Assembly (NCBI RefSeq): GCF_036017915.1
Contig: NZ_CP107929.1
Location: 3,972,001 to 4,036,000 of the forward strand
Length of the DNA stretch: 64,000 bases
DNA from: Micromonospora sp. NBC_00421
Lineage (GTDB): Bacteria > Actinomycetota > Actinomycetes > Mycobacteriales > Micromonosporaceae
Direction: 5' to 3'
Shown here: positions 1 through 64,000 of the stretch, one piece after another
Position numbering within the stretch: the first letter of the stretch is position 1
Layout: each line of letters starts with the position of its first letter
Notes under the pieces: model-generated
Told to the model about the DNA's origin: nothing
The model's input: only the letters and a program-made list of their open reading frames with translations
The model's database searches: none
Made by a program: the position numbers and the translations under genes

Positions 1-456
1 CACCGCGATCAGCACCTTGTGGGTGGCCACGAAGGGCACCACCGAACCGAGGTTGGCCACGCCGGAGGAGACCGACACGGCGACGGTCAGCACGTAGTCG
101 ACGAGCAGCGCGCTGGCCACCGCCAGCCCGGCCCGGGGGCCGAGGTTGACCGTGGCCACCTCGTAGTCCCCGCCGCCCGAGGGGTAGGCGTGCACGTTCT
201 GCCGGTAGCTGGCCACCACGGTCAGCATGACCACGACCACCGCGAGGGCGATCCAGGGGGAGAACAGGAAGGCCGACGCCCCGGCGATGGAGAGGGTCAG
301 CAGGATCTCGTCCGGGGCGTACGCGACGCTGGACAGCGCGTCGGAGGCGAAGACCGGCAGCGCGATGCGCTTGGGCAGCAGGGTGTGCTGGAGCCGGTCC
401 GACCGGAACGGTCGACCGACGAGGAGTCGCTTCAGCAGCGAGGTGGGACTGGCCAC
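1..456 (-). CDS. APC-family permease, KimA-like (partial, 3' end outside window)
   Basis: Only the first ~152 codons are inside the window; the gene runs off the left edge. The GTG start at 456 is followed by a short basic N-terminus and the segment LPVFASDALSSVAYAPDEI, which resembles the first membrane helix of the KimA/YdaO branch of the APC superfamily. The motifs AYPSGGGDYE and LVDYVLTVAVS follow. At least three hydrophobic segments are visible. KimA of Bacillus subtilis imports K+ with protons under c-di-AMP control. Divergent neighbours here are two TrkA-type RCK proteins, and the same trio occurs in M. tuberculosis (Rv2690c with ceoB/ceoC). The role in potassium uptake is inferred; the older label would be amino-acid permease. 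Confidence 0.85.
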   Translation of the reverse strand, partial: MASPTSLLKRLLVGRPFRSDRLQHTLLPKRIALPVFASDALSSVAYAPDEILLTLSIAGASAFLFSPWIALAVVVVMLTVVASYRQNVHAYPSGGGDYEVATVNLGPRAGLAVASALLVDYVLTVAVSVSSGVANLGSVVPFVATHKVLIAV

Positions 457-617
457 AAGCGCTAAGGGTACGACCACCGGATGGTGGTCGCCGGGGGGTG
501 CCTGATCCCGTTCCCGCGCCCCGACGCGGTACGGTTCGGTCCCCCATCGGCGGGGTGGACGTGGCAGGCTCGCAGACGACAGCCGCCGGGACACAGGCGC
601 ACCTTGGGAGGGACACC

Positions 618-1283
618 GTGCACGTCGTGATCATGGGCTGTGGGCGGGTCGGCTCGACGCTGGCCCAGAGCCTGGAGTCCCGGGGGCACTCGGTGGCGGT
701 GATCGACCACGACGCCGACGCGTTCCGCCGCCTCGGCCCCGACTTCGCCGGGATCACCGTCACCGGCGCCGGCTTCGACGGCGAGGTGCTGCGCCAGGCC
801 GGCATCGAGCGGGCGGACGCCTTCGCCGCCGTCTCCAGCGGCGACAACTCCAACATCATCTCGGCCCGGTTGGCCCGCGAGACGTTCGGCGTCTCCCGGG
901 TCGCGGCCCGGATCTACGACCAGCGCCGGGCCCAGGTCTACGAGCGGCTCGGCATCCCCACCGTCGCCACCGTCCGCTGGACGGCCGACCGGATGCTGCG
1001 CCACCTGGTCCCCGAGGGCAACGTGGAGATCTTCCGGGACCCGACCAGCACCGTGTCGATCATCGAGGTGCCGGTGCACAAGGACTGGATCGGTCGGCCG
1101 CTGCGTCAACTGGAGGAGACGGCCGGGACCCGGGTGGCGTACCTGACCCGGTTCGGCATCGGCATGCTGCCCACCGCGTCCAGCGTCGTACAGGAGGGTG
1201 ACCAGCTCTACGTGCTGGTCACCGACGACATCGCCGCCTCGGTCACCGCGGTGGCCGCGACGCCGCCCGAAGGAGGGCACTGA
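618..1283 (+). CDS. trkA: TrkA/CeoB-type RCK potassium-uptake regulatory protein
   Basis: A 221-residue cytosolic protein with an N-terminal Rossmann RCK_N domain (GCGRVGSTLAQSL near residues 7-19, then an acidic strand end at VIDHD) and a C-terminal RCK_C (TrkA-C) domain from about residue 140. Such proteins bind NAD(H) or nucleotides and gate a potassium-transport membrane partner. GTG at 618 was chosen because it follows the ribosome site GGGAGGGAC at the right distance; in-frame sequence upstream adds only non-conserved residues. It is followed after 3 nt by a second TrkA gene, so the two are co-transcribed. It corresponds to mycobacterial CeoB by gene order. The permease partner is probably the divergent KimA-like gene. 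Confidence 0.9.
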   Translation: MHVVIMGCGRVGSTLAQSLESRGHSVAVIDHDADAFRRLGPDFAGITVTGAGFDGEVLRQAGIERADAFAAVSSGDNSNIISARLARETFGVSRVAARIYDQRRAQVYERLGIPTVATVRWTADRMLRHLVPEGNVEIFRDPTSTVSIIEVPVHKDWIGRPLRQLEETAGTRVAYLTRFGIGMLPTASSVVQEGDQLYVLVTDDIAASVTAVAATPPEGGH

Positions 1284-1286
1284 GCC

Positions 1287-1976
1287 ATGCGGATCGCCAT
1301 CGCGGGCGCCGGCAACGTGGGCCGGTCGATCGCCCAGGAGCTGATCGACAACGGCCACCAGGTGATGCTGATCGAACGGCAGCCCCGGATGCTGCGCCCG
1401 GACCGGGTGCCCACCGCCGACTGGGTGCTGGCCGACGCCTGCGAGCTGGCCAGTCTGGAGGAGGCGAACGTCGCGGGCTGCGACGTGGTGGTCGCCGCCA
1501 CCGGTGACGACAAGGTCAACCTGGTGGTGTCCCTGCTGGCCAAGACCGAGTTCGCGGTGCCCCGGGTGGTGGCCCGGGTCAACCGGGCCGAGAACGAGTG
1601 GCTCTTCACCGAGCAGTGGGGCGTCGACGTGGCGGTCAGCAAGCCCCGGGTGATGGCCGCCCTGGTCGAGGAGGCGGTCACCGTCGGCGACCTGGTCCGG
1701 TTGATGACGTTCCGGCAGGGCGAGGCCAACCTGGTCGAGATCACCCTGCCGCCGACCGCGCCCTACGTCGGCCAGCCGATCCACGCCGTGCCGATCCCAC
1801 GGGACGCCGCGCTGGTGGCGATCCTGCGCGGCAAGCGGGTGCTGGTGCCCAGCCCCGACGACCCGATCGAGGCCGGCGACGAGCTGATCTTCGTCTGCAC
1901 CGCCGAGGTGGAGGACGAGGTGCGCGGGGTGATCCTCGGCCCGGACAGCGTGGAGCGGACCCGGGGCACCAGATGA
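1287..1976 (+). CDS. trkA: TrkA/CeoC-type RCK potassium-uptake regulatory protein
   Basis: A 229-residue second RCK protein. It begins with a clear dinucleotide-binding loop, GAGNVGRSIAQEL, and an acidic residue at the end of the second strand (LIERQ). It ends in a TrkA-C domain (from about residue 135, with IHAVPIPRDAALVAILR). The ATG lies 3 nt after the stop of the first trkA gene, with AAGGAGGG just upstream inside that gene, so translation is probably coupled. Paired short RCK proteins of this kind may form hetero-oligomers on one transporter, as proposed for CeoB/CeoC. Its 3' end faces the DUF3159 gene convergently. Confidence 0.9.
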   Translation: MRIAIAGAGNVGRSIAQELIDNGHQVMLIERQPRMLRPDRVPTADWVLADACELASLEEANVAGCDVVVAATGDDKVNLVVSLLAKTEFAVPRVVARVNRAENEWLFTEQWGVDVAVSKPRVMAALVEEAVTVGDLVRLMTFRQGEANLVEITLPPTAPYVGQPIHAVPIPRDAALVAILRGKRVLVPSPDDPIEAGDELIFVCTAEVEDEVRGVILGPDSVERTRGTR

Positions 1977-2026
1977 GCCGGCTCAGCAGGTGAGTCGGTC
2001 CAGGTGAGCCGGCCCGGTGGGTGGGC

Positions 2027-2710
2027 TCAGCCGCCGGGCAGCGGCTGCGGGGCGGACTCCCGGGTCACCCGGCGCACCGTCCAGACCGTGATCAGCAGCA
2101 GCAGCGCGTACGGCGGGTAGCCGAGGGCGAGCCGGGCCACCCCCAGCGCGGTGTCCTGGTGGGCCAGGTAGAGCCCGGCCTGCACACCGACCTTGGCCAG
2201 CCACACCACCCCCCAGAGGATGGTGAGCTGGGTGAAGGTGCGCACCAGCCGGGGGTCGTCACGCCACTCGGAGCGCCCCTTGGCCACCAGCACCGACCAG
2301 ATCCACCCCACCAGGGGCTGCCGGATCACCGCGGAGAGCAGCAGGGCGATGCCGTAGCCGATGCCGTAGAGGATGCCCGGGAGGTAGAAGTCCCGTTCGT
2401 CCCCGGTACGCCAGGCGATGGCCGCCCCGATCCCGATGCCGAAGAGTCCGTTGACGGCGTGCCGGACCGGGCGGCGCTGGACCAGTCGGACCACCGCGAT
2501 CAGCAGCGCCACCCCGATCGAGGCGATCACCGCCGGTCGCAGCTCCCCGACCACGTTGGCCAGCACGAAGACCACCACCGGGATGCTGGACTCGACCAGC
2601 CCGCGCCAGCCGCCCAGTTGGTCGGCCATCTGCTCGGCGAGGCTGGGTAGCTGTTCGTCGTCCGCCGGGGTGGTCTGCGGCTCGGTGGCCGGGGGCTGTC
2701 CCGTCGTCAC
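2027..2710 (-). CDS. DUF3159 family membrane protein
   Basis: A 227-residue integral membrane protein with five or six hydrophobic segments after an acidic, proline-rich N-terminus of about 25 residues. It carries the DUF3159 signature region (QMADQLGGWRGLVESSIPV, then FYLPGILYGIGYGIALLLS). The function of DUF3159 is not established. The GTG start overlaps the stop of the upstream OB-fold gene in a GTGA arrangement, so the two are translationally coupled. The same OB-fold/DUF3159 pair sits between ceoC and dut in mycobacteria (Rv2694c-Rv2693c). It converges with the trkA operon. Confidence 0.85.
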   Translation of the reverse strand: MTTGQPPATEPQTTPADDEQLPSLAEQMADQLGGWRGLVESSIPVVVFVLANVVGELRPAVIASIGVALLIAVVRLVQRRPVRHAVNGLFGIGIGAAIAWRTGDERDFYLPGILYGIGYGIALLLSAVIRQPLVGWIWSVLVAKGRSEWRDDPRLVRTFTQLTILWGVVWLAKVGVQAGLYLAHQDTALGVARLALGYPPYALLLLITVWTVRRVTRESAPQPLPGG

Positions 2711-3087
2711 TTCGGCGACTCCAGCTCGTAGTACGGGTTGTAGATGACCTTGCGTTCGTCCCGGACGGCCACCCGCCCCCGCGCGGTGAGGTGCCGACCC
2801 GGCTCGATGCCGGCGATGTGCCGTCGACCCAACCAGACCAGGGTGACCACGTCACTGCCGTCGTAGAGGTCCGCCTCCAGGGTGGGCAGGTTGGTACGCG
2901 GCGTGTAGACCACCGTGCGGAGCCGCCCGGCGACCGAGACCACCTGACCCCGCATGCACTGGCGGGCCAGCACGCCACCGGATTCGGCGCTCTCCCGGCG
3001 TAGCTCCTGTGCCTCGATCTCGGCCTCGCTGGCGGTGAACCGGCGCAGGATGTCTCGCAGCGACAGCCGGCTCTCGTCGGTCGACAT
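2707..3087 (-). CDS. OB-fold nucleic-acid-binding domain protein
   Basis: A 126-residue protein. A short helical N-terminus rich in Glu/Arg is followed by an OB-fold of the tRNA_anti/RecG-wedge type (about residues 40-115: RGQVVSVAGRLRTVVY, then ADLYDGSDVVTLVWLGR and GIEPGRHLTARGRVA). No catalytic domain is present, so it is probably a small nucleic-acid-binding protein; its partner is unknown. ATG at 3087 is preceded by GGAGG. Longer in-frame extension upstream is low-complexity and lacks family character. It heads a two-gene unit with DUF3159. Confidence 0.8.
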   Translation of the reverse strand: MSTDESRLSLRDILRRFTASEAEIEAQELRRESAESGGVLARQCMRGQVVSVAGRLRTVVYTPRTNLPTLEADLYDGSDVVTLVWLGRRHIAGIEPGRHLTARGRVAVRDERKVIYNPYYELESPK

Positions 3088-3392
3088 GACCTCCGCGTCA
3101 CCCTCTCCACGCTGACCGGTCGGCACCGGCACTGCCCCGGCCCCGGAGCGGGACCGTGCCGCCAGCGTACGCCGATCGGCACCCGACGGCGTCGGTGCGG
3201 TGGGCCGGCTTCGGCGGACGCCCGCCCCGCCCGGCCGGAGGCAACCCGGCCCGGCGCTCCACCCCGCCCGCCACCGCACGGCCCGAGGTGCCGCCGGCCG
3301 CAGCCCGTGCCGGGACACCACCGGCGCCGGACAGCAGTCCGGGCCGGACGCGGCCACCCTCGGGTGACGGCGTCCGGCCCGGACGGGGGCGG
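3088..3392. other. Intergenic gap of 305 nt
   Basis: This stretch separates the OB-fold gene start from the DUF3710 gene end. It is extremely GC-rich. I see no coding potential, only the hairpin listed separately near its right edge, plus presumably the promoter of the OB-fold/DUF3159 unit, which I could not define. Confidence 0.6.
3337..3384 (-). terminator. Hairpin terminator behind DUF3710
   Basis: A perfect 15-bp inverted repeat (3337-3351 against 3370-3384) with an 18-nt loop lies 8 nt past the DUF3710 stop codon. There is no U-run, as is usual in high-GC actinobacteria. It separates the dut-DUF3710 unit from the OB-fold-DUF3159 unit. Confidence 0.7.
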
Positions 3393-4046
3393 TCAGGTCT
3401 CGCGCGGGGCGGATGCCGAGGCGTCGCCGCCCTCGGCCTGCTCCGCCATCTCCTGGGGCAGCCGCAGCGGCAGCGGCTCGCGGACCGGCTTCGCCTCCTG
3501 CCCCCGGTCGACCACCAGGCCGTCGAGGCAGGTGGCGAGCGGGCCGGCCGCGGCCGGGTCGGTGGCGACGGCACCCTGGTAGACGCCCCGGACCATCCAG
3601 CGCGGCCCGTCGATGCCGACGAAGCGCAGGTCGGTCGGGCCGTCCGGGGTACGCACCCGGGCGTGCAGCTCGACGCCGTACTCACCCTGGGCCTCCTGGG
3701 CGGTGGCGCCGTCGCCGATCAGCGACTGCCGGATCTCCTCGCGCACCTCGTCCCAGATGCCCTCGGAGCGGGGCGCGGCGAAGACGCCGAGCTGGAGGGC
3801 GTTGTCCCCGTGCACCAGCACCACCTGCTGGACGACCCCCTGGGGGTCGGCCTGCACCCGCACCTCGACCCCGGGCACCGCCGGGATGTGCAGGCTGCCC
3901 AGGTCGAGCCGTTGCACGTCGTCCGGTGCCTCGGCGAGGTCGTACGGCCCACGGGCCGGGCCCGCCGTCTCGTACGAGTCGAGGACGTCGGCCCGCTGGT
4001 CACGGGCGTGCCGCCCGCTCTCGGCCCGCTTTCGGGAGAAGATCAC
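3393..4046 (-). CDS. DUF3710 family protein
   Basis: A 217-residue soluble protein of the actinobacterial DUF3710 family, recognised from RADVLDSYE near the N-terminus, the central RLDLGSLHIP and VHGDNALQLGVFAAPRSEG segments, and WMVRGVYQGAVA near the C-terminus. The molecular function is not established. GTG at 4046 follows GGAGGG; the in-frame region further upstream overlaps dut and is not conserved. The gene lies 25 nt downstream of dut and is presumably co-transcribed, an arrangement also found in mycobacteria (Rv2697c-Rv2696c). The last ~20 residues are acidic and Ala/Ser-rich. Confidence 0.85.
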   Translation of the reverse strand: MIFSRKRAESGRHARDQRADVLDSYETAGPARGPYDLAEAPDDVQRLDLGSLHIPAVPGVEVRVQADPQGVVQQVVLVHGDNALQLGVFAAPRSEGIWDEVREEIRQSLIGDGATAQEAQGEYGVELHARVRTPDGPTDLRFVGIDGPRWMVRGVYQGAVATDPAAAGPLATCLDGLVVDRGQEAKPVREPLPLRLPQEMAEQAEGGDASASAPRET

Positions 4047-4071
4047 TGCGCCCACCCTCCGCTGTTCGCAC

Positions 4072-4602
4072 TCACCCTGCCACCTCTTCCGTCCGTTCGC
4101 CCGCCCGCCCGGCACCCTCGGGCCCGGTCGGGCCACCGGGCGGGGGCACGAGCCCGGCGTGGCCACCTGTCGACCCGTGCCCGCCGGTCCCCCGTCGGGA
4201 CCCGGGCAGCACCGCCACCGGCTGGAAATCGACCCGCTCCACCCGCTGCACAACGAGTTGCGCGATGCGATCGCCACGGGAGATCTTCGCCGGTGCGTCC
4301 CGATCATGGTTGATCAGGTTGACCAGGATCTCACCCCGGTAGCCGGCGTCGACCGTACCGGGCGCGTTGAGCACCGTCACGCCGAGCCTGGCGGCCAGCC
4401 CGGAACGCGGGTGGACCAGGCCGACGTAACCCTCCGGCAGGGCCAGCGCCACGCCGGTGGGGACCAGGGCCCGACCGCCGGGCGGCAGCTCGACGTCCGC
4501 GGCGGCCACCAGGTCGGCACCGGCGTCGCCGGGATGGGCGTACGCGGGCAGCGGCAGCTCCGGATCGAGCTGCCGTACGGGCACGGGTACGACGTGGGTC
4601 AC
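4072..4602 (-). CDS. dut: dUTP diphosphatase
   Basis: A 176-residue trimeric-type dUTPase that hydrolyses dUTP to dUMP and pyrophosphate, keeping uracil out of DNA and supplying dUMP for thymidylate synthesis. All five family motifs are visible: PGDAGADL (1), [10 protein letters not shown] (2), [11 protein letters not shown] (3, with the catalytic Asp and the uracil-pocket Tyr), RGDRIAQLV (4) and the Gly-rich C-terminal arm [12 protein letters not shown] (5). In motif 5 the usual Phe that stacks on uracil is His. The tail past motif 5 is Pro/Gly-rich and longer than usual. GTG at 4602 was chosen because homologues start just before the [13 protein letters not shown] segment. Confidence 0.95.
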
Positions 4603-4686
4603 GATCTGCCTCTTCCGTCGGCGTTCACGGGGTGCCCTGCCATCCTGCCGGGTCGGCCGGCCGTCGTGTTCCGTACCCTTCGAGGT

Positions 4687-5187
4687 GTGAGCCTGTCGCC
4701 TTCCCCGTCGTCGCCGACGCCGCCCGGCGCGGTCGTCCCGGCGTACTCCGAGCGGCTCGGCCTGCCGTGGTGGTGCTGGCTGGCCGGGCTGGCGCTGGCC
4801 GGGCTCGCCGCCGTCGAGCTCTGGATGGGCGCGGGTGGGGTGCGTGCCTGGCTGCCCTTCGTGCTGCTGCTGCCGGCCGCCGGTGCCGGGCTGTGGTGGC
4901 TGGGCCGGGTCCGGGTCGCGGTCGACGGCGGTGAGCTGCGGGTCGACGACGCCCACCTGCCCGTGCGGCACGTCGCCGACGCCGTCCCGCTCGACGCCGA
5001 GGGCCGTCGCGAGGTGCTCGGGGTGGGCGCGGACCCGCTGGCCTTCGTGGTGCAGCGGCCGTGGATCGGCGGCGCGGTGCAGGTGGTGCTCGACGATCCG
5101 GCCGACCCGACCCCGTTCTGGGTGGTGAGTTCCCGCCGGCCGACCGAGCTGGCCGCCGCCCTGCTGGCCGCCCGCGACGCGGCCTGA
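4687..5187 (+). CDS. DUF3093 family membrane protein
   Basis: A 166-residue protein with a Ser/Pro-rich N-terminus, the DUF3093 hallmark [12 protein letters not shown], two closely spaced transmembrane helices (about residues 30-75), and a cytosolic or peripheral C-terminal beta-rich domain ending [15 protein letters not shown]. The function is unknown. It is divergent from dut, as in mycobacteria (Rv2698). The GTG start at 4687 is the most upstream plausible start; the ribosome site (CGAGGT) is weak and very close, so the true start could differ by a few codons. Confidence 0.85.
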
Positions 5188-5240
5188 GCACAGCGGGGCG
5201 TCCCGGCGTCAGAGCAGCACGGCGTCAGGGCAGGGCGGCG

Positions 5241-6368
5241 TCAGGGCAGGGCGGGTCGGCCGCCGGGCAGCTCCCGGCGTTGCTTACGCAGGTCACGGCG
5301 GAGCTGGTCGGCGAGGGACCGGGTGGCCCGGCGGTTGAGGTAACTGGCGACGGCCGCCCCGGTGAGGAACGGGCCCAGCGTGGTCAGATTGCGGCCGAAG
5401 CGCTTGAGCAGGGTGTCCCGCAGTTCCTTGCGGGCGGCGGTGCCGAGCACCGCGCTCACCCCGACGCCCGGCACCATCGGGTTGATTCCCCGCTGGCTGG
5501 CCCAGGACTGGACCAGGGCGACGGTCCGGGGGGTGCCGCCGGTGGGCAGCGGCGCGCCGTAGACCTCGTGCAGCTCGCCGATGAGTTTCAACTCGATCGA
5601 CACCACGGCCACCGTCTCGGCGGCGAGCAGCACCGGCGCGGAGAGCAGGGTCGGGGCGACGGTCCACTCCACCGCGGCGACGCCGCCGCCTGCCGCACCC
5701 ACCCCGGCGGTGGCCCGGGTGGCGTTGCGGACGAGCCGGTCGGCGAGCGCCTCGTCGTCCAGTCCGGGGAAGTGCCGACGCAGGGTCGCCAGGTCCCGGA
5801 CGGGGATGTGCGGCGCGACGTCGGCGACCGTGTCGGTCATCCAGCGCAGCGCAGCCCTCGGCTTGAACAGGTCGGCGAGCCCCCGGCGGCGGGCCTGCCC
5901 CACCAGCCGGGTGAGCAGTTGCCGGCGGCGGGCGGGGGCGATGTCGTCGGCGGTCAGCGCCGCCACCGTCGCGCCCAGTTCGTCGCCGGCCCCGTCGGCC
6001 GGTTCCGCGCCGACCACAGCCGACCCGGAACGGGGGTACGGGCCATCGGCGGAGCCGGGCTCCGTCCCCTCGGTCGCCGAGGTGCCGCCCGCCCCGGTGA
6101 CGGCGTCAGGTGCGCCTGTGGGCCCGCCTGAGCCCGAGCGGGCGCCGGGGGTGGCTACGGAGGCGTCCGCTCCGGAAACGTCCGTACGGGCACCGTCAGC
6201 AGGGCGTGCGGGGGCGTCCGGTCGGCACGGGGCGTCCGGAGGCGTCACGTCGGCACGGGCCGCCCTCCCGCCCGGAGTACCGCCCGGCGCATCGGCGTCG
6301 GACGGCCCGACGTCGGACACCGGACCATCCGGTTCGGACCCGCCGTGCCGCTCGCCGTGCTCGTTCAT
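5241..6368 (-). CDS. Hypothetical protein with disordered N-terminus and hydrophobic helical domain
   Basis: A 375-residue protein of unknown function. Residues 1 to about 130 are Gly/Ala/Asp/Pro-rich and probably disordered. Residues 140-350 form a conserved-looking helical domain with the segments LADLFKPRAALRWMTDTVAD, RHFPGLDDEALADRLVRNAT and a hydrophobic stretch around VGAAGGGVAAVEW to AETVAVVSIELKLIGELHE. The C-terminus is strongly basic. ATG at 6368 was picked because a GGGAGGG ribosome site precedes it. I do not recognise the domain; an EcsC-like or membrane-associated role is only a guess. It is convergent with the DUF3093 gene and downstream of DUF4193. Confidence 0.7.
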   Translation of the reverse strand: MNEHGERHGGSEPDGPVSDVGPSDADAPGGTPGGRAARADVTPPDAPCRPDAPARPADGARTDVSGADASVATPGARSGSGGPTGAPDAVTGAGGTSATEGTEPGSADGPYPRSGSAVVGAEPADGAGDELGATVAALTADDIAPARRRQLLTRLVGQARRRGLADLFKPRAALRWMTDTVADVAPHIPVRDLATLRRHFPGLDDEALADRLVRNATRATAGVGAAGGGVAAVEWTVAPTLLSAPVLLAAETVAVVSIELKLIGELHEVYGAPLPTGGTPRTVALVQSWASQRGINPMVPGVGVSAVLGTAARKELRDTLLKRFGRNLTTLGPFLTGAAVASYLNRRATRSLADQLRRDLRKQRRELPGGRPALP

Positions 6369-6515
6369 CCGCCTGCCCTCCCGAGGTTCCCACCGGCCTG
6401 GTGGACGCGTACCACGAGTCAAGCAGCAACCCGCCGCGCCCGCACGGCGGCTCGGGCGTCGGTGGCTCGGGCAGCGGCGGCCCCGCGAGGAGGCCGCCGC
6501 TGGATGTGGTGGTGC

Positions 6516-6812
6516 TCAGACGCACTCGCGGCAGATCAGGTCGCCGTTGCGCTCCACCGCCAACTGGCTGCGGTGGTGCACCAGGAAGCAGCGCCCGCAC
6601 CGGAATTCGTCCTGCTGCATCGGGAGGACCTTCACGGTCAGCTCCTCGTCGGCCAGGTCGGCGCCGGGCAGCTCGAAGCTCTCGGCCACCTCGGCCTCGT
6701 CGACGTCCACGGCACCCGACTGTGAGTCGACCCGCCGGGCCTTGAGCTCTTCCAGGCTGTCCTCGCCGAGGTCGACCTCGTCGCGACGCGGAGCGTCGTA
6801 GTCGGTGGCCAT
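6516..6812 (-). CDS. DUF4193 family zinc-ribbon-like protein
   Basis: A 98-residue acidic protein that starts MATDYDAPRRDE and ends with a Cys cluster, CGRCFLVHHRSQLA then CRECV, giving the spacing C-x2-C...C-x2-C expected for one zinc ribbon. The N-terminal two-thirds is very rich in Asp and Glu. This matches the actinobacterial DUF4193 family, whose function is unknown; the M. tuberculosis counterpart in this position is Rv2699c. Its promoter must lie in the 416-nt gap shared with the divergent cei gene. Confidence 0.9.
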   Translation of the reverse strand: MATDYDAPRRDEVDLGEDSLEELKARRVDSQSGAVDVDEAEVAESFELPGADLADEELTVKVLPMQQDEFRCGRCFLVHHRSQLAVERNGDLICRECV

Positions 6813-7228
6813 CGGTTTCACTCTCCCATATCGATGTTGTCGCTTCCGGTTGTAACGCCGGGCGACGCTGTTTCGGTTCCCACTGGCCGGCCACCAATGT
6901 TTGTCGGCCGCCCGACCCGACGGCCTCCGGATCGAGGTCCTCGGGGCAAGCACCGACGAGCGCGGTACCTTACCCCTCTCCAGGCGAGGCATGTATACCG
7001 CCCTCGCGGCAGAGATGTACGCCCCAGCGCCCGAAGATGTTCCCAATGTGACTCAGGCGACACGAAGATAGGGGTAGTAGTACCCCGTTCCCGGTTGGCG
7101 CGCCGGCATGTCGGACTGTTTCCACGCGACCGTCGGACAACCGTTAACCTCAGCGGCGTACTCGACGGCCGACGGCGCTGCCCGCCGCCGACGTTCGCCG
7201 CCACCACCCACGGTCCGGGAGCACCCAG
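6813..7228. promoter_or_regulatory. Divergent DUF4193/cei intergenic region (416 nt)
   Basis: This is one of the lower-GC stretches of the window and has no convincing ORF. It holds short inverted repeats: GGGGTA/TACCCC around 7071-7086, and GCGAGG/CCTCGC around 6983-7006. It must contain promoters for both flanking genes. I could not assign a specific regulator. Confidence 0.4.
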
Positions 7229-7759
7229 ATGAGCTTTGCGCGAGTGCGAGCACTCGTTGTCGTCGGCCTGCTGGCGGTCGTCGCCCTGGTCTTCGTCGTC
7301 GTCGCCGTGGTCCGCGACACCCAGGGCAGCGGGGCCAACGCCGGGGGGTGTCCCGAGGGCTGGCCGCTGGCCGACCTGTCCCTGCGCAACTACAAAGATG
7401 TCAAGATCAACATCCTCAACGGCACCAACGAGCCGGGGCTGGCCGGCAGCGTGGCGGACGACTTCCGCAACCGGAAGTTCCAGGTCAAGAAGCAGGGCAA
7501 CGGCGCGCACTTCGGCGGCGTCGCACTGCTGCGCTTCGGCCCCAAGGGGGTCGGCTCCGCACACCTGCTGCGGGCCTTCTTCCTCAACAGCGCCGAACGG
7601 GACTACGACCCCAAGCGCCAGGACGACACGGTCGACGTGGTGCTGGGCGACAGCTTCCAGCAGTTGGCCACCACCACCGAGGTCAACCAGTCTCTCGGCG
7701 ACCTGGGCGCGCCCGTCGCCCCGGAGGGCTCCTGCCCGATGCCGGTCGAGAACAAGTAG
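7229..7759 (+). CDS. cei: Cei-like cell-envelope protein with LytR C-terminal domain
   Basis: A 176-residue protein. One N-terminal transmembrane anchor (about residues 7-29) is followed by an extracytoplasmic LytR_C domain (VKINILNGTNEPGLAGSVADDFRNRKFQV). No LytR-Cps2A-Psr catalytic domain is present. Gene order (between DUF4193 and suhB, near sigA) matches M. tuberculosis Rv2700, named Cei for cell-envelope integrity. Two extracytoplasmic Cys residues (GGCPEGW near residue 41 and GSCPMP near the C-terminus) could form a disulphide. ATG at 7229 is the natural start; a ribosome site is not obvious. A role in envelope maintenance is inferred from the orthologue. Confidence 0.8.
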   Translation: MSFARVRALVVVGLLAVVALVFVVVAVVRDTQGSGANAGGCPEGWPLADLSLRNYKDVKINILNGTNEPGLAGSVADDFRNRKFQVKKQGNGAHFGGVALLRFGPKGVGSAHLLRAFFLNSAERDYDPKRQDDTVDVVLGDSFQQLATTTEVNQSLGDLGAPVAPEGSCPMPVENK

Positions 7760-7953
7760 CCGTCACCAGATGCGGGCCCGGCCAGCCCGACCGGCGGGCC
7801 GGGAGCACGTCCAGCGCCACCGCACCGCTCGATCCGACGAGCACGGCGGTTCGGTGAGCACGGCGGGGCGCGGCGGTCCGGTGAGCGGGACAGTCCACGG
7901 CGGGCCGGCGGTCCGGCGGGCCGGGCAGGGCGACCGTCCGGCGAGCGCGGCGG

Positions 7954-8778
7954 TCAGGGGCCGCCGGCGGCGTCCAGGGCGGCCAGCCGGGTGTGCAGCG
8001 GCGCGAACAGCGCCGGCGGGGCCGCGATGACCAGGTCGGGGCCGGGCGGCTGACCGTCCAGCCCGGCCACCCGCAGGCCGGCCTCCGCGGCGACCAGTCC
8101 CCCGGCGGCCAGGTCCCAGGCGGCCAGCCCCTTCTCGTAGTAGACGTCGACCCGCCCCTCGGCGGCCAGGCAGAGATCCAACGCCGCCGCCCCCATCCGC
8201 CTGATGTCCCGTACCTCGTGGATCAGCCCGGCGATCACTCGGGCCTGGTGTGCGCGGCGGGCGGGGTCGTAGCCGAACCCGGTGGCGACCAGCGCCTGCG
8301 CCAGGTCGGTCTCGCCGGAGCAACGCAGCCGCCGGCCGTCGCGCCATGCGCCACCGCCGGCGGTGGCGGTCCACTCCTCGCCGGTCGCCACGTTGCGGAC
8401 CACCCCGGCGACCACCTCGCCGTCCACCTCGGCGGCGAGCGAGACCGCGCAGTACGGAAGCCCGTACAGGTAGTTCACAGTTCCGTCGATCGGGTCGACG
8501 ATCCAGCGGACCCCGCCCGCACGGACCGCGCCGGCCTCCGCGCCGCCGTACTCCTCGCCGAGCACCACGTCGTACGGACGGACCGCGCGCAGGGCGTCCA
8601 GGACCTGTCGTTCCACCGCCCGGTCGGCGGCGGTGACCACGTCGGTGGCGGTGCTCTTGGTCGCCGCGACCGAGACCCCGGCAGCCCACATCCGGGCAGC
8701 GGTGCCGGCAGCGTCACGGGCCACCGTGATCGCGATCTCCAGTAGCTCCCGCGAGGTCGGCGTCGAACCGGTCGTCAC
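7954..8778 (-). CDS. suhB: Inositol-1-monophosphatase family protein (SuhB-like)
   Basis: A 274-residue Mg2+-dependent phosphatase of the IMPase/SuhB family, which dephosphorylates inositol phosphates or related sugars. Metal-binding motifs are intact: LGEEYGG, the signature WIVDPIDGTVNYLYG (DPIDGT loop), and AWDLAAG near the C-terminus. GTG at 8778 is preceded by AAGGGGC and gives a family-typical length; in-frame sequence further upstream encodes unrelated residues. In M. tuberculosis suhB (Rv2701c) sits in the same place beside ppgK and sigA; here ppgK is absent. In actinomycetes the product may feed inositol into phosphatidylinositol or mycothiol synthesis. Confidence 0.9.
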   Translation of the reverse strand: MTTGSTPTSRELLEIAITVARDAAGTAARMWAAGVSVAATKSTATDVVTAADRAVERQVLDALRAVRPYDVVLGEEYGGAEAGAVRAGGVRWIVDPIDGTVNYLYGLPYCAVSLAAEVDGEVVAGVVRNVATGEEWTATAGGGAWRDGRRLRCSGETDLAQALVATGFGYDPARRAHQARVIAGLIHEVRDIRRMGAAALDLCLAAEGRVDVYYEKGLAAWDLAAGGLVAAEAGLRVAGLDGQPPGPDLVIAAPPALFAPLHTRLAALDAAGGP

Positions 8779-9291
8779 ATCTGCCCCTTTCACGCCGCCC
8801 TGCGGGCACAGGACGCACCAGACCGAGACTCCCAGGCTCGCCACCGCGGCGGCCCGGCCGACCCGGCTCCCGAAGACGATCGACAACGACCTCGGCGCGA
8901 CCGACCGGCCCGGTGCGACACGCGTGCCGGCTCCGTGTCGCTGATCTCGCCCGGCCAGCATAGGCAAGATCCGGTCTGGGTGCGGGCGGCGTTACGGGGC
9001 AGGTCGTGACGGGATCAGACGGCTGCTGGGCGGGTCTGCGGACCAGGGCCGACAGGGTAGCCACAAAGCCGACATAGTTGCCGAATCGGCGGTACAGACC
9101 ACCGGTTGCCGTGCGCCGCAGGATGATCGCGGCAACCGGGGTTACAATTCACCCTGCCCACGCGCCACGGACCGCCGCCGCACAGCCGGCCCGGGACACG
9201 GGGGTCACTCAACGACATCGCACGGCACGGCACGCCACGCTGCGCCGGACGACCCCGGCCGTGCTCGCTCTTCGCCTCCGGAAGGTCATTC
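8779..9291 (+). promoter_or_regulatory. suhB/sigA intergenic region with probable sigA promoter
   Basis: This 513-nt divergent gap has no supported gene. A good -10 hexamer TACAAT lies at 9144-9149 on the plus strand, about 140 nt before the sigA start, but no canonical -35 hexamer sits 17 nt upstream. The downstream leader would be about 135 nt long. The ppgK gene found here in mycobacteria is missing. Confidence 0.4.
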
Positions 9292-10899
<1,608 letters not shown>

Positions 10900-11146
10900 G
10901 CCGGTACGTCAACCCGTCGTGTCGGTTTGATCACCAGCCGTAGAACATTCGAAGGTGACCGGTCCAATACGTGTTTGTGATCGTTGACGTGGCACCCTGG
11001 GTGCACGGCACACTGTCCTTCCCGCCAGGTGTGACCTCGGTCCCCCGCGGGCACACTGGGAAGGCGTGGCCCGGTAAGGGTGTTGCACGATGAGTGAGCA
11101 ACGACCGAAGAGAGTGTTCATCGGTGACGACCAGAGGAGGAAGGCG

Positions 11147-11380
11147 ATGACCCCGACCCTCACGCCGCCGCCCGCAACGGTGGCGCCCCCAGCCGCCGAT
11201 GAACGGTGCGACCGCTGCAATGCTGCCGGCAAGCTCCGCATCACTCTGGCGGGTGGGAGCGAGTTGGTGTTCTGTGGGCACCACGCGAACAAGTACGCCG
11301 AGGATCTCGTGAAGATCACGGTGAAGTTCGCGACGGACCCGGAGTTCAGCTGGCGTGGCGCCGATCTGATGGCGAACTGA
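11147..11380 (+). CDS. DUF7455-like small Cys/His protein
   Basis: A 77-residue protein with the pattern CDRCNAAGKLRITLAGGSELVFCGHHANKY: a C-x2-C pair followed by C-G-H-H, which could bind one zinc ion. It resembles the small actinobacterial family often annotated DUF7455. The function is unknown. ATG at 11147 was chosen over the in-frame ATG at 11090 because it follows a very strong ribosome site (GAGGAGGAAGG, 11134-11144); translation from 11090 (AAGGG upstream) would add 19 residues. The gene is monocistronic, with its own strong terminator. Confidence 0.8.
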   Translation: MTPTLTPPPATVAPPAADERCDRCNAAGKLRITLAGGSELVFCGHHANKYAEDLVKITVKFATDPEFSWRGADLMAN

Positions 11381-11401
11381 ATCCCCAACCCGTACGACAT
11401 A

Positions 11402-11440
11402 AGCAGGCCGGAGGCACCCGATGGGTGCCTCCGGCCTGCT
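11402..11440 (+). terminator. Intrinsic terminator of the DUF7455-like gene
   Basis: A perfect 18-bp stem (11402-11419 with 11423-11440) closed by a GAT loop is followed by TTT. This is the cleanest intrinsic terminator in the window and lies 21 nt after the stop codon. Confidence 0.95.
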
Positions 11441-11480
11441 TTTCCCACCCACCTGCCCCCCACCCCCACCCACCGCCAGA

Positions 11481-11546
11481 CCCGGTGATCAAGAGGTTTA
11501 GGGCATCGGATCGCCGTTTGCTGACCAAAACCTCTTGATCACCGGG
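11481..11546. repeat. Family A palindrome, copy 1
   Basis: 19-nt perfect inverted repeat arms (11481-11499 and 11528-11546) share the core GATCAAGAGGTTT with three other copies in the window; the loop is 28 nt. It lies between convergent genes, with a C-rich tract to its left and a G-rich tract to its right. Confidence 0.9.
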
Positions 11547-11600
11547 GACGCCGGGGACGCCGGGGACGGCGGGGACGCCGGGGCGGGAGGCTGGAGCGGA

Positions 11601-11644
11601 GGGGTGGGGTGGGGTGGGGTGGGGTGGGGTGGGGTGGGGTGGGG
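11601..11644. repeat. (GGGGT)8 GGGG tract
   Basis: Eight perfect GGGGT units plus a final GGGG abut the stop codon of the helicase gene (stop at 11645-11647 on the minus strand). The plus strand has nine G4 runs and should form G-quadruplexes; the helicase mRNA end reads as ACCCC repeats. Copy number is probably variable between strains. Confidence 0.95.
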
Positions 11645-13549
11645 CTAGAGGGTTTGGAGGGTGGCTATGCGTTCTTCTAGCTGTTCGATGGTGGCCTGGG
11701 CGCTGGGGGGGCCGCCGCAGAGTCGGCGTAGTTCCGCGTGGATCTTGCCGTGGGGCAGTCCGGTGCGGTGGTGCCGGGCGGCCACCAGGGCGTTCAGTTG
11801 ACGCCGTAGCGCGACCCGGCGCTGGGCGGCACTCAGGGGCACCACGGGCGCGGCGGGGGCCGTAGCGGCCGGCTCAGCGGCCCGGACGGCTGCCCGCCGG
11901 CGCTGCGCGGCGAGCTGGTCGGCTTGGCGCTTGGTCAGCAACTGCGACACCTGGGCGGCGGTGAGCAGACCGGGCAGCCCGAGGTACTCCTCCTCCTCCG
12001 GGGTGCCGGCCTGGGCGGCGGTGCCGAAGGACGCCCCGTCGAAGATCACCTGGTCCAGTTCGGCGGTCGCGGAGAGCGCGGTGAACCGCTTCTCCAGCTC
12101 GCCGCTGGCCTGGTCGTCGCGCTGGGCCCGCTCCAGCAGCTCGTCGTCGAAGCCCTCCCGGTCCTTGGGCTTGCCGAGCACGTGGTCCCGCTCGGCCTCC
12201 ATCTCGCTGGCCAGGCCGAGCAGGTGTGGCACGCTCGGTACGAAGACCGAGGCGGTCTCGCCGGACCGTCGGGCCCGGACGAACCGGCCGATGGCCTGGG
12301 CGAAGTAGAGCGGGGTGCTGGCGCTGGTGGCGTACACCCCGACCGCCAGCCGGGGGATGTCGACGCCCTCGGAGACCATCCGGACCGCCACCAGCCACCG
12401 CTGCACGGACGCCGCGAACGTCGCGATCCGGGCGGACGCCCCCTGGTCGTCGGAGAGGACCACGGTGGCCTTCTCGCCTGTCACCTGCTCGATCAGCTTG
12501 GCGTAGGAGCGGGCGTTCTGCTGGTCGCTGGCGATGATCAGGCCACCGGCGTCGGCCATTCCGGCGTTGCGCAGCACGGTCAGCCGGGCGTCGGCCGCCC
12601 GGAGCACCTGCGGCATCCAGTCCCCGGCCGGGTCGAGGGCGGTCCGCCAGGCCTGGGCGACGAGATCCTGGGTCATCGGCTCGCCGAGCCGCGCCGCCAG
12701 TTCGTCCCCGGCGTTGGTCCGCCACCGGGTCTCCCCCGAGTACGCCAGGAACAGCACCGGACGGACGACCCCGTCGCGCAGCGCGTCGGAGTAGCCGTAC
12801 ACCGAGTCGGCGCGGGACCGCAGCAGCCCGTCGCCGCCCCGCTCGTAGGTGACGAACGGAATCGGGTTGTCGTCGGAGCGGAACGGCGTGCCGGTGAGCA
12901 TCAGCCGGCGTACCGCGGGTTCGAAGGCGTTCTTGACCCCGTCGCCCCACGAACGGGAGTCGCCGGCGTGATGGATCTCGTCGAGGATGACCAGGGTGCG
13001 TCGGGTCATCGTGCGTCGCCGGTGGACCTGCGGGGCCATCCCGACCTGGGCGTAGGTGACGACCGCGCCGTGGAAGTCGGCGGCGGAGTGCAGGTCGGCG
13101 TTGCGGAACGCGGAGTCGAGCTGGATGCCGACCCGGGCCGCGGCCTCGGCCCACTGGGTCTTCAGGTGCTCGGTGGGGGCGACCACGGTGACCGCCTCGA
13201 CGGTGCCGTCGACGAGCAGCTCGGCGGCGATGCGCAGGGCGAAGGTGGTCTTGCCGGCGCCGGGGGTCGCCACCGCCGTGAAATCGTCGGTACGACGGCG
13301 CAGGTATTCCACCATCGCCTTGCGCTGCCAGGCACGCAGGGGTGGGAACGTCTCCAATGCCGGCAACCGGGGTGCCACCCGAGGCTCCTCTCCGACCGCA
13401 CCGAGGCGGATCCGGGCCGAGGGCCACGGTTCCGCCGCCCATGAAAACGCCTCCGCGCAGAGAATGCCGCGAAGGCCGGCCCAGCATAACCAGCCGGGGC
13501 CGGCAACCCCAGTCGACACCACGCCCGTCGCCCCGACCAGCGCCGTCAC
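11645..13549 (-). CDS. SF2 DEAD/DEAH-box helicase
   Basis: A 634-residue superfamily 2 helicase of the ResIII/UvrB-like class. Motif I is ATPGAGKTT, motif II is LDEIHHAGD (DEIH), motif III is MLTGTPFR, and motif VI is FAQAIGRFVRARR. A Q-motif-like PLRAWQRKAMVEYL precedes motif I. The C-terminal ~150 residues are Ala/Gln/Arg-rich, probably helical. It is an ATP-driven nucleic-acid translocase; the substrate and pathway are unknown. The N-terminus is uncertain: GTG at 13549 gives about 45 residues before the conserved AEPWPSARIRLGAVGE region, and a start nearer to that region (ATT or CTG) is possible. The 3' end abuts the GGGGT tract. Confidence 0.85.
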   Translation of the reverse strand: MTALVGATGVVSTGVAGPGWLCWAGLRGILCAEAFSWAAEPWPSARIRLGAVGEEPRVAPRLPALETFPPLRAWQRKAMVEYLRRRTDDFTAVATPGAGKTTFALRIAAELLVDGTVEAVTVVAPTEHLKTQWAEAAARVGIQLDSAFRNADLHSAADFHGAVVTYAQVGMAPQVHRRRTMTRRTLVILDEIHHAGDSRSWGDGVKNAFEPAVRRLMLTGTPFRSDDNPIPFVTYERGGDGLLRSRADSVYGYSDALRDGVVRPVLFLAYSGETRWRTNAGDELAARLGEPMTQDLVAQAWRTALDPAGDWMPQVLRAADARLTVLRNAGMADAGGLIIASDQQNARSYAKLIEQVTGEKATVVLSDDQGASARIATFAASVQRWLVAVRMVSEGVDIPRLAVGVYATSASTPLYFAQAIGRFVRARRSGETASVFVPSVPHLLGLASEMEAERDHVLGKPKDREGFDDELLERAQRDDQASGELEKRFTALSATAELDQVIFDGASFGTAAQAGTPEEEEYLGLPGLLTAAQVSQLLTKRQADQLAAQRRRAAVRAAEPAATAPAAPVVPLSAAQRRVALRRQLNALVAARHHRTGLPHGKIHAELRRLCGGPPSAQATIEQLEERIATLQTL

Positions 13550-13584
13550 GAGAAGTGGATCACAGGCGGCGGCGGAAAGGCGGA

Positions 13585-14235
13585 TCAGAAGCGGGGGCGG
13601 CCGGGACCGGTGTCCGGGGGGTGCATCGTCGCCACCGGGGCCGACCAGCGCCGCCGTAGCGCCACCAGGCGCAGGGCGAAGACCAGCAGCGCCGCGGCGG
13701 TCAGCCCGCCCGCCCCGGCGTACCCCAGCCCCGCCAGCAGCACCACCATGATCGATCCGGCGAGCGCGGCGACGGCGTAGATCTCCCGGCGCAGCACCAC
13801 CGGTATCTCGGCGGTGAGCAGGTCGCGGCCGAGGCCGCCGCCGATCGCGGTGAGCATGCCGATCACCACGGCACCGACCGCCGGCACCCGGGCGTCGAGC
13901 GCCTTGAGCGTGCCGGTGACGGTGAACAGGCCCAGGCCGGCGGCGTCCAGCACCAGCACGGTGGTGCGCAGCCGGGCGAGCTGTGGGTGCAGCCAGAACA
14001 CGGCGGTCGCGGTGACCGCGGCGGTGGCGGCATACCGCCAGTCGGCGAAGGCGAGCGGTGGGACCTCGTCGATGACCAGGTCGCGGACGATCCCGCCGCC
14101 GAGCGCGGCGACGAACCCGACGAAGACGACGCCGAACAGGTCGAGCCGCTTGGCCACCGCCGCGGAGGCCCCGGAGGCGGCGAAGACGGCCACCCCGGTC
14201 AGGTCGGCCAGGAGCAGGGCGGTGGAGGTGGTCAC
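13585..14235 (-). CDS. Trimeric intracellular cation channel (TRIC, UPF0126) family protein
   Basis: A 216-residue membrane protein with seven predicted helices arranged as two related halves. Each half carries the TRIC signature glycine-rich bend followed by Arg-Asp: [11 protein letters not shown] in the first half and [11 protein letters not shown] in the second. Bacterial TRIC proteins form homotrimeric monovalent cation channels; the physiological role in actinobacteria is not clear. It is close downstream of the DUF3039 gene on the same strand and could share a transcript. The C-terminus is basic. Confidence 0.9.
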
Positions 14236-14278
14236 ACCGCCGAAGGGTACGCCGGGCGGTCCGCCGGACCGCCCGGGA

Positions 14279-14497
14279 TCACTCGCGGTACGAGTCGTAG
14301 ATCTCCTTGCACTTGGGGCAGACCGGCGAGCCGGGCTTGGCGGCCTTGGTCACCGGGAACGTCTCGCCGCAGAGCGCCACCACGTAGGTGCCCATCACGG
14401 CACTCTCGGCGATCTTCTCCTTGCGCACGTAGTGGAACATCTCGGGACCGGTGTCGGCGTCCTTCAACTCCGGACGCTCAAGAACCTCTGTACTCAC
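14279..14497 (-). CDS. DUF3039 family protein
   Basis: A 72-residue protein with [28 protein letters not shown] and a C-terminal [14 protein letters not shown]. The Cys residues (one in ALCGE, two in CPKC) suggest a partial zinc site. This is the DUF3039 family, which is actinobacterial and of unknown function; Rv2708c is the likely mycobacterial counterpart close to sigA/sigB. GTG at 14497 was chosen because TTGGAGGTG lies at proper spacing; the in-frame GTG six nt upstream is too close to that site. Confidence 0.85.
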
Positions 14498-14586
14498 AGT
14501 CACACCTCCAACTGCCCAAGTTTGGCAGGTCGACCGGGTCCGGTCCACCGCAGCCCACCCCGATGGTGGCCGTTACGGTAGCCGAC

Positions 14587-15513
14587 GTGACCACCTTCCA
14601 CATCCGCCCTGGCACCGAGGTCGCCGCCGCCCTGCGTGACGGCCGTCCCGTCGTCGCCCTGGAGAGCACCATCGTCTCGCACGGTCTGCCCCGACCGGAC
14701 AACCTGCGGGTCGCCCGGGAGATCGAGCAGACGGTACGCGACGCCGGCGCCGTCCCCGCCACCATCGGCATGGTCGGCGGCGAACTCGTCGTCGGCCTCG
14801 ACGATGCCCAACTGACCCGCCTCGCCACCGTCGACGGGGTGGCGAAACTCTCCGTCCGCGACCTCGCGGTGGCCGCTGCCACCGGCGCGGACGGGGCCAC
14901 CACCGTCGCCGCCACCAGCGCGGTGGCCGCCGCCCTGGGGATCGGCGTCTTCGCCACCGGAGGGCTGGGCGGGGTGCACCGGGAGGCGGCGCAGACCTTC
15001 GACGAGTCGGCCGACCTGGTCACCCTGGCCCGTACCCCGATCGCGGTGGTCTGTGCCGGGGTCAAGTCGATCCTCGACGTCGGGGCAACCCTGGAGCGGC
15101 TGGAGACCCTCGGTGTCGGGGTGCTCGGCTACCGCACCCGGCGCTTCCCCGGGTTCTACCTGACCGACGCCGGCTTCGACCTGGACTGGTCGGTGGAGTC
15201 CCCCGAGCAGGTCGCCGAGGTGCTGGCCGCCCGGGAGCAGCACGGCGTGCACCGCGGCGGGCTGATCGTGGCCAACCCGCTTCCGGTCGACGAGCAGCTC
15301 GACCCGGCGCTGCACGACCGGACCCTCACCGAGGGGCTGGCCCGGTTGGGCCGCGACGGGGTCACCGGCAAGGCGGTCACCCCGTTCCTGCTGGCTTACT
15401 TCCACTCGGCCACCGAGGGTGCCAGCCTGGCGGTCAACGTGCGGATCATCCTGCGCAACGCCGACCTGGCCGCCCGGATCGCGGTCGCGTCGGCCCGGCA
15501 CGGCACGGCATGA
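14587..15513 (+). CDS. psuG: Pseudouridine-5'-phosphate glycosidase
   Basis: A 308-residue enzyme that splits pseudouridine 5'-phosphate into uracil and ribose 5-phosphate. Family landmarks are [16 protein letters not shown] near residue 23, the active-site Lys segment [11 protein letters not shown], the Gly-rich [11 protein letters not shown] and the conserved [13 protein letters not shown] at 14587 is favoured because a -10-like TACGGT ends 7 nt upstream, consistent with leaderless transcription; the in-frame ATG at 14563 would add eight residues. Its stop overlaps the start of the PfkB kinase gene by 4 nt, forming a two-step pseudouridine salvage operon. Confidence 0.92.
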
Positions 15514-16424
15514 CCGGTCCGGGCCGGATCGTGGTGGTCGGCGACCTGATCACCGACGTGGTGGCGGTGCTGGCCGGGCCGTTGGCCACCGGTTCGGACA
15601 CCCCGGCGACGATCAGGGTCACCGGTGGTGGTCAGGCGGCCAACACCGCCGCCTGGATCGCCGCCCAGCACGCACCTGTGACGTTGGTCGGTGCGGTCGG
15701 CGACGACAGCGCCGGCCGGGACCGGGTGGCCGAGTTGGAGCGGGCCGGGGTGGACTGCGCGATCGAGGTGCACGCAAGGGCCACCACCGGGACGGTGATC
15801 GTGCTGGCCACCGCCGCCGAACGGACCATGGTCACCGAGCGGGGGGCCAACCTGCGGCTGACCGTCGGACACGTCGACCGGGCTGTGGCGACGCTGCCCG
15901 ACGCGACCCACCTGCACCTGTCGGCGTACTGCCTGCTGGATGCCGGGTCGCGACCGGCCGGGCTGCGGGCGTTGGCCGCGGCCCGCGAGCGGGGGCTGAC
16001 CACCAGCGTCGACGCGGCCTCCGCCGCACCGCTGCGGCGGATCGGCGCGGCGGCCTTCCTGTCCTGGGTACGCGACGTCGACCTGCTGCTCGTCAACGCG
16101 GACGAGGCGAGCGTGCTGGCCGGCGGGCTGGACCCGGCGGCACAGGCGCGGGCGTTGTCGGCGGCGGCCCGGCGGGTGGTGGTGAAGCGCGGTGGTGCGG
16201 GCGCGATCTGGGTGGACCGGCGGGCGACGATCGGGGTGGTCCCCTCGCTGCGGGTCGCGGTGGTGGACGTCACCGGCGCCGGGGACGCCTTCGCGGCGGG
16301 CCTGCTCACCGCCTGGACGGCCGGCGCGAAACCGCGTGCCGCGCTGACCCGCGCCGCCGACCTCGGCGCGCTGGCGGTCTCCACGGTGGGTGCCCGCCCC
16401 GCCCCGGAGGCGGCAGCAGGGTAG
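15510..16424 (+). CDS. psuK: PfkB-family sugar kinase, probable pseudouridine kinase
   Basis: A 304-residue ribokinase-fold enzyme. The N-terminal substrate loop [12 protein letters not shown] (GG-x-AxN type) and the C-terminal signature [14 protein letters not shown], with the catalytic Asp, are intact. Coupling to psuG through an ATGA overlap makes phosphorylation of pseudouridine at the 5' position the best inference, supplying the PsuG substrate. Sequence alone cannot exclude another nucleoside or sugar. The two genes together return RNA-derived pseudouridine to uracil and ribose phosphate. Confidence 0.85.
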
Positions 16425-16455
16425 CGGTGGTGGACGCCTGCGCCGGGAGCCGTGG

Positions 16456-16815
16456 TCAGGGCTCGACGTCGATGACCCGGTGCGGGCGTTCCTCGGCGGT
16501 GAGGCTCATCGGCGGGGTCTCGTCGCGGTGGCGGGGCTGGAACCGGTTGGCGAGCCGGTGCTCCTCCTTGGGCGGACGGTCGTTGGCGAGCAGCACCGCC
16601 AGCCAGGGAATGAGGATCATGCCCAGCGCCACCAGGGGCAGCCAGAGCCAGAGCAGCGGGGCCTTCGTGCCGACCAGGACCGCTCCGGCGATCACGCAGG
16701 CCACCCGGATGCCCATCATCAGCACGTACCGCTTCTGTCGGCTGGTGAGCTGGTCGTCCTGGCTACGCGAGGCGTCGGTGATCAGAATCGGCTGGTACGC
16801 CTGACGCTTCACCAT
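16456..16815 (-). CDS. DUF3099 family membrane protein
   Basis: A 119-residue protein with two transmembrane helices (about residues 29-48 and 54-76). The family signature region PILITDASRSQDDQLTSRQKRYV precedes the first helix, and a polar C-terminal tail of about 40 residues is rich in Arg and Glu. The function of DUF3099 is not known. ATG at 16815 follows AGGAGGT at good spacing. It diverges from the toxin-antitoxin pair. Confidence 0.88.
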   Translation of the reverse strand: MVKRQAYQPILITDASRSQDDQLTSRQKRYVLMMGIRVACVIAGAVLVGTKAPLLWLWLPLVALGMILIPWLAVLLANDRPPKEEHRLANRFQPRHRDETPPMSLTAEERPHRVIDVEP

Positions 16816-16858
16816 GGACCTCCTGAGGGGATTGCCCCCATCCTGTCACCGCACCACC

Positions 16859-16886
16859 TTGATCAGCGAAAATCGGCGCATACCAT
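16859..16886 (+). promoter_or_regulatory. Possible promoter of the toxin-antitoxin operon
   Basis: TTGATC (16859-16864) and TACCAT (16881-16886) are separated by 16 nt. It competes with a leaderless alternative using TACGCT at 16907-16912, which ends 6 nt before the GTG start. Confidence 0.35.
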
Positions 16887-16889
16887 CTC

Positions 16890-16911
16890 GCGTGTTACGT
16901 GCGTGGTACGC
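16890..16911 (+). promoter_or_regulatory. Candidate operator of the toxin-antitoxin operon
   Basis: A 22-nt imperfect inverted repeat of form GCGT-n3-ACG-TG-CGT-n3-ACGC overlaps the -10-like TACGCT just before the toxin start. Ribbon-helix-helix antitoxins commonly autoregulate at such sites. Confidence 0.4.
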
Positions 16912-16918
16912 TGCGCGG

Positions 16919-17206
16919 GTGGGCAGCCGGTTCAGCTTCACCGACGAGGCGTTGACCAACCTGCGGGTCTACGACGTCACCCCCGGGGAAGTCTGGGAGG
17001 CGCTGCACAGCACCCGCCGGGTGATCCGGCACCTCGGCGAGGACCTGACGGTCGTCTACGCCGCGAACCGTCGCGGCCGACGGCTGGCCGTCCTGCTCGC
17101 CGAGGCCGACGGCACCGACCACGACTGGGACGTCCTCTCCGCCCGCGAACTGAGCGATGTCGAGGCCAAGCGCTACGACGAGACCGTGCGGAGAACGCGC
17201 CGATGA
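16919..17206 (+). CDS. BrnT-like type II toxin (putative)
   Basis: A 95-residue basic protein. The beta-rich core (RFSFTDEALTNLRVYDVTPGEVWEAL, then TVVYAANRRGRRLAVLLAE) and the C-terminal segment DVLSARELSDVEAKRYDE recall BrnT/RelE-fold toxins, whose C-terminus typically reads like ISAR-x4-E-x2-Y. BrnT toxins are ribonucleases neutralised by a ribbon-helix-helix partner, which is exactly what follows. GTG at 16919 was chosen because a -10-like TACGCT ends 6 nt upstream, suggesting a leaderless transcript, and no ribosome site supports a longer form. Assignment to BrnT is by pattern only. Confidence 0.65.
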   Translation: MGSRFSFTDEALTNLRVYDVTPGEVWEALHSTRRVIRHLGEDLTVVYAANRRGRRLAVLLAEADGTDHDWDVLSARELSDVEAKRYDETVRRTRR

Positions 17207-17219
17207 GGAGGCGACGGCG

Positions 17220-17531
17220 ATGAACCGTAACGAGGCCATCAAGCGATTCCACGACGGCGACGACACGTTCGCCGAGCTGATCGACGACAGTCAGCCGGTG
17301 GAGCTGCCCGCCCCCGACACCGACGTGCCGATGGTCAGCCGCTCGGTACGCCTGCCGATGGACACCTACGAGCGGGTCCGGTCGGTGGCGGAGGCCCGCG
17401 GCATCGGGGTCACCACGCTGATGCGGCAGTGGATCGAGGCGGGCCTGGCCGACCTGGACGACTCGGCCACCGTCTCGCTCGCCGACGTGCGCCGGGCGCT
17501 CGCCGCGCTCTCCCGCCCCACCGCCGCCTGA
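17220..17531 (+). CDS. Ribbon-helix-helix (CopG/BrnA-like) antitoxin (putative)
   Basis: A 103-residue acidic protein. Residues 38-75 read as ribbon-helix-helix: the strand RSVRLPMD, helix A (TYERVRSVAEARG) and helix B (TTLMRQWIEAGL). An acidic N-terminus (HDGDDTFAELIDDS) could mask a basic toxin, and a C-terminal helix follows the DNA-binding fold. ATG at 17220 has a ribosome site (GAGGAGG) upstream. It starts 13 nt after the toxin stop, so the order is toxin then antitoxin, as in BrnTA. It probably represses the operon through the 22-nt palindrome at the promoter. Confidence 0.65.
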   Translation: MNRNEAIKRFHDGDDTFAELIDDSQPVELPAPDTDVPMVSRSVRLPMDTYERVRSVAEARGIGVTTLMRQWIEAGLADLDDSATVSLADVRRALAALSRPTAA

Positions 17532-17700
17532 GGCACCCGTACCCGACCGCGCGTCGCCTGGGTGACCGCACCTGACGTGCGTCGTCCGCCATCGCCCGCC
17601 GTCGCCGCTGTCGCGGATCTCGACGAGCCGCAGCGACCCCGGTTGCGTCAGCCGCCGCCGGCCTTCGCCGCCGCGCCGGCCCCGCGCCGTTCTTCGCCGC

Positions 17701-17760
17701 CGCTCTGACCCCTCACCCGGCCTTCGCCGCCGCTCTGACCCCTCACCCGGCCTTCGCCGC
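17701..17760. repeat. 30-bp tandem duplication at the glycosylase 3' end
   Basis: Two identical 30-bp units (17701-17730 and 17731-17760) with a partial third on the left (about 17692-17700). The right unit contains the last codons and stop of the HhH-GPD gene; the left unit is non-coding. Confidence 0.9.
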
Positions 17761-18312
17761 CGCCTTGGCCTGCTGTTTGTACTCGCGTACCCGGCGCAGC
17801 GACTCCGCGTCGGTGACGTCGGCGACCGACCGGTACGCGTCCGGGTCGCCGTAGCCGCCGGCGGCCTCCCGCCAGCCGTCCGGCCGGACCCCGTACCGCT
17901 TGCCGAGCAGGGCGACGAGGATCTGCGCCTTCTGGGTGCCGAAGCCGGGCAGGTCGACGATCCGGCGCAGCAGTTCCCGCCCGTCGGTGACGTCGGCCCA
18001 GAGCCGGCCGGCGTCGCCGTCGTACCTGTCGACCAGGATCCGGCACAGCTCCTGCACCCGGCCGGCCATCGCCTTGGGGAAGCGGTGCAGTGCGGGTGGA
18101 CCGGTGAAGACCGCCACCAGCGCCTGCGGGTCGTAGTCGGCCAACTCCCGGGCGTCCGGGTCGTGACCCAGCCGCTGGGCGAGCACGTACGGCGACGAGA
18201 AAGCCTTCTCCATCGGCACCTGCTGGTCGAGAAGCATCCCCGTCAGCAGGGCCAGCGGGCTGCGTTCCAGCAGCCGGTTGGCCTCGCCGTCGATGGGCAA
18301 CGAGAACGTCAT
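17743..18312 (-). CDS. HhH-GPD-type base-excision DNA repair protein
   Basis: A 189-residue member of the endonuclease III/AlkA-like helix-hairpin-helix superfamily. The hairpin is at RIVDLPGFGTQKAQILVALLGKRYG (about residues 116-140). The conserved acidic residue region follows (GWREAAGGYGDPDAYRSVADV), although it is not the classic LPGVG...D layout. The N-terminal part LLTGMLLDQQVPMEKAF matches a small actinobacterial subfamily annotated as base-excision repair. No iron-sulphur cluster cysteines are present. A DNA glycosylase role is inferred; the lesion is unknown. The C-terminal Lys/Ala repeat coincides with the duplicated 30-bp unit. Confidence 0.8.
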   Translation of the reverse strand: MTFSLPIDGEANRLLERSPLALLTGMLLDQQVPMEKAFSSPYVLAQRLGHDPDARELADYDPQALVAVFTGPPALHRFPKAMAGRVQELCRILVDRYDGDAGRLWADVTDGRELLRRIVDLPGFGTQKAQILVALLGKRYGVRPDGWREAAGGYGDPDAYRSVADVTDAESLRRVREYKQQAKAAAKAG

Positions 18313-18340
18313 CCCCCCATCCTGCCCCCTCGACGCGGCG

Positions 18341-18375
18341 CGGCCCGGCGAACACCACTGGTGTCCACCGGGCCG
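18341..18375 (-). terminator. Hairpin behind the subtilase gene
   Basis: CGGCCCGG (18341-18348) pairs with CCGGGCCG (18368-18375), enclosing a second smaller stem (ACACC/GGTGT). It lies 15 nt past the subtilase stop on the minus strand and before the HhH-GPD gene. Confidence 0.55.
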
Positions 18376-18389
18376 CAGGTGAGGTCGCG

Positions 18390-19613
<1,224 letters not shown>

Positions 19614-19801
19614 CGTCTGAACTCCCTACCGGGTACGACCGGACAGGCGGGGCCGTCCGAACGTCCCATCGACTGATGTTGGGGGAATGCTAACCAGACA
19701 TCGACACACGTAACAGAGATAACGGCCAGGGGATTGAGCTGGTGTTATGGATGTCCCGGGTGCCCGCCACCGGACGCCTCCGCACCAGGCAGGATGACGG
19801 G

Positions 19802-21286
19802 GTGGACCGTTACGACATGCTGCTCTCCCCCGCCGGCGTCGACGCGCTGCGTACCGCGCTCACCCGCGCCGACTTCACCGCCAACGGCATCGCCGGCCGG
19901 CTCGGGCCGCAGGCCACCGGCGGGGTGGCCCGCAACGACTTCCGGGCCGCGTTGCGGGCCACCGAGGACCGGGACGCGCTGGCCACCCTGATCCGGGTGT
20001 TCGTCTGCGACCAGACCGAACCCGAAGCGGCGGTCGCCGCCGCGCTCGCCCCGCTCGACCTCGCCGAGGCGGTCGCCGCCGGCCTGGTCGAGCCGTACGG
20101 CGACGGCCTGCGCGCCGGGGTGGACCTGGAGCCGTACGGGGACACCTGGTGGGTGCTCGCCGACGTGCCGGCCAGCGCCCGCCCGGGTCGAGCGCTGCAC
20201 AGCGAACACGTGCTCGGCATCGGCGGGGCCACCCAGACCCTGATCGGGGCGACCGTACGCCGCCCTGTCGGCACCGCGCTGGACCTGGGCACCGGCTCCG
20301 GCGTACAGGCCCTGCACCTGGCCACCCACGCCCGGCAGGTCACCGCCACCGACGTGTCGGAGCGGGCACTGCGCTTCGCCGCCACCACCGCCGCCCTCAA
20401 CGGGCAGGACTGGGAACTGGTGCGCGGCGACCTGGTCGCCCCGGTGGCCGGCCGGCGGTTCGACCTGGTGGTCAGCAACCCGCCGTTCGTGGTCGGGCCG
20501 GGCACCACCACCCACGTCTACCGGGACTCCGGCCGGGTCGGCGACGCGATCGGCGCCGAGCTGGCCGCCGCCGCGCCGGGCCTGCTCACCGAGGGCGGGA
20601 CCATGCAGTACCTGGCCAACTGGGTACACGTCGCCGGGGAGGACTGGGCGGAGCGGGTGACCGGCTGGTTCGCCGGCACCGGCCTGGACGCCTGGGTGAT
20701 CCAGCGCGAGGTCGCCGACCCGATGGCGTACGTGCACCTGTGGCTGACCGACGTCGGCGAGGCGGCCGACCCGCACCGGGCGGCGGCCTGGCTGGACTGG
20801 TTCGACGCGCACAAGGTCGAGGCGATCGGCTTCGGCATCGTCTCGCTGCGCCGGGGTGGCCACGAAGACCCGACAGTGCGGGTGGAGGACCTGCGGCAGC
20901 GGGTCGAACCTCCGCTGGGCGACCAGGTCACCGCCTGGTTCGACAGGCAGGACCTCGTACGGGACCGGGGCGTCGACGGCCTGCTCGCCGCGCGCTACCG
21001 GGCCGCCCGCGGGTTGCAACTGCGGCAGGAGGCGACGATCGGCGACGAGGGCTGGGCGGTCGACCGGCAGGTCCTGACCATGCCGCACGGGCTGCGCTGG
21101 AGCGAAGAGGTCGACCCGCTGGTGCTGGCCCTGGTCGGCGGCTGCGACGGGCGGCTGCCGCTGCGCGACCAGCTCGCCCTGCTCGCCGCCGCACACGACG
21201 TCACCGTCGACGAGTTGGCCGAGGCGGCCGGCCCGATCGTGGCGCACCTGGTCGAGCGGGGCATCGTCGAGCCGGTGACCGACTGA
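19802..21286 (+). CDS. Class I SAM-dependent methyltransferase (DUF7059 N-terminal domain)
   Basis: A 494-residue protein. Residues 1 to about 140 are a helical N-terminal domain of DUF7059 type. A PrmC/RsmC-like methyltransferase domain follows, with motif [16 protein letters not shown] (about residue 160) and motif IV SNPPF (about 225), the latter typical of N-methyltransferases acting on glutamine amides or exocyclic base amines. The C-terminal ~180 residues are additional and of unknown role. The substrate may be rRNA or a protein. GTG at 19802 was chosen; an in-frame ATG at 19817 is an alternative. Its stop overlaps the dtd start (TGATG), so the two genes are coupled. Confidence 0.85.
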
Positions 21287-21708
21287 TGCGGGCGGTGGTG
21301 CAGACCGTCGGCCGCGCCAGCGTCACGGTCGACGGCGAGGTGGTCGGCGCGATCACCGACGGTCTGCTGGTGCTGCTGGGCATCACCCACACCGACACCC
21401 CCGAGCTGGCCGGGACGATGGCCCGCAAGGTGCACGAGCTGCGCATCCTCGACGACGAACGCAGCGCCGCCGACACCGGTGCCCCGATCCTGGTGGTCAG
21501 CCAGTTCACCCTCTACGGCGACGCCCGCAAGGGTCGCCGACCGAGCTGGACCGCCGCCGCCCCCGCCGAGACGGCCGAACCCCTGGTCACCGCCGTGGTC
21601 GAGGCGCTGCGCGCCCGGGGCGCGACGGTCGAGACCGGCCGCTTCCGCACCCACATGCTCGTCGAGAGCGTCAACACCGGCCCCCGCACCCTCCTCCTGG
21701 ACCTGTAA
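21286..21708 (+). CDS. dtd: D-aminoacyl-tRNA deacylase
   Basis: A 140-residue homodimeric editing enzyme that removes D-amino acids (and glycine from tRNA-Ala) from mischarged tRNA. The N-terminus [17 protein letters not shown] is canonical. The catalytic SQFTLYGD motif is intact, as is RKGRRPSW. The cross-subunit Gly-cisPro motif reads NTGPRT, where an Arg replaces the usual Val/hydrophobic residue. The loop before the catalytic motif is shorter than in E. coli DTD. The ATG overlaps the upstream methyltransferase stop. Confidence 0.92.
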
Positions 21709-21781
21709 CCCACCCACCCCGCCCCACCCACCCCGCCCCTGCCCCTGCCCCTGCCCCTGCCCCGCCCCAGCCCCGTCCTGC
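21709..21781. repeat. C-rich tract left of family A copy 2
   Basis: After the dtd stop, the plus strand is nearly all C with few G, including four consecutive CCCCTG units. The dtd mRNA end is therefore C-rich and G-poor, like a Rho loading site. Confidence 0.85.
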
Positions 21782-21849
21782 CCCCGGTGATCAAGAGGTT
21801 TACGTCAACTTTGATCTTCGTTTTGACGTAAACCTCTTGATCACCGGGG
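21782..21849. repeat. Family A palindrome, copy 2 (perfect 27-bp arms)
   Basis: Arms 21782-21808 and 21823-21849 are perfectly complementary over 27 nt with a 14-nt loop. The core GATCAAGAGGTTT is shared with copies at 11.5 and 44.4-44.5 kb. It lies midway between convergent dtd and spo0M and can act as a terminator on both strands. Confidence 0.95.
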
Positions 21850-21954
21850 CGGGGCGGGGGCGCGGGGGTGGGCGGGGCAGGGGCGCGGGGAGGCGGGGAG
21901 GGGGGAGGCGGGGAGGGGGGCGGGGAGGGCGAGACGGGGTGGGTGGGCGGGAGG
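21850..21954. repeat. G-rich tract right of family A copy 2
   Basis: About 105 nt dominated by runs of three to six G on the plus strand extend up to the stop codon of spo0M. On the spo0M transcript this is C-rich and G-poor. Confidence 0.85.
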
Positions 21955-22743
21955 TCAGGTGAAGAGGCCGCGGCGGTGGAGGGACTGGCGGAGCCAGCCG
22001 TCGAGTTGGGCGGCCCAGTCGGTGCGGTCGGCGGTGGCGTGGTCGACGGTGAACCGGCCGAAGGCGTCCCGGCCCTCGGTGAACAGGCCACCCCGTTTGT
22101 CCATCTCCAGCACCACCTGCACCTGGTGCGGGTCGGTGACGAAGGTGACCTCCAGCTGGTTGATCGCCCCGGCGTACTGCGGGGCCGGGTAGAACTCGAT
22201 CTCCTGGTAGAACGGCAGACCCTGCCGTACGCCGTAGATGTGGCCGCGCTCGACGTCGGCGCGGGCGAACCGGAAGCCCAGCCGCAGCAGCGCCTCCAGC
22301 AGCCGCTCCTGGGCCGGCAGCGGGTGCACCGAGACCGCGTCCAGGTCACCCTTGTCGACCGCGCGGGCCACCTCCAACTCGGTACGCAGCCCCATCGTCA
22401 TCCCGTGCAGCCGCTGGCCGTACAGGTCGGTCAGCGGGGTCTCCCACGGCACGGCGAACCGGAACGGGATGTCGTACCGCTGCCCGGCCTCCAGCCGGAA
22501 CCGCCCGGTGATCTGCTGCCTGGCGAACTCCTGCGTGGTCTCGTACTCGGAGTCGGCGCCCTCCACCTCGACCCGGGTGAGCAGGCCGAGCGCCACGTAC
22601 TCGATGTCGGTGGCGTGGTCGCCGCCCGCCACGTGCACCCGCCCCTCCAGCACCCCGCCCGGACGGCAGTTCGGGTTGGCGAGCACGGTCTCCACCGACG
22701 GACCGCCCACCCCCATCGACTGCATGAGCCGCTTGAAGACCAC
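21955..22743 (-). CDS. Spo0M-like sporulation-control protein
   Basis: A 262-residue arrestin-fold protein of the SpoOM family: [20 protein letters not shown] at the N-terminus, then [34 protein letters not shown]. These are cytosolic proteins that in Bacillus negatively affect sporulation; the role in actinomycetes is unclear, perhaps in morphological development. GTG at 22743 was selected because GGAGG lies 5 nt upstream and homologues start right before VFK; an in-frame ATG 12 nt upstream is the alternative. The 3' end faces dtd across the palindrome. Confidence 0.85.
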
Positions 22744-22968
22744 CACGTCCTCCATTGCCTGTCGCATTGCCGACCCCGGTGGCCGACCGCTGGCACGGTA
22801 GCCGGACCTGGCAAGACCCACTTCGGCCGACACCCCGCATCCGACCGGATTGCTGTCGGGTCCCCGATCGCCTCACCCCCGTTTCACGCCCTGATTGGAA
22901 AGCTGTTCATCACCGGAGCCGATGGCGCCGGTACGCGACACGGAAAGCGGAGACGGGGAGACACAGAG

Positions 22969-23985
<1,017 letters not shown>

Positions 23986-23999
23986 GCGGGACGGTGCGG

Positions 24000-24032
24000 T
24001 GCGGGCCCCCGGCGAACCGCCGGGGGCCCGCA
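24000..24032. terminator. Bidirectional terminator between sigB and the acetyltransferase gene
   Basis: A perfect 15-bp stem (24000-24014 with 24018-24032) with AAC loop lies 14 nt after the sigB stop. It is placed to serve both converging genes. Confidence 0.8.
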
Positions 24033-24105
24033 CCCGTGCGGCGCAGCTACGGGGTGCGGCGGCACCCGGGGCAGCGCAAGCGCCCCGGGCACGGCGGCAC
24101 CCGGG

Positions 24106-26664
24106 TCAGAGCCGGCGTGGGCCGGTGTCCGGGCGGGCGTCCGCCGCGCCGACGCCCACGGCGGCGTGCAGCACCGAGACGCCGTCCGGCCGGGCCAGCA
24201 CCGGGTTGAGGGTGAGCGACCGCACCCGGGGCTGCTCGTCGGCGAGTCTGCCCACCCGCAGCAGCAGGTCGGCCAGGGCCGCCCGGTCCACCGGCGCGGC
24301 ACCCCGGTGCCCGCGCAGCAACGGTGCCGCCCGGGGCTCGTCGACCAGCTCGGCGGCGTCCCGGTCGGTCAACGGCACCGCCCGCCAGGCCCGGTCGCCG
24401 AGCAGTTCGGTGGCGACACCACCCAGCCCGAAGCCGACCACCGGCCCGAACGCCGGGTCCTCGCGCAGCTCCACCACGCAGGCCACCCCCGGCGGCACCA
24501 TCGGCTGGACCAGCACGTCCGCGCCGAAGACCGCCGTCAGGTCCGCGTACGCCCGGCGCAGCGCGACCGGGTCGGCCAGGTCGAGGCGGACGGCGCCCAG
24601 GTCGAGGCGGTGCCGCAGGCCGGGCGCGGCGGCCTTCAACGCCACCGGCCAACCGCACCGCCCGGCGGCGGCGAGCGCCTCGTCGACGGTGCCGGCCGGC
24701 ACCGACCCCACCACCTCGACGCCGTACGCGGCGAGCAGCGCGGCCGGGTCGGCGGCGTCCCCGCGCAACGCGGCCTGCCCGGCCACCCGGTCCACCCGGG
24801 GCAGCTCGGGCGGCGTACCCGGCTCCCGGCGCAGCCAGCCGGCGTACCGGCTGACCCGGCCCAGCGCGCGCACCGCCTCCTCCACACTCGGGTACGCGGG
24901 CAGCCCGACCGGCACCCGGCCGGCGAGGAAGGTCGCCACCGTCGGTTTGCCACCGCCCAGCGCCGCCGGTAGGGCGGCGGTGAAGTCGGCCTCCTCGACG
25001 GTGAGCTGCCCCGGCAGCGGCGGGGCGAAGACCGCCACCACCGCGTCCACGCGATCGTCGGCGACCGCCCCGGCCAGCGCGGCGGCGAACTCGGCGGCAC
25101 CGGCGTGCGGACCGACGTCGCGGGGATAGCCGGCGGCGACGGTGAGGCCCTGCCCGGCGCAGGCGGTGGCGGCCAGCCCGGTCAGCGCCGACGAGTTGCC
25201 CACCACCCCGACCCGGTCGCCGCCCGGCAACGGCTGGTTGGCCAGTAACACCCCGACGTCGAGCAGCTCGGCGACGGTGTCCACCCGGATCACCCCGGAC
25301 TGGGCGAACAGCGCGCTGACGGCGGCCTCGTCAAGCGCCGGGCCAGCTCCGGGGCCGACCGGGCGGGCCAGCGAGGCCAACGCCACCACCGGCTTGTCCC
25401 GGCCGATCCGGCGGGCCAGCCGGGCGAACTTGCGCGGATTGCCGAAGGTCTCCAGGTAGAGCAGGATCACGTCGGTGCCGGGGTCGTCCTGCCAGTACTG
25501 GAGCAGGTCGTTGCCGGAGACGTCGGCCCGGTTGCCGGCCGACACGAAACTCGACAGGCCCAGCCCGCGACGCTGCGCCTCGGCCAGCAGCGCCACCCCG
25601 AACGCGCCGGACTGGCTGAAGAAACCCACCCGACCGGGGGCCGGCAGCACCGGGGCCAGGGTGGCGTTGAGGCGTACCCGCTCGTCGGTGTTGGCCATGC
25701 CCAGGCAGTTCGGGCCGACGACCCGCATGCCGGCGGCGTGCGCCGCCCGGACCAGGGCCCGCTGGGCCGCCGCGCCCGCCGCCCCGGCCTCGGCGAAACC
25801 TGCGGAGATGACCACCAGGCCGTGCGCGCCGGCGGCGGCGGCGTCGGCCACCACCGCAGGCGTCGCGTCGGGCGGCACCGCAACCACCGCCAGGTCGACG
25901 TCCACCCCGGCGTCGGCCGCCGACGGGTACGCGGGCAGCCCGGCGACCGTACGCGCGCTCGGGTGCACCGGCACGATCACCCCCGGGTAACCACCGTCAC
26001 GCAGGTGCCCGAGGACGGCCGCGCCGACCCCCTGCCCGCTGGCGCTCGCCCCGTAGACGGCCACCCCGCGCGGGGCCAACAGCCGGGCGATGGACCGGGC
26101 CTCGGTCCGGTGTTCCCGGCCGCGCTGCACCGCCAGGGTCGCCTCGGTCGGGGCGATCGGGAAGGTCAGGTGCACCACCCCGTCGGCGAACTGCCGCTGC
26201 ACCTGGTAACCGAAGTCGGCGAAGACCCGCAGCATCACGCCGTTGGTGGGCAGCACCTCGGCGACGAAGTGCCCGATGCCGGCCCGGCGGGCCGCGTCGG
26301 CCAGGTGCTCCAGCAGCACCGAACCGATCCCCCGCCCCTGGTAGGCGTCCTCCACCACGAATGCCACCTCGGCTTCCGGGGCGGCCGGGCCCAGCCGCTC
26401 GTACCGGCCGACGGCGACGATCCGGTCGCCGGCCAGCACCACGAACGCCTCCCGGTCCCGGTGGTCGACGGTGACGAACCGGTGCAGGTCCCGTTCCGGA
26501 ATCCGCGGGTACGGCGAAAAGTAGCGCAGGTAGCGGGTGCGTTCCGAGAAACGCCCGTGCATGGCCACGATCTCCGGCGCGTCCTGCGGCCGGATCGGGC
26601 GCAGGCCGACGGTGCTGCCGTCGCTGAGCAGCACGTCCACCGGTTGGTCCACACTGGTCACCAC
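24106..26664 (-). CDS. GNAT/acyl-CoA synthetase (NDP-forming) fusion; probable protein lysine acetyltransferase
   Basis: An 852-residue fusion. Residues 1 to about 170 are a GNAT domain (acetyl-CoA loop AYQGRGIGSVLLEHL). A CoA-binding Rossmann domain (about 190-310, VAVYGASASGQGVGAAVL), a ligase-CoA domain (FFSQSGAFGVALLAEAQRRG) and a C-terminal ATP-grasp domain (about 640-850) follow. This is the layout of Pat-type acetyltransferases with GNAT first, which acetylate and silence acetyl-CoA synthetase and other proteins; the synthetase-like part is usually regulatory. GTG at 26664 has GGGGAGGGG upstream. It starts 26 nt after acuC, so the two form an operon with a predicted deacetylase. Confidence 0.85.
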   Translation of the reverse strand: MVTSVDQPVDVLLSDGSTVGLRPIRPQDAPEIVAMHGRFSERTRYLRYFSPYPRIPERDLHRFVTVDHRDREAFVVLAGDRIVAVGRYERLGPAAPEAEVAFVVEDAYQGRGIGSVLLEHLADAARRAGIGHFVAEVLPTNGVMLRVFADFGYQVQRQFADGVVHLTFPIAPTEATLAVQRGREHRTEARSIARLLAPRGVAVYGASASGQGVGAAVLGHLRDGGYPGVIVPVHPSARTVAGLPAYPSAADAGVDVDLAVVAVPPDATPAVVADAAAAGAHGLVVISAGFAEAGAAGAAAQRALVRAAHAAGMRVVGPNCLGMANTDERVRLNATLAPVLPAPGRVGFFSQSGAFGVALLAEAQRRGLGLSSFVSAGNRADVSGNDLLQYWQDDPGTDVILLYLETFGNPRKFARLARRIGRDKPVVALASLARPVGPGAGPALDEAAVSALFAQSGVIRVDTVAELLDVGVLLANQPLPGGDRVGVVGNSSALTGLAATACAGQGLTVAAGYPRDVGPHAGAAEFAAALAGAVADDRVDAVVAVFAPPLPGQLTVEEADFTAALPAALGGGKPTVATFLAGRVPVGLPAYPSVEEAVRALGRVSRYAGWLRREPGTPPELPRVDRVAGQAALRGDAADPAALLAAYGVEVVGSVPAGTVDEALAAAGRCGWPVALKAAAPGLRHRLDLGAVRLDLADPVALRRAYADLTAVFGADVLVQPMVPPGVACVVELREDPAFGPVVGFGLGGVATELLGDRAWRAVPLTDRDAAELVDEPRAAPLLRGHRGAAPVDRAALADLLLRVGRLADEQPRVRSLTLNPVLARPDGVSVLHAAVGVGAADARPDTGPRRL

Positions 26665-26690
26665 GTCCGGCCCCTCCCCAGGTCCCCGGC

Positions 26691-27872
26691 TCAGTCGCGC
26701 GGGTCGTACGGGTCCAGCCCGAGCAGCGGGAACACCGCCTTGCGGGTGGCCGCCACGGCCCGGTCCACCGAGTTCGGCTCCCCGGTCGGCTGCCACGGCT
26801 GGTGCTCCGGGTCGACGTCGTCGGTCATCCGCAGCGGGACGTCCCGGCCGGGCACCCGCCGGGCGGCCAGCGCCCGCCAGCCGGGCGGGGTGAGGGTGGC
26901 CGGGGCGATCGGGGCGCCGGCGGCCACCGCCAGCAGATGCGTCCAGGCCCGGGGCACCACCTCCACCAGGGCATACCCGCCGCCGCCGGTGGCCACCCAG
27001 CGGCCGTCGCACAGCTCGTCGGCGAGCGCCCGCAACGCCAGGTAGGTGGCCCGCTGCCCGTCCACCGACAGGTGCAGGTCGGCCAGCGGGTCGCTCCGGT
27101 GCCCGTCGGCACCGCACTGGGTCACCAGGATCTGCGGTCGGAACGCGCGCAGCACAGACGGCACGATCGCGTGGAAGGCGCGCTGCCAGCCGGCGTCGTC
27201 GGTGCCCGGTGGCAACGGCACGTTCACCGCGCTGCCCTGCGCCCCGGGGCCGCCGGTCTCGTCGGGGAACCCGGTGCCGGGGAAGAGCGCCAGCGGGGTC
27301 TCGTGCAGGCTCACCGTGAGCACCCGGGGGTCGTGGTAGAACACCTCCTGCACACCGTCGCCGTGGTGCACGTCCACGTCGACGTAGGCGACCCGTTCGG
27401 CGCCCAGGTTCAGCAGGCGGGCGATGGCCACGGCCGGGTCGTTGTAGACGCAGAACCCGGCGGCCCGGTCGGGCATGGCGTGGTGCAACCCACCTGCCAC
27501 GTTTACCGCGCGGCGGGCCTCGCCCCGCCAGACCGCCTCGGCGGCGGCCACGCTCGCTCCGGCGATCAACGCGCTGGACTCGTGCATCCCGTCGAAGACC
27601 GGATTGTCCGAGGTGCCCAACCCGTAGCCGGCGAAGAGCGGGTCGCGGGGTGCGGCCCGTACCGCCGCCAGGTAGTCGGGCAGGTGCACCCGGGTCAACG
27701 TCGCGTCGTCGGCCGGCTCCGGCCTGACCAACCGCACCCCGGGCCGGTCCAGGACGCCCAGCTCCCGGGCCAACGCGACGGTCAGCTCGACCCGGACCGG
27801 GTCGAGCGGGTGCTCCCCCATGTCGTAGTCGAGCAGGGACTCGTCCCACACCACAAGCGTGTCGTCCGACAT
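26691..27872 (-). CDS. acuC: Acetoin utilization protein AcuC (HDAC-family deacetylase)
   Basis: A 393-residue zinc-dependent deacetylase of the class I HDAC fold. The catalytic His pair is in GGLHHAM, metal ligands are in VDVDVHHGDG, and the Gly-rich GGGGYAL near the C-terminus carries the transition-state Tyr. In Bacillus AcuC removes acetyl groups from lysines of acetyl-CoA synthetase; no acetoin genes are nearby, so the name is historical. Location immediately upstream of the GNAT/acyl-CoA synthetase fusion strongly suggests an acetylation-deacetylation pair. Confidence 0.93.
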   Translation of the reverse strand: MSDDTLVVWDESLLDYDMGEHPLDPVRVELTVALARELGVLDRPGVRLVRPEPADDATLTRVHLPDYLAAVRAAPRDPLFAGYGLGTSDNPVFDGMHESSALIAGASVAAAEAVWRGEARRAVNVAGGLHHAMPDRAAGFCVYNDPAVAIARLLNLGAERVAYVDVDVHHGDGVQEVFYHDPRVLTVSLHETPLALFPGTGFPDETGGPGAQGSAVNVPLPPGTDDAGWQRAFHAIVPSVLRAFRPQILVTQCGADGHRSDPLADLHLSVDGQRATYLALRALADELCDGRWVATGGGGYALVEVVPRAWTHLLAVAAGAPIAPATLTPPGWRALAARRVPGRDVPLRMTDDVDPEHQPWQPTGEPNSVDRAVAATRKAVFPLLGLDPYDPRD

Positions 27873-27920
27873 GGGGTCATCGTCGCACGCAGGTCACCTG
27901 TCGCCCACCACACGTGCTGG

Positions 27921-28778
27921 TCAACCCGCTGGTGTCGGGCCGGTGGCCACCGGGCGGGACGGATCGGCGACCCAGCCGCTCCACGATCCGACATAGAGCG
28001 CGGCGTCCGGCCGGCCGGCCAGGTGCAGCGCCAGCACGGCCTGCGCGGCGGTCACCCCCGAGCCGCAGTACGCCCCCACCGGCCGGTCGGCGCGCACCCC
28101 GGCGGCGGCGAACCGGTCCCGCAGCGCCTCGGCGGACGGGAAGCGGCCCCCGGTGACGTACTCCGGGGCGGGCAGGTTGACAGCGCCCGGCACGTGCCCG
28201 GCGACCGGGTCGACCGGCTCGGTCTCGCCCCGGTAGCGCGGCGCGGCCCGGACGTCCAGCAGCACCCCGTCGTCGGCCGCCCCGAGCCGGGCCGCGTCGT
28301 CGGCGTCCAGCACCGGCAGCGCACCCGGCCGGACGGTCACGTCGCCGGGCGACACGGTGGGCACCTCGACGGCGCGGGGCAGCCCGGCGGCGAGCCAGGC
28401 CGGCCAGCCACCGGCCAGCACCCGCACCGACCGGTGCCCGGCCCAGCGCAGCGTCCACCAGGCGCGGGCGGCGGACATCCCGTCGCCGCCGTCGTACACC
28501 ACCACCGGATGACCGGTGCGGACGCCGGCGGCCCGCAGCGCGACCTGGAGCGCGGCCGGGTCGGGCAGCGGATGCCGGCCCGCCGCGCCGGGTGGGCCGC
28601 ACAGGTCGGTGTCCAGGTCCACGAAGACCGCCCCGGGCAGGTGGCCGGCGGTGTAGTCCGCGCGGCCGGGTGGGCCGGTCAGCCGCCAGCGGACGTCCAG
28701 CAGGGTCGGCGGGTCGGGTCGGGCCAGTTCGGTGGCGAGCCGGTCCGGCTCGATCAACGGGTCATCGGTACCGGACAT
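27921..28778 (-). CDS. sseA: Thiosulfate/3-mercaptopyruvate sulfurtransferase (two rhodanese domains)
   Basis: A 285-residue tandem-rhodanese protein. The N-terminal domain (about residues 8-130) lacks a catalytic Cys: the loop reads VVYDGGDGMSAAR. The C-terminal domain carries Cys in the loop AYCGSGVTAAQ, which resembles the CGSGVTA loop of 3-mercaptopyruvate sulfurtransferases. It transfers sulphane sulphur to thiols or cyanide. An inactive N-terminal domain is normal for this family. It lies 48 nt upstream of acuC on the same strand and diverges from ideR. Confidence 0.92.
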   Translation of the reverse strand: MSGTDDPLIEPDRLATELARPDPPTLLDVRWRLTGPPGRADYTAGHLPGAVFVDLDTDLCGPPGAAGRHPLPDPAALQVALRAAGVRTGHPVVVYDGGDGMSAARAWWTLRWAGHRSVRVLAGGWPAWLAAGLPRAVEVPTVSPGDVTVRPGALPVLDADDAARLGAADDGVLLDVRAAPRYRGETEPVDPVAGHVPGAVNLPAPEYVTGGRFPSAEALRDRFAAAGVRADRPVGAYCGSGVTAAQAVLALHLAGRPDAALYVGSWSGWVADPSRPVATGPTPAG

Positions 28779-28875
28779 GGCGTCCAGTCAACACCATCGG
28801 GGGACCGACCTCGCGATTCGGCGCAGGTCGATCTTCGTGCGCCGGGGTAGCATCGACCACCGGGAGGCCGCTGAC

Positions 28876-29562
28876 GTGAAGCATGACCTGGTCGACACGA
28901 CCGAGATGTACCTGCGCACCATCCTCGAACTCGAAGAGGAGGGGGTGCCGCCGTTGCGTGCCCGGATCGCCGAGCGGTTGCGGCAGAGCGGGCCGACCGT
29001 CAGCCAGACCGTGGCCCGGATGGAACGTGACGGGCTGCTCACCGTCGAGGGCGACCGGCACCTGGCGCTCACCGCGCTGGGCCGGGGCAGCGCGGTGTCG
29101 GTGATGCGCAAGCACCGGCTCGCCGAACTGCTGCTCGTCAACGTGATCGGGATGCCCTACGAGGAGGCCCACGAGGAGGCCTGCCGGTGGGAGCACGTGA
29201 TGAGCGACGCGGTGGAGAAGCGGGTCTACGACCTGCTCAACCGCCCCACCCGCTCGCCGTACGGCAACCCGATCCCGGGCCTGGAGGAGCTGGGCTCACC
29301 GGAGGCCGAGGCCACCGACACCGTCGAGGGTGAACGGAACCTCGCCTTCCCCGGGCTGACCGGCCCGGTGGTGGTCCGGCGGATCTGCGAGAGCGTGCAG
29401 ACCGACGCCGACGTGCTGCGTCAACTGCACGCCGCCGGGGTGGACCCGGGTGCCACGGTCACCGTCGCCCAGGAGCGCGACGGGGTCTTCATCGACCGCT
29501 CGGGCGAACGGGTCCGGCTGCCCCGCGAGGTCGCCTCCCGGGTCTTCGTCGCCGCCCACTGA
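28876..29562 (+). CDS. ideR: DtxR/IdeR-family iron-dependent transcriptional regulator
   Basis: A 228-residue metalloregulator with three parts: winged HTH (residues 1-72, VSQTVARMERDGLL recognition region), dimerisation/metal domain (73-140) and a C-terminal SH3-like FeoA domain (about 148-228). Metal ligands of DtxR are all matched: Met11, Cys103, Glu106 and His107 for the primary site, His80, Glu84 and His99 for the ancillary site. It should repress siderophore and iron-uptake genes when Fe2+ is bound. GTG at 28876 is the start; the first residues VKHDLVDTTEMYLRTI align well with family N-termini. It is the counterpart of Rv2711. Confidence 0.95.
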   Translation: MKHDLVDTTEMYLRTILELEEEGVPPLRARIAERLRQSGPTVSQTVARMERDGLLTVEGDRHLALTALGRGSAVSVMRKHRLAELLLVNVIGMPYEEAHEEACRWEHVMSDAVEKRVYDLLNRPTRSPYGNPIPGLEELGSPEAEATDTVEGERNLAFPGLTGPVVVRRICESVQTDADVLRQLHAAGVDPGATVTVAQERDGVFIDRSGERVRLPREVASRVFVAAH

Positions 29563-29658
29563 CCCGCGAAGGGCCTGGTTCGCCGCGCCCTGACCCGCGA
29601 GGGTCTTCGTCCGCCGCGCACCGGCCCGGTGCCGGCCTTCGCGGGTGCCGGGCCGGCG

Positions 29659-30216
29659 TCACAGCGCCCTGGTGTCGAGCTTCCTCGCCAGGTCGACCAG
29701 CCGGACGGCCACCTCACCGGCGGTGGCCCGGTCGTCGTCCGGCGGGCAGGTCCAGCGGAGCATGGCAAGCCGGTCCTCGGCGGCCAGCCAGCCCACCTCG
29801 GCCGTCGGACCGTGCTTCGCGGCCTTCGCACCGGTCCGCCGGTAGGCGACCTGACCCAGCTTCGTCACCTTCGTCGCCCCGGCGGGCAGCACGTCGGCGG
29901 TGAAGGTGGAGACGTCGATCGACGTGTCGGTGACCGTCAGGGTCAGCTCCGGCCAGGTGGCGTCGATGGCCCGCACCACGCAGGTCCGGGTGTCTCCCCG
30001 GTCACTGGCCGCCGCCACGTCGAAGCGGACCTCGGTGTGTTCCTCGATCACCGCGAAGTCGAGCAGTCGGCACGCCCCGCCGGACGAGGCGGCCTCCACC
30101 TCCACCGCGGCCGGTTTCTCCGCCGGCAGCCGTACCGGGTCGGCCTCTGCCGCACCGCAGCCCGTGGTCAACAGCACGCCCACGCCGGCCCACCAGATCC
30201 GCCCGTGCACGGGCAC
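29659..30216 (-). CDS. Putative lipoprotein (DUF3558-like)
   Basis: A 185-residue exported protein. A short basic start and hydrophobic core end in the lipobox LTTGC (Cys at about residue 20), so it should be lipid-anchored outside the membrane. The mature part has Cys residues in GACRLLDF, TRTCVV and WTCPPDDD. The spacing and the CRLLD motif resemble DUF3558 lipoproteins common in actinobacteria, which have no known function. It lies alone downstream of the MFS gene on the same strand, with a 99-nt gap. Confidence 0.7.
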   Translation of the reverse strand: MPVHGRIWWAGVGVLLTTGCGAAEADPVRLPAEKPAAVEVEAASSGGACRLLDFAVIEEHTEVRFDVAAASDRGDTRTCVVRAIDATWPELTLTVTDTSIDVSTFTADVLPAGATKVTKLGQVAYRRTGAKAAKHGPTAEVGWLAAEDRLAMLRWTCPPDDDRATAGEVAVRLVDLARKLDTRAL

Positions 30217-30315
30217 ACCTCCGTGATCGTCGACGGAGAACCCGCCGGTGTCCGTCGGAAACCGTACGGGGTGGCGCTGTCGGACGGAAGACCCGACCGT
30301 CCCGCCCGGATGCTG

Positions 30316-31575
30316 TCAGGTCGGCGAGAGGTCGCGCATGGTCCGCAGTGGAGACAGCACCACGAACAGTGCGGCGCTCCAGGTGCCGAGGGCACAGACC
30401 ACGAGCGCCGGTCGCAGCCCCCACTGGCTACCGAGCACCCCGCCGGCCAGCGCCCCCAACGGCACCACTCCGAAGCAGACCCACAGGAACGCGGCGTTCA
30501 CCCGACCGAGCAGCTCCGGCGGAGTGATCCGCTGCCGGTACGACAGGATCGACACGTTGAAGAGCACCGCGTTGGCGGAGAACGCGGCCAGGCCGACGAC
30601 GTAGAGCGCCAACCCCCAGCCGGGCCGGGCCAACGGCACCAGCAGGTAGAGCGGGCCCGGCGTCACCATCGACATCCAGATCACCCGGGCCGTGCCGATC
30701 CGGCGGGACAGCCGGTCGGCCAGCGCGCCGGTGACCAGCCCACCGACCGCCCCCAGGGAGAAGACAAGCCCGACGGTTGCCGGGCCGGCCCGTAGCTCCC
30801 GTACCAGGTAGCTGACCTCCAGCGCGCTGGTGCCGATGGCGAAGAAGTTCGACGTGGCGGTGCAGGCGAGGATGCTGCGCAAGATCGGTCGGCGGCCGAC
30901 GAAGCGCAACCCCTCGGTGAGGGCGACCCGCGCCGGCACCCGGTCGGCAACGGCCGGACGGTCCCGCACCGGCGGCCGGACCGCCACCAGCGCCACCGCG
31001 CTGAGCAGGAAGGCCAGCGCGGTGCCGAGGAACGCCCGGGCGGCACCGACCACACCTGCCAACGCACCGCCGACACTCGGCCCGACCAGCGCGGCGGTGT
31101 CCTGGCTGACGGTCAGCCGGGCGTTCGCCTCGACCAACCGGTCCACCGGCACCAGAGCCGGCACGATGCTCTTGTAGGCCACCGTGAAGAGCACGGTGAG
31201 CACCCCGCAGAGCCCGACGACGGCGTACAGGAAGGCCAGGGTGAGCTGCCCGACCAGGGCGGCCACCGGCAGCGACGACAGCAACGCGGCCCGGCCCAGG
31301 TCGCAGCAGATCATCAGCCGGCGCAGATCGACCCGGTCGGCGAGCAGACCGGCCGGCAGTGAGAAGAGCAGGTAGGGCAGCCAGGCCAGCACTGTCAACA
31401 GGGAGACCTGGAACACGCCCGCCCGCATCGGGCCGGCCGCCAGCAGCGGCACCGCCACCCCGGACATCCGGGTGCCCAGCTCACCGACCGTCTGACCGCC
31501 CCAGAACAGCGCGAAGCTCCGGTCCCGCCACAGCGGCCGGCGCACCACCCTGCCACTGGTCAACTGCGTCGTCAT
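30316..31575 (-). CDS. MFS transporter (probable drug/metabolite exporter)
   Basis: A 419-residue major facilitator protein with about 12 hydrophobic helices. The cytosolic loop motif after helix 2 reads GLLADRVDLRRLM (MFS motif A), and a related ADRLSRRIG sits in the second half. The N-terminal RDRSFALFWGGQTVGELGTRMS matches the MFS_3/enterobactin-exporter-like branch. The substrate is unknown. ATG at 31575 follows GGGGGAC. No regulator is adjacent. Confidence 0.9.
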   Translation of the reverse strand: MTTQLTSGRVVRRPLWRDRSFALFWGGQTVGELGTRMSGVAVPLLAAGPMRAGVFQVSLLTVLAWLPYLLFSLPAGLLADRVDLRRLMICCDLGRAALLSSLPVAALVGQLTLAFLYAVVGLCGVLTVLFTVAYKSIVPALVPVDRLVEANARLTVSQDTAALVGPSVGGALAGVVGAARAFLGTALAFLLSAVALVAVRPPVRDRPAVADRVPARVALTEGLRFVGRRPILRSILACTATSNFFAIGTSALEVSYLVRELRAGPATVGLVFSLGAVGGLVTGALADRLSRRIGTARVIWMSMVTPGPLYLLVPLARPGWGLALYVVGLAAFSANAVLFNVSILSYRQRITPPELLGRVNAAFLWVCFGVVPLGALAGGVLGSQWGLRPALVVCALGTWSAALFVVLSPLRTMRDLSPT

Positions 31576-31632
31576 CGGTCCCCCGTCGCTCCGCACCCAA
31601 CCTAGGTGGGCCGGGCGGCCGGGGCACCCGGA

Positions 31633-31875
31633 TTAGTCGTCGACGTAGGGGCAGTGCCGGCAGCCACGCCCGCAGCAGGTGCCGCGTCGGGCCAGAAAAC
31701 CGGCGCTGAGGACGAACAACCCGGTGGCCGGGTCGGGATAACCGGCCTCCCCGGCGGCGAGCGCGGCGGCGTGTGCGGCCAGGATCCGGGCCCGGCCGGG
31801 GTGCTCCGGCGGCAGCCGGGACGGGTGCGGCTCGGTCAACGGCCGGTCCGCCAGCGGACGACGTTCGGCACTCAC
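31633..31875 (-). CDS. DUF5522 family small Cys-rich protein
   Basis: An 80-residue protein ending FLARRGTCCGRGCRHCPYVDD. The cluster C-C-x3-C-x2-C-P-Y is the mark of DUF5522 and could bind zinc or an iron-sulphur cluster. The N-terminus VSAERRPLADRPLTEPHPSRLPPEHPGR is Pro/Arg-rich. The function is unknown. GTG at 31875 is the only sensible start; longer in-frame sequence overlaps a different coding-like remnant. Confidence 0.85.
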   Translation of the reverse strand: MSAERRPLADRPLTEPHPSRLPPEHPGRARILAAHAAALAAGEAGYPDPATGLFVLSAGFLARRGTCCGRGCRHCPYVDD

Positions 31876-31901
31876 CGCCGCGAGTCTACGGCCCTGGGGG
31901 C

Positions 31902-32051
31902 TCAGCCCGCCGCGCCGGCGGTCTCGGCGCGGACCCGGGTCAGCAGGTCGACCTGCTGGACCTTCGGGTAGAGCACGTCCCAGCCGTCCAGACCGCCGCC
32001 GAGCACGTGCGCCTTCTCCAGCAGGGTGTACTCGGCGACACCGAGGTTCTC
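31902..32051 (-). pseudogene. 3' remnant of an unidentified gene
   Basis: Fifty codons on the minus strand read ENLGVAEYTLLEKAHVLG and on to KVQQVDLLTRVRAETAGAAG before a TGA, with typical third-position G/C. No start codon or ribosome site precedes this frame, and upstream of 32051 the composition drops and the frame becomes non-coding. I read it as the tail of a deleted gene; the parent family was not recognised. A frameshifted small gene beginning at an ATG near 32127 is the alternative. Confidence 0.35.
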
Positions 32052-32170
32052 CCCCCGTCCCGTCCCTGCCCTCGTGGTTGCCGGTGCGGTCGAAACTGAC
32101 TGCGGTCGGCGTGATGATCGATCTCATCCGCTGTCCCGTAACGCTCACGGAACGTCATGGTCCGGATCGG

Positions 32171-33106
32171 TCAGCCGAACCAGTGTGCCTCCTGGCCGTG
32201 TGAGCGGATCCAGGCCAACGGCGTCCCGTCGAGGCCGAGCACGTTGTACAACGCCCCGTCCGGCGGCGCCGGCAGCCGGGGGTGCGCCAGCACCTCGGCC
32301 GCTTCGGCGGCCACCCAGTGACCGGGCAGGGTGCGGACCAGCTCGACGAAGGCCGCCCGGCGCGGCGGCGGCACCTGGTAGAGCACGGAGGTGTGCAGGA
32401 CCACGAGCGTCGCGCCGGCCGGGGCCCGCGCGGCCAACTCCGGCAGGTCGTCCACCAGGTCACCACGGACCAGCTCCGGCGGGTCGGCTGCGGCCACCGC
32501 CGCCGCCGTCCGCAGCCGGGCCCGACGGTGGCGGTGCTCCGGCCAGATCAGCGCGTCGAGCCAGTCCACGTCGGCCGGGTCGGTGACGTCGAGCGGGTTC
32601 AGGTCCAGACCGGCCCGCCACACCACCTCCGGCCGGGTGACCGGCGGGCTCGTCCCGGTGAGCAGGCAGTCCAGGACCGGCTCCCCCGGGCCGAGCAGGT
32701 GCTCGCCGTAACGGTAGGCGTACCGGTCGGGATAGAGGCAGAGGCCGGCGGACGCGCCGACCTCCAGCAGCGCCAGCGGCTGCGGCAGGGCGGCCAGCAC
32801 CGGTAGCAGCGCCGCGCAGCGCCCGGCCTCGTTGGTCTGCACCGCCCGGGTGAGCATCGCGGCCCGCACCGCCGGCCAGTGCGTCACGGTGTGGGCGCGG
32901 AACCCGGTCGGGTCGTCGACCGGGCCGCCCCGCCAGCGGACGACGCCGAAGAGCAGCTGTGGCTGCCGCTTCGCCGGCGGCAGGGTGTCGAGGAGCGCCA
33001 GCAGTTCGTCGTCGTGGGCGACCACGTGGGCCAGCCGCTCGTAGGCCGGCGAGACGCCGTGCGCCTCCCGGGTGGCGAACTCGACGTACCGTTCGGCGGT
33101 GGTCAT
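32171..33106 (-). CDS. DUF2332 family protein
   Basis: A 311-residue protein of the DUF2332 family, recognised by AERYVEFATREAHGVSPAYERLA at the N-terminus, TNEAGRCAALLPVLAALPQPLALLEVGASAGL in the middle, and RGDLVDDLPELAARAPAGATLVVLHTSVLYQ. The LLEVGASAGL segment looks like a methyltransferase motif I (E-x-GxSAG), and a methyltransferase-like fold is plausible, but no activity is established. ATG at 33106. It is single, between the remnant and the nrdJ terminator. Confidence 0.85.
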   Translation of the reverse strand: MTTAERYVEFATREAHGVSPAYERLAHVVAHDDELLALLDTLPPAKRQPQLLFGVVRWRGGPVDDPTGFRAHTVTHWPAVRAAMLTRAVQTNEAGRCAALLPVLAALPQPLALLEVGASAGLCLYPDRYAYRYGEHLLGPGEPVLDCLLTGTSPPVTRPEVVWRAGLDLNPLDVTDPADVDWLDALIWPEHRHRRARLRTAAAVAAADPPELVRGDLVDDLPELAARAPAGATLVVLHTSVLYQVPPPRRAAFVELVRTLPGHWVAAEAAEVLAHPRLPAPPDGALYNVLGLDGTPLAWIRSHGQEAHWFG

Positions 33107-33164
33107 GCCCCGATCATTCCCGCCGCACCCGTGCCACGCAGCCCCGTGCCGGCCGGGGCCGGAT

Positions 33165-33210
33165 ACGCGGAAGGGTCGGCACCCCGTTCGAGGTGCCGAC
33201 CCTTCCGCGT
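33165..33210 (-). terminator. Terminator of nrdJ
   Basis: A perfect 19-bp stem (33165-33183 with 33192-33210) and 8-nt loop starts 12 nt beyond the nrdJ stop codon. There is no U-tract. It also stands upstream of the DUF2332 gene. Confidence 0.88.
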
Positions 33211-33221
33211 AGACCCGTAGG

Positions 33222-36200
33222 TCAGCTGCAACCGCTTGTGGAGCCGCAGCCCTCGCAGACGTAGCAGCTACCGGCCGGGCGCATCTTCGTACCGCAGGTG
33301 AAGCAGAGCGGCGCGTCGGCGGCCTTGCCGATCACCGCCTCCAGCAGTTCGGTGGAGGAACCCACGGCGGGCGCCGGCTTGGCGGCGGCCACGTCGGCCA
33401 ACTCCTGGGCCGGCTGGGCCACCGGGCCGGTCTTCGGCTCGACCGCCTCGACCGGGGCCGAGGACGCCATCGCGGTCAGGTCCGTGCCGCTCGCCTCCGC
33501 CTCGGCCTCGGCCCGCAACTGCGCGGCCCGCTCCTTGGCGGTGAAGATGCCCAGTTCGGCGCGGCGCTCGTAGGGCAGGAAGTCCAGCGCCAGGCGACGG
33601 AAGATGTAGTCCATCACCGAGGCGGCCATCCGCACGTCCGGGTCGTCGGTCATCCCGGCCGGCTCGAACCGCATGTTGGTGAACTTGCTGACGTACGTCT
33701 CCAGCGGGACGCCGTACTGCAGGCCGATCGAGATGGCCACCGAGAAGGCGTCCATCACCCCGGCCAGGGTGGAGCCCTGCTTGGACATCTTGAGGAAGAC
33801 CTCGCCGAGGCCGTCGTCCGGGTAGGACGACGCGGTGAGGTAACCCTCGGCACCGCCGACGGAGAACGAGACCGTCTCCGACGCGCGCTTCTTCGGCAGC
33901 CGCTTGCGTACCGGGCGGTACTCGACGACCTTCTCCACCGCGGCCGGGGCGGGTGCCTCGACCACGGCCGGGGCGGCGGTCTTGTTCGGCTTGGCCACCG
34001 AGAGCGGCTGGCCGACCTTGCAGTTGTCCCGGTAGATCGCCAGCGCCTTCAGCCCGAGCTTCCAGCCCTGGAAGTAGATCTTCTCGACGTCGGCGACGGT
34101 GGCCTGCTCCGGCATGTTGACCGTCTTGGAGATGGCGCCCGAGATGAACGGCTGGACGGCCGCCATCATCCGGACGTGGCCCATCGGGGCGATGGACCGC
34201 TCGCCCATCGCGCAGTCGAAGACCGGGTAGTGCTCCGGCTTGAGGCCGGGTGCGTCCACCACGTGACCGTGGTCGGCGATGTGCTCGACGATCGCCTCGA
34301 CCTGCTCCTCGGGGTAGCCGATGCTGCGCAGGGCGCGCGGGACGGTCTGGTTGACGATCTGCATCGAGCCGCCGCCGACCAGCTTCTTGAACTTGACCAG
34401 GGCCAAATCTGGCTCAACACCCGTAGTGTCACAATCCATCATCAAACCGATGGTTCCGGTCGGAGCCAGTACCGCGGCCTGCGAGTTGCGCCAGCCGGCC
34501 CGGTCACCGAGCTTGTTGCCCTCGGTCCACTGCTTCGTCGCCTCCCGCAGGATGGCGGTGGCCACCGTGCCGGCCGGCTTGATCGCGTCGTTGGCGGCGG
34601 CGTGCTTGCGCATCACCCGCTTGTGCGGCTCGGCGTTGCGCGCGTAGCCGTCGTACGCGCCGACGATCGCGGCCAGCTCGGCCGAGCGGCGGTACGCGGT
34701 GCCGGTCATCAGCGAGGTGATCGCCGCCGCCACCGACCGGCCCTGCTCCGAGTCGTACGGCAGGCCGGAGGCCATCAACAGCGCGCCGAGGTTGGCGTAG
34801 CCGATGCCGAGCTGCCGGTAGGCGCGGGTGGTCTCGCCGATCTTCGCGGTCGGGAAGTCGGCGAAGCAGATCGAGATGTCCATCGCGGTGATGACGAACT
34901 CCACCGACCGGACGAACTTCTCCACCTCGAAGCCGCCGTCGGCACGGAGGAACTTCATCAGGTTCAGCGAGGCGAGGTTGCACGAGGAGTTGTCCAGGTG
35001 CAGGTACTCACTGCAAGGATTGGACGCGGTGATCCGGCCGGTCTCCGGGCAGGTGTGCCAGTCGTTGATGGTGTCGTCGTACTGCAGGCCCGGGTCGGCG
35101 CACTCCCAGGCGGCCTGGGCGATGGTGCGGAACAGCTTCTGGGCGTCGACGGTCTCGATGGTCTGCCCGTCGAGCCGGCCCCGCAGGTCGAAGCCACCGC
35201 CGTTCTCCACCGCCGCCATGAACTCGTCGGAGACCCGGACCGAGTTGTTGGCGTTCTGGTACTGGACGCTGACGATGTCGTTGCCGCCGAGGTCCATGTC
35301 GAAGCCGGCGTCCCGCAGCGCGCGGATCTTGTCCTCCTCGCGCGCCTTGGTGGTGACGAACTCCTCGATGTCCGGGTGGTCCACGTCCAGGATGACCATC
35401 TTGGCCGCGCGCCGGGTGGCGCCGCCGGACTTGATGGTGCCGGCGCTGGCGTCCGCGCCGCGCATGAAGCTGACCGGGCCGGAGGCGGTGCCGCCGGAGG
35501 AGAGCAGCTCACGCGACGACCGGATGCGCGACAGGTTGACCCCGGAGCCGGAGCCGCCCTTGAAGATCAGCCCCTCCTCCTTGTACCAGTCCAGGATGGA
35601 GTCCATCGAGTCGTCAACGGCAAGGATGAAACAGTTGTGCACCCGTAGGTTGCCGGCCAGGAACTCGCCGCTCTCGGTCTGGATGTCGTAGACCTCCATC
35701 GCACCGAGCGGCTCGACGCGGTCGATCTCCACCCGCTTGGCGTCGTTGGCCGGCTGGCCCGGCTTGGCGAAGCCCTGTTCGAGTTTGGCCATCTTGTCGA
35801 CGCCGATGAAACCGATGTGCGTGGCGAACAGGTCCCGGTCGCCGTCGTTCTGAATCCGAACCGACCAGCAGCCCTTCCGGTCGGGACGGGGGTCTGCCTG
35901 GTATCCGACCCGGGAGAAGATCCCGAAGCGCAGCAACAGGCTCTGCACACCCCGGATCAGCTTCTCCGAGATCATGTCGACCGCGACCAGCGTCGAACTC
36001 TCCCGCGCCGACACGTAGCCCTCGGCCTGGAAGATGCTGCGGAGGTAGCCGGCGACAACCGGCAGCGGGGCGGTGAAGAGCCGCTCCGGCACCGTCATGT
36101 CGACGCCACGGGTCAGCAGATCCCACTTGTCGACGAAGGGGCGCAGGTGCTCGCCGTAGAGGCGGGTACGGCGGCAGTCGAGCTCGTCGCTCTGCGTCGC

Positions 36201-37181
36201 CACCGGGCGCTCGTGCCGGTGCGCGTCGGCGAAGACCTCGTCCAGGGTGCCGGTGACCCAGTCCAACTCGTCGTCGTTGACGGTCATCGCCTCGATGGTC
36301 AGCGACCGGTTCGTACCCTCGGTGTACTGACCGACGAAGCCGTCCGACTGCAACCAGCCGGCGAGCGCGGCCTCGCGGATCTCCCGCAGGTCGAGCTCGG
36401 TCTCGCCGTAGGCGTAGGTACGGTGCCACTCGAGCTGGTCACCGGGAGCCAGCGTGCCGGCCTCGACCCACCGGCCGGTACCGGTGCCGGTGCTCTGCCA
36501 GACCACGTGGTCCGGGGTGACGTCGAGGGTGTAACCCGCCTTGGTGTGCAACCGGAGGACGTCACGTACCCCGTTGGCCTTGACCGCCACGATCCGGGTC
36601 AGGCCGTTCGCGTCGTACACCTTGGTGCCGACGGACCCGTCCTCGACGAGCTTGCCGATAGGCACCAACCCTGCCGGGGTGCTGACCAGAGAGTCGTACG
36701 GCAGACAGGCACTGACCTGCTGCGGCGACGGGGTGCCGACGTTGAACCAGACCGGCGAGTTGAAGCTGAACACCTGGTGCAGCAGCATCCAGGTCAGCTC
36801 GTGCGCGAAGATCTCCGCGTCGGCCGGGTTGGCGAAGTAGCCGTGCTGCTCACCGGCGGCCCGGTAGGTCTGGACCACCCGGTCGATGAGCTGCCGCAGC
36901 GACCACTCCCGCTCCGGGGTCCCCACCGCGCCCCGGAAGTACTTGGTGGTCACGATGTTCGCCGCGTTGACGCTCCAGGACTCGGGGAACTCCACCCCGC
37001 GCTGCTCGAAGTTGATCGAGCCGTCCCGCCAGTTGGTCATGACGATGTCGCGGCGCTCCCACGCCACCTCGTCGTACGGGTGCACGCCCTCGGTCGTCCA
37101 GACCCGCTGCACCTTGAGCCCCGTCGCCGCGCCGTTCTTCGCCGCCCGCGACCGGCTGGTTGTCACGCCGTCCCCCGCCAT
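33222..37181 (-). CDS. nrdJ: Vitamin B12-dependent class II ribonucleotide reductase with in-frame intein
   Basis: A 1319-residue precursor; about 961 residues remain after intein removal. The enzyme reduces ribonucleotides to deoxyribonucleotides using adenosylcobalamin, with no oxygen need. Visible landmarks are KGGSGSGVNLSRIRSS, the finger-loop region ITASNPCSEYLHLDNSSCNLASLNL with the active-site Cys, and a C-terminal zinc-finger-like tail with CFTCGTKM and CEGCGSTSGC that supplies the shuttle cysteines. An intein interrupts the conserved SA|CFILAVDDS site. ATG at 37181 is favoured over the in-frame start at 37217 because homologues begin there and GAGGGGG precedes it. It forms an operon with nrdR upstream. 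Confidence 0.97.
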   Translation of the reverse strand: MAGDGVTTSRSRAAKNGAATGLKVQRVWTTEGVHPYDEVAWERRDIVMTNWRDGSINFEQRGVEFPESWSVNAANIVTTKYFRGAVGTPEREWSLRQLIDRVVQTYRAAGEQHGYFANPADAEIFAHELTWMLLHQVFSFNSPVWFNVGTPSPQQVSACLPYDSLVSTPAGLVPIGKLVEDGSVGTKVYDANGLTRIVAVKANGVRDVLRLHTKAGYTLDVTPDHVVWQSTGTGTGRWVEAGTLAPGDQLEWHRTYAYGETELDLREIREAALAGWLQSDGFVGQYTEGTNRSLTIEAMTVNDDELDWVTGTLDEVFADAHRHERPVATQSDELDCRRTRLYGEHLRPFVDKWDLLTRGVDMTVPERLFTAPLPVVAGYLRSIFQAEGYVSARESSTLVAVDMISEKLIRGVQSLLLRFGIFSRVGYQADPRPDRKGCWSVRIQNDGDRDLFATHIGFIGVDKMAKLEQGFAKPGQPANDAKRVEIDRVEPLGAMEVYDIQTESGEFLAGNLRVHNCFILAVDDSMDSILDWYKEEGLIFKGGSGSGVNLSRIRSSRELLSSGGTASGPVSFMRGADASAGTIKSGGATRRAAKMVILDVDHPDIEEFVTTKAREEDKIRALRDAGFDMDLGGNDIVSVQYQNANNSVRVSDEFMAAVENGGGFDLRGRLDGQTIETVDAQKLFRTIAQAAWECADPGLQYDDTINDWHTCPETGRITASNPCSEYLHLDNSSCNLASLNLMKFLRADGGFEVEKFVRSVEFVITAMDISICFADFPTAKIGETTRAYRQLGIGYANLGALLMASGLPYDSEQGRSVAAAITSLMTGTAYRRSAELAAIVGAYDGYARNAEPHKRVMRKHAAANDAIKPAGTVATAILREATKQWTEGNKLGDRAGWRNSQAAVLAPTGTIGLMMDCDTTGVEPDLALVKFKKLVGGGSMQIVNQTVPRALRSIGYPEEQVEAIVEHIADHGHVVDAPGLKPEHYPVFDCAMGERSIAPMGHVRMMAAVQPFISGAISKTVNMPEQATVADVEKIYFQGWKLGLKALAIYRDNCKVGQPLSVAKPNKTAAPAVVEAPAPAAVEKVVEYRPVRKRLPKKRASETVSFSVGGAEGYLTASSYPDDGLGEVFLKMSKQGSTLAGVMDAFSVAISIGLQYGVPLETYVSKFTNMRFEPAGMTDDPDVRMAASVMDYIFRRLALDFLPYERRAELGIFTAKERAAQLRAEAEAEASGTDLTAMASSAPVEAVEPKTGPVAQPAQELADVAAAKPAPAVGSSTELLEAVIGKAADAPLCFTCGTKMRPAGSCYVCEGCGSTSGCS
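35634..36707 (-). mobile_element. NrdJ intein with LAGLIDADG homing endonuclease domain
   Basis: A 358-residue in-frame protein intron, precursor residues 159-516. It begins at Cys159 (CLPYDSLVSTPAGLVPIG, block A), has TPDHVVW as block B, and ends with FLAGNLRVHN (blocks F and G: His-Asn) before Cys517, the +1 nucleophile. Two DOD motifs, LAGWLQSDG (273-281) and VAGYLRSIFQAEG (376-388), keep their acidic residues (Asp and Glu), so the endonuclease may be active. The insertion is just before the conserved redox Cys of the reductase. All splicing residues appear intact. Confidence 0.95.
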
Positions 37182-37260
37182 CTCATCGGCCCCCTCGTCT
37201 GCGCGGCCACCCGCCACGCGTCGTCACTGTCAGAATCCAGGTCGTCACTTGGTACAAGAC

Positions 37261-37749
37261 TCAGTTGGTACGGTCGGCGGCCTCGGCCGCGTCGACGCGG
37301 GCCCGCGCGGCAGCCCGGAGTGTCTCGATCTCACGCTCGAAGTCGGCAAGTGAGTCGAACGAGCGGTAGACGCTGGCGAAGCGGAGGTAGGCCACCTCGT
37401 CCAGGTCGCGCAGTGGGCCCAGGATCGCCAGACCCACGTCGTGGCTGGGCAGCTCGGCGGCCCCCTTGGCCCGGACGGTCTCCTCGACCTTCTGCGCCAG
37501 CAGCGCGATGGAGTCCTCGTCGACCGGCCGGCCCTGGCATGCCTTGCGCACCCCGCCGATGATCTTCGTCCGGCTGAACGGCTCGGTCACCCCGCTGCGC
37601 TTGACCACCGCGAGCACGGGCTCCTCGACAGTGGTGAACCGCTTGCCGCATTCCGGGCAGGAGCGCCGCCGCCGGATCAGCTGACCGTCGTCGGCCTCGC
37701 GCGAGTCGACGACCCGGGAGTCGGCGTGCCGGCAGTACGGACACCGCAT
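37261..37749 (-). CDS. nrdR: Transcriptional repressor NrdR
   Basis: A 162-residue regulator of ribonucleotide reductase genes. The N-terminal zinc ribbon has Cys3, Cys6, Cys31 and Cys34 (MRCPYC...[10 protein letters not shown]); an ATP-cone domain follows (about residues 48-140, [20 protein letters not shown]). It binds paired NrdR boxes when loaded with dATP-type nucleotides. ATG at 37749 has an excellent ribosome site, AAGGAGGT. It sits 79 nt upstream of nrdJ on the same strand, so it controls its own operon, as in Streptomyces. Two boxes are present in its promoter region. Confidence 0.96.
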
Positions 37750-37871
37750 CGCCTGACCTCCTTGATCGACCGTGGGCCCGCCCGCCCGCTCCGGGCACAC
37801 GTCGACCCGGCGGAGCCGGCCTCGTCGGCCGTCGCCGTGGTCGACGATACGGGAGTGCAGTGGGTAGTCGA

Positions 37872-37887
37872 ACCCAACCTGTGGGCA
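37872..37887 (-). promoter_or_regulatory. NrdR box 2 (candidate)
   Basis: The 16-nt palindrome around CCCAACCTGTGGG is centred at 37879.5, exactly 32 bp from the other box. It lies just downstream of a -10-like TAAGTT (37889-37894, minus strand). Confidence 0.65.
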
Positions 37888-37903
37888 ACTTACGCCCATG
37901 TGA

Positions 37904-37919
37904 CTACTACATCTAGGGG
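37904..37919 (-). promoter_or_regulatory. NrdR box 1 (candidate)
   Basis: CTACTACATCTAGGGG on the plus strand resembles actinobacterial NrdR boxes, with near-palindromic core CTACATCTAG. It overlaps where the -35 element should be, so binding would block nrdR-nrdJ transcription. Confidence 0.7.
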
Positions 37920-38118
37920 TCGACCGTAGGCCGCCGGCCGGGTCGGGTCAAGTTGCGGGCGTGTCCGGCGCGTCACGCCCGAGCCGCCCTTCCCACCGTG
38001 CGACGACCTCGCCGCACCCGGGTGCCGACAGGTGCAACCGACCGGACCGTCGGGAGGTTACCGGCCGTCCGGCCACGCCCGGCGGGACGGACGGCCGACC
38101 CGGAGCACCGCCGACCCG

Positions 38119-38134
38119 TCGTACACAGGTTCGA
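38119..38134 (+). promoter_or_regulatory. SOS box 1 (LexA site)
   Basis: TCGTAC-ACAG-GTTCGA matches 11 of 12 positions of the actinobacterial consensus TCGAAC-n4-GTTCGA. Confidence 0.75.
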
Positions 38135-38152
38135 CGAGGCCGTACCATCTAC

Positions 38153-38168
38153 CAGAACAAACGTACGA
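38153..38168 (+). promoter_or_regulatory. Possible weak SOS box 2
   Basis: CAGAAC-AAAC-GTACGA matches 9 of 12 consensus positions. It lies between the two better boxes. Confidence 0.4.
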
Positions 38169-38203
38169 GTTGCCAGGCTCGCCACCCGACACGCCGAGAT
38201 GCG

Positions 38204-38219
38204 TCGTACAGATGTTTGA
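38204..38219 (+). promoter_or_regulatory. SOS box 3 (LexA site)
   Basis: TCGTAC-AGAT-GTTTGA matches 10 of 12 consensus positions and overlaps the -35 hexamer of the proposed lexA promoter, fitting autorepression. Confidence 0.7.
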
Positions 38220-38244
38220 AAATGACCGATCTCACCTATACGGT
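38216..38244 (+). promoter_or_regulatory. Probable lexA promoter
   Basis: TTGAAA (38216-38221) and TACGGT (38239-38244) are spaced by 17 nt. The transcript would start about 100 nt before the lexA GTG. Confidence 0.6.
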
Positions 38245-38346
38245 CATGAACGACCGGGCAGGCCGCACAGGTCGGTCCGACACCGCGACACCCCCGCACG
38301 CACCACGAGCCGCCAAGGCACCCAGCGCCGACCAGGGAGGACGGAC

Positions 38347-39129
38347 GTGACCGAGGACCGGGCAAGCCGGCAGAAGAACCCGCAGCCGATCGCCGAGGCG
38401 GGTCCGCCGGCCACTCGGCGTCCCCGCGCCGCCCGCAGTCGGACCGGTCAGCCGGCCGTCCGCCCGGTCACCCCGGTGGTCAGCGGTTTCCCCGACCCGG
38501 CCACCGTCGACCTCACCGCCCGGCAGCGCCGCATCCTGGAGTTCATCCGCAGTTGGGTGGAGCGGCACGGCTACCCGCCGAGCGTCCGCGAGATCGGCGA
38601 GGCGGTCGGCCTGGTCTCCCCGTCCAGCGTCGCCTACCAGCTCAAGGAGTTGGAGAAGAAAGGCTTCCTGAGGCGCGACCCCAACCGTCCCCGGGCGGTC
38701 GACGTCCGCGCTCCGAGCGACGCCGACGACGAGCTGAGTCGCGCCCAGCGCCCCACCCCGGCGTACGTGCCGATGCTGGGTCGGATCGCCGCCGGCGGGC
38801 CGATCCTGGCCGAGCAGGCGGTGGAGGACGTCTTCCCGCTCCCCCGCGAGCTCGTGGGCGAGGGTGAGGTCTTCATGCTCCAGGTCAAGGGCGACTCGAT
38901 GCTCGACGCGGCGATCTGTGACGGCGACTGGGTGGTGGTCCGGCAGCAGCCGATCGCCGAGGCCGGCGACATCGTCGCCGCCATGCTCGACGGTGAGGCG
39001 ACCGTCAAGACCTACCGTCGACGCGACGGTCACGTCTGGTTGATGCCGCAGAACCCGGCCTTCGATCCGATCCCCGGTGACGACGCCACCATCATGGGTC
39101 GGGTCGTCGCCGTGCTCCGCCGGATCTGA
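38347..39129 (+). CDS. lexA: SOS repressor LexA
   Basis: A 260-residue repressor-protease. After a 50-residue Pro/Arg-rich extension, the winged HTH spans about residues 55-120 ([22 protein letters not shown]). The self-cleavage site is Ala149-Gly150 (RIAAGGPIL), and the catalytic dyad is Ser184 (KGDSML) with Lys221 (ATVKTYRR). RecA filaments trigger autocleavage after DNA damage. GTG at 38347 follows GGGAGGAC at ideal distance; starting earlier in frame would read through the SOS-box region. recX lies at the right end of the window and recA probably just beyond. Confidence 0.97.
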
Positions 39130-39140
39130 CGCCCCTCGAA

Positions 39141-39165
39141 CGGCCGCCTCCGTCGGAGGCGGCCG
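39141..39165. terminator. Bidirectional terminator between lexA and the Rv2721c-like gene
   Basis: An 11-bp perfect stem (39141-39151 with 39155-39165) and GTC loop is placed between the two convergent stop codons. Confidence 0.75.
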
Positions 39166-39201
39166 GCGCGCCACCCAGGACGGCGCTCGCCGCGCCGCAG
39201 G

Positions 39202-41223
39202 TCAGTAGCGCTCGCCGTTGCGGCCGGGCGGCTGACCGTACTGGCCACCCCGCCGGTCTTCCTGACCACCGTCGCGGCGCGGACCCGAACGCGGCTCACG
39301 GGGACCCGCCCCACCACGACGCGGCGGTTCGGCCCGCCCAGCACCGTATTCGCCGTCTCCACCGCGCCCACCGCCCGGAGCGCCACCACGGCCACCGGCC
39401 GCGCCCGCACCACCCGGCGGCGTGCCACCACGACCACCCGGCGGCGTGCCACCATGCCCACCGGCCGGAGCACCACCATGCCCACCCGGCGGCGTGCCAC
39501 GCCCGCCCATCGGGGCACCGCCACGGCCACCCGCCGGAGGAGCACCACGGCCACCCGCCGGAGGAGCACCACGGCCACCCGCCGGAGCACCGCCACGCGG
39601 GTCCGCAGCGGCCGGCGTGCCGGCCCGGGAGGCACCACGTGGGGCACCGCCACCCGGGCCACCACGTGAGGCACCGCCGCGCGGACCGACACCGTTGACC
39701 GGCGGGCCGCCAGCCGGGGCGGCACCGTAGACCCCACCGCCGGCGGGACGACCGCCGCCGTAGACACCGCCGCCCGCCGGACGTCCGCCGCCCGGTGGGA
39801 TGCCACCTCCCGGACCACCGGAAGGAACTGCTCCGGGGCCGGCCGGGGGCCGGCCACCGCCGTAGACCGCGCCGCCGGCCGGACGGGCGGGCGCACCGCC
39901 GACCGGCGGCGGGGCGCCGTAGACACCGCCACGTGGCCGGTCCACTGATGGTTCAGCACCCCGGGGAGACTCACCGGCCGGCAGGCCGTCGGCCCGGGAG
40001 ACGGCGCCGGAGGTGAAGACCTCGTCGTCGGGGTCGTCCGGCTCCTCGCCAGCCGCCGCGGCCCGCCGCCGGGATCGCACGATGCCGACGATGCCCGCCC
40101 CGACCAACACGGCGCCGATCGCACCGACCGCACCGATCAGGTAGGTGATCTGGTCCAGGCTGAGGGCGTCGTACCAGGACTGCTCGGCGACCGGCTTGGC
40201 TCCCGCCGCGCCCTCGACCGGCTCCGCGCCCTTGGTGGACGGCGAATAGCCGAGGATGTCGATCGGGTCGTCCGGGGAGAGTTCACCACCGTCGGAGACG
40301 GTGACGAAGCCGGTGCCGTCCGGGGTGTACGCGATGGCCTCGCCGAACGGGTCGGCCAGCGGGGTGACCCGGGGCTTGCCGGTGGTCAGGGCGGCCACGA
40401 TGTCGTCGCCACTGACGTCGTACTCGAAGGCGTCGGCGTAGGTGCGCAGGACCACCTTGCTGCCGTCGGGCGAGCGGGCCGCTCCGGTGATGGCCACCCG
40501 ACCGATGATGTTGAGCGGGTTGTCGGTGGTGGTCTTCGGCAACGTGATCTCGCCGACCTTCTTCATCGGTACCGGTTCGGCGTTGCCGCCCTTGTCGAGC
40601 TTCGCCTCCGGGGTGTAGATCTCCGCCTTGCCGCTGGGCACCTTGGTGATCACCAGGGGCATCTCGTCCGCGCCGACCAGCAGCGCCTCGGCGTCGTGCG
40701 GTTTGCGCTCCGGGTACGACAGCCGGTGCAGCACCGGCTGCTTGGCCCCGGTGACCGGCATCGTCCAGACCGCGACCCGGGTACGCCGTTCCTTGCTGGT
40801 GACGTTGTCACCGGTGTCGGCGATCCAGAGGGTCTTTCCGTCCGGCGAGAGAGCCAGGTCCTCGGTGTCGAAAGGGCCGTCGCCGGAGTACTTCACCGGC
40901 TCCTTGGCGATCTTGCACTTGGTGTCGAGGAAGAAGACCCGCTTGCGGCTCTCGTCAAGGGTGCCATCGTTGATCACGATGTAGCCGGTCTTCGTGGCGA
41001 CCAGGCCGGAAAGCTCCCGCAGCCGCTCGTCGGTGATCGTGCACTTCTTCTTGCCGGCGGGCGCGGCGGCAAGAAGCGCCCCACCGACCGGGGCGGCGGC
41101 AACCGGCGCCCCGCCGACCAGGGCGGCGGAGGTCGGTGCCGCCGCGGCGGCGGCAGCAGCAGGTGCCACGGCCGCGCCGAACAGGGCGAGGGCAACCGTG
41201 ACCGAGGAGACAGCGCGGCGCAT
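39202..41223 (-). CDS. Rv2721c-like membrane protein: extracytoplasmic beta-propeller plus Gly/Pro/Arg-rich cytoplasmic tail
   Basis: A 673-residue protein. A signal peptide with Ala-rich core (1 to about 30), a low-complexity stretch, then an extracytoplasmic domain (about 60-340) with propeller-like repeats such as DTEDLALSPDGKTLWIADTGDN. One transmembrane helix (ITYLIGAVGAIGAVLVGAGIVGIV) follows, then RSRRR, which fixes the tail inside. The cytosolic tail (about 395-673) is disordered, with many GGRGAPPA, GGHGGAPA and GGVYG units. In M. tuberculosis a protein of the same size and Ala/Gly-rich character, Rv2721c, lies beside lexA. The function is unknown; ligand sensing across the membrane is only a suggestion. 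Confidence 0.8.
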   Translation of the reverse strand: MRRAVSSVTVALALFGAAVAPAAAAAAAAPTSAALVGGAPVAAAPVGGALLAAAPAGKKKCTITDERLRELSGLVATKTGYIVINDGTLDESRKRVFFLDTKCKIAKEPVKYSGDGPFDTEDLALSPDGKTLWIADTGDNVTSKERRTRVAVWTMPVTGAKQPVLHRLSYPERKPHDAEALLVGADEMPLVITKVPSGKAEIYTPEAKLDKGGNAEPVPMKKVGEITLPKTTTDNPLNIIGRVAITGAARSPDGSKVVLRTYADAFEYDVSGDDIVAALTTGKPRVTPLADPFGEAIAYTPDGTGFVTVSDGGELSPDDPIDILGYSPSTKGAEPVEGAAGAKPVAEQSWYDALSLDQITYLIGAVGAIGAVLVGAGIVGIVRSRRRAAAAGEEPDDPDDEVFTSGAVSRADGLPAGESPRGAEPSVDRPRGGVYGAPPPVGGAPARPAGGAVYGGGRPPAGPGAVPSGGPGGGIPPGGGRPAGGGVYGGGRPAGGGVYGAAPAGGPPVNGVGPRGGASRGGPGGGAPRGASRAGTPAAADPRGGAPAGGRGAPPAGGRGAPPAGGRGGAPMGGRGTPPGGHGGAPAGGHGGTPPGGRGGTPPGGAGAAGGRGGAPGGGRGGDGEYGAGRAEPPRRGGAGPREPRSGPRRDGGQEDRRGGQYGQPPGRNGERY

Positions 41224-41271
41224 GGCGTCAGTGTCGCATGCCGCGATGAACCTCCGGTCACACCGGAGCGC

Positions 41272-42723
41272 TCACCGGCTGCCGGCCACCGCCGGATCAC
41301 CCGCCGCCACGAACGGCGCCAGTTCGGCGGCGAGCGCCTCCCCCACCCGGACGTGCAGCAGCGTGCCCTCCGGCAGGTGGGAGGTGCTGAGCACCTCGCC
41401 CTGCCGGTGCAGTCGGGCCACCAGGTCCCCCCGGTCGTACGGCAGCACCGCGCGGACCTCCACTGCCGGGCGGGGCAGCCGCTGCTCGATCACCTCGCGC
41501 AGCCCGTCGATGCCGCGCCCGCTGTGCGCGGAGACGAAGACCGCATCCGGCCAGAGCCGCTTGAGTCGCAGCAGGGTCTCCTCGTCGGCGGCATCGATCT
41601 TGTTGACCACCAGCAGCTCGGGCAGCCGGTCGGCACCGACCTCGGAGAGCACCTCACGAACCGCGCGGACCTGCTCCTCGGGATCGGGGTGGGCGCCGTC
41701 GACCACGTGCACCACCAGGTCGGCCTCGGCGACCTCCTCCAGCGTCGAGCGGAACGCCTCGACGATCTGGTGCGGCAGGTGCCGGACGAAGCCCACCGTG
41801 TCGGACAGCGTGTAGAGCCGTCCGTCCGAGGTGGTAGCCCGGCGGGTGGTCGGGTCCAGGGTGGCAAAAAGCGCGTTCTCCACCAGCACACCCGCCCCGG
41901 TGAGCCGGTTGAGCAGGCTCGACTTGCCGGCGTTGGTGTAGCCGGCGATGGCCACCGCCGGAACAGCGTTGCGGCTACGCCGGGCGCGCTTGGTCTGGCG
42001 TACCGTCTTCATGGCCTTGATCTCCCGACGCAGTCGGGCGATGCGGTGCCGGATGCGCCGCCGGTCGGTCTCCAGCTTGGTCTCACCGGGGCCCCGCAGG
42101 CCCACGCCGCCGCCGGCGCCGCCGCCGCGCCCAGAGCCGCCGGACTGCCGGGAGAGCGTCTCGCCCCAGCCGCGCAGCCGGGGCAGCAGGTATTCGAGCT
42201 GGGCCAGCTCGACCTGGGCCTTGCCCTCCTTGCTCTTGGCGTGCTGGGCGAAGATGTCGAGGATCAGCGCGGTACGGTCGACCACCTTGACCTTGGTGCG
42301 CTGCTCCAGGTTGCGCAGCTGGGACGGGGACAGCTCACCGTCGCAGATCACCGTGTCGGCACCGGTGGCGAGCACCGCCGCGGTCAGGTCGTCGACCTTG
42401 CCCCGGCCGACGTAGGTGGCCGGGTCGGGGCGGCTGCGGCGCTGGATCAGCCCTTCGAGCACCTGCGAGCCGGCCGTCTCGGCCAGCGCCGCCAGCTCGG
42501 TCAGCGAGTTGTCGGCATCACGCTGGCTGCCCTCGGTCCAGACGCCGACGAGGACGACCCGCTCCAACCGGAGCTGGCGGTACTCGACCTCGGTGACGTC
42601 GGTGAGCTCGGTGGAGAGGCCGGGGACCCGCCGCAACGCCTGCCGCTCCGACAGCTCGTACTCACCGGTCGTGGCGTCGAGGTCGTCGTCCGAGAAGGGG
42701 GTGTGGGTCTCCTGGTCTCGCAA
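41272..42723 (-). CDS. hflX: GTPase HflX
   Basis: A 483-residue ribosome-associated GTPase that splits stalled 70S ribosomes under stress. The N-terminal nucleotide-binding domain (AGSQVLEGLIQRRSRPDPATYVGRGK) and the coiled region GRGGGAGGGVGLRGPGETKLETDRR precede the G domain with G1 GYTNAGKSS, G3 DTVGF and G4 NKID. A C-terminal domain is present. TTG at 42723 is favoured because AGGAG lies 7 nt upstream; the in-frame ATG at 42750 would add nine residues that overlap this ribosome site. It diverges from the malic enzyme gene; in many actinobacteria hflX is next to dapF, from which it is separated here. Confidence 0.93.
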   Translation of the reverse strand: MRDQETHTPFSDDDLDATTGEYELSERQALRRVPGLSTELTDVTEVEYRQLRLERVVLVGVWTEGSQRDADNSLTELAALAETAGSQVLEGLIQRRSRPDPATYVGRGKVDDLTAAVLATGADTVICDGELSPSQLRNLEQRTKVKVVDRTALILDIFAQHAKSKEGKAQVELAQLEYLLPRLRGWGETLSRQSGGSGRGGGAGGGVGLRGPGETKLETDRRRIRHRIARLRREIKAMKTVRQTKRARRSRNAVPAVAIAGYTNAGKSSLLNRLTGAGVLVENALFATLDPTTRRATTSDGRLYTLSDTVGFVRHLPHQIVEAFRSTLEEVAEADLVVHVVDGAHPDPEEQVRAVREVLSEVGADRLPELLVVNKIDAADEETLLRLKRLWPDAVFVSAHSGRGIDGLREVIEQRLPRPAVEVRAVLPYDRGDLVARLHRQGEVLSTSHLPEGTLLHVRVGEALAAELAPFVAAGDPAVAGSR

Positions 42724-42898
42724 GTTGGGTCTCCTGTCCGTTCTGTGCATGTACCGAACAATCCTGACACGGGTCAACGCGGAACGCGACCGCTATATGC
42801 CCGTGGCACAGGTCGCCGAACGCGGGGGCGGCTGCCGTCGGGCCCCGGCGGGCGAGTAGAAATGGCGACGAGCCGCCAGCGACGACGGAGGTATTTCC

Positions 42899-44371
42899 GT
42901 GGCCATCACCAGACTGCCGAGTGCCGGATTCTCGATCACGATCCGGATCGCGGTCCCCGCGGACGCCTCCTCGATCGGCCGGCTGACCACGTCGGTCGGC
43001 GAGGCCGGTGCGATCGTCACCGCGCTGGACGTGGTCGACTCCGACCCGACCCACGTGATCGTCGACCTCACCTGCGACACCGCCGACGCCGGCCACGCCG
43101 ACCAGGTCGTCGAGGCGCTCACCGCGCTCGACGGGGTGGACGTGCGCAAGGTCTCCGACCGGACGTTCCTGCTGCACCTCGGCGGCAAGATCGAGGTGCA
43201 CTCGAAGGTGGGGCTGCGGACCCGTGACGAGCTGTCCCGGGCGTACACCCCCGGGGTGGCCCGGGTCTGCATGGCGATCGCGGAGAATCCGGCGGACGCC
43301 CGGCGGCTGACCATCAAGCGCAACACGGTCGCCGTGGTCAGCGACGGCTCGGCGGTGCTCGGCCTGGGCAACCTCGGCCCGGCGGCGTCGCTGCCGGTGA
43401 TGGAGGGCAAGGCGGCGCTGTTCAAGCGCTTCGGCGGGGTGGACGCCTGGCCGGTGGTGCTGGACACCCAGGACACCGACGAGATCGTGGCGATCGTCAA
43501 GGCGATCGCCCCGGCGTACGGCGGGATCAACCTGGAGGACATCGCCGCGCCGCGCTGCTTCGAGATCGAGGCCCGGCTGCGGGAGCTCCTGGACATCCCG
43601 GTCTTCCACGACGACCAGCACGGCACCGCGATCTGCGTGCTGGCCGCGCTGACCAACGCGCTGCGCGTGGTGGGCAAGCAGCTCGCGGACGTGCGGGTGG
43701 TCGTCTCCGGGGCCGGCGCGGCCGGGACCGCGATCATGAAACTGCTGCTGCGCCAGGGCGTCGGCGACATCATCGCGTACGACCGGCAGGGCGCCCTGCA
43801 CCGTGGGCTACCCGACCTGAACCCGGCCTGGCAGTGGCTGGCTGAGAACACCAACCGGGACAACTACTCCGGCGACCTGGCGGGGGCGGTCCGGGACGCG
43901 GACGTCTTCATCGGGGTGAGCGCCCCCAACCTGCTCACCGGCGACGACGTCGCCACCATGGCCAAGGACGCGATCGTCTTCGCGCTGGCGAACCCCGACC
44001 CGGAGGTCGACCCCCGGGAGGCCCGCAAGCACGCGGCGATCGTCGCCACCGGCCGCTCGGACCAGCCGAACCAGATCAACAACGTGCTCGCCTTCCCCGG
44101 CGTGTTCCGGGGCATGCTCGACGCGCACGCCGAGGAGTTCACCGAGGAGATGGCGATCGCGGCGGCCCGTGCCATCGCCGACGTGGTCGGCGAAGACAAG
44201 ATCAACCCAACGGTCATCGTGCCAAGCGTCTTCGACTCCCGGGTCGCCCCGGCGGTCGCCGCCGCCGTCCGCGCCGCCGCCCAGAACCCCGCCGTCACGC
44301 CACCCCCGGCCGCCGACCCGGGGCCGGCCGACCTCCCCGAGATCGCCGCCACCGCCAGCGCCACCCCCTAA
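42899..44371 (+). CDS. NAD(P)-dependent malic enzyme with N-terminal ACT domain
   Basis: A 490-residue enzyme converting malate to pyruvate and CO2 with reduction of NAD(P). An ACT-like regulatory domain (about residues 10-90, FSITIRIAVPADASSIGRL) precedes the malic N-terminal domain (catalytic region LSRAYTPGVARV and LFKRFGGVDAWPV) and the metal-binding EDIAAPRCFEIE and FHDDQHGTAI. The NAD-binding loop is VVSGAGAAGTAI. The ACT domain hints at allosteric amino-acid control. GTG at 42899 has GGAGGT in front. The last ~35 residues are Pro/Ala-rich. It converges with dapF across a repeat-rich junction. Confidence 0.95.
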   Translation: MAITRLPSAGFSITIRIAVPADASSIGRLTTSVGEAGAIVTALDVVDSDPTHVIVDLTCDTADAGHADQVVEALTALDGVDVRKVSDRTFLLHLGGKIEVHSKVGLRTRDELSRAYTPGVARVCMAIAENPADARRLTIKRNTVAVVSDGSAVLGLGNLGPAASLPVMEGKAALFKRFGGVDAWPVVLDTQDTDEIVAIVKAIAPAYGGINLEDIAAPRCFEIEARLRELLDIPVFHDDQHGTAICVLAALTNALRVVGKQLADVRVVVSGAGAAGTAIMKLLLRQGVGDIIAYDRQGALHRGLPDLNPAWQWLAENTNRDNYSGDLAGAVRDADVFIGVSAPNLLTGDDVATMAKDAIVFALANPDPEVDPREARKHAAIVATGRSDQPNQINNVLAFPGVFRGMLDAHAEEFTEEMAIAAARAIADVVGEDKINPTVIVPSVFDSRVAPAVAAAVRAAAQNPAVTPPPAADPGPADLPEIAATASATP

Positions 44372-44410
44372 CCCCTAACCCCCTCCCCCCTCCCCGCCCC
44401 CGCCTCCAGC

Positions 44411-44464
44411 GATCAAGAGGTTTACGTCAACCCACCCGCCATCCCCACCCCAAACCTCTTGATC
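44411..44464. repeat. Family A palindrome, copy 3
   Basis: 13-nt perfect arms GATCAAGAGGTTT (44411-44423) and its complement (44452-44464). The left arm extends TACGTCAA like copy 2, but the right arm is changed there, so the palindrome is partly decayed. Confidence 0.9.
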
Positions 44465-44490
44465 ACCACACAGCACCCCCGTCGGGGCCG

Positions 44491-44550
44491 GGTGATCAAG
44501 AGGTTTGGGTCATCCCGAGCGGCTTTTCTGACCCGAGTCTCTTGATCACC
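44491..44550. repeat. Family A palindrome, copy 4
   Basis: 22-nt imperfect arms (44491-44512 and 44529-44550) match at all but about three positions. It lies 26 nt after copy 3 in the same orientation, making a tandem pair between convergent genes. Confidence 0.9.
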
Positions 44551-44640
44551 GGGGGCGGGACGGGGGGTGGGGGCGGGGCAGGGTGGGGGCGGGGGGGGGG
44601 GGTGGGGGGTGGGGGGTGGGGGGAAGCGGGGGCGGGGTGG
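44551..44640. repeat. G-rich tract abutting dapF
   Basis: Ninety nt of nearly continuous G runs on the plus strand, one at least 11 G long, end at the dapF stop codon (44641-44643). The minus-strand transcript is C-rich. This is a likely hotspot for slippage and sequencing error. Confidence 0.9.
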
Positions 44641-45474
44641 TCAGGGGAGGGAGAGGGTGCCGGTGGCGAGCAGGACGGCGGGGCCGGAGAGCCAGCAGGA
44701 GTCGGGCGTGACGGTGACCGTGAGGCGGCCACCGGGGACGTCGACGGTGACCGTGCCGGTGTCCCGGGCGGCGTCGCGCAGGGCCACGGCGGCGACCGCG
44801 CAGGCTCCGGTGCCGCAGGAGAGGGTCTCGGCCGAGCCGCGCTCGTAGACCCGCATCAGCACGTGGCCGTCGGCGCCGTCCACCGGGTCGCCCGGGGCGG
44901 TGAACTCGACGTTCACCCCGTGCGGGAAGACCCGGGGGTCGAACTCGGGCGCGCGGGTGAGGTCCAGGTCGGCCAGGTCGATACCGGTCGGCAGGGCGCA
45001 GACCAGGTGCGGGTTGCCGACGTCCACCGCCGCGCCGGGCAGGGTGAGCCCGCCCAGGACGGCGCGCGACGCGTCGTACACCCGGGGGCGGCGCATCTCG
45101 ACGGCGATGGTGTCGCCGTCGACCCGGGCCCGCACCAGGCCGGCGCGGGTGGCCACCGGCAGGATCCCGTCAGCCGGCGTGGCCAGCCCGGTGGCCAGCA
45201 GGTAGCGGACGAAGACCCGGGCCCCGTTGCCGCACATCTCGGCGGACGAGCCGTCGGAGTTCCAGTAGTCCATGAACCACTCGGCCGTGTCGGCGAGGGC
45301 GACCCCGTCCGGGTGCTTGGCCGCGCGTACCACCCGGAGCACGCCGTCGCCGCCGAGGCCGCGCCGCCTGTCACAGATCCCGGCGACCAGGCCGGGGGTC
45401 AGGTCGAGGGCGCCGTCCGGGTCGGGCAGGATGACGAAGTCGTTGCCGGTGCCATGGCCCTTGGTGAACTCCAC
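44641..45474 (-). CDS. dapF: Diaminopimelate epimerase
   Basis: A 277-residue, PLP-independent epimerase that converts LL- to meso-diaminopimelate for peptidoglycan and lysine synthesis. It has two pseudo-symmetric halves, each with one catalytic Cys: EMCGNGARVF in the first and LSCGTGACAVA in the second. The N-terminus FTKGHGTGNDFV is canonical. GTG at 45474 is chosen from this conserved start. It begins 7 nt after the miaA stop, so miaA and dapF are co-transcribed, as in mycobacteria (Rv2727c-Rv2726c). Confidence 0.97.
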   Translation of the reverse strand: MEFTKGHGTGNDFVILPDPDGALDLTPGLVAGICDRRRGLGGDGVLRVVRAAKHPDGVALADTAEWFMDYWNSDGSSAEMCGNGARVFVRYLLATGLATPADGILPVATRAGLVRARVDGDTIAVEMRRPRVYDASRAVLGGLTLPGAAVDVGNPHLVCALPTGIDLADLDLTRAPEFDPRVFPHGVNVEFTAPGDPVDGADGHVLMRVYERGSAETLSCGTGACAVAAVALRDAARDTGTVTVDVPGGRLTVTVTPDSCWLSGPAVLLATGTLSLP

Positions 45475-45481
45475 GCCCCCA

Positions 45482-46393
45482 TCATCGCCGATGCTCGCCG
45501 ACCACCCGCAGCGCAGTGTCGACAAACGTCGGCGACGTCGGATCCAGCCAGTGGATCCGCTTGTCACGGCGGAACCAGGAGCGTTGCCGCCGGACGAACC
45601 GCCGGGTGGCCCGGATCGTCTCGTCATGCGCCTGCGCCTCGTCGGTCTCCCCGGCCAGGAAGCGCAGCACCTGCTGGTAGCCGAGCGCCCGGCTGGCCGT
45701 CCGCCCGTCGGCCAGGCCGTGCCCGCACAGCGCGCGGACCTCGGGGACCAGCCCGTCGGCCCACATCCGGTCGACCCGCCGGGCGACCCGCTCGTCCAGC
45801 AGCGCGGTGTCCAGGTCGACGCCGAGCTGCACCGCCGGGTAGTAGGGGGTCGGGTCGGGTAGGGAGGCGGTGAACGGCGCCCCGGTCAGCTCGATCACCT
45901 CCAGGGCCCGGACGATCCGTCGCCCGTTGCCGGGCAGGATGCCGGCCGCCGCCACCGGGTCGGCCCCGGCCAGCCGGGCGTACAGCGGGGCCGGACCGAG
46001 GTGCGCCAGCTCCGCCTCCAACCGTCCGCGTACCGCCGGGTCGGTGCCGGGGAACTCGAACTGCTCGAGCACCGCCCGCACGTACAGGCCGGAACCTCCG
46101 ACCAGGAGCGGCACCCGCCCCCGGGCCAGGATGTCGTCGACCGCCGCGCGCGCCAGCCGCTGGTATTCGGCGACGCTGGCCGGCTCGGTGACCGGCCAGA
46201 TGTCCAGCAGGTGGTGGGGCACGCCATCCCGCTCGGCCGGGGTGAGCTTGGCCGTGCCGATGTCCATGCCCCGGTAGAGCTGCATCGAGTCGGCGTTGAC
46301 CACCTCACCGCCGAGGGCGTGCGCCAGGGCGATGCTCAGCGCCGACTTGCCCGCCGCGGTCGGCCCGACCACGGCGACGACCGGGCCGCTCAC
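45482..46393 (-). CDS. miaA: tRNA dimethylallyltransferase
   Basis: A 303-residue enzyme that adds a dimethylallyl group to A37 of tRNAs reading UNN codons. The P-loop GPTAAGKS lies at about residues 10-17, the substrate-recognition DSMQLYRGMDIGTAK follows, and RALEVIELTG and the late RATRRFVRRQRSWFRRD region match the family. The product is the substrate of MiaB, also in this window. GTG at 46393 overlaps the stop of the upstream LigB-like gene (GTGA). Confidence 0.96.
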   Translation of the reverse strand: MSGPVVAVVGPTAAGKSALSIALAHALGGEVVNADSMQLYRGMDIGTAKLTPAERDGVPHHLLDIWPVTEPASVAEYQRLARAAVDDILARGRVPLLVGGSGLYVRAVLEQFEFPGTDPAVRGRLEAELAHLGPAPLYARLAGADPVAAAGILPGNGRRIVRALEVIELTGAPFTASLPDPTPYYPAVQLGVDLDTALLDERVARRVDRMWADGLVPEVRALCGHGLADGRTASRALGYQQVLRFLAGETDEAQAHDETIRATRRFVRRQRSWFRRDKRIHWLDPTSPTFVDTALRVVGEHRR

Positions 46394-47268
46394 CGCGCCG
46401 CCCCGCCCGTCCGCACCCAGGAGGCCACCAGGTAGCCCACGCCGTAGGGTGCCGAGTGGTGACGCAGGTCGCCGCGCCAGTCGCCGCCGGCCGCGTGGAC
46501 CGCGCCGGCCAGCACCTGCCAGGCCGGTCGGCCGGCGACCCGCAGCTGCGCCGACACCGCCGGGTCCAGGGCGAGCAGCGCGTCGGCGTCCGCGTCGGCC
46601 AGGGCCCGAGCCACCCCCTCGTCGTACGCCCCGGCGCGCGGATCGTCGTAGCCGGGCGACTTCGGGCCGTGGCAGGCCGACCCGTCCCCGAGCACCAGCA
46701 GGGCCCACGGCCCGTCCACCCCGAGCCCGGCGCCGACGGCGGCACACCGGTCGGCCGGCTCGTCCGGTGCGACGCTCACCATCCGCCAGGCGGTACGTGT
46801 CGGCGGCGCGACCCGGTCGACCAGCCAGGCCCCGACCAGGAGACTCAACGGCAGCCGGCGGTCACCGTCGACACCGCCCGACGACCCGACCGGCCCGTCT
46901 CCGTCCGGCGCATCGAACCGCTCCTGCGCGGCCGGCGACTCGACCCGCTCTTCCCCGCTCGAAGATTCGGCCCGCGCTTCCCCGGCTGGTGCCTCGACCC
47001 GCTCCTGTGCGGCCGGTGACCAGGTGTCGAGGCGCACCGACAGGCGCAGGCCCCAGGGGGTGAAGCTGCCCTGGCAGGGCAGTCCCGGCTCGGTGGTGCG
47101 CCCGCCGGAGCCGACCAGCACGACGGTGCGCGCGCCGGTGGCGTAGAGGTCGGTGACGGCGGCGGCACAGGCGGCGCGCAGCTCCGCCAGCTCAGGCGCG
47201 GCGGCACCGGCCAGCTCGGGCACGATCAACGGCGGATGCGGGCAGACGGCCGCGGCGAGCAGGGGCAC
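46390..47268 (-). CDS. Class III extradiol dioxygenase-like (LigB/MEMO-fold) protein
   Basis: A 292-residue protein beginning VPLLAAAVCPHPPLIVPEL, the family N-terminus containing the putative metal His. VLVLGDGSACHGPKSPGYDD in the middle is also conserved. The M. tuberculosis counterpart is Rv2728c next to miaA. Enzymatic activity is not established; related folds bind iron or serve as MEMO-like proteins. Around residues 85-130 it carries an acidic insert with near repeats of SPAAQERVEAP and SPAAQERFDAP, probably a disordered loop. GTG at 47268 was chosen; it is translationally coupled to miaA. Confidence 0.85.
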   Translation of the reverse strand: MPLLAAAVCPHPPLIVPELAGAAAPELAELRAACAAAVTDLYATGARTVVLVGSGGRTTEPGLPCQGSFTPWGLRLSVRLDTWSPAAQERVEAPAGEARAESSSGEERVESPAAQERFDAPDGDGPVGSSGGVDGDRRLPLSLLVGAWLVDRVAPPTRTAWRMVSVAPDEPADRCAAVGAGLGVDGPWALLVLGDGSACHGPKSPGYDDPRAGAYDEGVARALADADADALLALDPAVSAQLRVAGRPAWQVLAGAVHAAGGDWRGDLRHHSAPYGVGYLVASWVRTGGAAR

Positions 47269-47373
47269 CAGGCAACGGTAGCGGCCCGGCACCGCCCGGC
47301 CCGCCTGCCCCGGCCGGTTCGTCGGCACCGCCCGGCCCGCCCGCACCGGCCGGTTCGTCGGCACCGTCGGTGG

Positions 47374-47823
47374 TCAGCCGGGTTGGCCGCCCCAACCTCC
47401 CTGGACCATGGTCTGGAACCGCCACTGCCCGCCGGTGCGGACCAGCAGGTCGGCGTAGCGCACCCGCTGCCGTTCGCCGTCGAGGGTGAACTCGGCCTCG
47501 GTGAGCACCACGGCCAGGCTGCGGGTGAGGAAGTACGGCGTGCGACGGCTCTCCATCCGCAGATCGCCACCGCCGCCGAGCACGCCGCCCATCATCTCCA
47601 GGTAGGCCGCCCGGTCGAGCTGACGGGCGGAACCCTCGCCGGCCGCGTCGTCGGTGACCGTGTTGAGCGGGAACATCGCCAGCTCGGCGGTGCCGGCCAC
47701 GTCGCCCGCCTCGGCCAGCGCGTCGTAGTGGCGGAACCACTGGTCCAGCTCGGCGAGATCGGCGGTGTCGGGCACGAACCCGGGGTCGGCCGGGGGCGTC
47801 ATCCGGGTGTGGGACTGGGTCAT
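47374..47823 (-). CDS. NTF2-like (SnoaL/DUF4440-type) protein
   Basis: A 149-residue protein. The pattern TADLAELDQWFRHYDALAEAGDVAGTAELAMFPLNTVTD, then TRSLAVVLTEAEFTLDGERQRVRYADLLVRTGGQWRFQTMVQGGWG, is that of the cone-shaped NTF2-like fold. No catalytic residues can be assigned. ATG at 47823 follows GAGGAGGAGCAGG. It lies about 105 nt upstream of the LigB-like gene on the same strand and may lead that operon. The function is unknown. Confidence 0.75.
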   Translation of the reverse strand: MTQSHTRMTPPADPGFVPDTADLAELDQWFRHYDALAEAGDVAGTAELAMFPLNTVTDDAAGEGSARQLDRAAYLEMMGGVLGGGGDLRMESRRTPYFLTRSLAVVLTEAEFTLDGERQRVRYADLLVRTGGQWRFQTMVQGGWGGQPG

Positions 47824-48076
47824 CCTGCTCCTCCTCGCCCGCCCGTCGTCCGGGCGGAAGCATCCTGTACGCCGTACGGTACAGCGTACGGCTGATTGCG
47901 ACACTCCCCCCAGGGAGCCTGTGTGTGGGTGCTAGGACACCGTATGGTCACGGTCAGAGACAGGCGCTCGACGCGGACGGGGGCGGACCTGTGACAATGC
48001 CGGGAGCAAGTTGGCTGCGCCGTGGCGGCGATCGCGGGGGGTTTCCCGTCGACGCCGGGAGAACGAGGATGTGCAC

Positions 48077-49285
48077 ATGAGCGACTGGACTGCCTTCGGA
48101 CGGGTGGACGCGGACGGCACCGTGTACGTGAAGACCAGCGAGGGTGAGCGGGTGGTCGGCTCCTGGCAGGCAGGCGCCCCCGAGGAGGGGTTGGCCCACT
48201 TCGCCCGCCGGTTCGCCGACCTGGTCACCGAGGTGGACCTGACCGAGGCGCGACTCAACTCGGGCGCCGCCGACGCGGGTGGCTCGCTGAGCACGGTCCG
48301 ACGGATCCGTGCCTCGCTGGCCGAGGCGCACGTCGTCGGGGACATCGACGCCCTCGCCGCCCGGCTGGACAAACTCGCCGTCGTCGCCGAGGAGAAGGCC
48401 GGTGAGGCCCGCGCCGCCCGGGAGGCGGCCCGGGGTGAAGCGCTCGCCCGTAAGACCGCCCTGGTCGAGGAGGCCGAGACGCTGGCCGCCGAGTCGACCG
48501 GCTGGAAGACCGCCGGCGACCGGCTCAAGGAGATCCTCGACGAGTGGAAGACCATCCGTGGGGTCGACAAGAAGGCCGACGGTGAGCTGTGGAAGCGGTT
48601 CGCCGCCGCCCGGGACGGCTTCACCCGGCGTCGGGGCGCGCACTTCGCCTCCCTCGACCAGCAGCGCAAGCAGGCGCACACGGTCAAGGAGGAGCTGGTC
48701 GCCGAGGCCGAGAAGCTCTCCGACTCCACCGACTGGGTGGCGACCGCCAACCAGCTCAAGGAGCTGATGAACCAGTGGAAGGCCGCCCCACGCGCCGCCA
48801 AGGAGTCGGAGCAGAAGCTCTGGGAGCGGTTCCGTGCCGCCCAGGACGCCTTCTTCACCCGGCGCAGTGAGGTCTTCTCGGCCCGGGACAACGAGCAGCG
48901 GGCCAACCTGGAGCGCAAGCAGGCGCTGCTGGTCGAGGCCGAGGCGTTGGACGTCGACGGCGACCCGAAGGGCGCCCAGGCCAGGCTGCGCGACATCCAG
49001 GCCCAGTGGCACGAGGCCGGCCGGGTGCCCCGCGAGGCCGCCGCCAGCCTGGAGCGGCGACTGCGGGCGATCGACGACAAGGTACGCGAGGTGATGGACT
49101 CGGCCTGGCGGCGTACCACGAAGGAGGACAACCCGCTGCTCGCGCAGATGCGGACGCAGGTCGCCGAGGCCGAGGAGCGACTCTCCCGGGCCCAGGCCGC
49201 CGGGGACGCCCGTCGGGTCAAGGAGGCCGAGCAGGCGCTCGCCTCCAAGCGGCAGTTCCTCCAGCTCGCCGAACAGGCCGGCTGA
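48077..49285 (+). CDS. DUF349 family coiled-coil protein
   Basis: A 402-residue, highly charged, mostly helical protein. After an N-terminal beta segment (WTAFGRVDADGTVYVKTSEGERVVGSW), it contains DUF349 repeats recognised by WKTAGDRLKEILDEWKTI, LWKRFAAARDGFTRRRGAHF and LWERFRAAQDAFFTRRSEVF. Long coiled coils follow to the end. The M. tuberculosis orthologue by position is Rv2731. In other bacteria DUF349 proteins affect cell shape or RNA-related processes, but no firm function is known. ATG at 48077 was taken; the ribosome site is weak (CGAGG). Confidence 0.88.
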   Translation: MSDWTAFGRVDADGTVYVKTSEGERVVGSWQAGAPEEGLAHFARRFADLVTEVDLTEARLNSGAADAGGSLSTVRRIRASLAEAHVVGDIDALAARLDKLAVVAEEKAGEARAAREAARGEALARKTALVEEAETLAAESTGWKTAGDRLKEILDEWKTIRGVDKKADGELWKRFAAARDGFTRRRGAHFASLDQQRKQAHTVKEELVAEAEKLSDSTDWVATANQLKELMNQWKAAPRAAKESEQKLWERFRAAQDAFFTRRSEVFSARDNEQRANLERKQALLVEAEALDVDGDPKGAQARLRDIQAQWHEAGRVPREAAASLERRLRAIDDKVREVMDSAWRRTTKEDNPLLAQMRTQVAEAEERLSRAQAAGDARRVKEAEQALASKRQFLQLAEQAG

Positions 49286-49299
49286 CCTCCACGCACCTC

Positions 49300-49337
49300 G
49301 GAAGCCCTCGCTCCCCACCTCGGGAGCGGGGGCTTCC
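49300..49337 (+). terminator. Hairpin terminator of the DUF349 gene
   Basis: A 16-bp stem (49300-49315 with 49322-49337) containing one G-U pair starts 14 nt after the stop codon. No U-run follows. Confidence 0.75.
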
Positions 49338-49353
49338 CCACATCCCACCCCGA

Positions 49354-49415
49354 CAAGATCGTGCTCGATCCTGGTTGTAGTGGCATTCCGACGCTGTGAT
49401 GCCACTACAACCAGG
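49354..49415. repeat. Family B palindrome, copy 1
   Basis: 17-nt perfect arms (49370-49386 and 49399-49415) share the core CCTGGTTGTAGTGGC with the 62-kb array. The flank CAAGATCGTGCTCGAT to the left (from 49354) belongs to the element, since it recurs inverted at 62269-62292 with one mismatch. Confidence 0.9.
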
Positions 49416-49778
49416 AAACTGCGCGCGGACTGACGGCACGGCGCGGCGGTGGCACGACGTGACGCATCAGGCGGGCGGGGTGGGGCGGGGCGGGGCGGGG
49501 AGCAGGTGGGGAGGGGAGCGGTTGACGCATCGAGGTCGGCTGATCAGAATGGGCGGCAGAGCCAGGTCGATCCCACCGGCGCCAGGGCACCGACGACGGA
49601 CATCGTCGTCGGGAGTCGCCGGGGCACACGCAGCGAGTGGCCGCGTCCACGTGACCCGGCATGCCGCGCACTGTCCGCGTACCCCCAGCAAGGCGGGACG
49701 GGCGGCGGCGGCCGGCGTTCCCCTGGTTTTCCGCCCTGCGTCGCCGTGGCGACGTCGGGCATCCGAAGTGGAGCCCGT

Positions 49779-51440
49779 ATGTACCGACCCCGCATTCTCG
49801 GCGCCGCGCTCACCGCGCTCGCCACCGCAGCGACCGGCGTGCTCGTCGCCGCCACCGTCGGCACCGCCCCGGCGTCCGCCGCCGGCACCGGCACCGGATA
49901 CCTGCACACCAACGGCAACAAGATCGTCGACAGCACCGGCACGACGGTACGGCTGACCGGCATCAACTGGTTCGGCATGGAGACCGACAACCGGACGTTC
50001 CACGGTCTGTGGTCGAACAACCCATGGCGCGGGCAGCTCGACAAGATGGCCAGCCTGGGCTACAACACGCTGCGCGTCCCGTACTCGAACGACTCGGTGA
50101 AGCCGGGCGCGACGGCCAGCGGGATCAACGATTTCGTCAACCCGGACCTGGTCGGGCTCTCCCCGTTGCAGATTCTCGACAAGGTGATCAACTATGCCGG
50201 CAGCAAGGGCATGCGGGTCATCCTGGACCGACACCGGCCGACGTCGGCCGGGCAGTCGCCGCTCTGGTACACCCCGACGGTCTCCGAGGCGACCTGGCTC
50301 AACGACTGGAAGATGCTGGCCCAGCGGTACGCCGGCAACACCACGGTGATCGGCGCGGACCTGCACAACGAGCCGCACGCCGAGGGCACCAACCCGGCCG
50401 CCACCGGTGCGTGCTGGGGCTGCGGCGACACCGCCCGGGACTGGCGGCTGGCCGCCGAGCGGGCCGGCAACGCCATCCTCGGGGTGCAGCCGAACTGGCT
50501 GATCTTCGTGGAGGGGGTGAGCTGCCCCAGCGGCGGCCTGTCGAACGTCTGGGACAACGACACCAGCAACGACGAGGACTGCGGCTGGTGGGGCGGCAAC
50601 CTGTCCAAGGCCGGGCAGTTCCCGGTCCGGCTGAACGTGGCGAATCGGCTGGTCTACTCGCCGCACGAGTACGCCACGAGCGTCTACGAGCAGGAGTGGT
50701 TCAAGGCCGCCGACTTCCCGGCGAACCTGCCGGCGGTCTGGGACCGCTACTGGGGTTACCTCTACAAGCAGAACATCGCCCCGATCATGATGGGCGAGTT
50801 CGGCAGCACCCTGGCCGACCCCCGGGACAAGGTGTGGCTGGAGAAGTTGATGGCCTACACCGGCACCGGGGTCAACGGGATGTCCTTCACCTACTGGTCG
50901 TGGAACCCGAACTCGGGGGACACCGGGGGCATCGCGCTTGACGACTGGACCAACATCAACACCGCCAAGCAGGCGATCCTCCAGCCGTACCTGATCGCGC
51001 CGGTGGGTGGCGGGACCGACCCGACCGGCACCCCGACGCCGACGCCGACCACCACCGGTCCGACGCCGCCGCCGACCACCACCCCGCCGCCGCCGACCAC
51101 GACGCCCCCGCCGACCACGACGCCGCCGCCGGCCGGTGGGTGCACCGCGACCTACAAGCAGGTCAGTGCGTGGCAGGGCGGCTTCCAGGGCGAGCTGACC
51201 GTCAAGAACACCAGCTCGTCGGCGGTCAACCCGTGGTCGGTGACCTGGGCCTGGCCGGCCGGGGTCACCCTGGTCAGCGGCTGGAACGCCGCAGTCACCC
51301 AGTCCGGCACGACGGTGACCGCCGCCGGGCCGAGCTACGCACCGTCCCTGGCGGCGGGCGCGTCGGTCACCGTGGGCTTCACCGCCAACGGTACGGCCGC
51401 CGCCCCGGCCTCGGTGAAGCTCAAGGGCACCGCCTGCTGA
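49779..51440 (+). CDS. Secreted GH5 endoglucanase with C-terminal CBM2
   Basis: A 553-residue secreted cellulase. A signal peptide ends near residue 35 (ASAAG). A glycoside hydrolase family 5 domain follows (about 38-405), with acid/base Glu198 in ADLHNEPH and nucleophile Glu340 in MMGEFGS. A Pro/Thr linker (about 410-453) leads to a family 2 cellulose-binding module whose ends are Cys455 and Cys553, with exposed Trp in SAWQGGF. It hydrolyses beta-1,4-glucan outside the cell. ATG at 49779 was selected. It is a typical plant-biomass gene of soil actinomycetes, here beside a decayed pectate lyase. Confidence 0.95.
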   Translation: MYRPRILGAALTALATAATGVLVAATVGTAPASAAGTGTGYLHTNGNKIVDSTGTTVRLTGINWFGMETDNRTFHGLWSNNPWRGQLDKMASLGYNTLRVPYSNDSVKPGATASGINDFVNPDLVGLSPLQILDKVINYAGSKGMRVILDRHRPTSAGQSPLWYTPTVSEATWLNDWKMLAQRYAGNTTVIGADLHNEPHAEGTNPAATGACWGCGDTARDWRLAAERAGNAILGVQPNWLIFVEGVSCPSGGLSNVWDNDTSNDEDCGWWGGNLSKAGQFPVRLNVANRLVYSPHEYATSVYEQEWFKAADFPANLPAVWDRYWGYLYKQNIAPIMMGEFGSTLADPRDKVWLEKLMAYTGTGVNGMSFTYWSWNPNSGDTGGIALDDWTNINTAKQAILQPYLIAPVGGGTDPTGTPTPTPTTTGPTPPPTTTPPPPTTTPPPTTTPPPAGGCTATYKQVSAWQGGFQGELTVKNTSSSAVNPWSVTWAWPAGVTLVSGWNAAVTQSGTTVTAAGPSYAPSLAAGASVTVGFTANGTAAAPASVKLKGTAC

Positions 51441-51496
51441 GCCGAAACCGCTGGTAGTTCCGCAACCGGGTCGCCGGTCGACGTTCCGTCGGCCGG

Positions 51497-51600
51497 CGAC
51501 CCGCTCGCCGGATCACCCATGCCGACCCGCTCGCCGGATCACCCATGCCGACCCGCTCGCCGGATCACCCATGCCGACCCGCTCGCCGGATCAGCCGTGC
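51497..51600. repeat. 26-bp tandem repeat, four units
   Basis: Units 51497-51522, 51523-51548 and 51549-51574 are identical, each beginning CGACCCGCTCGCCGGATC; the fourth (51575-51600) differs near its end. It lies between the cellulase stop and the pectate-lyase remnant. Because 26 is not a multiple of 3, every unit shifts the reading frame. Confidence 0.95.
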
Positions 51601-51602
51601 CG

Positions 51603-51977
51603 ATGCGGGTGACCTACCACCACAACTGGTACGACGGCAGCAAGCAGCGCAACCCCCGGGTCCGTTTCGGCAACCCGGTGCACGTCTACAACAACTACTA
51701 CTACAACAACGCCGGCTACGGGGTGGCCTCCACCATGAGCGCCGGCGTGCTCGTCGCGGGCAACTACTTCGAGAACGTCAGGGACACATACCACCTCGGT
51801 GAGGCCGACTCCGGGCCGGGCAGCCTGGTGGCCCGCAACAACCACTTCGTCAACTCGCCGGCCGGGCAGACCGGCGGCAGCGTCGCCGGCATCCCGTACC
51901 CGTACACCCTGGACACCGCGAGCAGCGTGAAGTCCATCGTGACGGCGGGCGCCGGCGCGGGCCGCATCTCGGTCTGA
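51603..51977 (+). pseudogene. Pectate lyase (PL1) C-terminal remnant
   Basis: 125 codons starting MRVTYHHNWYDGSKQRNPRVRFG and ending at TGA encode the C-terminal part of a parallel beta-helix pectate lyase: the conserved HHNWYDGSKQRNPRVR region with the catalytic Arg, HVYNNYYYNN and GVLVAGNYFENV. The first two-thirds of the enzyme, with signal peptide and calcium-binding Asp residues, is missing. Homology begins right after the 26-bp repeat array, so a deletion or recombination at the repeat probably removed the 5' part. An in-frame ATG exists at 51603, but a functional product is unlikely. Confidence 0.85.
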
Positions 51978-52078
51978 CCGCGCACCGGTCGGGGTCCGCC
52001 GTCGCGGCGGGCCCCGACCCGAGCCGGCCTTCCACCGAGCCGGCCTTCCACCGGGCCGGCCGCCGCCGGCCCGAGGGG

Positions 52079-53593
52079 TCAGTGCGCGGCGCAGCCGGTC
52101 GTCGGCGCGGGCTGCGCGGCCGGCACACCCACAGTGGGCAACCCGAGCGACACCCCGGGGGTACGCGGGGCGCGGCCCGCCTCGGCGGCGTCACCGGCCC
52201 GGGTCCGGCGGTGGGCCAGCGGGGCGCCGTCGGCGTTGAGGTGGTGCGGGGCGGCGTACGTGATGGTGGTGTGCACGATGTCCCCCGGCCTGATCGCGCC
52301 GGGCTGGCCGGGCTGGCTGTTCGCGCCGGTGGCGAAGTGCACCAGGCGGCCGTCGCGGGCCCGGCCGGAGAGCCTGCCGGTGCGCTCGTCCTTGCGGCCC
52401 TCGCCGACGGCGACCAGCACCTCGACGGTCTCGCCGACCAGGCGCTTGTTCTCCGCCCAGGTGATCTCCTCGACCGTGGCGATCAGCCGCTCGTAGCGCT
52501 CCTGCACCACCTGCTTGGGCAGTTGGTCGGGCATCGTGGCGGCCGGGGTGCCGGGGCGCTTGGAGTACTGGAAGGTGAACGCCGAGGAGAAGCGGGCCGC
52601 ACGCACCACGTCCAGCGTCTGCTGGAAGTCGGCCTCGGTCTCGCCGGGGAAACCGACGATGATGTCGGTGGTGATCGCCGCGTCCGGCATCGCCGCCCGG
52701 ACCTTGTCGATGATGCCCAGGTAGCGCTCGGACCGGTACGACCGGCGCATCGCCTTCAGCACGTCGTCGGAGCCGGACTGCAACGGCATGTGCAGCGAGT
52801 GGCAGACGTTCGGGGTCTCGGCCATCGCGGCGATCACGTCGTCGGTGAAGTCCTTCGGGTGCGGACTGGTGAACCGGACCCGCTCCAGCCCGTCGATGTC
52901 GCCGCAGGCGCGCAGCAGCTTGCCGAAGGCGTACCGGTCGCCGAACTCGACGCCGTAGGAGTTGACGTTCTGCCCGAGCAGGGTCACCTCCAGCACGCCC
53001 TCGGCGACCAGCGCCCGCACCTCGGCGAGGACGTCGCCGGGGCGGCGGTCCTTCTCCTTTCCGCGCAGCGAGGGCACGATGCAGAACGTGCAGGTGTTGT
53101 TGCAGCCCACCGAGATCGACACCCAACCGGCGTACGTCGACTCGCGCCGGGTGGGCAGGGTGGACGGGAAGACGTCGAGGGATTCGAGGATCTCCACCTC
53201 GGCGGCGGTGTTGTGCCGGGCCCGTTCCAACAGCACCGGCAGCGAGCCGATGTTGTGGGTGCCGAACACCACGTCCACCCAGGGGGCCTTGCGGACGATG
53301 TCGCCGCGGTCCTTCTGGGCCAGGCAGCCGCCGACGGCGATCTGCATCCCCGGGTGTCTGTCCTTCACGGGACGCAGGTGACCGAGGTTGCCGTAGAGCC
53401 GGTTGTCGGCGTTCTCCCGGACGGCGCAGGTGTTGAACACCACCACGTCCGGGTTGGCGTCGGCCTCGGCGAGCCGCACGTAACCTGCCTGTTCCAGCAG
53501 GCCGGAGATGCGCTCGGAGTCGTGCACGTTCATCTGGCAGCCGTAGGTGCGCACCTGGTAGGTGCGCGGGCTGCCCGCCGCTGCGGTAGTCAT
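52079..53593 (-). CDS. miaB: tRNA-2-methylthio-N6-dimethylallyladenosine synthase
   Basis: A 504-residue radical-SAM methylthiotransferase that adds a methylthio group to i6A37 of tRNA, the next step after MiaA. The N-terminal UPF0004 domain has cluster cysteines in [17 protein letters not shown] and VGGCLAQ. The radical-SAM motif is [12 protein letters not shown] (C-x3-C-x2-C), and a TRAM domain follows ([15 protein letters not shown]). A ~60-residue Ala/Pro/Arg-rich tail after TRAM is an actinobacterial extension. ATG at 53593 is preferred; a GTG nine nt upstream is in frame. A -10-like TACGCT close upstream suggests a short or absent leader. Confidence 0.96.
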
Positions 53594-53672
53594 GACGTGC
53601 ACAGCGTATCCGGGCCGACCGACCCGGGCCGACCGGGAAGACCCAGACGATCAACAACCTTATGGAGGAACC

Positions 53673-53900
53673 ATGTGCCGGAGCATCAAGACCCTGCGTG
53701 AGCCGTACGTCCCGACGGTCACGCCGGCCGACATCGAGGCGGCGGCGTTGCAGTACGTCCGGAAGGTGTCCGGTTTCCGGGCCCCGGCCGCACACAACGC
53801 CGCGGCGTTCGAGGCGGCGGTGCAGGCGGTGACCGCCGCCACCGCGACCCTGCTGGACCAGTTGCAGGTCCGGGGCGCCCGCCCCACCCCCACCCCCTGA
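53673..53900 (+). CDS. DUF2277 family small protein
   Basis: A 75-residue protein with MCRSIKTLREPYVPTVTPADIEAAALQYVRKVSGFRAPAAHN followed by a helical tail. MCRSIK-x-L and the YVRKVSGFR-P pattern identify DUF2277, whose function is unknown. ATG at 53673 follows the strong site GGAGGAA. It diverges from miaB. Confidence 0.9.
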   Translation: MCRSIKTLREPYVPTVTPADIEAAALQYVRKVSGFRAPAAHNAAAFEAAVQAVTAATATLLDQLQVRGARPTPTP

Positions 53901-54005
53901 ACCACCGCGCGGCGGAACCGGACGGCGAACCCGGCCGGGGCCGTCCGGCCCGGTGACGGAGCCGGGTGGGCGGCGCGGATGGCCGGGCCGGGTGGGCGGC
54001 GCGGG

Positions 54006-54485
54006 TCAGGCGGCTGCCAGGGCGGGGTTGACCGAGTCGGGCGCCCAGCGCGAACGGCAGCAGCGCGACCAGCCCCGGCAGGCCGGGTGGGCCAGCGTGC
54101 AGAGCCGGCGGGCGGACAGCACCTCGCCGTCGTCGGTCTCGGTGACCTCGAAGTGCACCGGGCGGATCGTGCCGCCCGGCGCGACCAGCAGGTGCCGGCC
54201 GGCGTCGAGGGTGTCGTCGGTCAGCAGGCAGTCCCGGTCGAGCAGCCGGGCCAGCGCGGCGATCGTGCGCAACTCGGGCAGCGACTCGGGTACGCCGTAA
54301 CAGTCGACGATGGTGCCGAACTCCCCCGGGGTCTCCCAGACGTCGCAGATCACCGCGTATCGGGGCAGCCGGGCCGGATCGGCCACTGCCAGGGGCATCA
54401 CCACCCGACCGAGCGCCTCGGCCAGGGCCGGGTACACCTCCACGGGTGCGGCCCGGTCGATTCTCCAGTTCCACAGCTCGGTCAT
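54006..54485 (-). CDS. Hypothetical protein
   Basis: A 159-residue protein that I do not recognise. It starts MTELWNWRIDRAAPVEVYPALAEALGRVVMPL. Three Cys near the C-terminus (RRLCTLAHPACRGWSRCC) could bind metal or form a disulphide. Segments such as PPGEFGTIVDCYGVPESLPELRTIA-like runs suggest a mixed alpha/beta fold. ATG at 54485 follows GAGGAGG, so it is likely translated. It stands alone between DUF2277 and selD. Confidence 0.65.
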   Translation of the reverse strand: MTELWNWRIDRAAPVEVYPALAEALGRVVMPLAVADPARLPRYAVICDVWETPGEFGTIVDCYGVPESLPELRTIAALARLLDRDCLLTDDTLDAGRHLLVAPGGTIRPVHFEVTETDDGEVLSARRLCTLAHPACRGWSRCCRSRWAPDSVNPALAAA

Positions 54486-54786
54486 GCCGCCTCCTCGCTG
54501 CGTTAGTCCCACCGGCCTCCGGATCGGGCCTTACTGACGATGGTGGGGGGCATATGACCGCAACCGGGGGCAAGTTACCGGTCTGTGACCATTCCGGGCA
54601 AAATTTCCTAGCTTGCCATTGCTGGGAGTGGCAGGAAGATGACAGTTTATCGGGTACGGTGCCCCGGGCGAGACAGCCGGCACGACGGCCCAGCCCACCC
54701 GGCGCGGCGACCGCAGCACGGCGCTCGGCGCACACCACGACGGCGCACGGCGATCGACGCACGACCGCCGCCGCGACCCCCGGCTG
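54486..54786. other. Intergenic region upstream of the hypothetical gene (301 nt)
   Basis: The left half (about 54530-54660) has noticeably lower GC than its surroundings and is a likely promoter region for the minus-strand hypothetical gene; the right half is GC-rich with CGGC/GCAC-rich simple sequence. I looked for a selenocysteine tRNA here because selD is adjacent and found none. Confidence 0.5.
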
Positions 54787-55776
54787 TCAGCGGACGACGA
54801 CCATCGACTCACCCCGGGGCAGCAACTCGCCGATCACCGTGCCGCCGGGCACCTCGCCGGCGACCAGCAGCCCGCCGGAGGTCTGCGCGTCGGCGAGCAG
54901 CAGCCGGTCGGCCTCACCTGTCGACCCGAACCCGGTCCACGGGCGCACCCAGTCCAGGTTGCGGCGGGTGCCGCCGCTGACGTGCCCGTCCCGTACCGCC
55001 TCCCGGGCACCGGGCAGGTAGGGCACCCGGGCGGCGTCGATCGCCACCGTCAGCCCGCTCGCCCGGGCCAGCTTCGAGGCGTGCCCGAGCAGCCCGAAAC
55101 CTGTCACGTCGGTGCCGCAGCGGATGCCGGCCGCGACGGCGGCGCGGGCGGCGTCCCGGTTGAGCGTGGTCATCGACACCACCGCCTCGGCGGAGACCAC
55201 ACCGGTGGCCTTGTGCCGGGTGTTCAGCACCCCGACGCCGAGCGGCTTGGTCAGCGACAGCGGCAGCCCGGCCCGGCCTGCGTCCAGGGTGATCAGCTCC
55301 TCGGGGCGGACCAGCCCGGTCACGGCGAGGCCGTACTTCGGGCCGTCGTCGTCGACGCTGTGCCCGCCGGCCAGGTGGCAGCCGGCCTCGCGGGCCACGT
55401 CCTGACCGCCGCGCAGCACCTCCCGGGCCAGCTCCAGCGGCAGCGTGTCCCGGGGCCAGCAGAGCAGGTTCAGCGCGACAAGCGGGGTGCCGCCCATGGC
55501 GTACACGTCCGACAGGGCGTTGGCGGCGGCGATCCGCCCCCAGTCGTAGGCGTCGTCGACGACCGGGGTGAAGAAGTCGGCGGTGGTGACCAGGCCGGTC
55601 CGTTCGTCCAGCCGGACCACAGCGGCGTCGTCGCCGTGGTCCAGGCCGACCAGCAGCTCGGCGGTGCCGGTGGCCGGGCCGAGACCGGCGACCATGGTCT
55701 CCAACTCCCCCGGTGGGATCTTGCAGGCGCAGCCGCCACCACGCGCGTACTCGGTCAGGCGGACCCGGTCGGTCAT
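54787..55776 (-). CDS. selD: Selenide, water dikinase
   Basis: A 329-residue PurM-like enzyme making selenophosphate from selenide and ATP, the selenium donor for selenocysteine and selenouridine. The Gly-rich active loop is GGGCACKI near residues 13-20: Cys16 fits the essential Cys and Lys19 the essential Lys. Metal and ATP sites GLDHGDDAAVVRL, GRIAAANALSDVYAMGGTP and AGGHSVDD are intact. The enzyme uses Cys, not Sec, at the active site. No selA, selB or selC lies in the window. ATG at 55776 was chosen; the preceding run of G (GGGGGG) can serve as ribosome site. Confidence 0.93.
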   Translation of the reverse strand: MTDRVRLTEYARGGGCACKIPPGELETMVAGLGPATGTAELLVGLDHGDDAAVVRLDERTGLVTTADFFTPVVDDAYDWGRIAAANALSDVYAMGGTPLVALNLLCWPRDTLPLELAREVLRGGQDVAREAGCHLAGGHSVDDDGPKYGLAVTGLVRPEELITLDAGRAGLPLSLTKPLGVGVLNTRHKATGVVSAEAVVSMTTLNRDAARAAVAAGIRCGTDVTGFGLLGHASKLARASGLTVAIDAARVPYLPGAREAVRDGHVSGGTRRNLDWVRPWTGFGSTGEADRLLLADAQTSGGLLVAGEVPGGTVIGELLPRGESMVVVR

Positions 55777-55891
55777 CCCCCCATGATCTCCGCCACCCCA
55801 CCGGCCCGCCACCCGACGGACCCGACAGGCGACGGAATTCGGACGTCGGCGCACACCCGACACCGGTGTTACCTCTCCGTGACCCGTTGAG

Positions 55892-55922
55892 TTGCGATCC
55901 GCCACGTCGCCCCGCCTACAGT
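55892..55922 (+). promoter_or_regulatory. Possible gluABCD promoter
   Basis: TTGCGA (55892-55897) and TACAGT (55917-55922) are separated by 19 nt, longer than ideal. It lies about 60 nt before the gluA start. Confidence 0.35.
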
Positions 55923-55983
55923 GGCCCAACACGGGGGTCGACCGACCCCGCTTTCCGGTACGACGACAGGGACGGTGGACGAC

Positions 55984-56730
55984 GTGACGACCGGCGAACC
56001 GCTGATCGTGCTGGACGGGGTCAACAAGTGGTTCGGCCCACTGCACGTGCTGCACGACGTGTCACTCTCCGTCGGCAAGGGTGAGGTCGTCGTGGTGATC
56101 GGGCCGTCCGGCTCCGGCAAGTCGACGCTCTGCCGGGCGATCAACCGGCTGGAGCCGATCAACGACGGGACGATCACCTTCGACGGGCAGCCGCTGCCGG
56201 CCGAGGGTCGGGCGCTGGCGAAGCTGCGCAGCGAGGTCGGCATGGTCTTCCAGTCGTTCAACCTCTTCGCCCACAAGACCATCCTGGAGAACGTCACCCT
56301 CGGGCCGATCAAGGTCCGCAAGGAGAAGCCGGCCGCCGCCCGCGAGCGCGGCCTGGCCCTGCTCGACCGGGTCGGCATCGCCAACCAGGCCGACAAGTTC
56401 CCGGCCCAGCTCTCCGGCGGCCAGCAGCAGCGGGCCGCGATCGCCCGCGCGCTGGCCATGCAGCCCAAGGCGATGCTCTTCGACGAGCCGACCAGCGCGC
56501 TCGACCCGGAGATGGTCGGCGAGGTGCTGGACGTGATGACCTCGCTGGCCGGCGAGGGCATGACGATGGTGGTGGTGACCCACGAGATGGGCTTCGCCCG
56601 GCACGCCGCCAACCGGGTCATCTTCATGGCCGACGGGCAGCTCGTCGAGGACGCCCCGCCGACGGAGTTCTTCGCCAACCCGCGCAGCGAGCGGGCCCGG
56701 GACTTCCTCTCCAAGATCCTCACGCACTAG
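55984..56730 (+). CDS. gluA: Glutamate/amino-acid ABC transporter ATP-binding protein
   Basis: A 248-residue ABC ATPase energising polar amino-acid uptake. Walker A is GPSGSGKST, the Q-loop is [11 protein letters not shown], the signature is LSGGQQQR, and Walker B with catalytic Glu is [10 protein letters not shown]; the switch His is in [10 protein letters not shown]. This is the GlnQ/GluA subfamily. GTG at 55984 is preferred; another in-frame GTG lies 9 nt upstream. It is first in a four-gene operon located between miaB and recX, the position of gluABCD in Corynebacterium glutamicum. Confidence 0.94.
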
Positions 56731-56787
56731 GCGTCCGTAGTGGAGCGCGCCGGCCCCCGGTGGGTTCCGACGAAGAAGGAGATCAGT

Positions 56788-57666
56788 ATGCGTATGAAGC
56801 GCGTGGCGGCAGTCGCCGCGGCGGCTACTCTGGCGCTCGGTCTGGCCGCCTGCGGTGGCGACGACGCCGACGAGGGCACCGGTTCCGGCAGCAAGTCCTT
56901 CGCCGCCGGCAGCACCATGGAGAAGCTCAACAAGGCGCAGAAGATCAAGATCGGCACCAAGTTCGACCAGCCCGGCTTCGGCCAGAAGGGCCTGTCGGGC
57001 AAGCCGGAGGGCTTCGACGTCGAGGTCGCCAAGCTCATCGTCAAGGAGCTGGGCATCCCCGAGGACAAGATCGAGTACGTCGAGACGCCGTCGAAGGTCC
57101 GTGAGGACGTCATCGTCAACGGCACCGTCGACCTGGTCGCGGCGACCTACACGATCAACGACAAGCGCAAGGAGCGGATCGCCTTCGCGGGCCCGTACTA
57201 CGAGGCCGGCCAGAACATCCTGGTCAAGAAGGACGACAGCACCATCACCGGCCCGGACTCCTTCAAGGACGGCACCAAGAAGGTCTGCTCGGTGACCGGC
57301 TCCACGCCGGCCGAGGAGATCAAGAAGCACGTCAAGGACGTCGGCACCCAGCTGGTGCTCTTCGACACCTACGACAAGTGCCGCGACGCCCTCAAGGGCG
57401 GCCAGGTCGACGCCGTCACCACGGACAACGTGATCCTGCTCGGTTACATCGCCAAGGACGAGGCGTCGTTCAAGCTGGCCGGCGAGAACTTCACCAAGGA
57501 GCCGTACGGCATCGGGGTGAAGAAGGAGGACAACGACTTCCGCACGTTCATCAACGACACGCTGGAGAAGGCGTTCAACGACGGCAGCTGGAAGAAGGCG
57601 TGGGACGACACCGCCGGCAAGTTCGGCGCGGAGCTGGGCAGCGCGCCCACCGTCAACCGTTACTGA
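56788..57666 (+). CDS. gluB: Glutamate-binding lipoprotein of ABC transporter
   Basis: A 292-residue solute-binding lipoprotein. The signal peptide ends in the lipobox GLAAC (Cys at about residue 22). The SBP_bac_3 domain (about 50-285) shows IKIGTKFDQPGFGQKG, the family stretch PEGFDVEVAKLI and DLVAATYTINDKRKERIAFAGPYY. Two Cys (KVCSVTG and DKCRDAL) may form a disulphide. ATG at 56788 follows AAGGAG. Glutamate specificity is inferred from resemblance of the whole operon to gluABCD. Confidence 0.93.
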   Translation: MRMKRVAAVAAAATLALGLAACGGDDADEGTGSGSKSFAAGSTMEKLNKAQKIKIGTKFDQPGFGQKGLSGKPEGFDVEVAKLIVKELGIPEDKIEYVETPSKVREDVIVNGTVDLVAATYTINDKRKERIAFAGPYYEAGQNILVKKDDSTITGPDSFKDGTKKVCSVTGSTPAEEIKKHVKDVGTQLVLFDTYDKCRDALKGGQVDAVTTDNVILLGYIAKDEASFKLAGENFTKEPYGIGVKKEDNDFRTFINDTLEKAFNDGSWKKAWDDTAGKFGAELGSAPTVNRY

Positions 57667-57705
57667 TCTGACCTCGATCTGGAGGGTGGGGAGGAACACC
57701 GGCCC

Positions 57706-58413
57706 GTGAGTGTGCTCATCGACAAGTTCGACGTCTTCGCGGGTGGTTTCTGGCTCACCCTCCAGATCTGCGTACTCGCCGCGATCGGCGCCCTGATCCT
57801 GGGCGCCGTCATGGCGGTGCTACGCATCTCGCCGGTGCCACCGCTGCGCGCCGTCGGCACCGCCTACGTGAACATCTTCCGGAACATGCCGCTGACCGTG
57901 GTGATGTTCTTCGCCGCCTTCGGTCTGCCGGCGCTCGGCTCCAACGCCGACTTCCTGCGGATCCCCGTGCTGGACTCGCTCTTCACCCGGCTCGGCACCG
58001 ACCTGCCGTACTTCCGCTTCGCACTGATCGCCCTGGTGCTCTACACCGCCGCCTTCGTCTGCGAGGCACTGCGTTCCGGGGTGAACGCGGTGCCCGCCGG
58101 TCAGGCCGAGGCGGCCCGCTCGCTCGGCCTGACCTTCGGTCAGAACCTGCGGCACGTGGTGCTGCCGCAGTCCTGGAAGGCCTCGGTGGTGCCGCTCGGG
58201 TCGGTGATCATCGCGATGATCAAGAACTCGGCGCTGATCGGCTTCTTCGGCGTGGTCGGCGACCTCTCCCAGAGTGCCGACCAGCTCACCTCCGCCGAGG
58301 GCTACGCCTTCATCCCGGTCGCCATCGGCATCTCGATCGGCTACCTGATCATGACCGTGCCGCTCGGCGCCCTGCTCGACCGGCTGGAGAAGCGACAGGC
58401 GGTGGCTCGATGA
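57706..58413 (+). CDS. gluC: Amino-acid ABC transporter permease
   Basis: A 235-residue inner-membrane permease of the HisM/GlnP type with about five helices. The coupling-helix motif that docks to the ATPase is visible as GQAEAARSLGLTFGQNLRHVVLPQ (EAA loop). GTG at 57706 is used, with GGAGG about 12 nt upstream. Its stop overlaps the next permease gene by 4 nt (ATGA). It forms a heterodimeric channel with GluD. Confidence 0.94.
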   Translation: MSVLIDKFDVFAGGFWLTLQICVLAAIGALILGAVMAVLRISPVPPLRAVGTAYVNIFRNMPLTVVMFFAAFGLPALGSNADFLRIPVLDSLFTRLGTDLPYFRFALIALVLYTAAFVCEALRSGVNAVPAGQAEAARSLGLTFGQNLRHVVLPQSWKASVVPLGSVIIAMIKNSALIGFFGVVGDLSQSADQLTSAEGYAFIPVAIGISIGYLIMTVPLGALLDRLEKRQAVAR

Positions 58414-59384
58414 GTCAGCAGACCAGCGTCCTGTACGACGTACCCGGCCCCCGCCAACGGCGGATCACCCTGATCAGCAGCATCGTCGCCACCGTGCTGC
58501 TGGCCGTCGGGGCGTACTTCCTGATCTACCGCCCGCTGGACGACAAGGGCCAGTTCTCGATGGAGCTGTGGGGTCCGCTTGTCGACCCCTCCAACGAGAA
58601 CTTCTCCCAGGTGTGGGACCGGATCGGCCTCGGCCTCAAGAACACCCTGACCGCCGCCGCGCTGGCCATCGTCGCCTCGCTGGTGGTCGGCACCCTGCTC
58701 GGAGTGCTGCGGATCCAGCTCAAGAGCCTGACCCGGCGGCGCTTCACCGGGCTGGCCACCCCGCTGGCCTACCTGCTGCGCGGGCTCAGCGCCGTGCTCT
58801 CGGCGGTCACCCGGGTCTGCGTCGAGGTGTTCCGGGGCCTGCCGGTGGTGCTCACCATCTTCTTCGTGGCCCGGGGCTTCCCCGAGTTCGGCATCTCCTT
58901 CGACACGCTGTGGTATTTGGTCATCGGCCTGACCGTCTACAACTCCGTGGTCATCGCCGAGATCCTCCGCTCCGGTATGGAGGGGCTACCCGGCGGGCAG
59001 GCCGAGGCCGCCGCCGCGATCGGCCTCTCCCCCGCGCAGACCACCCGGATGATCCTGCTCCCCCAGGCGTTCCGGATCATGCTGCCGGCGCTGATCAGCC
59101 AGCTCGTCGTGGTGCTCAAGGACACCTCGCTGGGCTTCATCATCAGCTACGAGGAAACACTCAACATCGGCAAGCAGATCATCGGCGTACTGGACAACCC
59201 GATCCAGGTCTACGTGGTGATCGCCGCCATCTTCATCCTGGTCAACTACTCGCTGTCGAAGCTGGCCCAGTACGTCCAGCGCCGACTCTCCCGGGGCCGC
59301 AAGTCGGCCGGCACCCCGGCCCCGCAAGCTCCGGCCACCGCGCTCGTCTCCCAGGCCGGAGGCGGAGGCGGAGCCGGTAGCTGA
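58410..59384 (+). CDS. gluD: Amino-acid ABC transporter permease
   Basis: A 324-residue permease paired with GluC. Relative to GluC it has a longer N-terminus with an extra helix (about residues 19-40) and an insert (about 60-75). The EAA loop reads GQAEAAAAIGLSPAQTTRMILLPQ. A Gly/Ala/Pro-rich cytosolic tail of about 35 residues ends the protein. It completes the importer with gluA and gluB. Confidence 0.94.
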   Translation: MSQQTSVLYDVPGPRQRRITLISSIVATVLLAVGAYFLIYRPLDDKGQFSMELWGPLVDPSNENFSQVWDRIGLGLKNTLTAAALAIVASLVVGTLLGVLRIQLKSLTRRRFTGLATPLAYLLRGLSAVLSAVTRVCVEVFRGLPVVLTIFFVARGFPEFGISFDTLWYLVIGLTVYNSVVIAEILRSGMEGLPGGQAEAAAAIGLSPAQTTRMILLPQAFRIMLPALISQLVVVLKDTSLGFIISYEETLNIGKQIIGVLDNPIQVYVVIAAIFILVNYSLSKLAQYVQRRLSRGRKSAGTPAPQAPATALVSQAGGGGGAGS

Positions 59385-59402
59385 CCCGCAGCCTGCACAG
59401 CA

Positions 59403-59436
59403 CGAGGGCCGGTCCGGAGTTCCGGGCCGGCCCTCG
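59403..59436. terminator. Hairpin between gluD and rny
   Basis: A 10-bp stem (59403-59412 with 59427-59436) and 14-nt loop follows gluD by 18 nt. It sits between convergent genes and could serve both. No U-run. Confidence 0.6.
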
Positions 59437-59557
59437 CCGTGTCGTCCGGCGGTCGCTGTCGTGTCGCACCAGGTCACTCTCGTCACGCATTCCGGTGGGC
59501 CGGCGGCGGGCCGACCGGTAGCAGAGCGCGTGAGTGGTGAAGCGGCCGGGTGGTGGG

Positions 59558-61324
59558 TCAGCGGGCGATCTCGGTGACCCGGGACTCGCGGACCACTGTC
59601 ACCCGGATCTGCCCCGGGTAGGTCAGCTCCTCCTCGATCTGCTTGGCCACGTCCCGCGCGAGGACCGCCGCGCCGATGTCGTCGACGTCGTCCGGCTTGA
59701 CCATCACCCGGATCTCCCGGCCCGCCTGCATGGCGAAGACCTTCTCCACGCCGATCTTGCCGGCCGCGATCTCCTCGATCCGTTCCAACCGCTTGACGTA
59801 CGCCTCCAGGCTCTCCCGCCGGGCCCCGGGCCGACCGCCCGAGCAGGCGTCGGACGCCTGGGTGAGGACCGCCTCGATGGTCTGCGGCGGCACCTCGTTG
59901 TGGTGCGCCTCGATGGCGTGCACCACGTCCTCGCTCTCGCCGTACTTGCGGGCCAGGTCGGCGCCGATGATCGCGTGGCTGCCCTCCACCTCGTGGGTGA
60001 GCGCCTTGCCGATGTCGTGCAGGAACGCCGACCGCTTTATCGTCGGCACGTCCAACCGCAGCTCGGCGGCCATGATCCCGGCGATGTGCGCGGTCTCCAC
60101 CAGGTGCTTGAGCACGTTCTGCCCGTACGACGTCCGGTAGCGCAGCCGACCGAGCAGGGTGACCAGCTCGGGGTGGATCTCGGTGATGCCCACCTCCACC
60201 AGCGCGTCCTCGGCGGCCCGGTGGCACAGCTCCTCCACCTCCTGCCGGGCCAGGTCGTGCACCTCCTCGATCCGGTGCGGATGGATCCGGCCGTCGAGGA
60301 CCAACTTCTCCAGGGTGAGCCGGCCGACCTCGCGGCGCACCGGGTCGAAGCAGGAGAGCAGCACCGCCTCCGGGGTGTCGTCGATGATCAGGTTGACCCC
60401 GGTCACCGACTCGAAGGCGCGGATGTTGCGCCCCTCCCGGCCGATGATCCGCCCCTTCATCTCGTCCCCCGGCAGGTGCAGCACGCTTACCACGCTCTCC
60501 GCGGTCTGCTCGCTGGCCACCCGCTGGATGGCGTCCACCACGATGTGCCGGGCGCGCTGCTCGGCGGTGTTGCGGGCGTCGGACTCGATGTCCCGCACCA
60601 GCAGCGCCGCCTCCCGCTTCGCCTGGGTCTCGATCACCTCGATCAGCTCCGTGCGGGCCGAATCGGCGGTCAGCCCGGCGACGCGTTCCAACTCCCGACG
60701 CCGCTGCTCCTCGGCCACCGTCAGCGCCGCCTCCCGGGCGCTGATCGCCGCCTCCCGCTCGGCCAACGCGGCGCTGGCGGCGGTGAGCTGCCGCTCGCGT
60801 TCGGCCAGCCGCTCCACCTCCTCGGTGTGCAGCCGCTCCCGCTCGTCCATCCGGGCGGCCCGGCGTTCCACCTCGGCCGCCTGCTCCCGCGTCGTGGCGG
60901 CGAGCACCGCCACCTCACGCTCACCGCTGCGCCGGGCGCTGGCGCGCAACTGCTCGGCGTCCGCCTCGGCCTGCTTGTGGGCGCGCTCCAGGACGGTGTC
61001 CGCCTCGGCCCGGGCGTCGTCGAGGACCCGCCGGGCCTCCGCCCGGGCCGACTTCGCCTCCGCCTTGGCCCCGGCCGCCTCGGCACGGGCCGCCGAGGCG
61101 GCGGACTTCGCCACGTCGATGGTGCTGTTCACCTCGTCGGCGGCGGTCCGCAACGCGGCAAGCGACTGTTCCTGACGGTCCTTCTCGGCGATAAAGGCGG
61201 GGTCCTCCGGGGCCGGGGCGGCACCGATGCGGCGCAACGCCCGGACGCCGATCAGGACGGCACCGACCACCACCAGGGCGAGGACCCCGACGACGACCAG
61301 GAGCACCACGTCGAAGGTGTTCAT
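59558..61324 (-). CDS. rny: Ribonuclease Y
   Basis: A 588-residue membrane-anchored endoribonuclease that initiates mRNA decay. One N-terminal transmembrane helix (about residues 5-27) is followed by a long Ala/Glu/Arg-rich coiled coil (about 50-225), a KH RNA-binding domain (about 275-340, GRIIGREGRNIRAFE) and an HD hydrolase domain with the metal motif AFLHDIGKAL. The family is common in Firmicutes and present in many actinobacteria outside the mycobacteria. ATG at 61324 is natural. It appears to have a long 5' leader. Confidence 0.96.
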   Translation of the reverse strand: MNTFDVVLLVVVGVLALVVVGAVLIGVRALRRIGAAPAPEDPAFIAEKDRQEQSLAALRTAADEVNSTIDVAKSAASAARAEAAGAKAEAKSARAEARRVLDDARAEADTVLERAHKQAEADAEQLRASARRSGEREVAVLAATTREQAAEVERRAARMDERERLHTEEVERLAERERQLTAASAALAEREAAISAREAALTVAEEQRRRELERVAGLTADSARTELIEVIETQAKREAALLVRDIESDARNTAEQRARHIVVDAIQRVASEQTAESVVSVLHLPGDEMKGRIIGREGRNIRAFESVTGVNLIIDDTPEAVLLSCFDPVRREVGRLTLEKLVLDGRIHPHRIEEVHDLARQEVEELCHRAAEDALVEVGITEIHPELVTLLGRLRYRTSYGQNVLKHLVETAHIAGIMAAELRLDVPTIKRSAFLHDIGKALTHEVEGSHAIIGADLARKYGESEDVVHAIEAHHNEVPPQTIEAVLTQASDACSGGRPGARRESLEAYVKRLERIEEIAAGKIGVEKVFAMQAGREIRVMVKPDDVDDIGAAVLARDVAKQIEEELTYPGQIRVTVVRESRVTEIAR

Positions 61325-61715
61325 GCCGATGTCCCGTCACCAGGGCCGGTGGGCCGCCACACCGCGTCGGCGCACCCGCGCTCGCCACCGCCTCCTGGGG
61401 ACCCCCGGTCCCTGTGCCGACCCACCATGGTCGTGCCTCCCCAAACGTCTACGCCGCAGGGGAACCGTGCCGATGGGCACGCACCTCTGCGGCTCTGGAC
61501 GCCCGACCGAGCGGCTGGCCGTGGGGATAGCTCTCCGTCGGCGGTGCCCATGCGGCATCGCCGACAGCCGGGTGCAGTTGTCGGGTCGGCTCCGGACCGG
61601 CTGTCCGGAACGACCGTCAAGGCCGGTGGAGCTGGCCAAAGTGATGCGGTTCTGTTACGAGATCTATGTTGTGCGCTTAGCCTGCGCTGGTCGGGCAAAG
61701 TGAGCCTGTATGGCG

Positions 61716-61745
61716 AGGCTAGGTCTCGGAAGGCCGATCGGTCAA
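61716..61745 (-). promoter_or_regulatory. Probable rny promoter
   Basis: On the minus strand TTGACC (61745-61740) and TAGCCT (61721-61716) are separated by 18 nt. Transcription would start near 61709 and give a leader of about 385 nt before the rny ATG. Confidence 0.45.
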
Positions 61746-61940
61746 GAACTCATGATCAAACCCCCCGAACGGAGAGAGTTGGCAACGTCACCCATTGGTG
61801 ATGCAAGTCCGGACACGAGACCACAAACCTCCCAGCGGTACGCCCCACCGATCACCCTCCGGACCAGACCGCTCCCCGCAACCCCGATCGTCCCCCCGCC
61901 CCGCCCCCACTCGCCTGCGCCTGCGCCTGCGCCTGCGCCT

Positions 61941-62055
61941 ACAAGATCGCATTATTTCCTGGTTGTAGTGGCCTCGAACGTTCCTGGGGTTGTAGTGGCC
62001 TCGAACGTTCCTGGTTGTAGTGGCCTCGAACGCGACGGATACCACTACAACCAGG
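61941..62055. repeat. Family B array: three direct units and one inverted arm
   Basis: Units beginning CCTGGTTGTAGTGGCC lie at 61958-61982, 61983-62009 (with GG inserted) and 62010-62032. The inverted arm CCACTACAACCAGG closes the array at 62042-62055. The left flank ACAAGATCG (61941 on) matches the flank of the 49.4-kb copy. Confidence 0.92.
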
Positions 62056-62108
62056 TCAACACCGTTGCGTTAGGTGGAACGGCTGTTCGTCAACCAGCGC
62101 TGCCTCGC

Positions 62109-62180
62109 CGATCATGGAGTTGTGGTGGGTAACAGAACGCCCGCAAAGCCCCCAAAGTCGGCACCACCACTCCATGATCG
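62109..62180. repeat. Type C palindrome
   Basis: 19-nt arms (62109-62127 and 62162-62180), starting CGATCATGGAGT, match at 18 of 19 positions; the loop is 34 nt. It lies 53 nt after the family B array. Confidence 0.9.
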
Positions 62181-62268
62181 CCAAGCGGGCCGCCCACCCC
62201 GCTCCCCGATCGGGCACTTCCTGTCCCGGGTTTACCAGCCGCCCACGGCGTTGACGCAACGGTGTTGA

Positions 62269-62292
62269 CAACCAGGATCGAGCACAATCTTG
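62269..62292. repeat. Inverted fragment of family B element
   Basis: 24 nt equal the reverse complement of 49354-49377 with one mismatch, i.e. the left flank plus the first bases of the palindrome arm. The rest of the element is missing. Confidence 0.85.
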
Positions 62293-62496
62293 CGGGTGCC
62301 ACCCGATCCGGAGCGGATGAGATCGGACGACGACCGCGGAGAGCCGGACAGGGGGGACAAAGGGGACAGAGGGACAGAGGGACAGGGGGACAGAGGGACA
62401 GGGGGAACCAGCGGAAACCGCAGCATGAGCCGGTGGGGCCGGTCCCTTCACTCCCGTTACCCGGCTTGTTCCTCCTGTTGCCCGGCCTATTACTCC

Positions 62497-62579
62497 CGTT
62501 GCCCAGCCTCCGCCCCTGCTGCTCCACCCAGCCAGGCACGTTGCCCAGCCCCGCCCCCGCTGCTCCACCGAGCCAGGAG
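62497..62579. repeat. 41-42 bp imperfect direct duplication
   Basis: Two adjacent copies start CGTTGCCCAGCC (62497 and 62539) and end near CCAGG; they differ at a few positions and by one nt in length. Non-coding. Confidence 0.8.
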
Positions 62580-62665
62580 TGAAGGGCCAGGCAACAGGGG
62601 CGAGGAGCCGGGCGGAATCGGCGGGCCAAGCGGAATCAGGCAGGGTCAGCGGGATCAGGCAGGGA

Positions 62666-63379
62666 TCAGGTGGTGCCCAGGGCGTGGGCGTGTGCCACCA
62701 GGGCGGCGTTGTCGGGGGCCGGTGCACCGTCCGGGAGGTGGAGGGTGTCCTCCAGGCCGATCCGGGTGTCCAGACCCCGGCGTACCGCGTCGAGGAGCAC
62801 CGGCCAGGTGGCGGGTCCTTCGCCGTGCAGCAGCACCGGAGGACCGCCGGGGGCGAGAGCGGCGAGGGTGGCGAGCATGTCGGCGGCGTCGGCCAGCGCC
62901 TGGTCCGGATCGTCGGCCAGGCACTCGACCAGGAGCCGACCGGCCGGCACCCGCCAGCGTCGCCAGGCCCGGACCGCGTCCACCGTCCAGAGGCCGGCCT
63001 CGACCAGCACGCCGCGCTCGTGCAGGGCCGCCGCGACCGCCTCGGCACCGTCCTCGTGCGCGTTGACCGAGGCGAAGTCGGGCAGCACCGACCAGGCGCG
63101 TACGGCGGCGACCCGGGCGGTCGGGTCGGGCGCGATCCACGCCCCGGTGCTCACCCCCACCGGCAGGCCGGGCCGGGCGGCGCGGATGGCGGTCACCGCG
63201 TCGGCGATCACCAGCGGCGACAGCGACTCGACCCCCTCGGCGTCCCGGGGGTGTACGTGCACCGCCGCCACCCCCAGCGCCGCACAGCGGACCGCGTCGG
63301 CGGCCAGCTCGGCGGCGGTCAACGGCACGGCGGGGTGCTCGGCACGCGAACGGGTGCCGTTGAGGGACGCCTTCCACAC
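62666..63379 (-). CDS. 3-keto-5-aminohexanoate cleavage (BKACE/DUF849) family enzyme
   Basis: A 237-residue TIM-barrel protein. BKACE enzymes condense a beta-keto acid with acetyl-CoA, using zinc. Landmarks are the zinc-site HVHPRDAEG, the PVGVSTGAWI strand, FASVNAHEDGAEAV, and LVECLADDPDQA. It is shorter than classic BKACE members (about 270-310 residues), mostly from a trimmed N-terminus that starts WKASLNGTRSRAEHPAVPLT. The substrate cannot be told. GTG at 63379 is the start; it lies 6 nt after recX and is probably co-transcribed with it. Confidence 0.85.
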   Translation of the reverse strand: MWKASLNGTRSRAEHPAVPLTAAELAADAVRCAALGVAAVHVHPRDAEGVESLSPLVIADAVTAIRAARPGLPVGVSTGAWIAPDPTARVAAVRAWSVLPDFASVNAHEDGAEAVAAALHERGVLVEAGLWTVDAVRAWRRWRVPAGRLLVECLADDPDQALADAADMLATLAALAPGGPPVLLHGEGPATWPVLLDAVRRGLDTRIGLEDTLHLPDGAPAPDNAALVAHAHALGTT

Positions 63380-63385
63380 GCCCGG

Positions 63386-64000
63386 TCAGCCCCGCTCGCC
63401 CTCGGCCTCGGCCAGCGCGTCGGCGTCGATCTGCTCGGCGAACTCGGCGGCCTCGGCGCTCTGGGCGGCCAGCGCGTCCTTCACCGCCCGGATCGCCACC
63501 CCGGGTGGGTAGCCCTTGCGGGCGAGCATGCCGACCAGCCGCCGGAACACCGCGTCGGGTTCGCCCCGGGCGGTCCGTAGTTTCCGGTCGACCAGGGCAC
63601 GGGCGGTGGCCGCCTCGGTCTCCTCGTCCAACTCGCCGAGGGCCTCGCTTGCCACTTCGCCGTCCACACCACGCTGACGCAGCTCGTTGGCGAGCGCCCG
63701 GCGGGCCAGACCGCGACCGTTGTGCCGGCTGGAGACCCAGGCGCGGGCGAAGGCGGCGTCGTCGATGATGCCGACCTCGTCGTAGCGGTCGAGCACCTGA
63801 GCGGACACCTCGTCGGAGATGCCCTTCTTGGCCAACGCCCCGGCCAGCTCGGCCCGGGTACGCGGACGCACCGCGAGCTGCCGCAGGCAGATCTCCCGGG
63901 CCAGCTCGCCCTCGTCGCGGGGCGTCGACTCGACCGGGGTCGACTCGGCCCCGTCGGGCCGCCCCCGGCGACCCCGCCGGGAGCTGGTGCCTTCGGCCCA
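63386..64000 (-). CDS. recX: Regulatory protein RecX (partial, 5' end outside window)
   Basis: At least 205 codons are present; the start is beyond the right edge. RecX binds RecA filaments and limits recombinase activity. Three-helix RecX repeats are seen: RPRTRAELAGALAKKGISDEV, the central DDAAFARAWVSSRHNGRGLARRALANELRQRGV, and the C-terminal FRRLVGMLARKGYPPGVAIRAVKDAL. The visible N-terminal stretch is disordered (Arg/Gly/Pro/Glu-rich), as in actinobacterial RecX. recA is expected just beyond 64000. The C-terminal end is acidic. Confidence 0.93.
   Translation of the reverse strand, partial: WAEGTSSRRGRRGRPDGAESTPVESTPRDEGELAREICLRQLAVRPRTRAELAGALAKKGISDEVSAQVLDRYDEVGIIDDAAFARAWVSSRHNGRGLARRALANELRQRGVDGEVASEALGELDEETEAATARALVDRKLRTARGEPDAVFRRLVGMLARKGYPPGVAIRAVKDALAAQSAEAAEFAEQIDADALAEAEGERG

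Follow-up and report, generated by a model that had tools for sequence, protein, structure and literature searches.

To our knowledge, how transcripts end in high-GC actinobacteria is poorly understood. DNA uptake sequences of Neisseria and the Pasteurellaceae occur in thousands of copies, are paired at terminators and form species dialects. In chloroplast stem-loops, the loop between the inverted repeats undergoes small inversions among close relatives. REPs are short palindromic repeats reported in tandem and convergent gaps and less in divergent ones, sometimes close together, in families that differ among species (PMC3733652).

We describe a palindrome family at gene 3' ends of Micromonospora sp. 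NBC_00421, as seen in a stretch of 64,000 nt (NZ_CP107929.1, positions 3,972,001 to 4,036,000; "the window") and then across the genome and its relatives. The family shares with REPs and BIMEs the reported bias in gene orientation (PMC3733652). Its palindromes measure 54–60 bp, whereas REPs of the GTAG/CGTC superfamilies measure 20–40 bp (PMC3733652). Unlike REPs, they are two-fold symmetric and carry no unpaired GTAG/CGTC tag (CGTC lies only inside the arm), they are flanked by a C-to-G strand switch, and their hosts are Micromonospora and relatives. The family has C-rich, G-poor RNA 3' of the stop codon in common with Rho-dependent terminators with rut sites, but its tract has a mirror image on the far side even with no converging gene, and it comes with a sequence-specific palindrome. 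Strand-symmetric inverted repeats between stop codons are also known as intrinsic bidirectional terminators; the present family differs in lacking a T run, in its loop of 16–17 nt and in arms that are fixed in sequence too. As in chloroplast stem-loops, close relatives differ by an inversion of the loop, here on a bacterial chromosome and with dozens of copies having a common arm sequence. Species-level dialects and inverted pairs at gene ends recall DNA uptake sequences, but the copies number in the tens and the many single copies also inside genes are missing: the genome has 91 palindromes with up to 3 mismatches, and 1.25 Mb of it has 8 half-sites outside called palindromes, 5 of which adjoin a palindrome.

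No earlier description of the arm sequences was found in the open-licence literature searched. Two arm 13-mers occurred there only in two unrelated papers and six related 13–14-mers nowhere, and topic searches gave no such palindrome family among the matches listed, for some searches the best-ranked part.

Results

Architecture of the three junctions

The first-pass annotation had described three convergent junctions of one composite design, namely a C-rich tract, a palindrome and a G-rich tract running up to the stop codon of the minus gene. All three have this design, and the G-rich tracts reach the stop codons of the minus genes (11645, 21955 and 44641). At junction 1, the C-rich tract (11444–11483, plus strand, as are all tracts below) is followed by a 54-bp palindrome (11487–11540, unstranded like the others) and a G-rich tract (11541–11644) containing tandem repeats of CCGGGGACG and GGGGT. 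With three flanking bases included, the palindrome consists of two half-sites of 22 bp each (11484–11505 and 11522–11543) separated by 16 bp. A feature absent from the annotation, a canonical intrinsic terminator of the plus gene (11401–11443, plus strand; 19-bp perfect stem, 3-nt loop and T run), follows the plus stop and precedes the C tract, apart from the palindrome. Junction 2 comprises a C-rich tract with tandem repeats of CCCTGC type (21709–21785), a 54-bp palindrome (21789–21842; 22-bp half-sites 21786–21807 and 21824–21845) and a G-rich tract (21843–21954) that runs as far as the stop of the minus gene. Junction 3 holds two palindromes between its C-rich tract (44372–44407) and the G-rich tract that ends at the minus-gene stop (44548–44640). 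The first is 54 bp long (44411–44464), the second (44494–44547) has 3 mismatches in its right arm, and the unstranded spacer of 29 bp (44465–44493) gives a step of 83 bp between them.

The base composition of the 60-nt flanks was determined for each palindrome. At 11487–11540, the left flank has C 0.60 and G 0.15 and the right flank C 0.27 and G 0.58; at 21789–21842, the values are C 0.67 and G 0.18 on the left and C 0.18 and G 0.73 on the right. The first palindrome of junction 3 has C 0.68 and G 0.10 on its left and C 0.33 and G 0.33 on its right, where the flank is the spacer plus the start of the second copy, and the second has C 0.50 and G 0.18 on its left and C 0.12 and G 0.78 on its right. 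The arm 13-mer matched the window 11 times with up to 3 mismatches against 2.87 expected, a number reached in 0 of 100 shuffles. An Rfam search over the window gave no match above the gathering score.

A genome-wide family with a skew switch

Exact copies of the arm 13-mer occur 76 times on each strand of the whole genome (reversed control, 0), and 51 palindromes in the chromosome have exact arms. Allowing up to 3 mismatches in the 34 fixed bases of the 54-bp form gave 91 palindromes genome-wide and none in the control; by eye, palindromes are distributed irregularly along the chromosome.

The switch scan and the gap counts covered 1.25 Mb in 61 stretches, which apart from the window and 7 others were picked for an arm match, so that palindrome content guided the choice of most stretches; genes were called with a simple codon-usage caller made for this analysis. 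Of 49 strong intergenic C-to-G switches, 45 have a called palindrome no more than 200 nt away and one more coincides with a decayed copy (locus L177), while the opposite switch between called genes was seen once in the same 1.25 Mb. The switch usually accompanies the palindrome, in any gene orientation. The C minus G skew of convergent sides with a palindrome is 0.484 in the own genome and 0.278 in named species, compared with 0.069 and 0.043 on sides without one. The tract is thus tied to the presence of the palindrome, and we reject the idea that it is a general property of convergent gaps. G-quadruplex motifs occur on 116 of 149 flank sides, compared with 87.0 in base-shuffled flanks. The proposed genome-wide family, with palindromes that sit at gene 3' ends between a C-rich and a G-rich flank, is supported.

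Gene orientation and transcript ends

The 80 called palindromes lie in 35 cases in convergent and in 40 in tandem gaps, with 3 in divergent gaps and 2 at stretch ends. The earlier statement that all copies lie in convergent gaps therefore holds within the window and fails genome-wide. An equal use of the three orientations, which would have refuted the proposed terminators, is not seen in the own genome. Among gaps of at least 100 nt, a palindrome is present in 60 of 377 convergent and tandem gaps and in 3 of 161 divergent ones (p=2.8e-7), i.e., divergent gaps are avoided. Counted per 3' end, the rates are equal (30/214 convergent, 30/270 tandem; p=0.34), and together with the half of all copies in tandem gaps this leads us to reject a convergent-only model; the proposed dedication to tail-to-tail genes is not supported. 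The palindrome of a tandem gap lies closer to the stop of the upstream gene in 29 of 40 cases here; among named species, this holds for 45 of 50.

In the 800 contiguous kb read from a related genome (G003), a palindrome occupies 5/112 convergent, 4/385 tandem and 0/114 divergent gaps, the 14 matches being 7 convergent, 5 tandem, 0 divergent and 2 within called genes. Two genomes with another dialect (G123/G045) have palindromes in 9/64 convergent, 9/242 tandem and 3/63 divergent gaps and show no avoidance of the latter; their 26 matches are 11 convergent, 9 tandem, 4 divergent and 2 within called genes. One of the matches inside genes in G123/G045 and one in G003 look chance-like by eye. A place between tandem or convergent genes, downstream of coding regions, as known for REPs, is thus a property of the family and is less evident in G123/G045.

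The C tract had been taken for a feature of the ending mRNA. The RNA before the end is indeed C-rich and G-poor, as expected of Rho loading (C minus G 0.330 on the transcript side of own tandem gaps, n=40), but the far side is equal (0.312, p=0.74), and in tandem gaps of named species (n=50) the skew is 0.335 on the far side and 0.298 on the transcript side (p=0.08). The two sides being equally skewed, we assign the tracts to the element itself. No T run follows the stem: all four window palindromes continue with ACC and then G-rich or mixed sequence, and the consensus after all 80 is ACCGGGG. U-tract terminators were found at 16 of 541 3' sides overall, 2 among the 90 that have a palindrome and 14 among the 451 that have none. 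The two features so rarely occur together that the comparison has no power for the idea that palindromes replace such terminators; their rarity here gives scope for a different mechanism.

Half-site structure

The palindrome is 54 bp long in 75 of 80 cases and 55 bp in 5, within a permitted range of 50–60, and the three bases beyond it are complementary across the arms in 75, 63 and 73 of the 80. The unit is a pair of inverted 22-bp half-sites with a constant gap of 16–17 bp. Extra half-sites stand in direct repeat beside palindromes, four at exactly 22 bp and one at 30 bp. Neighboring palindromes follow each other at steps of 83–84 (7), 94 (2), 103–104 (2), 130, 134 and 142 bp (1 each) in the own genome and of 83, 93, 103 (3) and 104 bp in named species. 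In G003, the junction 3 gap holds three palindromes at 83-bp steps, two of them near-copies; the 83-bp step can also arise by duplication of a unit.

Whether the palindrome is paired as RNA, as the annotation had assumed, received a divided answer. At arm position 14, the most variable one, 34 copies are paired against 34.0 expected from independent half-sites, whereas at position 15 the numbers are 53 and 44.6 (p=0.012); the own-genome test has power at these two positions only, the others being nearly invariant. Paired variants exceed chance at every testable position but 10 in the pooled named species, a set that holds orthologous copies from several species and is therefore not independent. 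G-U and A-C mismatches number 40 and 41 over all 80 palindromes; counted on the strand that the upstream gene's transcript would copy, they are 28 and 20 here and 11 and 15 in named species, with no consistent excess of G-U. Although the pairing tests are mixed, the fixed spacing of the inverted half-sites, the extra half-sites in direct repeat and the helical-turn steps make a DNA site the better reading, ahead of an RNA hairpin.

Dialects and kept positions in relatives

The family was present in 62 of 63 sampled genomes of the genus, with species dialects, and the C/G tracts recur beside the palindromes of the other arm dialect in G123/G045. For the position test, 109 of 133 named-species palindromes were used, those at stretch ends, in genes or with flanks under 250 nt being left out; 57 have any flank in our stretches and 41 have both flanks side by side. 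In 36 of these 41 (19 distinct gaps here), the gap holds a palindrome here too, compared with 64 of 1,061 gaps of the own stretches overall. When palindrome gaps were located in G003 by their flanks alone, 7 of 9 kept a palindrome.

In 31 orthologous pairs (multi-palindrome gaps left out; several pairs share one gap, L170 most), palindrome length is identical in 27 and one off in 4, while gap length varies up to 4.8-fold. The loops of the 27 equal-length pairs are 45% identical against 31% for random pairs and 88% for the flanking genes; arm conservation in these pairs is partly built in because the search for the named loci had used exact arms. Compared with G003, the loops at junctions 1 and 2 match at 12 and 14 of 16 bases when flipped and at 3 and 4 when unflipped. 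For the whole element of junction 2 with its tracts, shared 8-mers did not separate a flipped from an unflipped state.

Junction 2 was compared at 28 loci (30 loci from 81 genomes with a match, less L202 and L209, each without one flank). In 11 of the 28 related species, the gap is only 3–50 nt long and has no site, and between sister species one dialect is replaced by another in the same gap, with dialect labels assigned by eye. For a MITE, such empty sites would be expected together with terminal inverted repeats and a target-site duplication, and none of the latter was seen by eye. Presence in other genera is patchy. One genome (G031) carries 43 copies, many with near-identical loops and some with common flanks, like a spreading repeat, and the other five genomes sampled from its genus carry none.

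No PF01797 (RAYT/IS200-type) gene, the transposase expected with REPs of the GTAG superfamily, was found in the own genome, and of 16 other carriers 2 gave a match, so mobilization by such an enzyme is not supported. Searches with junction 2 or the arm pattern, in which BLAST masks simple repeats, gave no match in phages and viral contigs; among plasmids, not one of 97 records at E ≤10 covered 80% of the query at a single place, which is chance level. A phage, plasmid or viral origin is thus unsupported by these searches. The topoisomerase I site CTCTTG, which occurs in the arm, was also considered and is broken in the other dialects (CTCATG, TTCATG).

Discussion

We read the junction family as putative protein-bound half-sites in double-stranded DNA which, with the C-to-G switch, would form a two-sided transcription boundary, and we give this reading a probability of about 0.4. 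Protein binding is suggested by the constant spacing, the direct half-site repeats at 22 bp, the steps near helical turns and the independence at position 14. A candidate protein would bind the inverted 22-bp half-sites as double-stranded DNA and block RNA polymerase arriving from either side; Rho would load on the C-rich RNA made ahead of the block and then release the transcript. Beyond the palindrome of a tandem gap, the identical tract would act against antisense transcription. The place at 3' ends, the tracts tied to the palindrome, the positions kept between species and the rarity of U-tract terminators speak for the boundary reading. The far-side tract is of no use to the upstream transcript, which weighs against this reading, as do the divergent gaps occupied in G123/G045, the similar copies of G031, the relatives that lack the site at junction 2 and the orientation bias shared with REPs. 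We regard it as improbable that the whole genus has a system in which a putative DNA-binding protein reads the 22-bp half-sites and turns 3' ends into roadblocks for polymerases from both sides, with flanks that load Rho, and in which protein and sites changed dialect together while the places were kept.

The chief rival, somewhat unlikely in our estimate, is a selfish or passively spread REP/MITE-like palindromic repeat that is tolerated at 3' ends as the least harmful place, with tracts that arrived along with it or grew by slippage. It would explain presence and absence among relatives with a short gap where the site is missing, the patchy occurrence in other genera with the near-identical copies of G031, the dialect swap in one gap between sister species, the tandem repeats within tracts and the divergent gaps that G123/G045 do not avoid; the orientation bias equals that reported for REPs (PMC3733652). 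Positions kept in 36 of 41 gaps, and in 7 of 9 found blind to the relative's palindrome, speak against such a repeat, as does a constant spacing with loops that are near random. The scarcity of PF01797 genes among carriers, the lack of phage and viral matches and the chance-level plasmid matches also argue against it.

The two-sided terminator of the first-pass annotation, which would stop each of the converging transcripts by an RNA hairpin together with C-rich, rut-like RNA, is less probable still. The position at 3' ends, the C-rich, G-poor RNA before a strong potential hairpin, the few U-tract terminators and the pairing above chance at position 15 and in the pooled named species are consistent with it. 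Independent half-sites at position 14, the equality of G-U and A-C mismatches and a loop of constant length despite near-random sequence weigh against it, as do the half of all copies in tandem gaps with an equal far-side tract and the direct-repeat half-sites, which cannot pair together. A modular, dyad-symmetric DNA site with helical-turn steps, used equally at convergent and tandem 3' ends, might also be a chromosome-structure site (for gyrase or a protein of nucleoid or condensin type) where transcription supercoils meet, with no direct role in termination; the irregular spread along the chromosome, judged by eye, speaks against this, and we hold it to be very unlikely.

In a genus-wide system of this kind, the boundary protein would be a bacterial counterpart of eukaryotic terminator or insulator proteins. 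As the dialect changes while the position is kept, its gene should be findable by co-variation between species. If the elements are instead spreading repeats, they would be an actinobacterial palindromic family mostly without a REP transposase. If the boundary reading is true, a sequence-specific protein, beyond RNA structure or Rho, would punctuate bacterial genes.

Sequence of the palindrome and position relative to genes

On re-reading the sequence, the three tail-to-tail junctions at window 11441-11644, 21709-21954 and 44372-44640 (junctions 1, 2 and 3) matched their earlier description as a C tract, one or more palindromes and a G tract. The palindrome has the consensus GATCAAGAGGTTT-RSGTCA-N16-TGACSY-AAACCTCTTGATC, with outside bases that are usually G[GT]T at the left and A[AC]C at the right. 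The source genome, counted on one contig of 7,231,838 bases with the window at positions 3,972,001-4,036,000, holds 51 exact-arm palindromes and 91 copies of the 54-bp form with at most three mismatches. A scan of named genomes gave at least 120 stretches, those listed being from Micromonospora except one record filed as Verrucosispora; genes flanking the palindromes of the source genome match some of these stretches at 93-97%, so the source organism is probably a Micromonospora.

Genes were called with a codon-usage caller trained on the source genome, and gaps were surveyed in 61 stretches (1.25 Mb) mostly selected for holding an arm match. The 80 palindromes recorded there lie in convergent (35), tandem (40) and divergent (3) gaps or at a stretch end (2). 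Tabulated by gene orientation, as the first-pass annotation had proposed, the copies are unevenly spread: counting only gaps of 100 nt or longer, 30/107 convergent, 30/270 tandem and 3/161 divergent ones carry a palindrome, and divergent gaps are avoided (p = 2.8e-7). The idea that the palindrome is dedicated to convergent pairs did not survive, as 40 of the 80 copies are tandem and the rates per gene 3' end are alike (convergent 30/214 vs tandem 30/270, p = 0.34). The element thus prefers gene 3' ends, without specificity for convergent pairs. In 800 contiguous kb of the close relative G003, palindromes occupy 5/112 convergent, 4/385 tandem and 0/114 divergent gaps. The corresponding values for G123 and G045 (20 stretches) are 9/64, 9/242 and 3/63; hence divergent gaps are not avoided there, in a small sample.

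A scan of the source genome for intrinsic terminators with a U tract picked up only 16 among 541 gene 3' sides (61 stretches, gaps of at least 80 nt). An intrinsic terminator with a perfect 19-bp stem and a T run is located at window 11401-11443, after the plus-strand gene of junction 1 and before the C tract and palindrome. The window also contains a 26-bp tandem repeat (51497-51603; four copies, 97% alike), mostly between two called plus-strand genes, and a long gap between called genes (61912-62577) full of different short tandem repeats, with CGCCTG, 25-bp, GGGACAGA, 21-bp and 41-bp units.

C-rich and G-rich tracts

The C/G tracts are part of the palindrome element. Whether a gap is convergent, tandem or divergent, the sequence left of the palindrome is rich in C and that right of it is rich in G (divergent n = 3 in each of the two sets, source genome and named species). 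In tandem gaps oriented by transcription, the near-side C-G skew and the far-side G-C skew are 0.330 vs 0.312 in the source genome (p = 0.74, n = 40) and 0.298 vs 0.335 in the named species (p = 0.08, n = 50). Palindrome-free gaps are almost without such skew. A palindrome-blind scan found 49 strong C-to-G switches; 45 coincide with called palindromes and one more with a decayed copy. A single switch had the opposite sign. Both flanks have the expected sign in 64/79 copies of the source genome and 120/127 of the named species, so the skew is not universal. G-quadruplex motifs occur on 116/149 palindrome sides vs 87.0 after base shuffling.

RNA pairing, spacing and half-sites

The proposed RNA hairpin received mixed evidence. 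Pairing exceeds chance at arm position 15 of the source genome (53 vs 44.6, p = 0.012), and paired variants are in excess at 6/7 positions in the pooled named species, a set of several species that includes orthologous copies. Against the hairpin, left and right vary independently at position 14 (34 paired vs 34.0 expected, 78 variants), and G-U mismatches are as frequent as A-C ones (40 vs 41). Variants at the six other positions tested in the source genome are too rare to carry much weight.

Spacing is nearly fixed. The palindrome measures 54 bp in 75/80 copies and 55 bp in 5/80. In 31 orthologous pairs, identified via flanking genes (88% identity), its length is equal in 27 and off by one in 4, while gap length differs up to 4.8-fold. 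Loop identity in the 27 equal-length pairs is 45%, vs 31% in random pairs. The 19-bp arm together with G[GT]T makes a 22-bp half-site. Of the eight half-sites seen outside called palindromes, four stand at exactly 22 bp and one at 30 bp as direct repeats with a palindrome half-site; the remaining three come from palindromes in which one arm has decayed. Because direct repeats cannot pair mutually and the step equals the half-site length, the single 22-bp half-site looks like the unit of recognition.

Steps between neighbouring palindromes of a single gap are 83-84, 94 or 103-104 bp in 11/14 cases in the source genome (exceptions 130, 134 and 142 bp) and 83, 93 or 103-104 bp in 6/6 of the named species, a ladder that would correspond to about one helical turn per rung. 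In G003, junction 3 carries three palindromes that follow each other at exactly 83 bp, and two of the three are near-copies; therefore, unit duplication may account for part of the ladder.

Distribution and turnover

A search with a degenerate arm detected the family in 62/63 same-genus genomes and in 8/187 other sampled genomes of the same taxonomic family, seven genera in all. In a class-wide sample of 296 genomes, the family occurred in the three same-genus members, including the source genome, and once, with unequal arms, in the distant G504. The arm dialect varies between species: it is GATCAAGAGGTTTGCGTCA in the source genome and GATCATGARGTTGRCGGC in G045 and G123, where the C/G tracts are retained; by eye, G068 carries mostly GATCATGAAGTTAGCGAC, and G010, from another genus, GATCATGAAGTTGGCGC.

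Junction 2 was compared across 30 loci out of 81 genomes, with both flanks present in 28 same-genus genomes. It is occupied in 17, of which 7 show the source dialect and 10 one of two further dialects, with tracts visible by eye; it is empty in 11, with 3-50 nt between flank matches. On the flanking-gene tree its state requires 8 changes, vs a shuffled mean of 14.9, and the dialect is swapped between sister rows L197 and L222 (support 99/87). The palindrome-free 50-nt gap of one genome (G252, locus L206) holds a small inverted repeat of another kind, CCGCACC...GGTGCGG, and by eye tends mildly from C to G. Two loops are inverted relative to G003, those of the palindromes at window 11487-11540 in junction 1 (12/16 bases match flipped, 3 unflipped) and 21789-21842 in junction 2 (14/16 and 4).

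G031, from another genus, has many copies with near-identical loops (L256, L261, L266-L278), several with common CTAGATCGACGCCAGCCTGCGGT-type flanks among the 15 with flanks seen, and three also carry a second palindrome, CGTGGGTAT...ATACCCACG. No copy of the family was found in the five other genomes sampled from its genus. The G031 copies appear as if recently spread.

Interpretation

The main alternative is a REP/MITE-like repeat tolerated at gene 3' ends. The 43 G031 copies, the empty sites and the dialect replacement all fit such a repeat, and published REPs share the gene-orientation bias (PMC3733652). Positions, however, are kept between species with constant spacing: 36/41 comparable palindrome gaps of the named species are matched by a palindrome here, in 19 distinct gaps, and G003 keeps the palindrome in 7/9 gaps located by flanks alone. 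PF01797 (RAYT transposase) matches are also lacking in the source genome and turned up in just 2/16 other carriers.

The fixed spacing, the modular half-sites in direct repeat and the helical steps favour a putative dyad DNA site, recognised by a sequence-specific protein, over an RNA hairpin. Because of its position at 3' ends and the C-rich RNA on both approaches, we tentatively consider the palindrome with its tracts a putative two-sided transcription boundary, with a probability of about 0.4. A protein on the palindrome would be a candidate roadblock to transcription from either side, and Rho, given the C-rich RNA, may be its partner.
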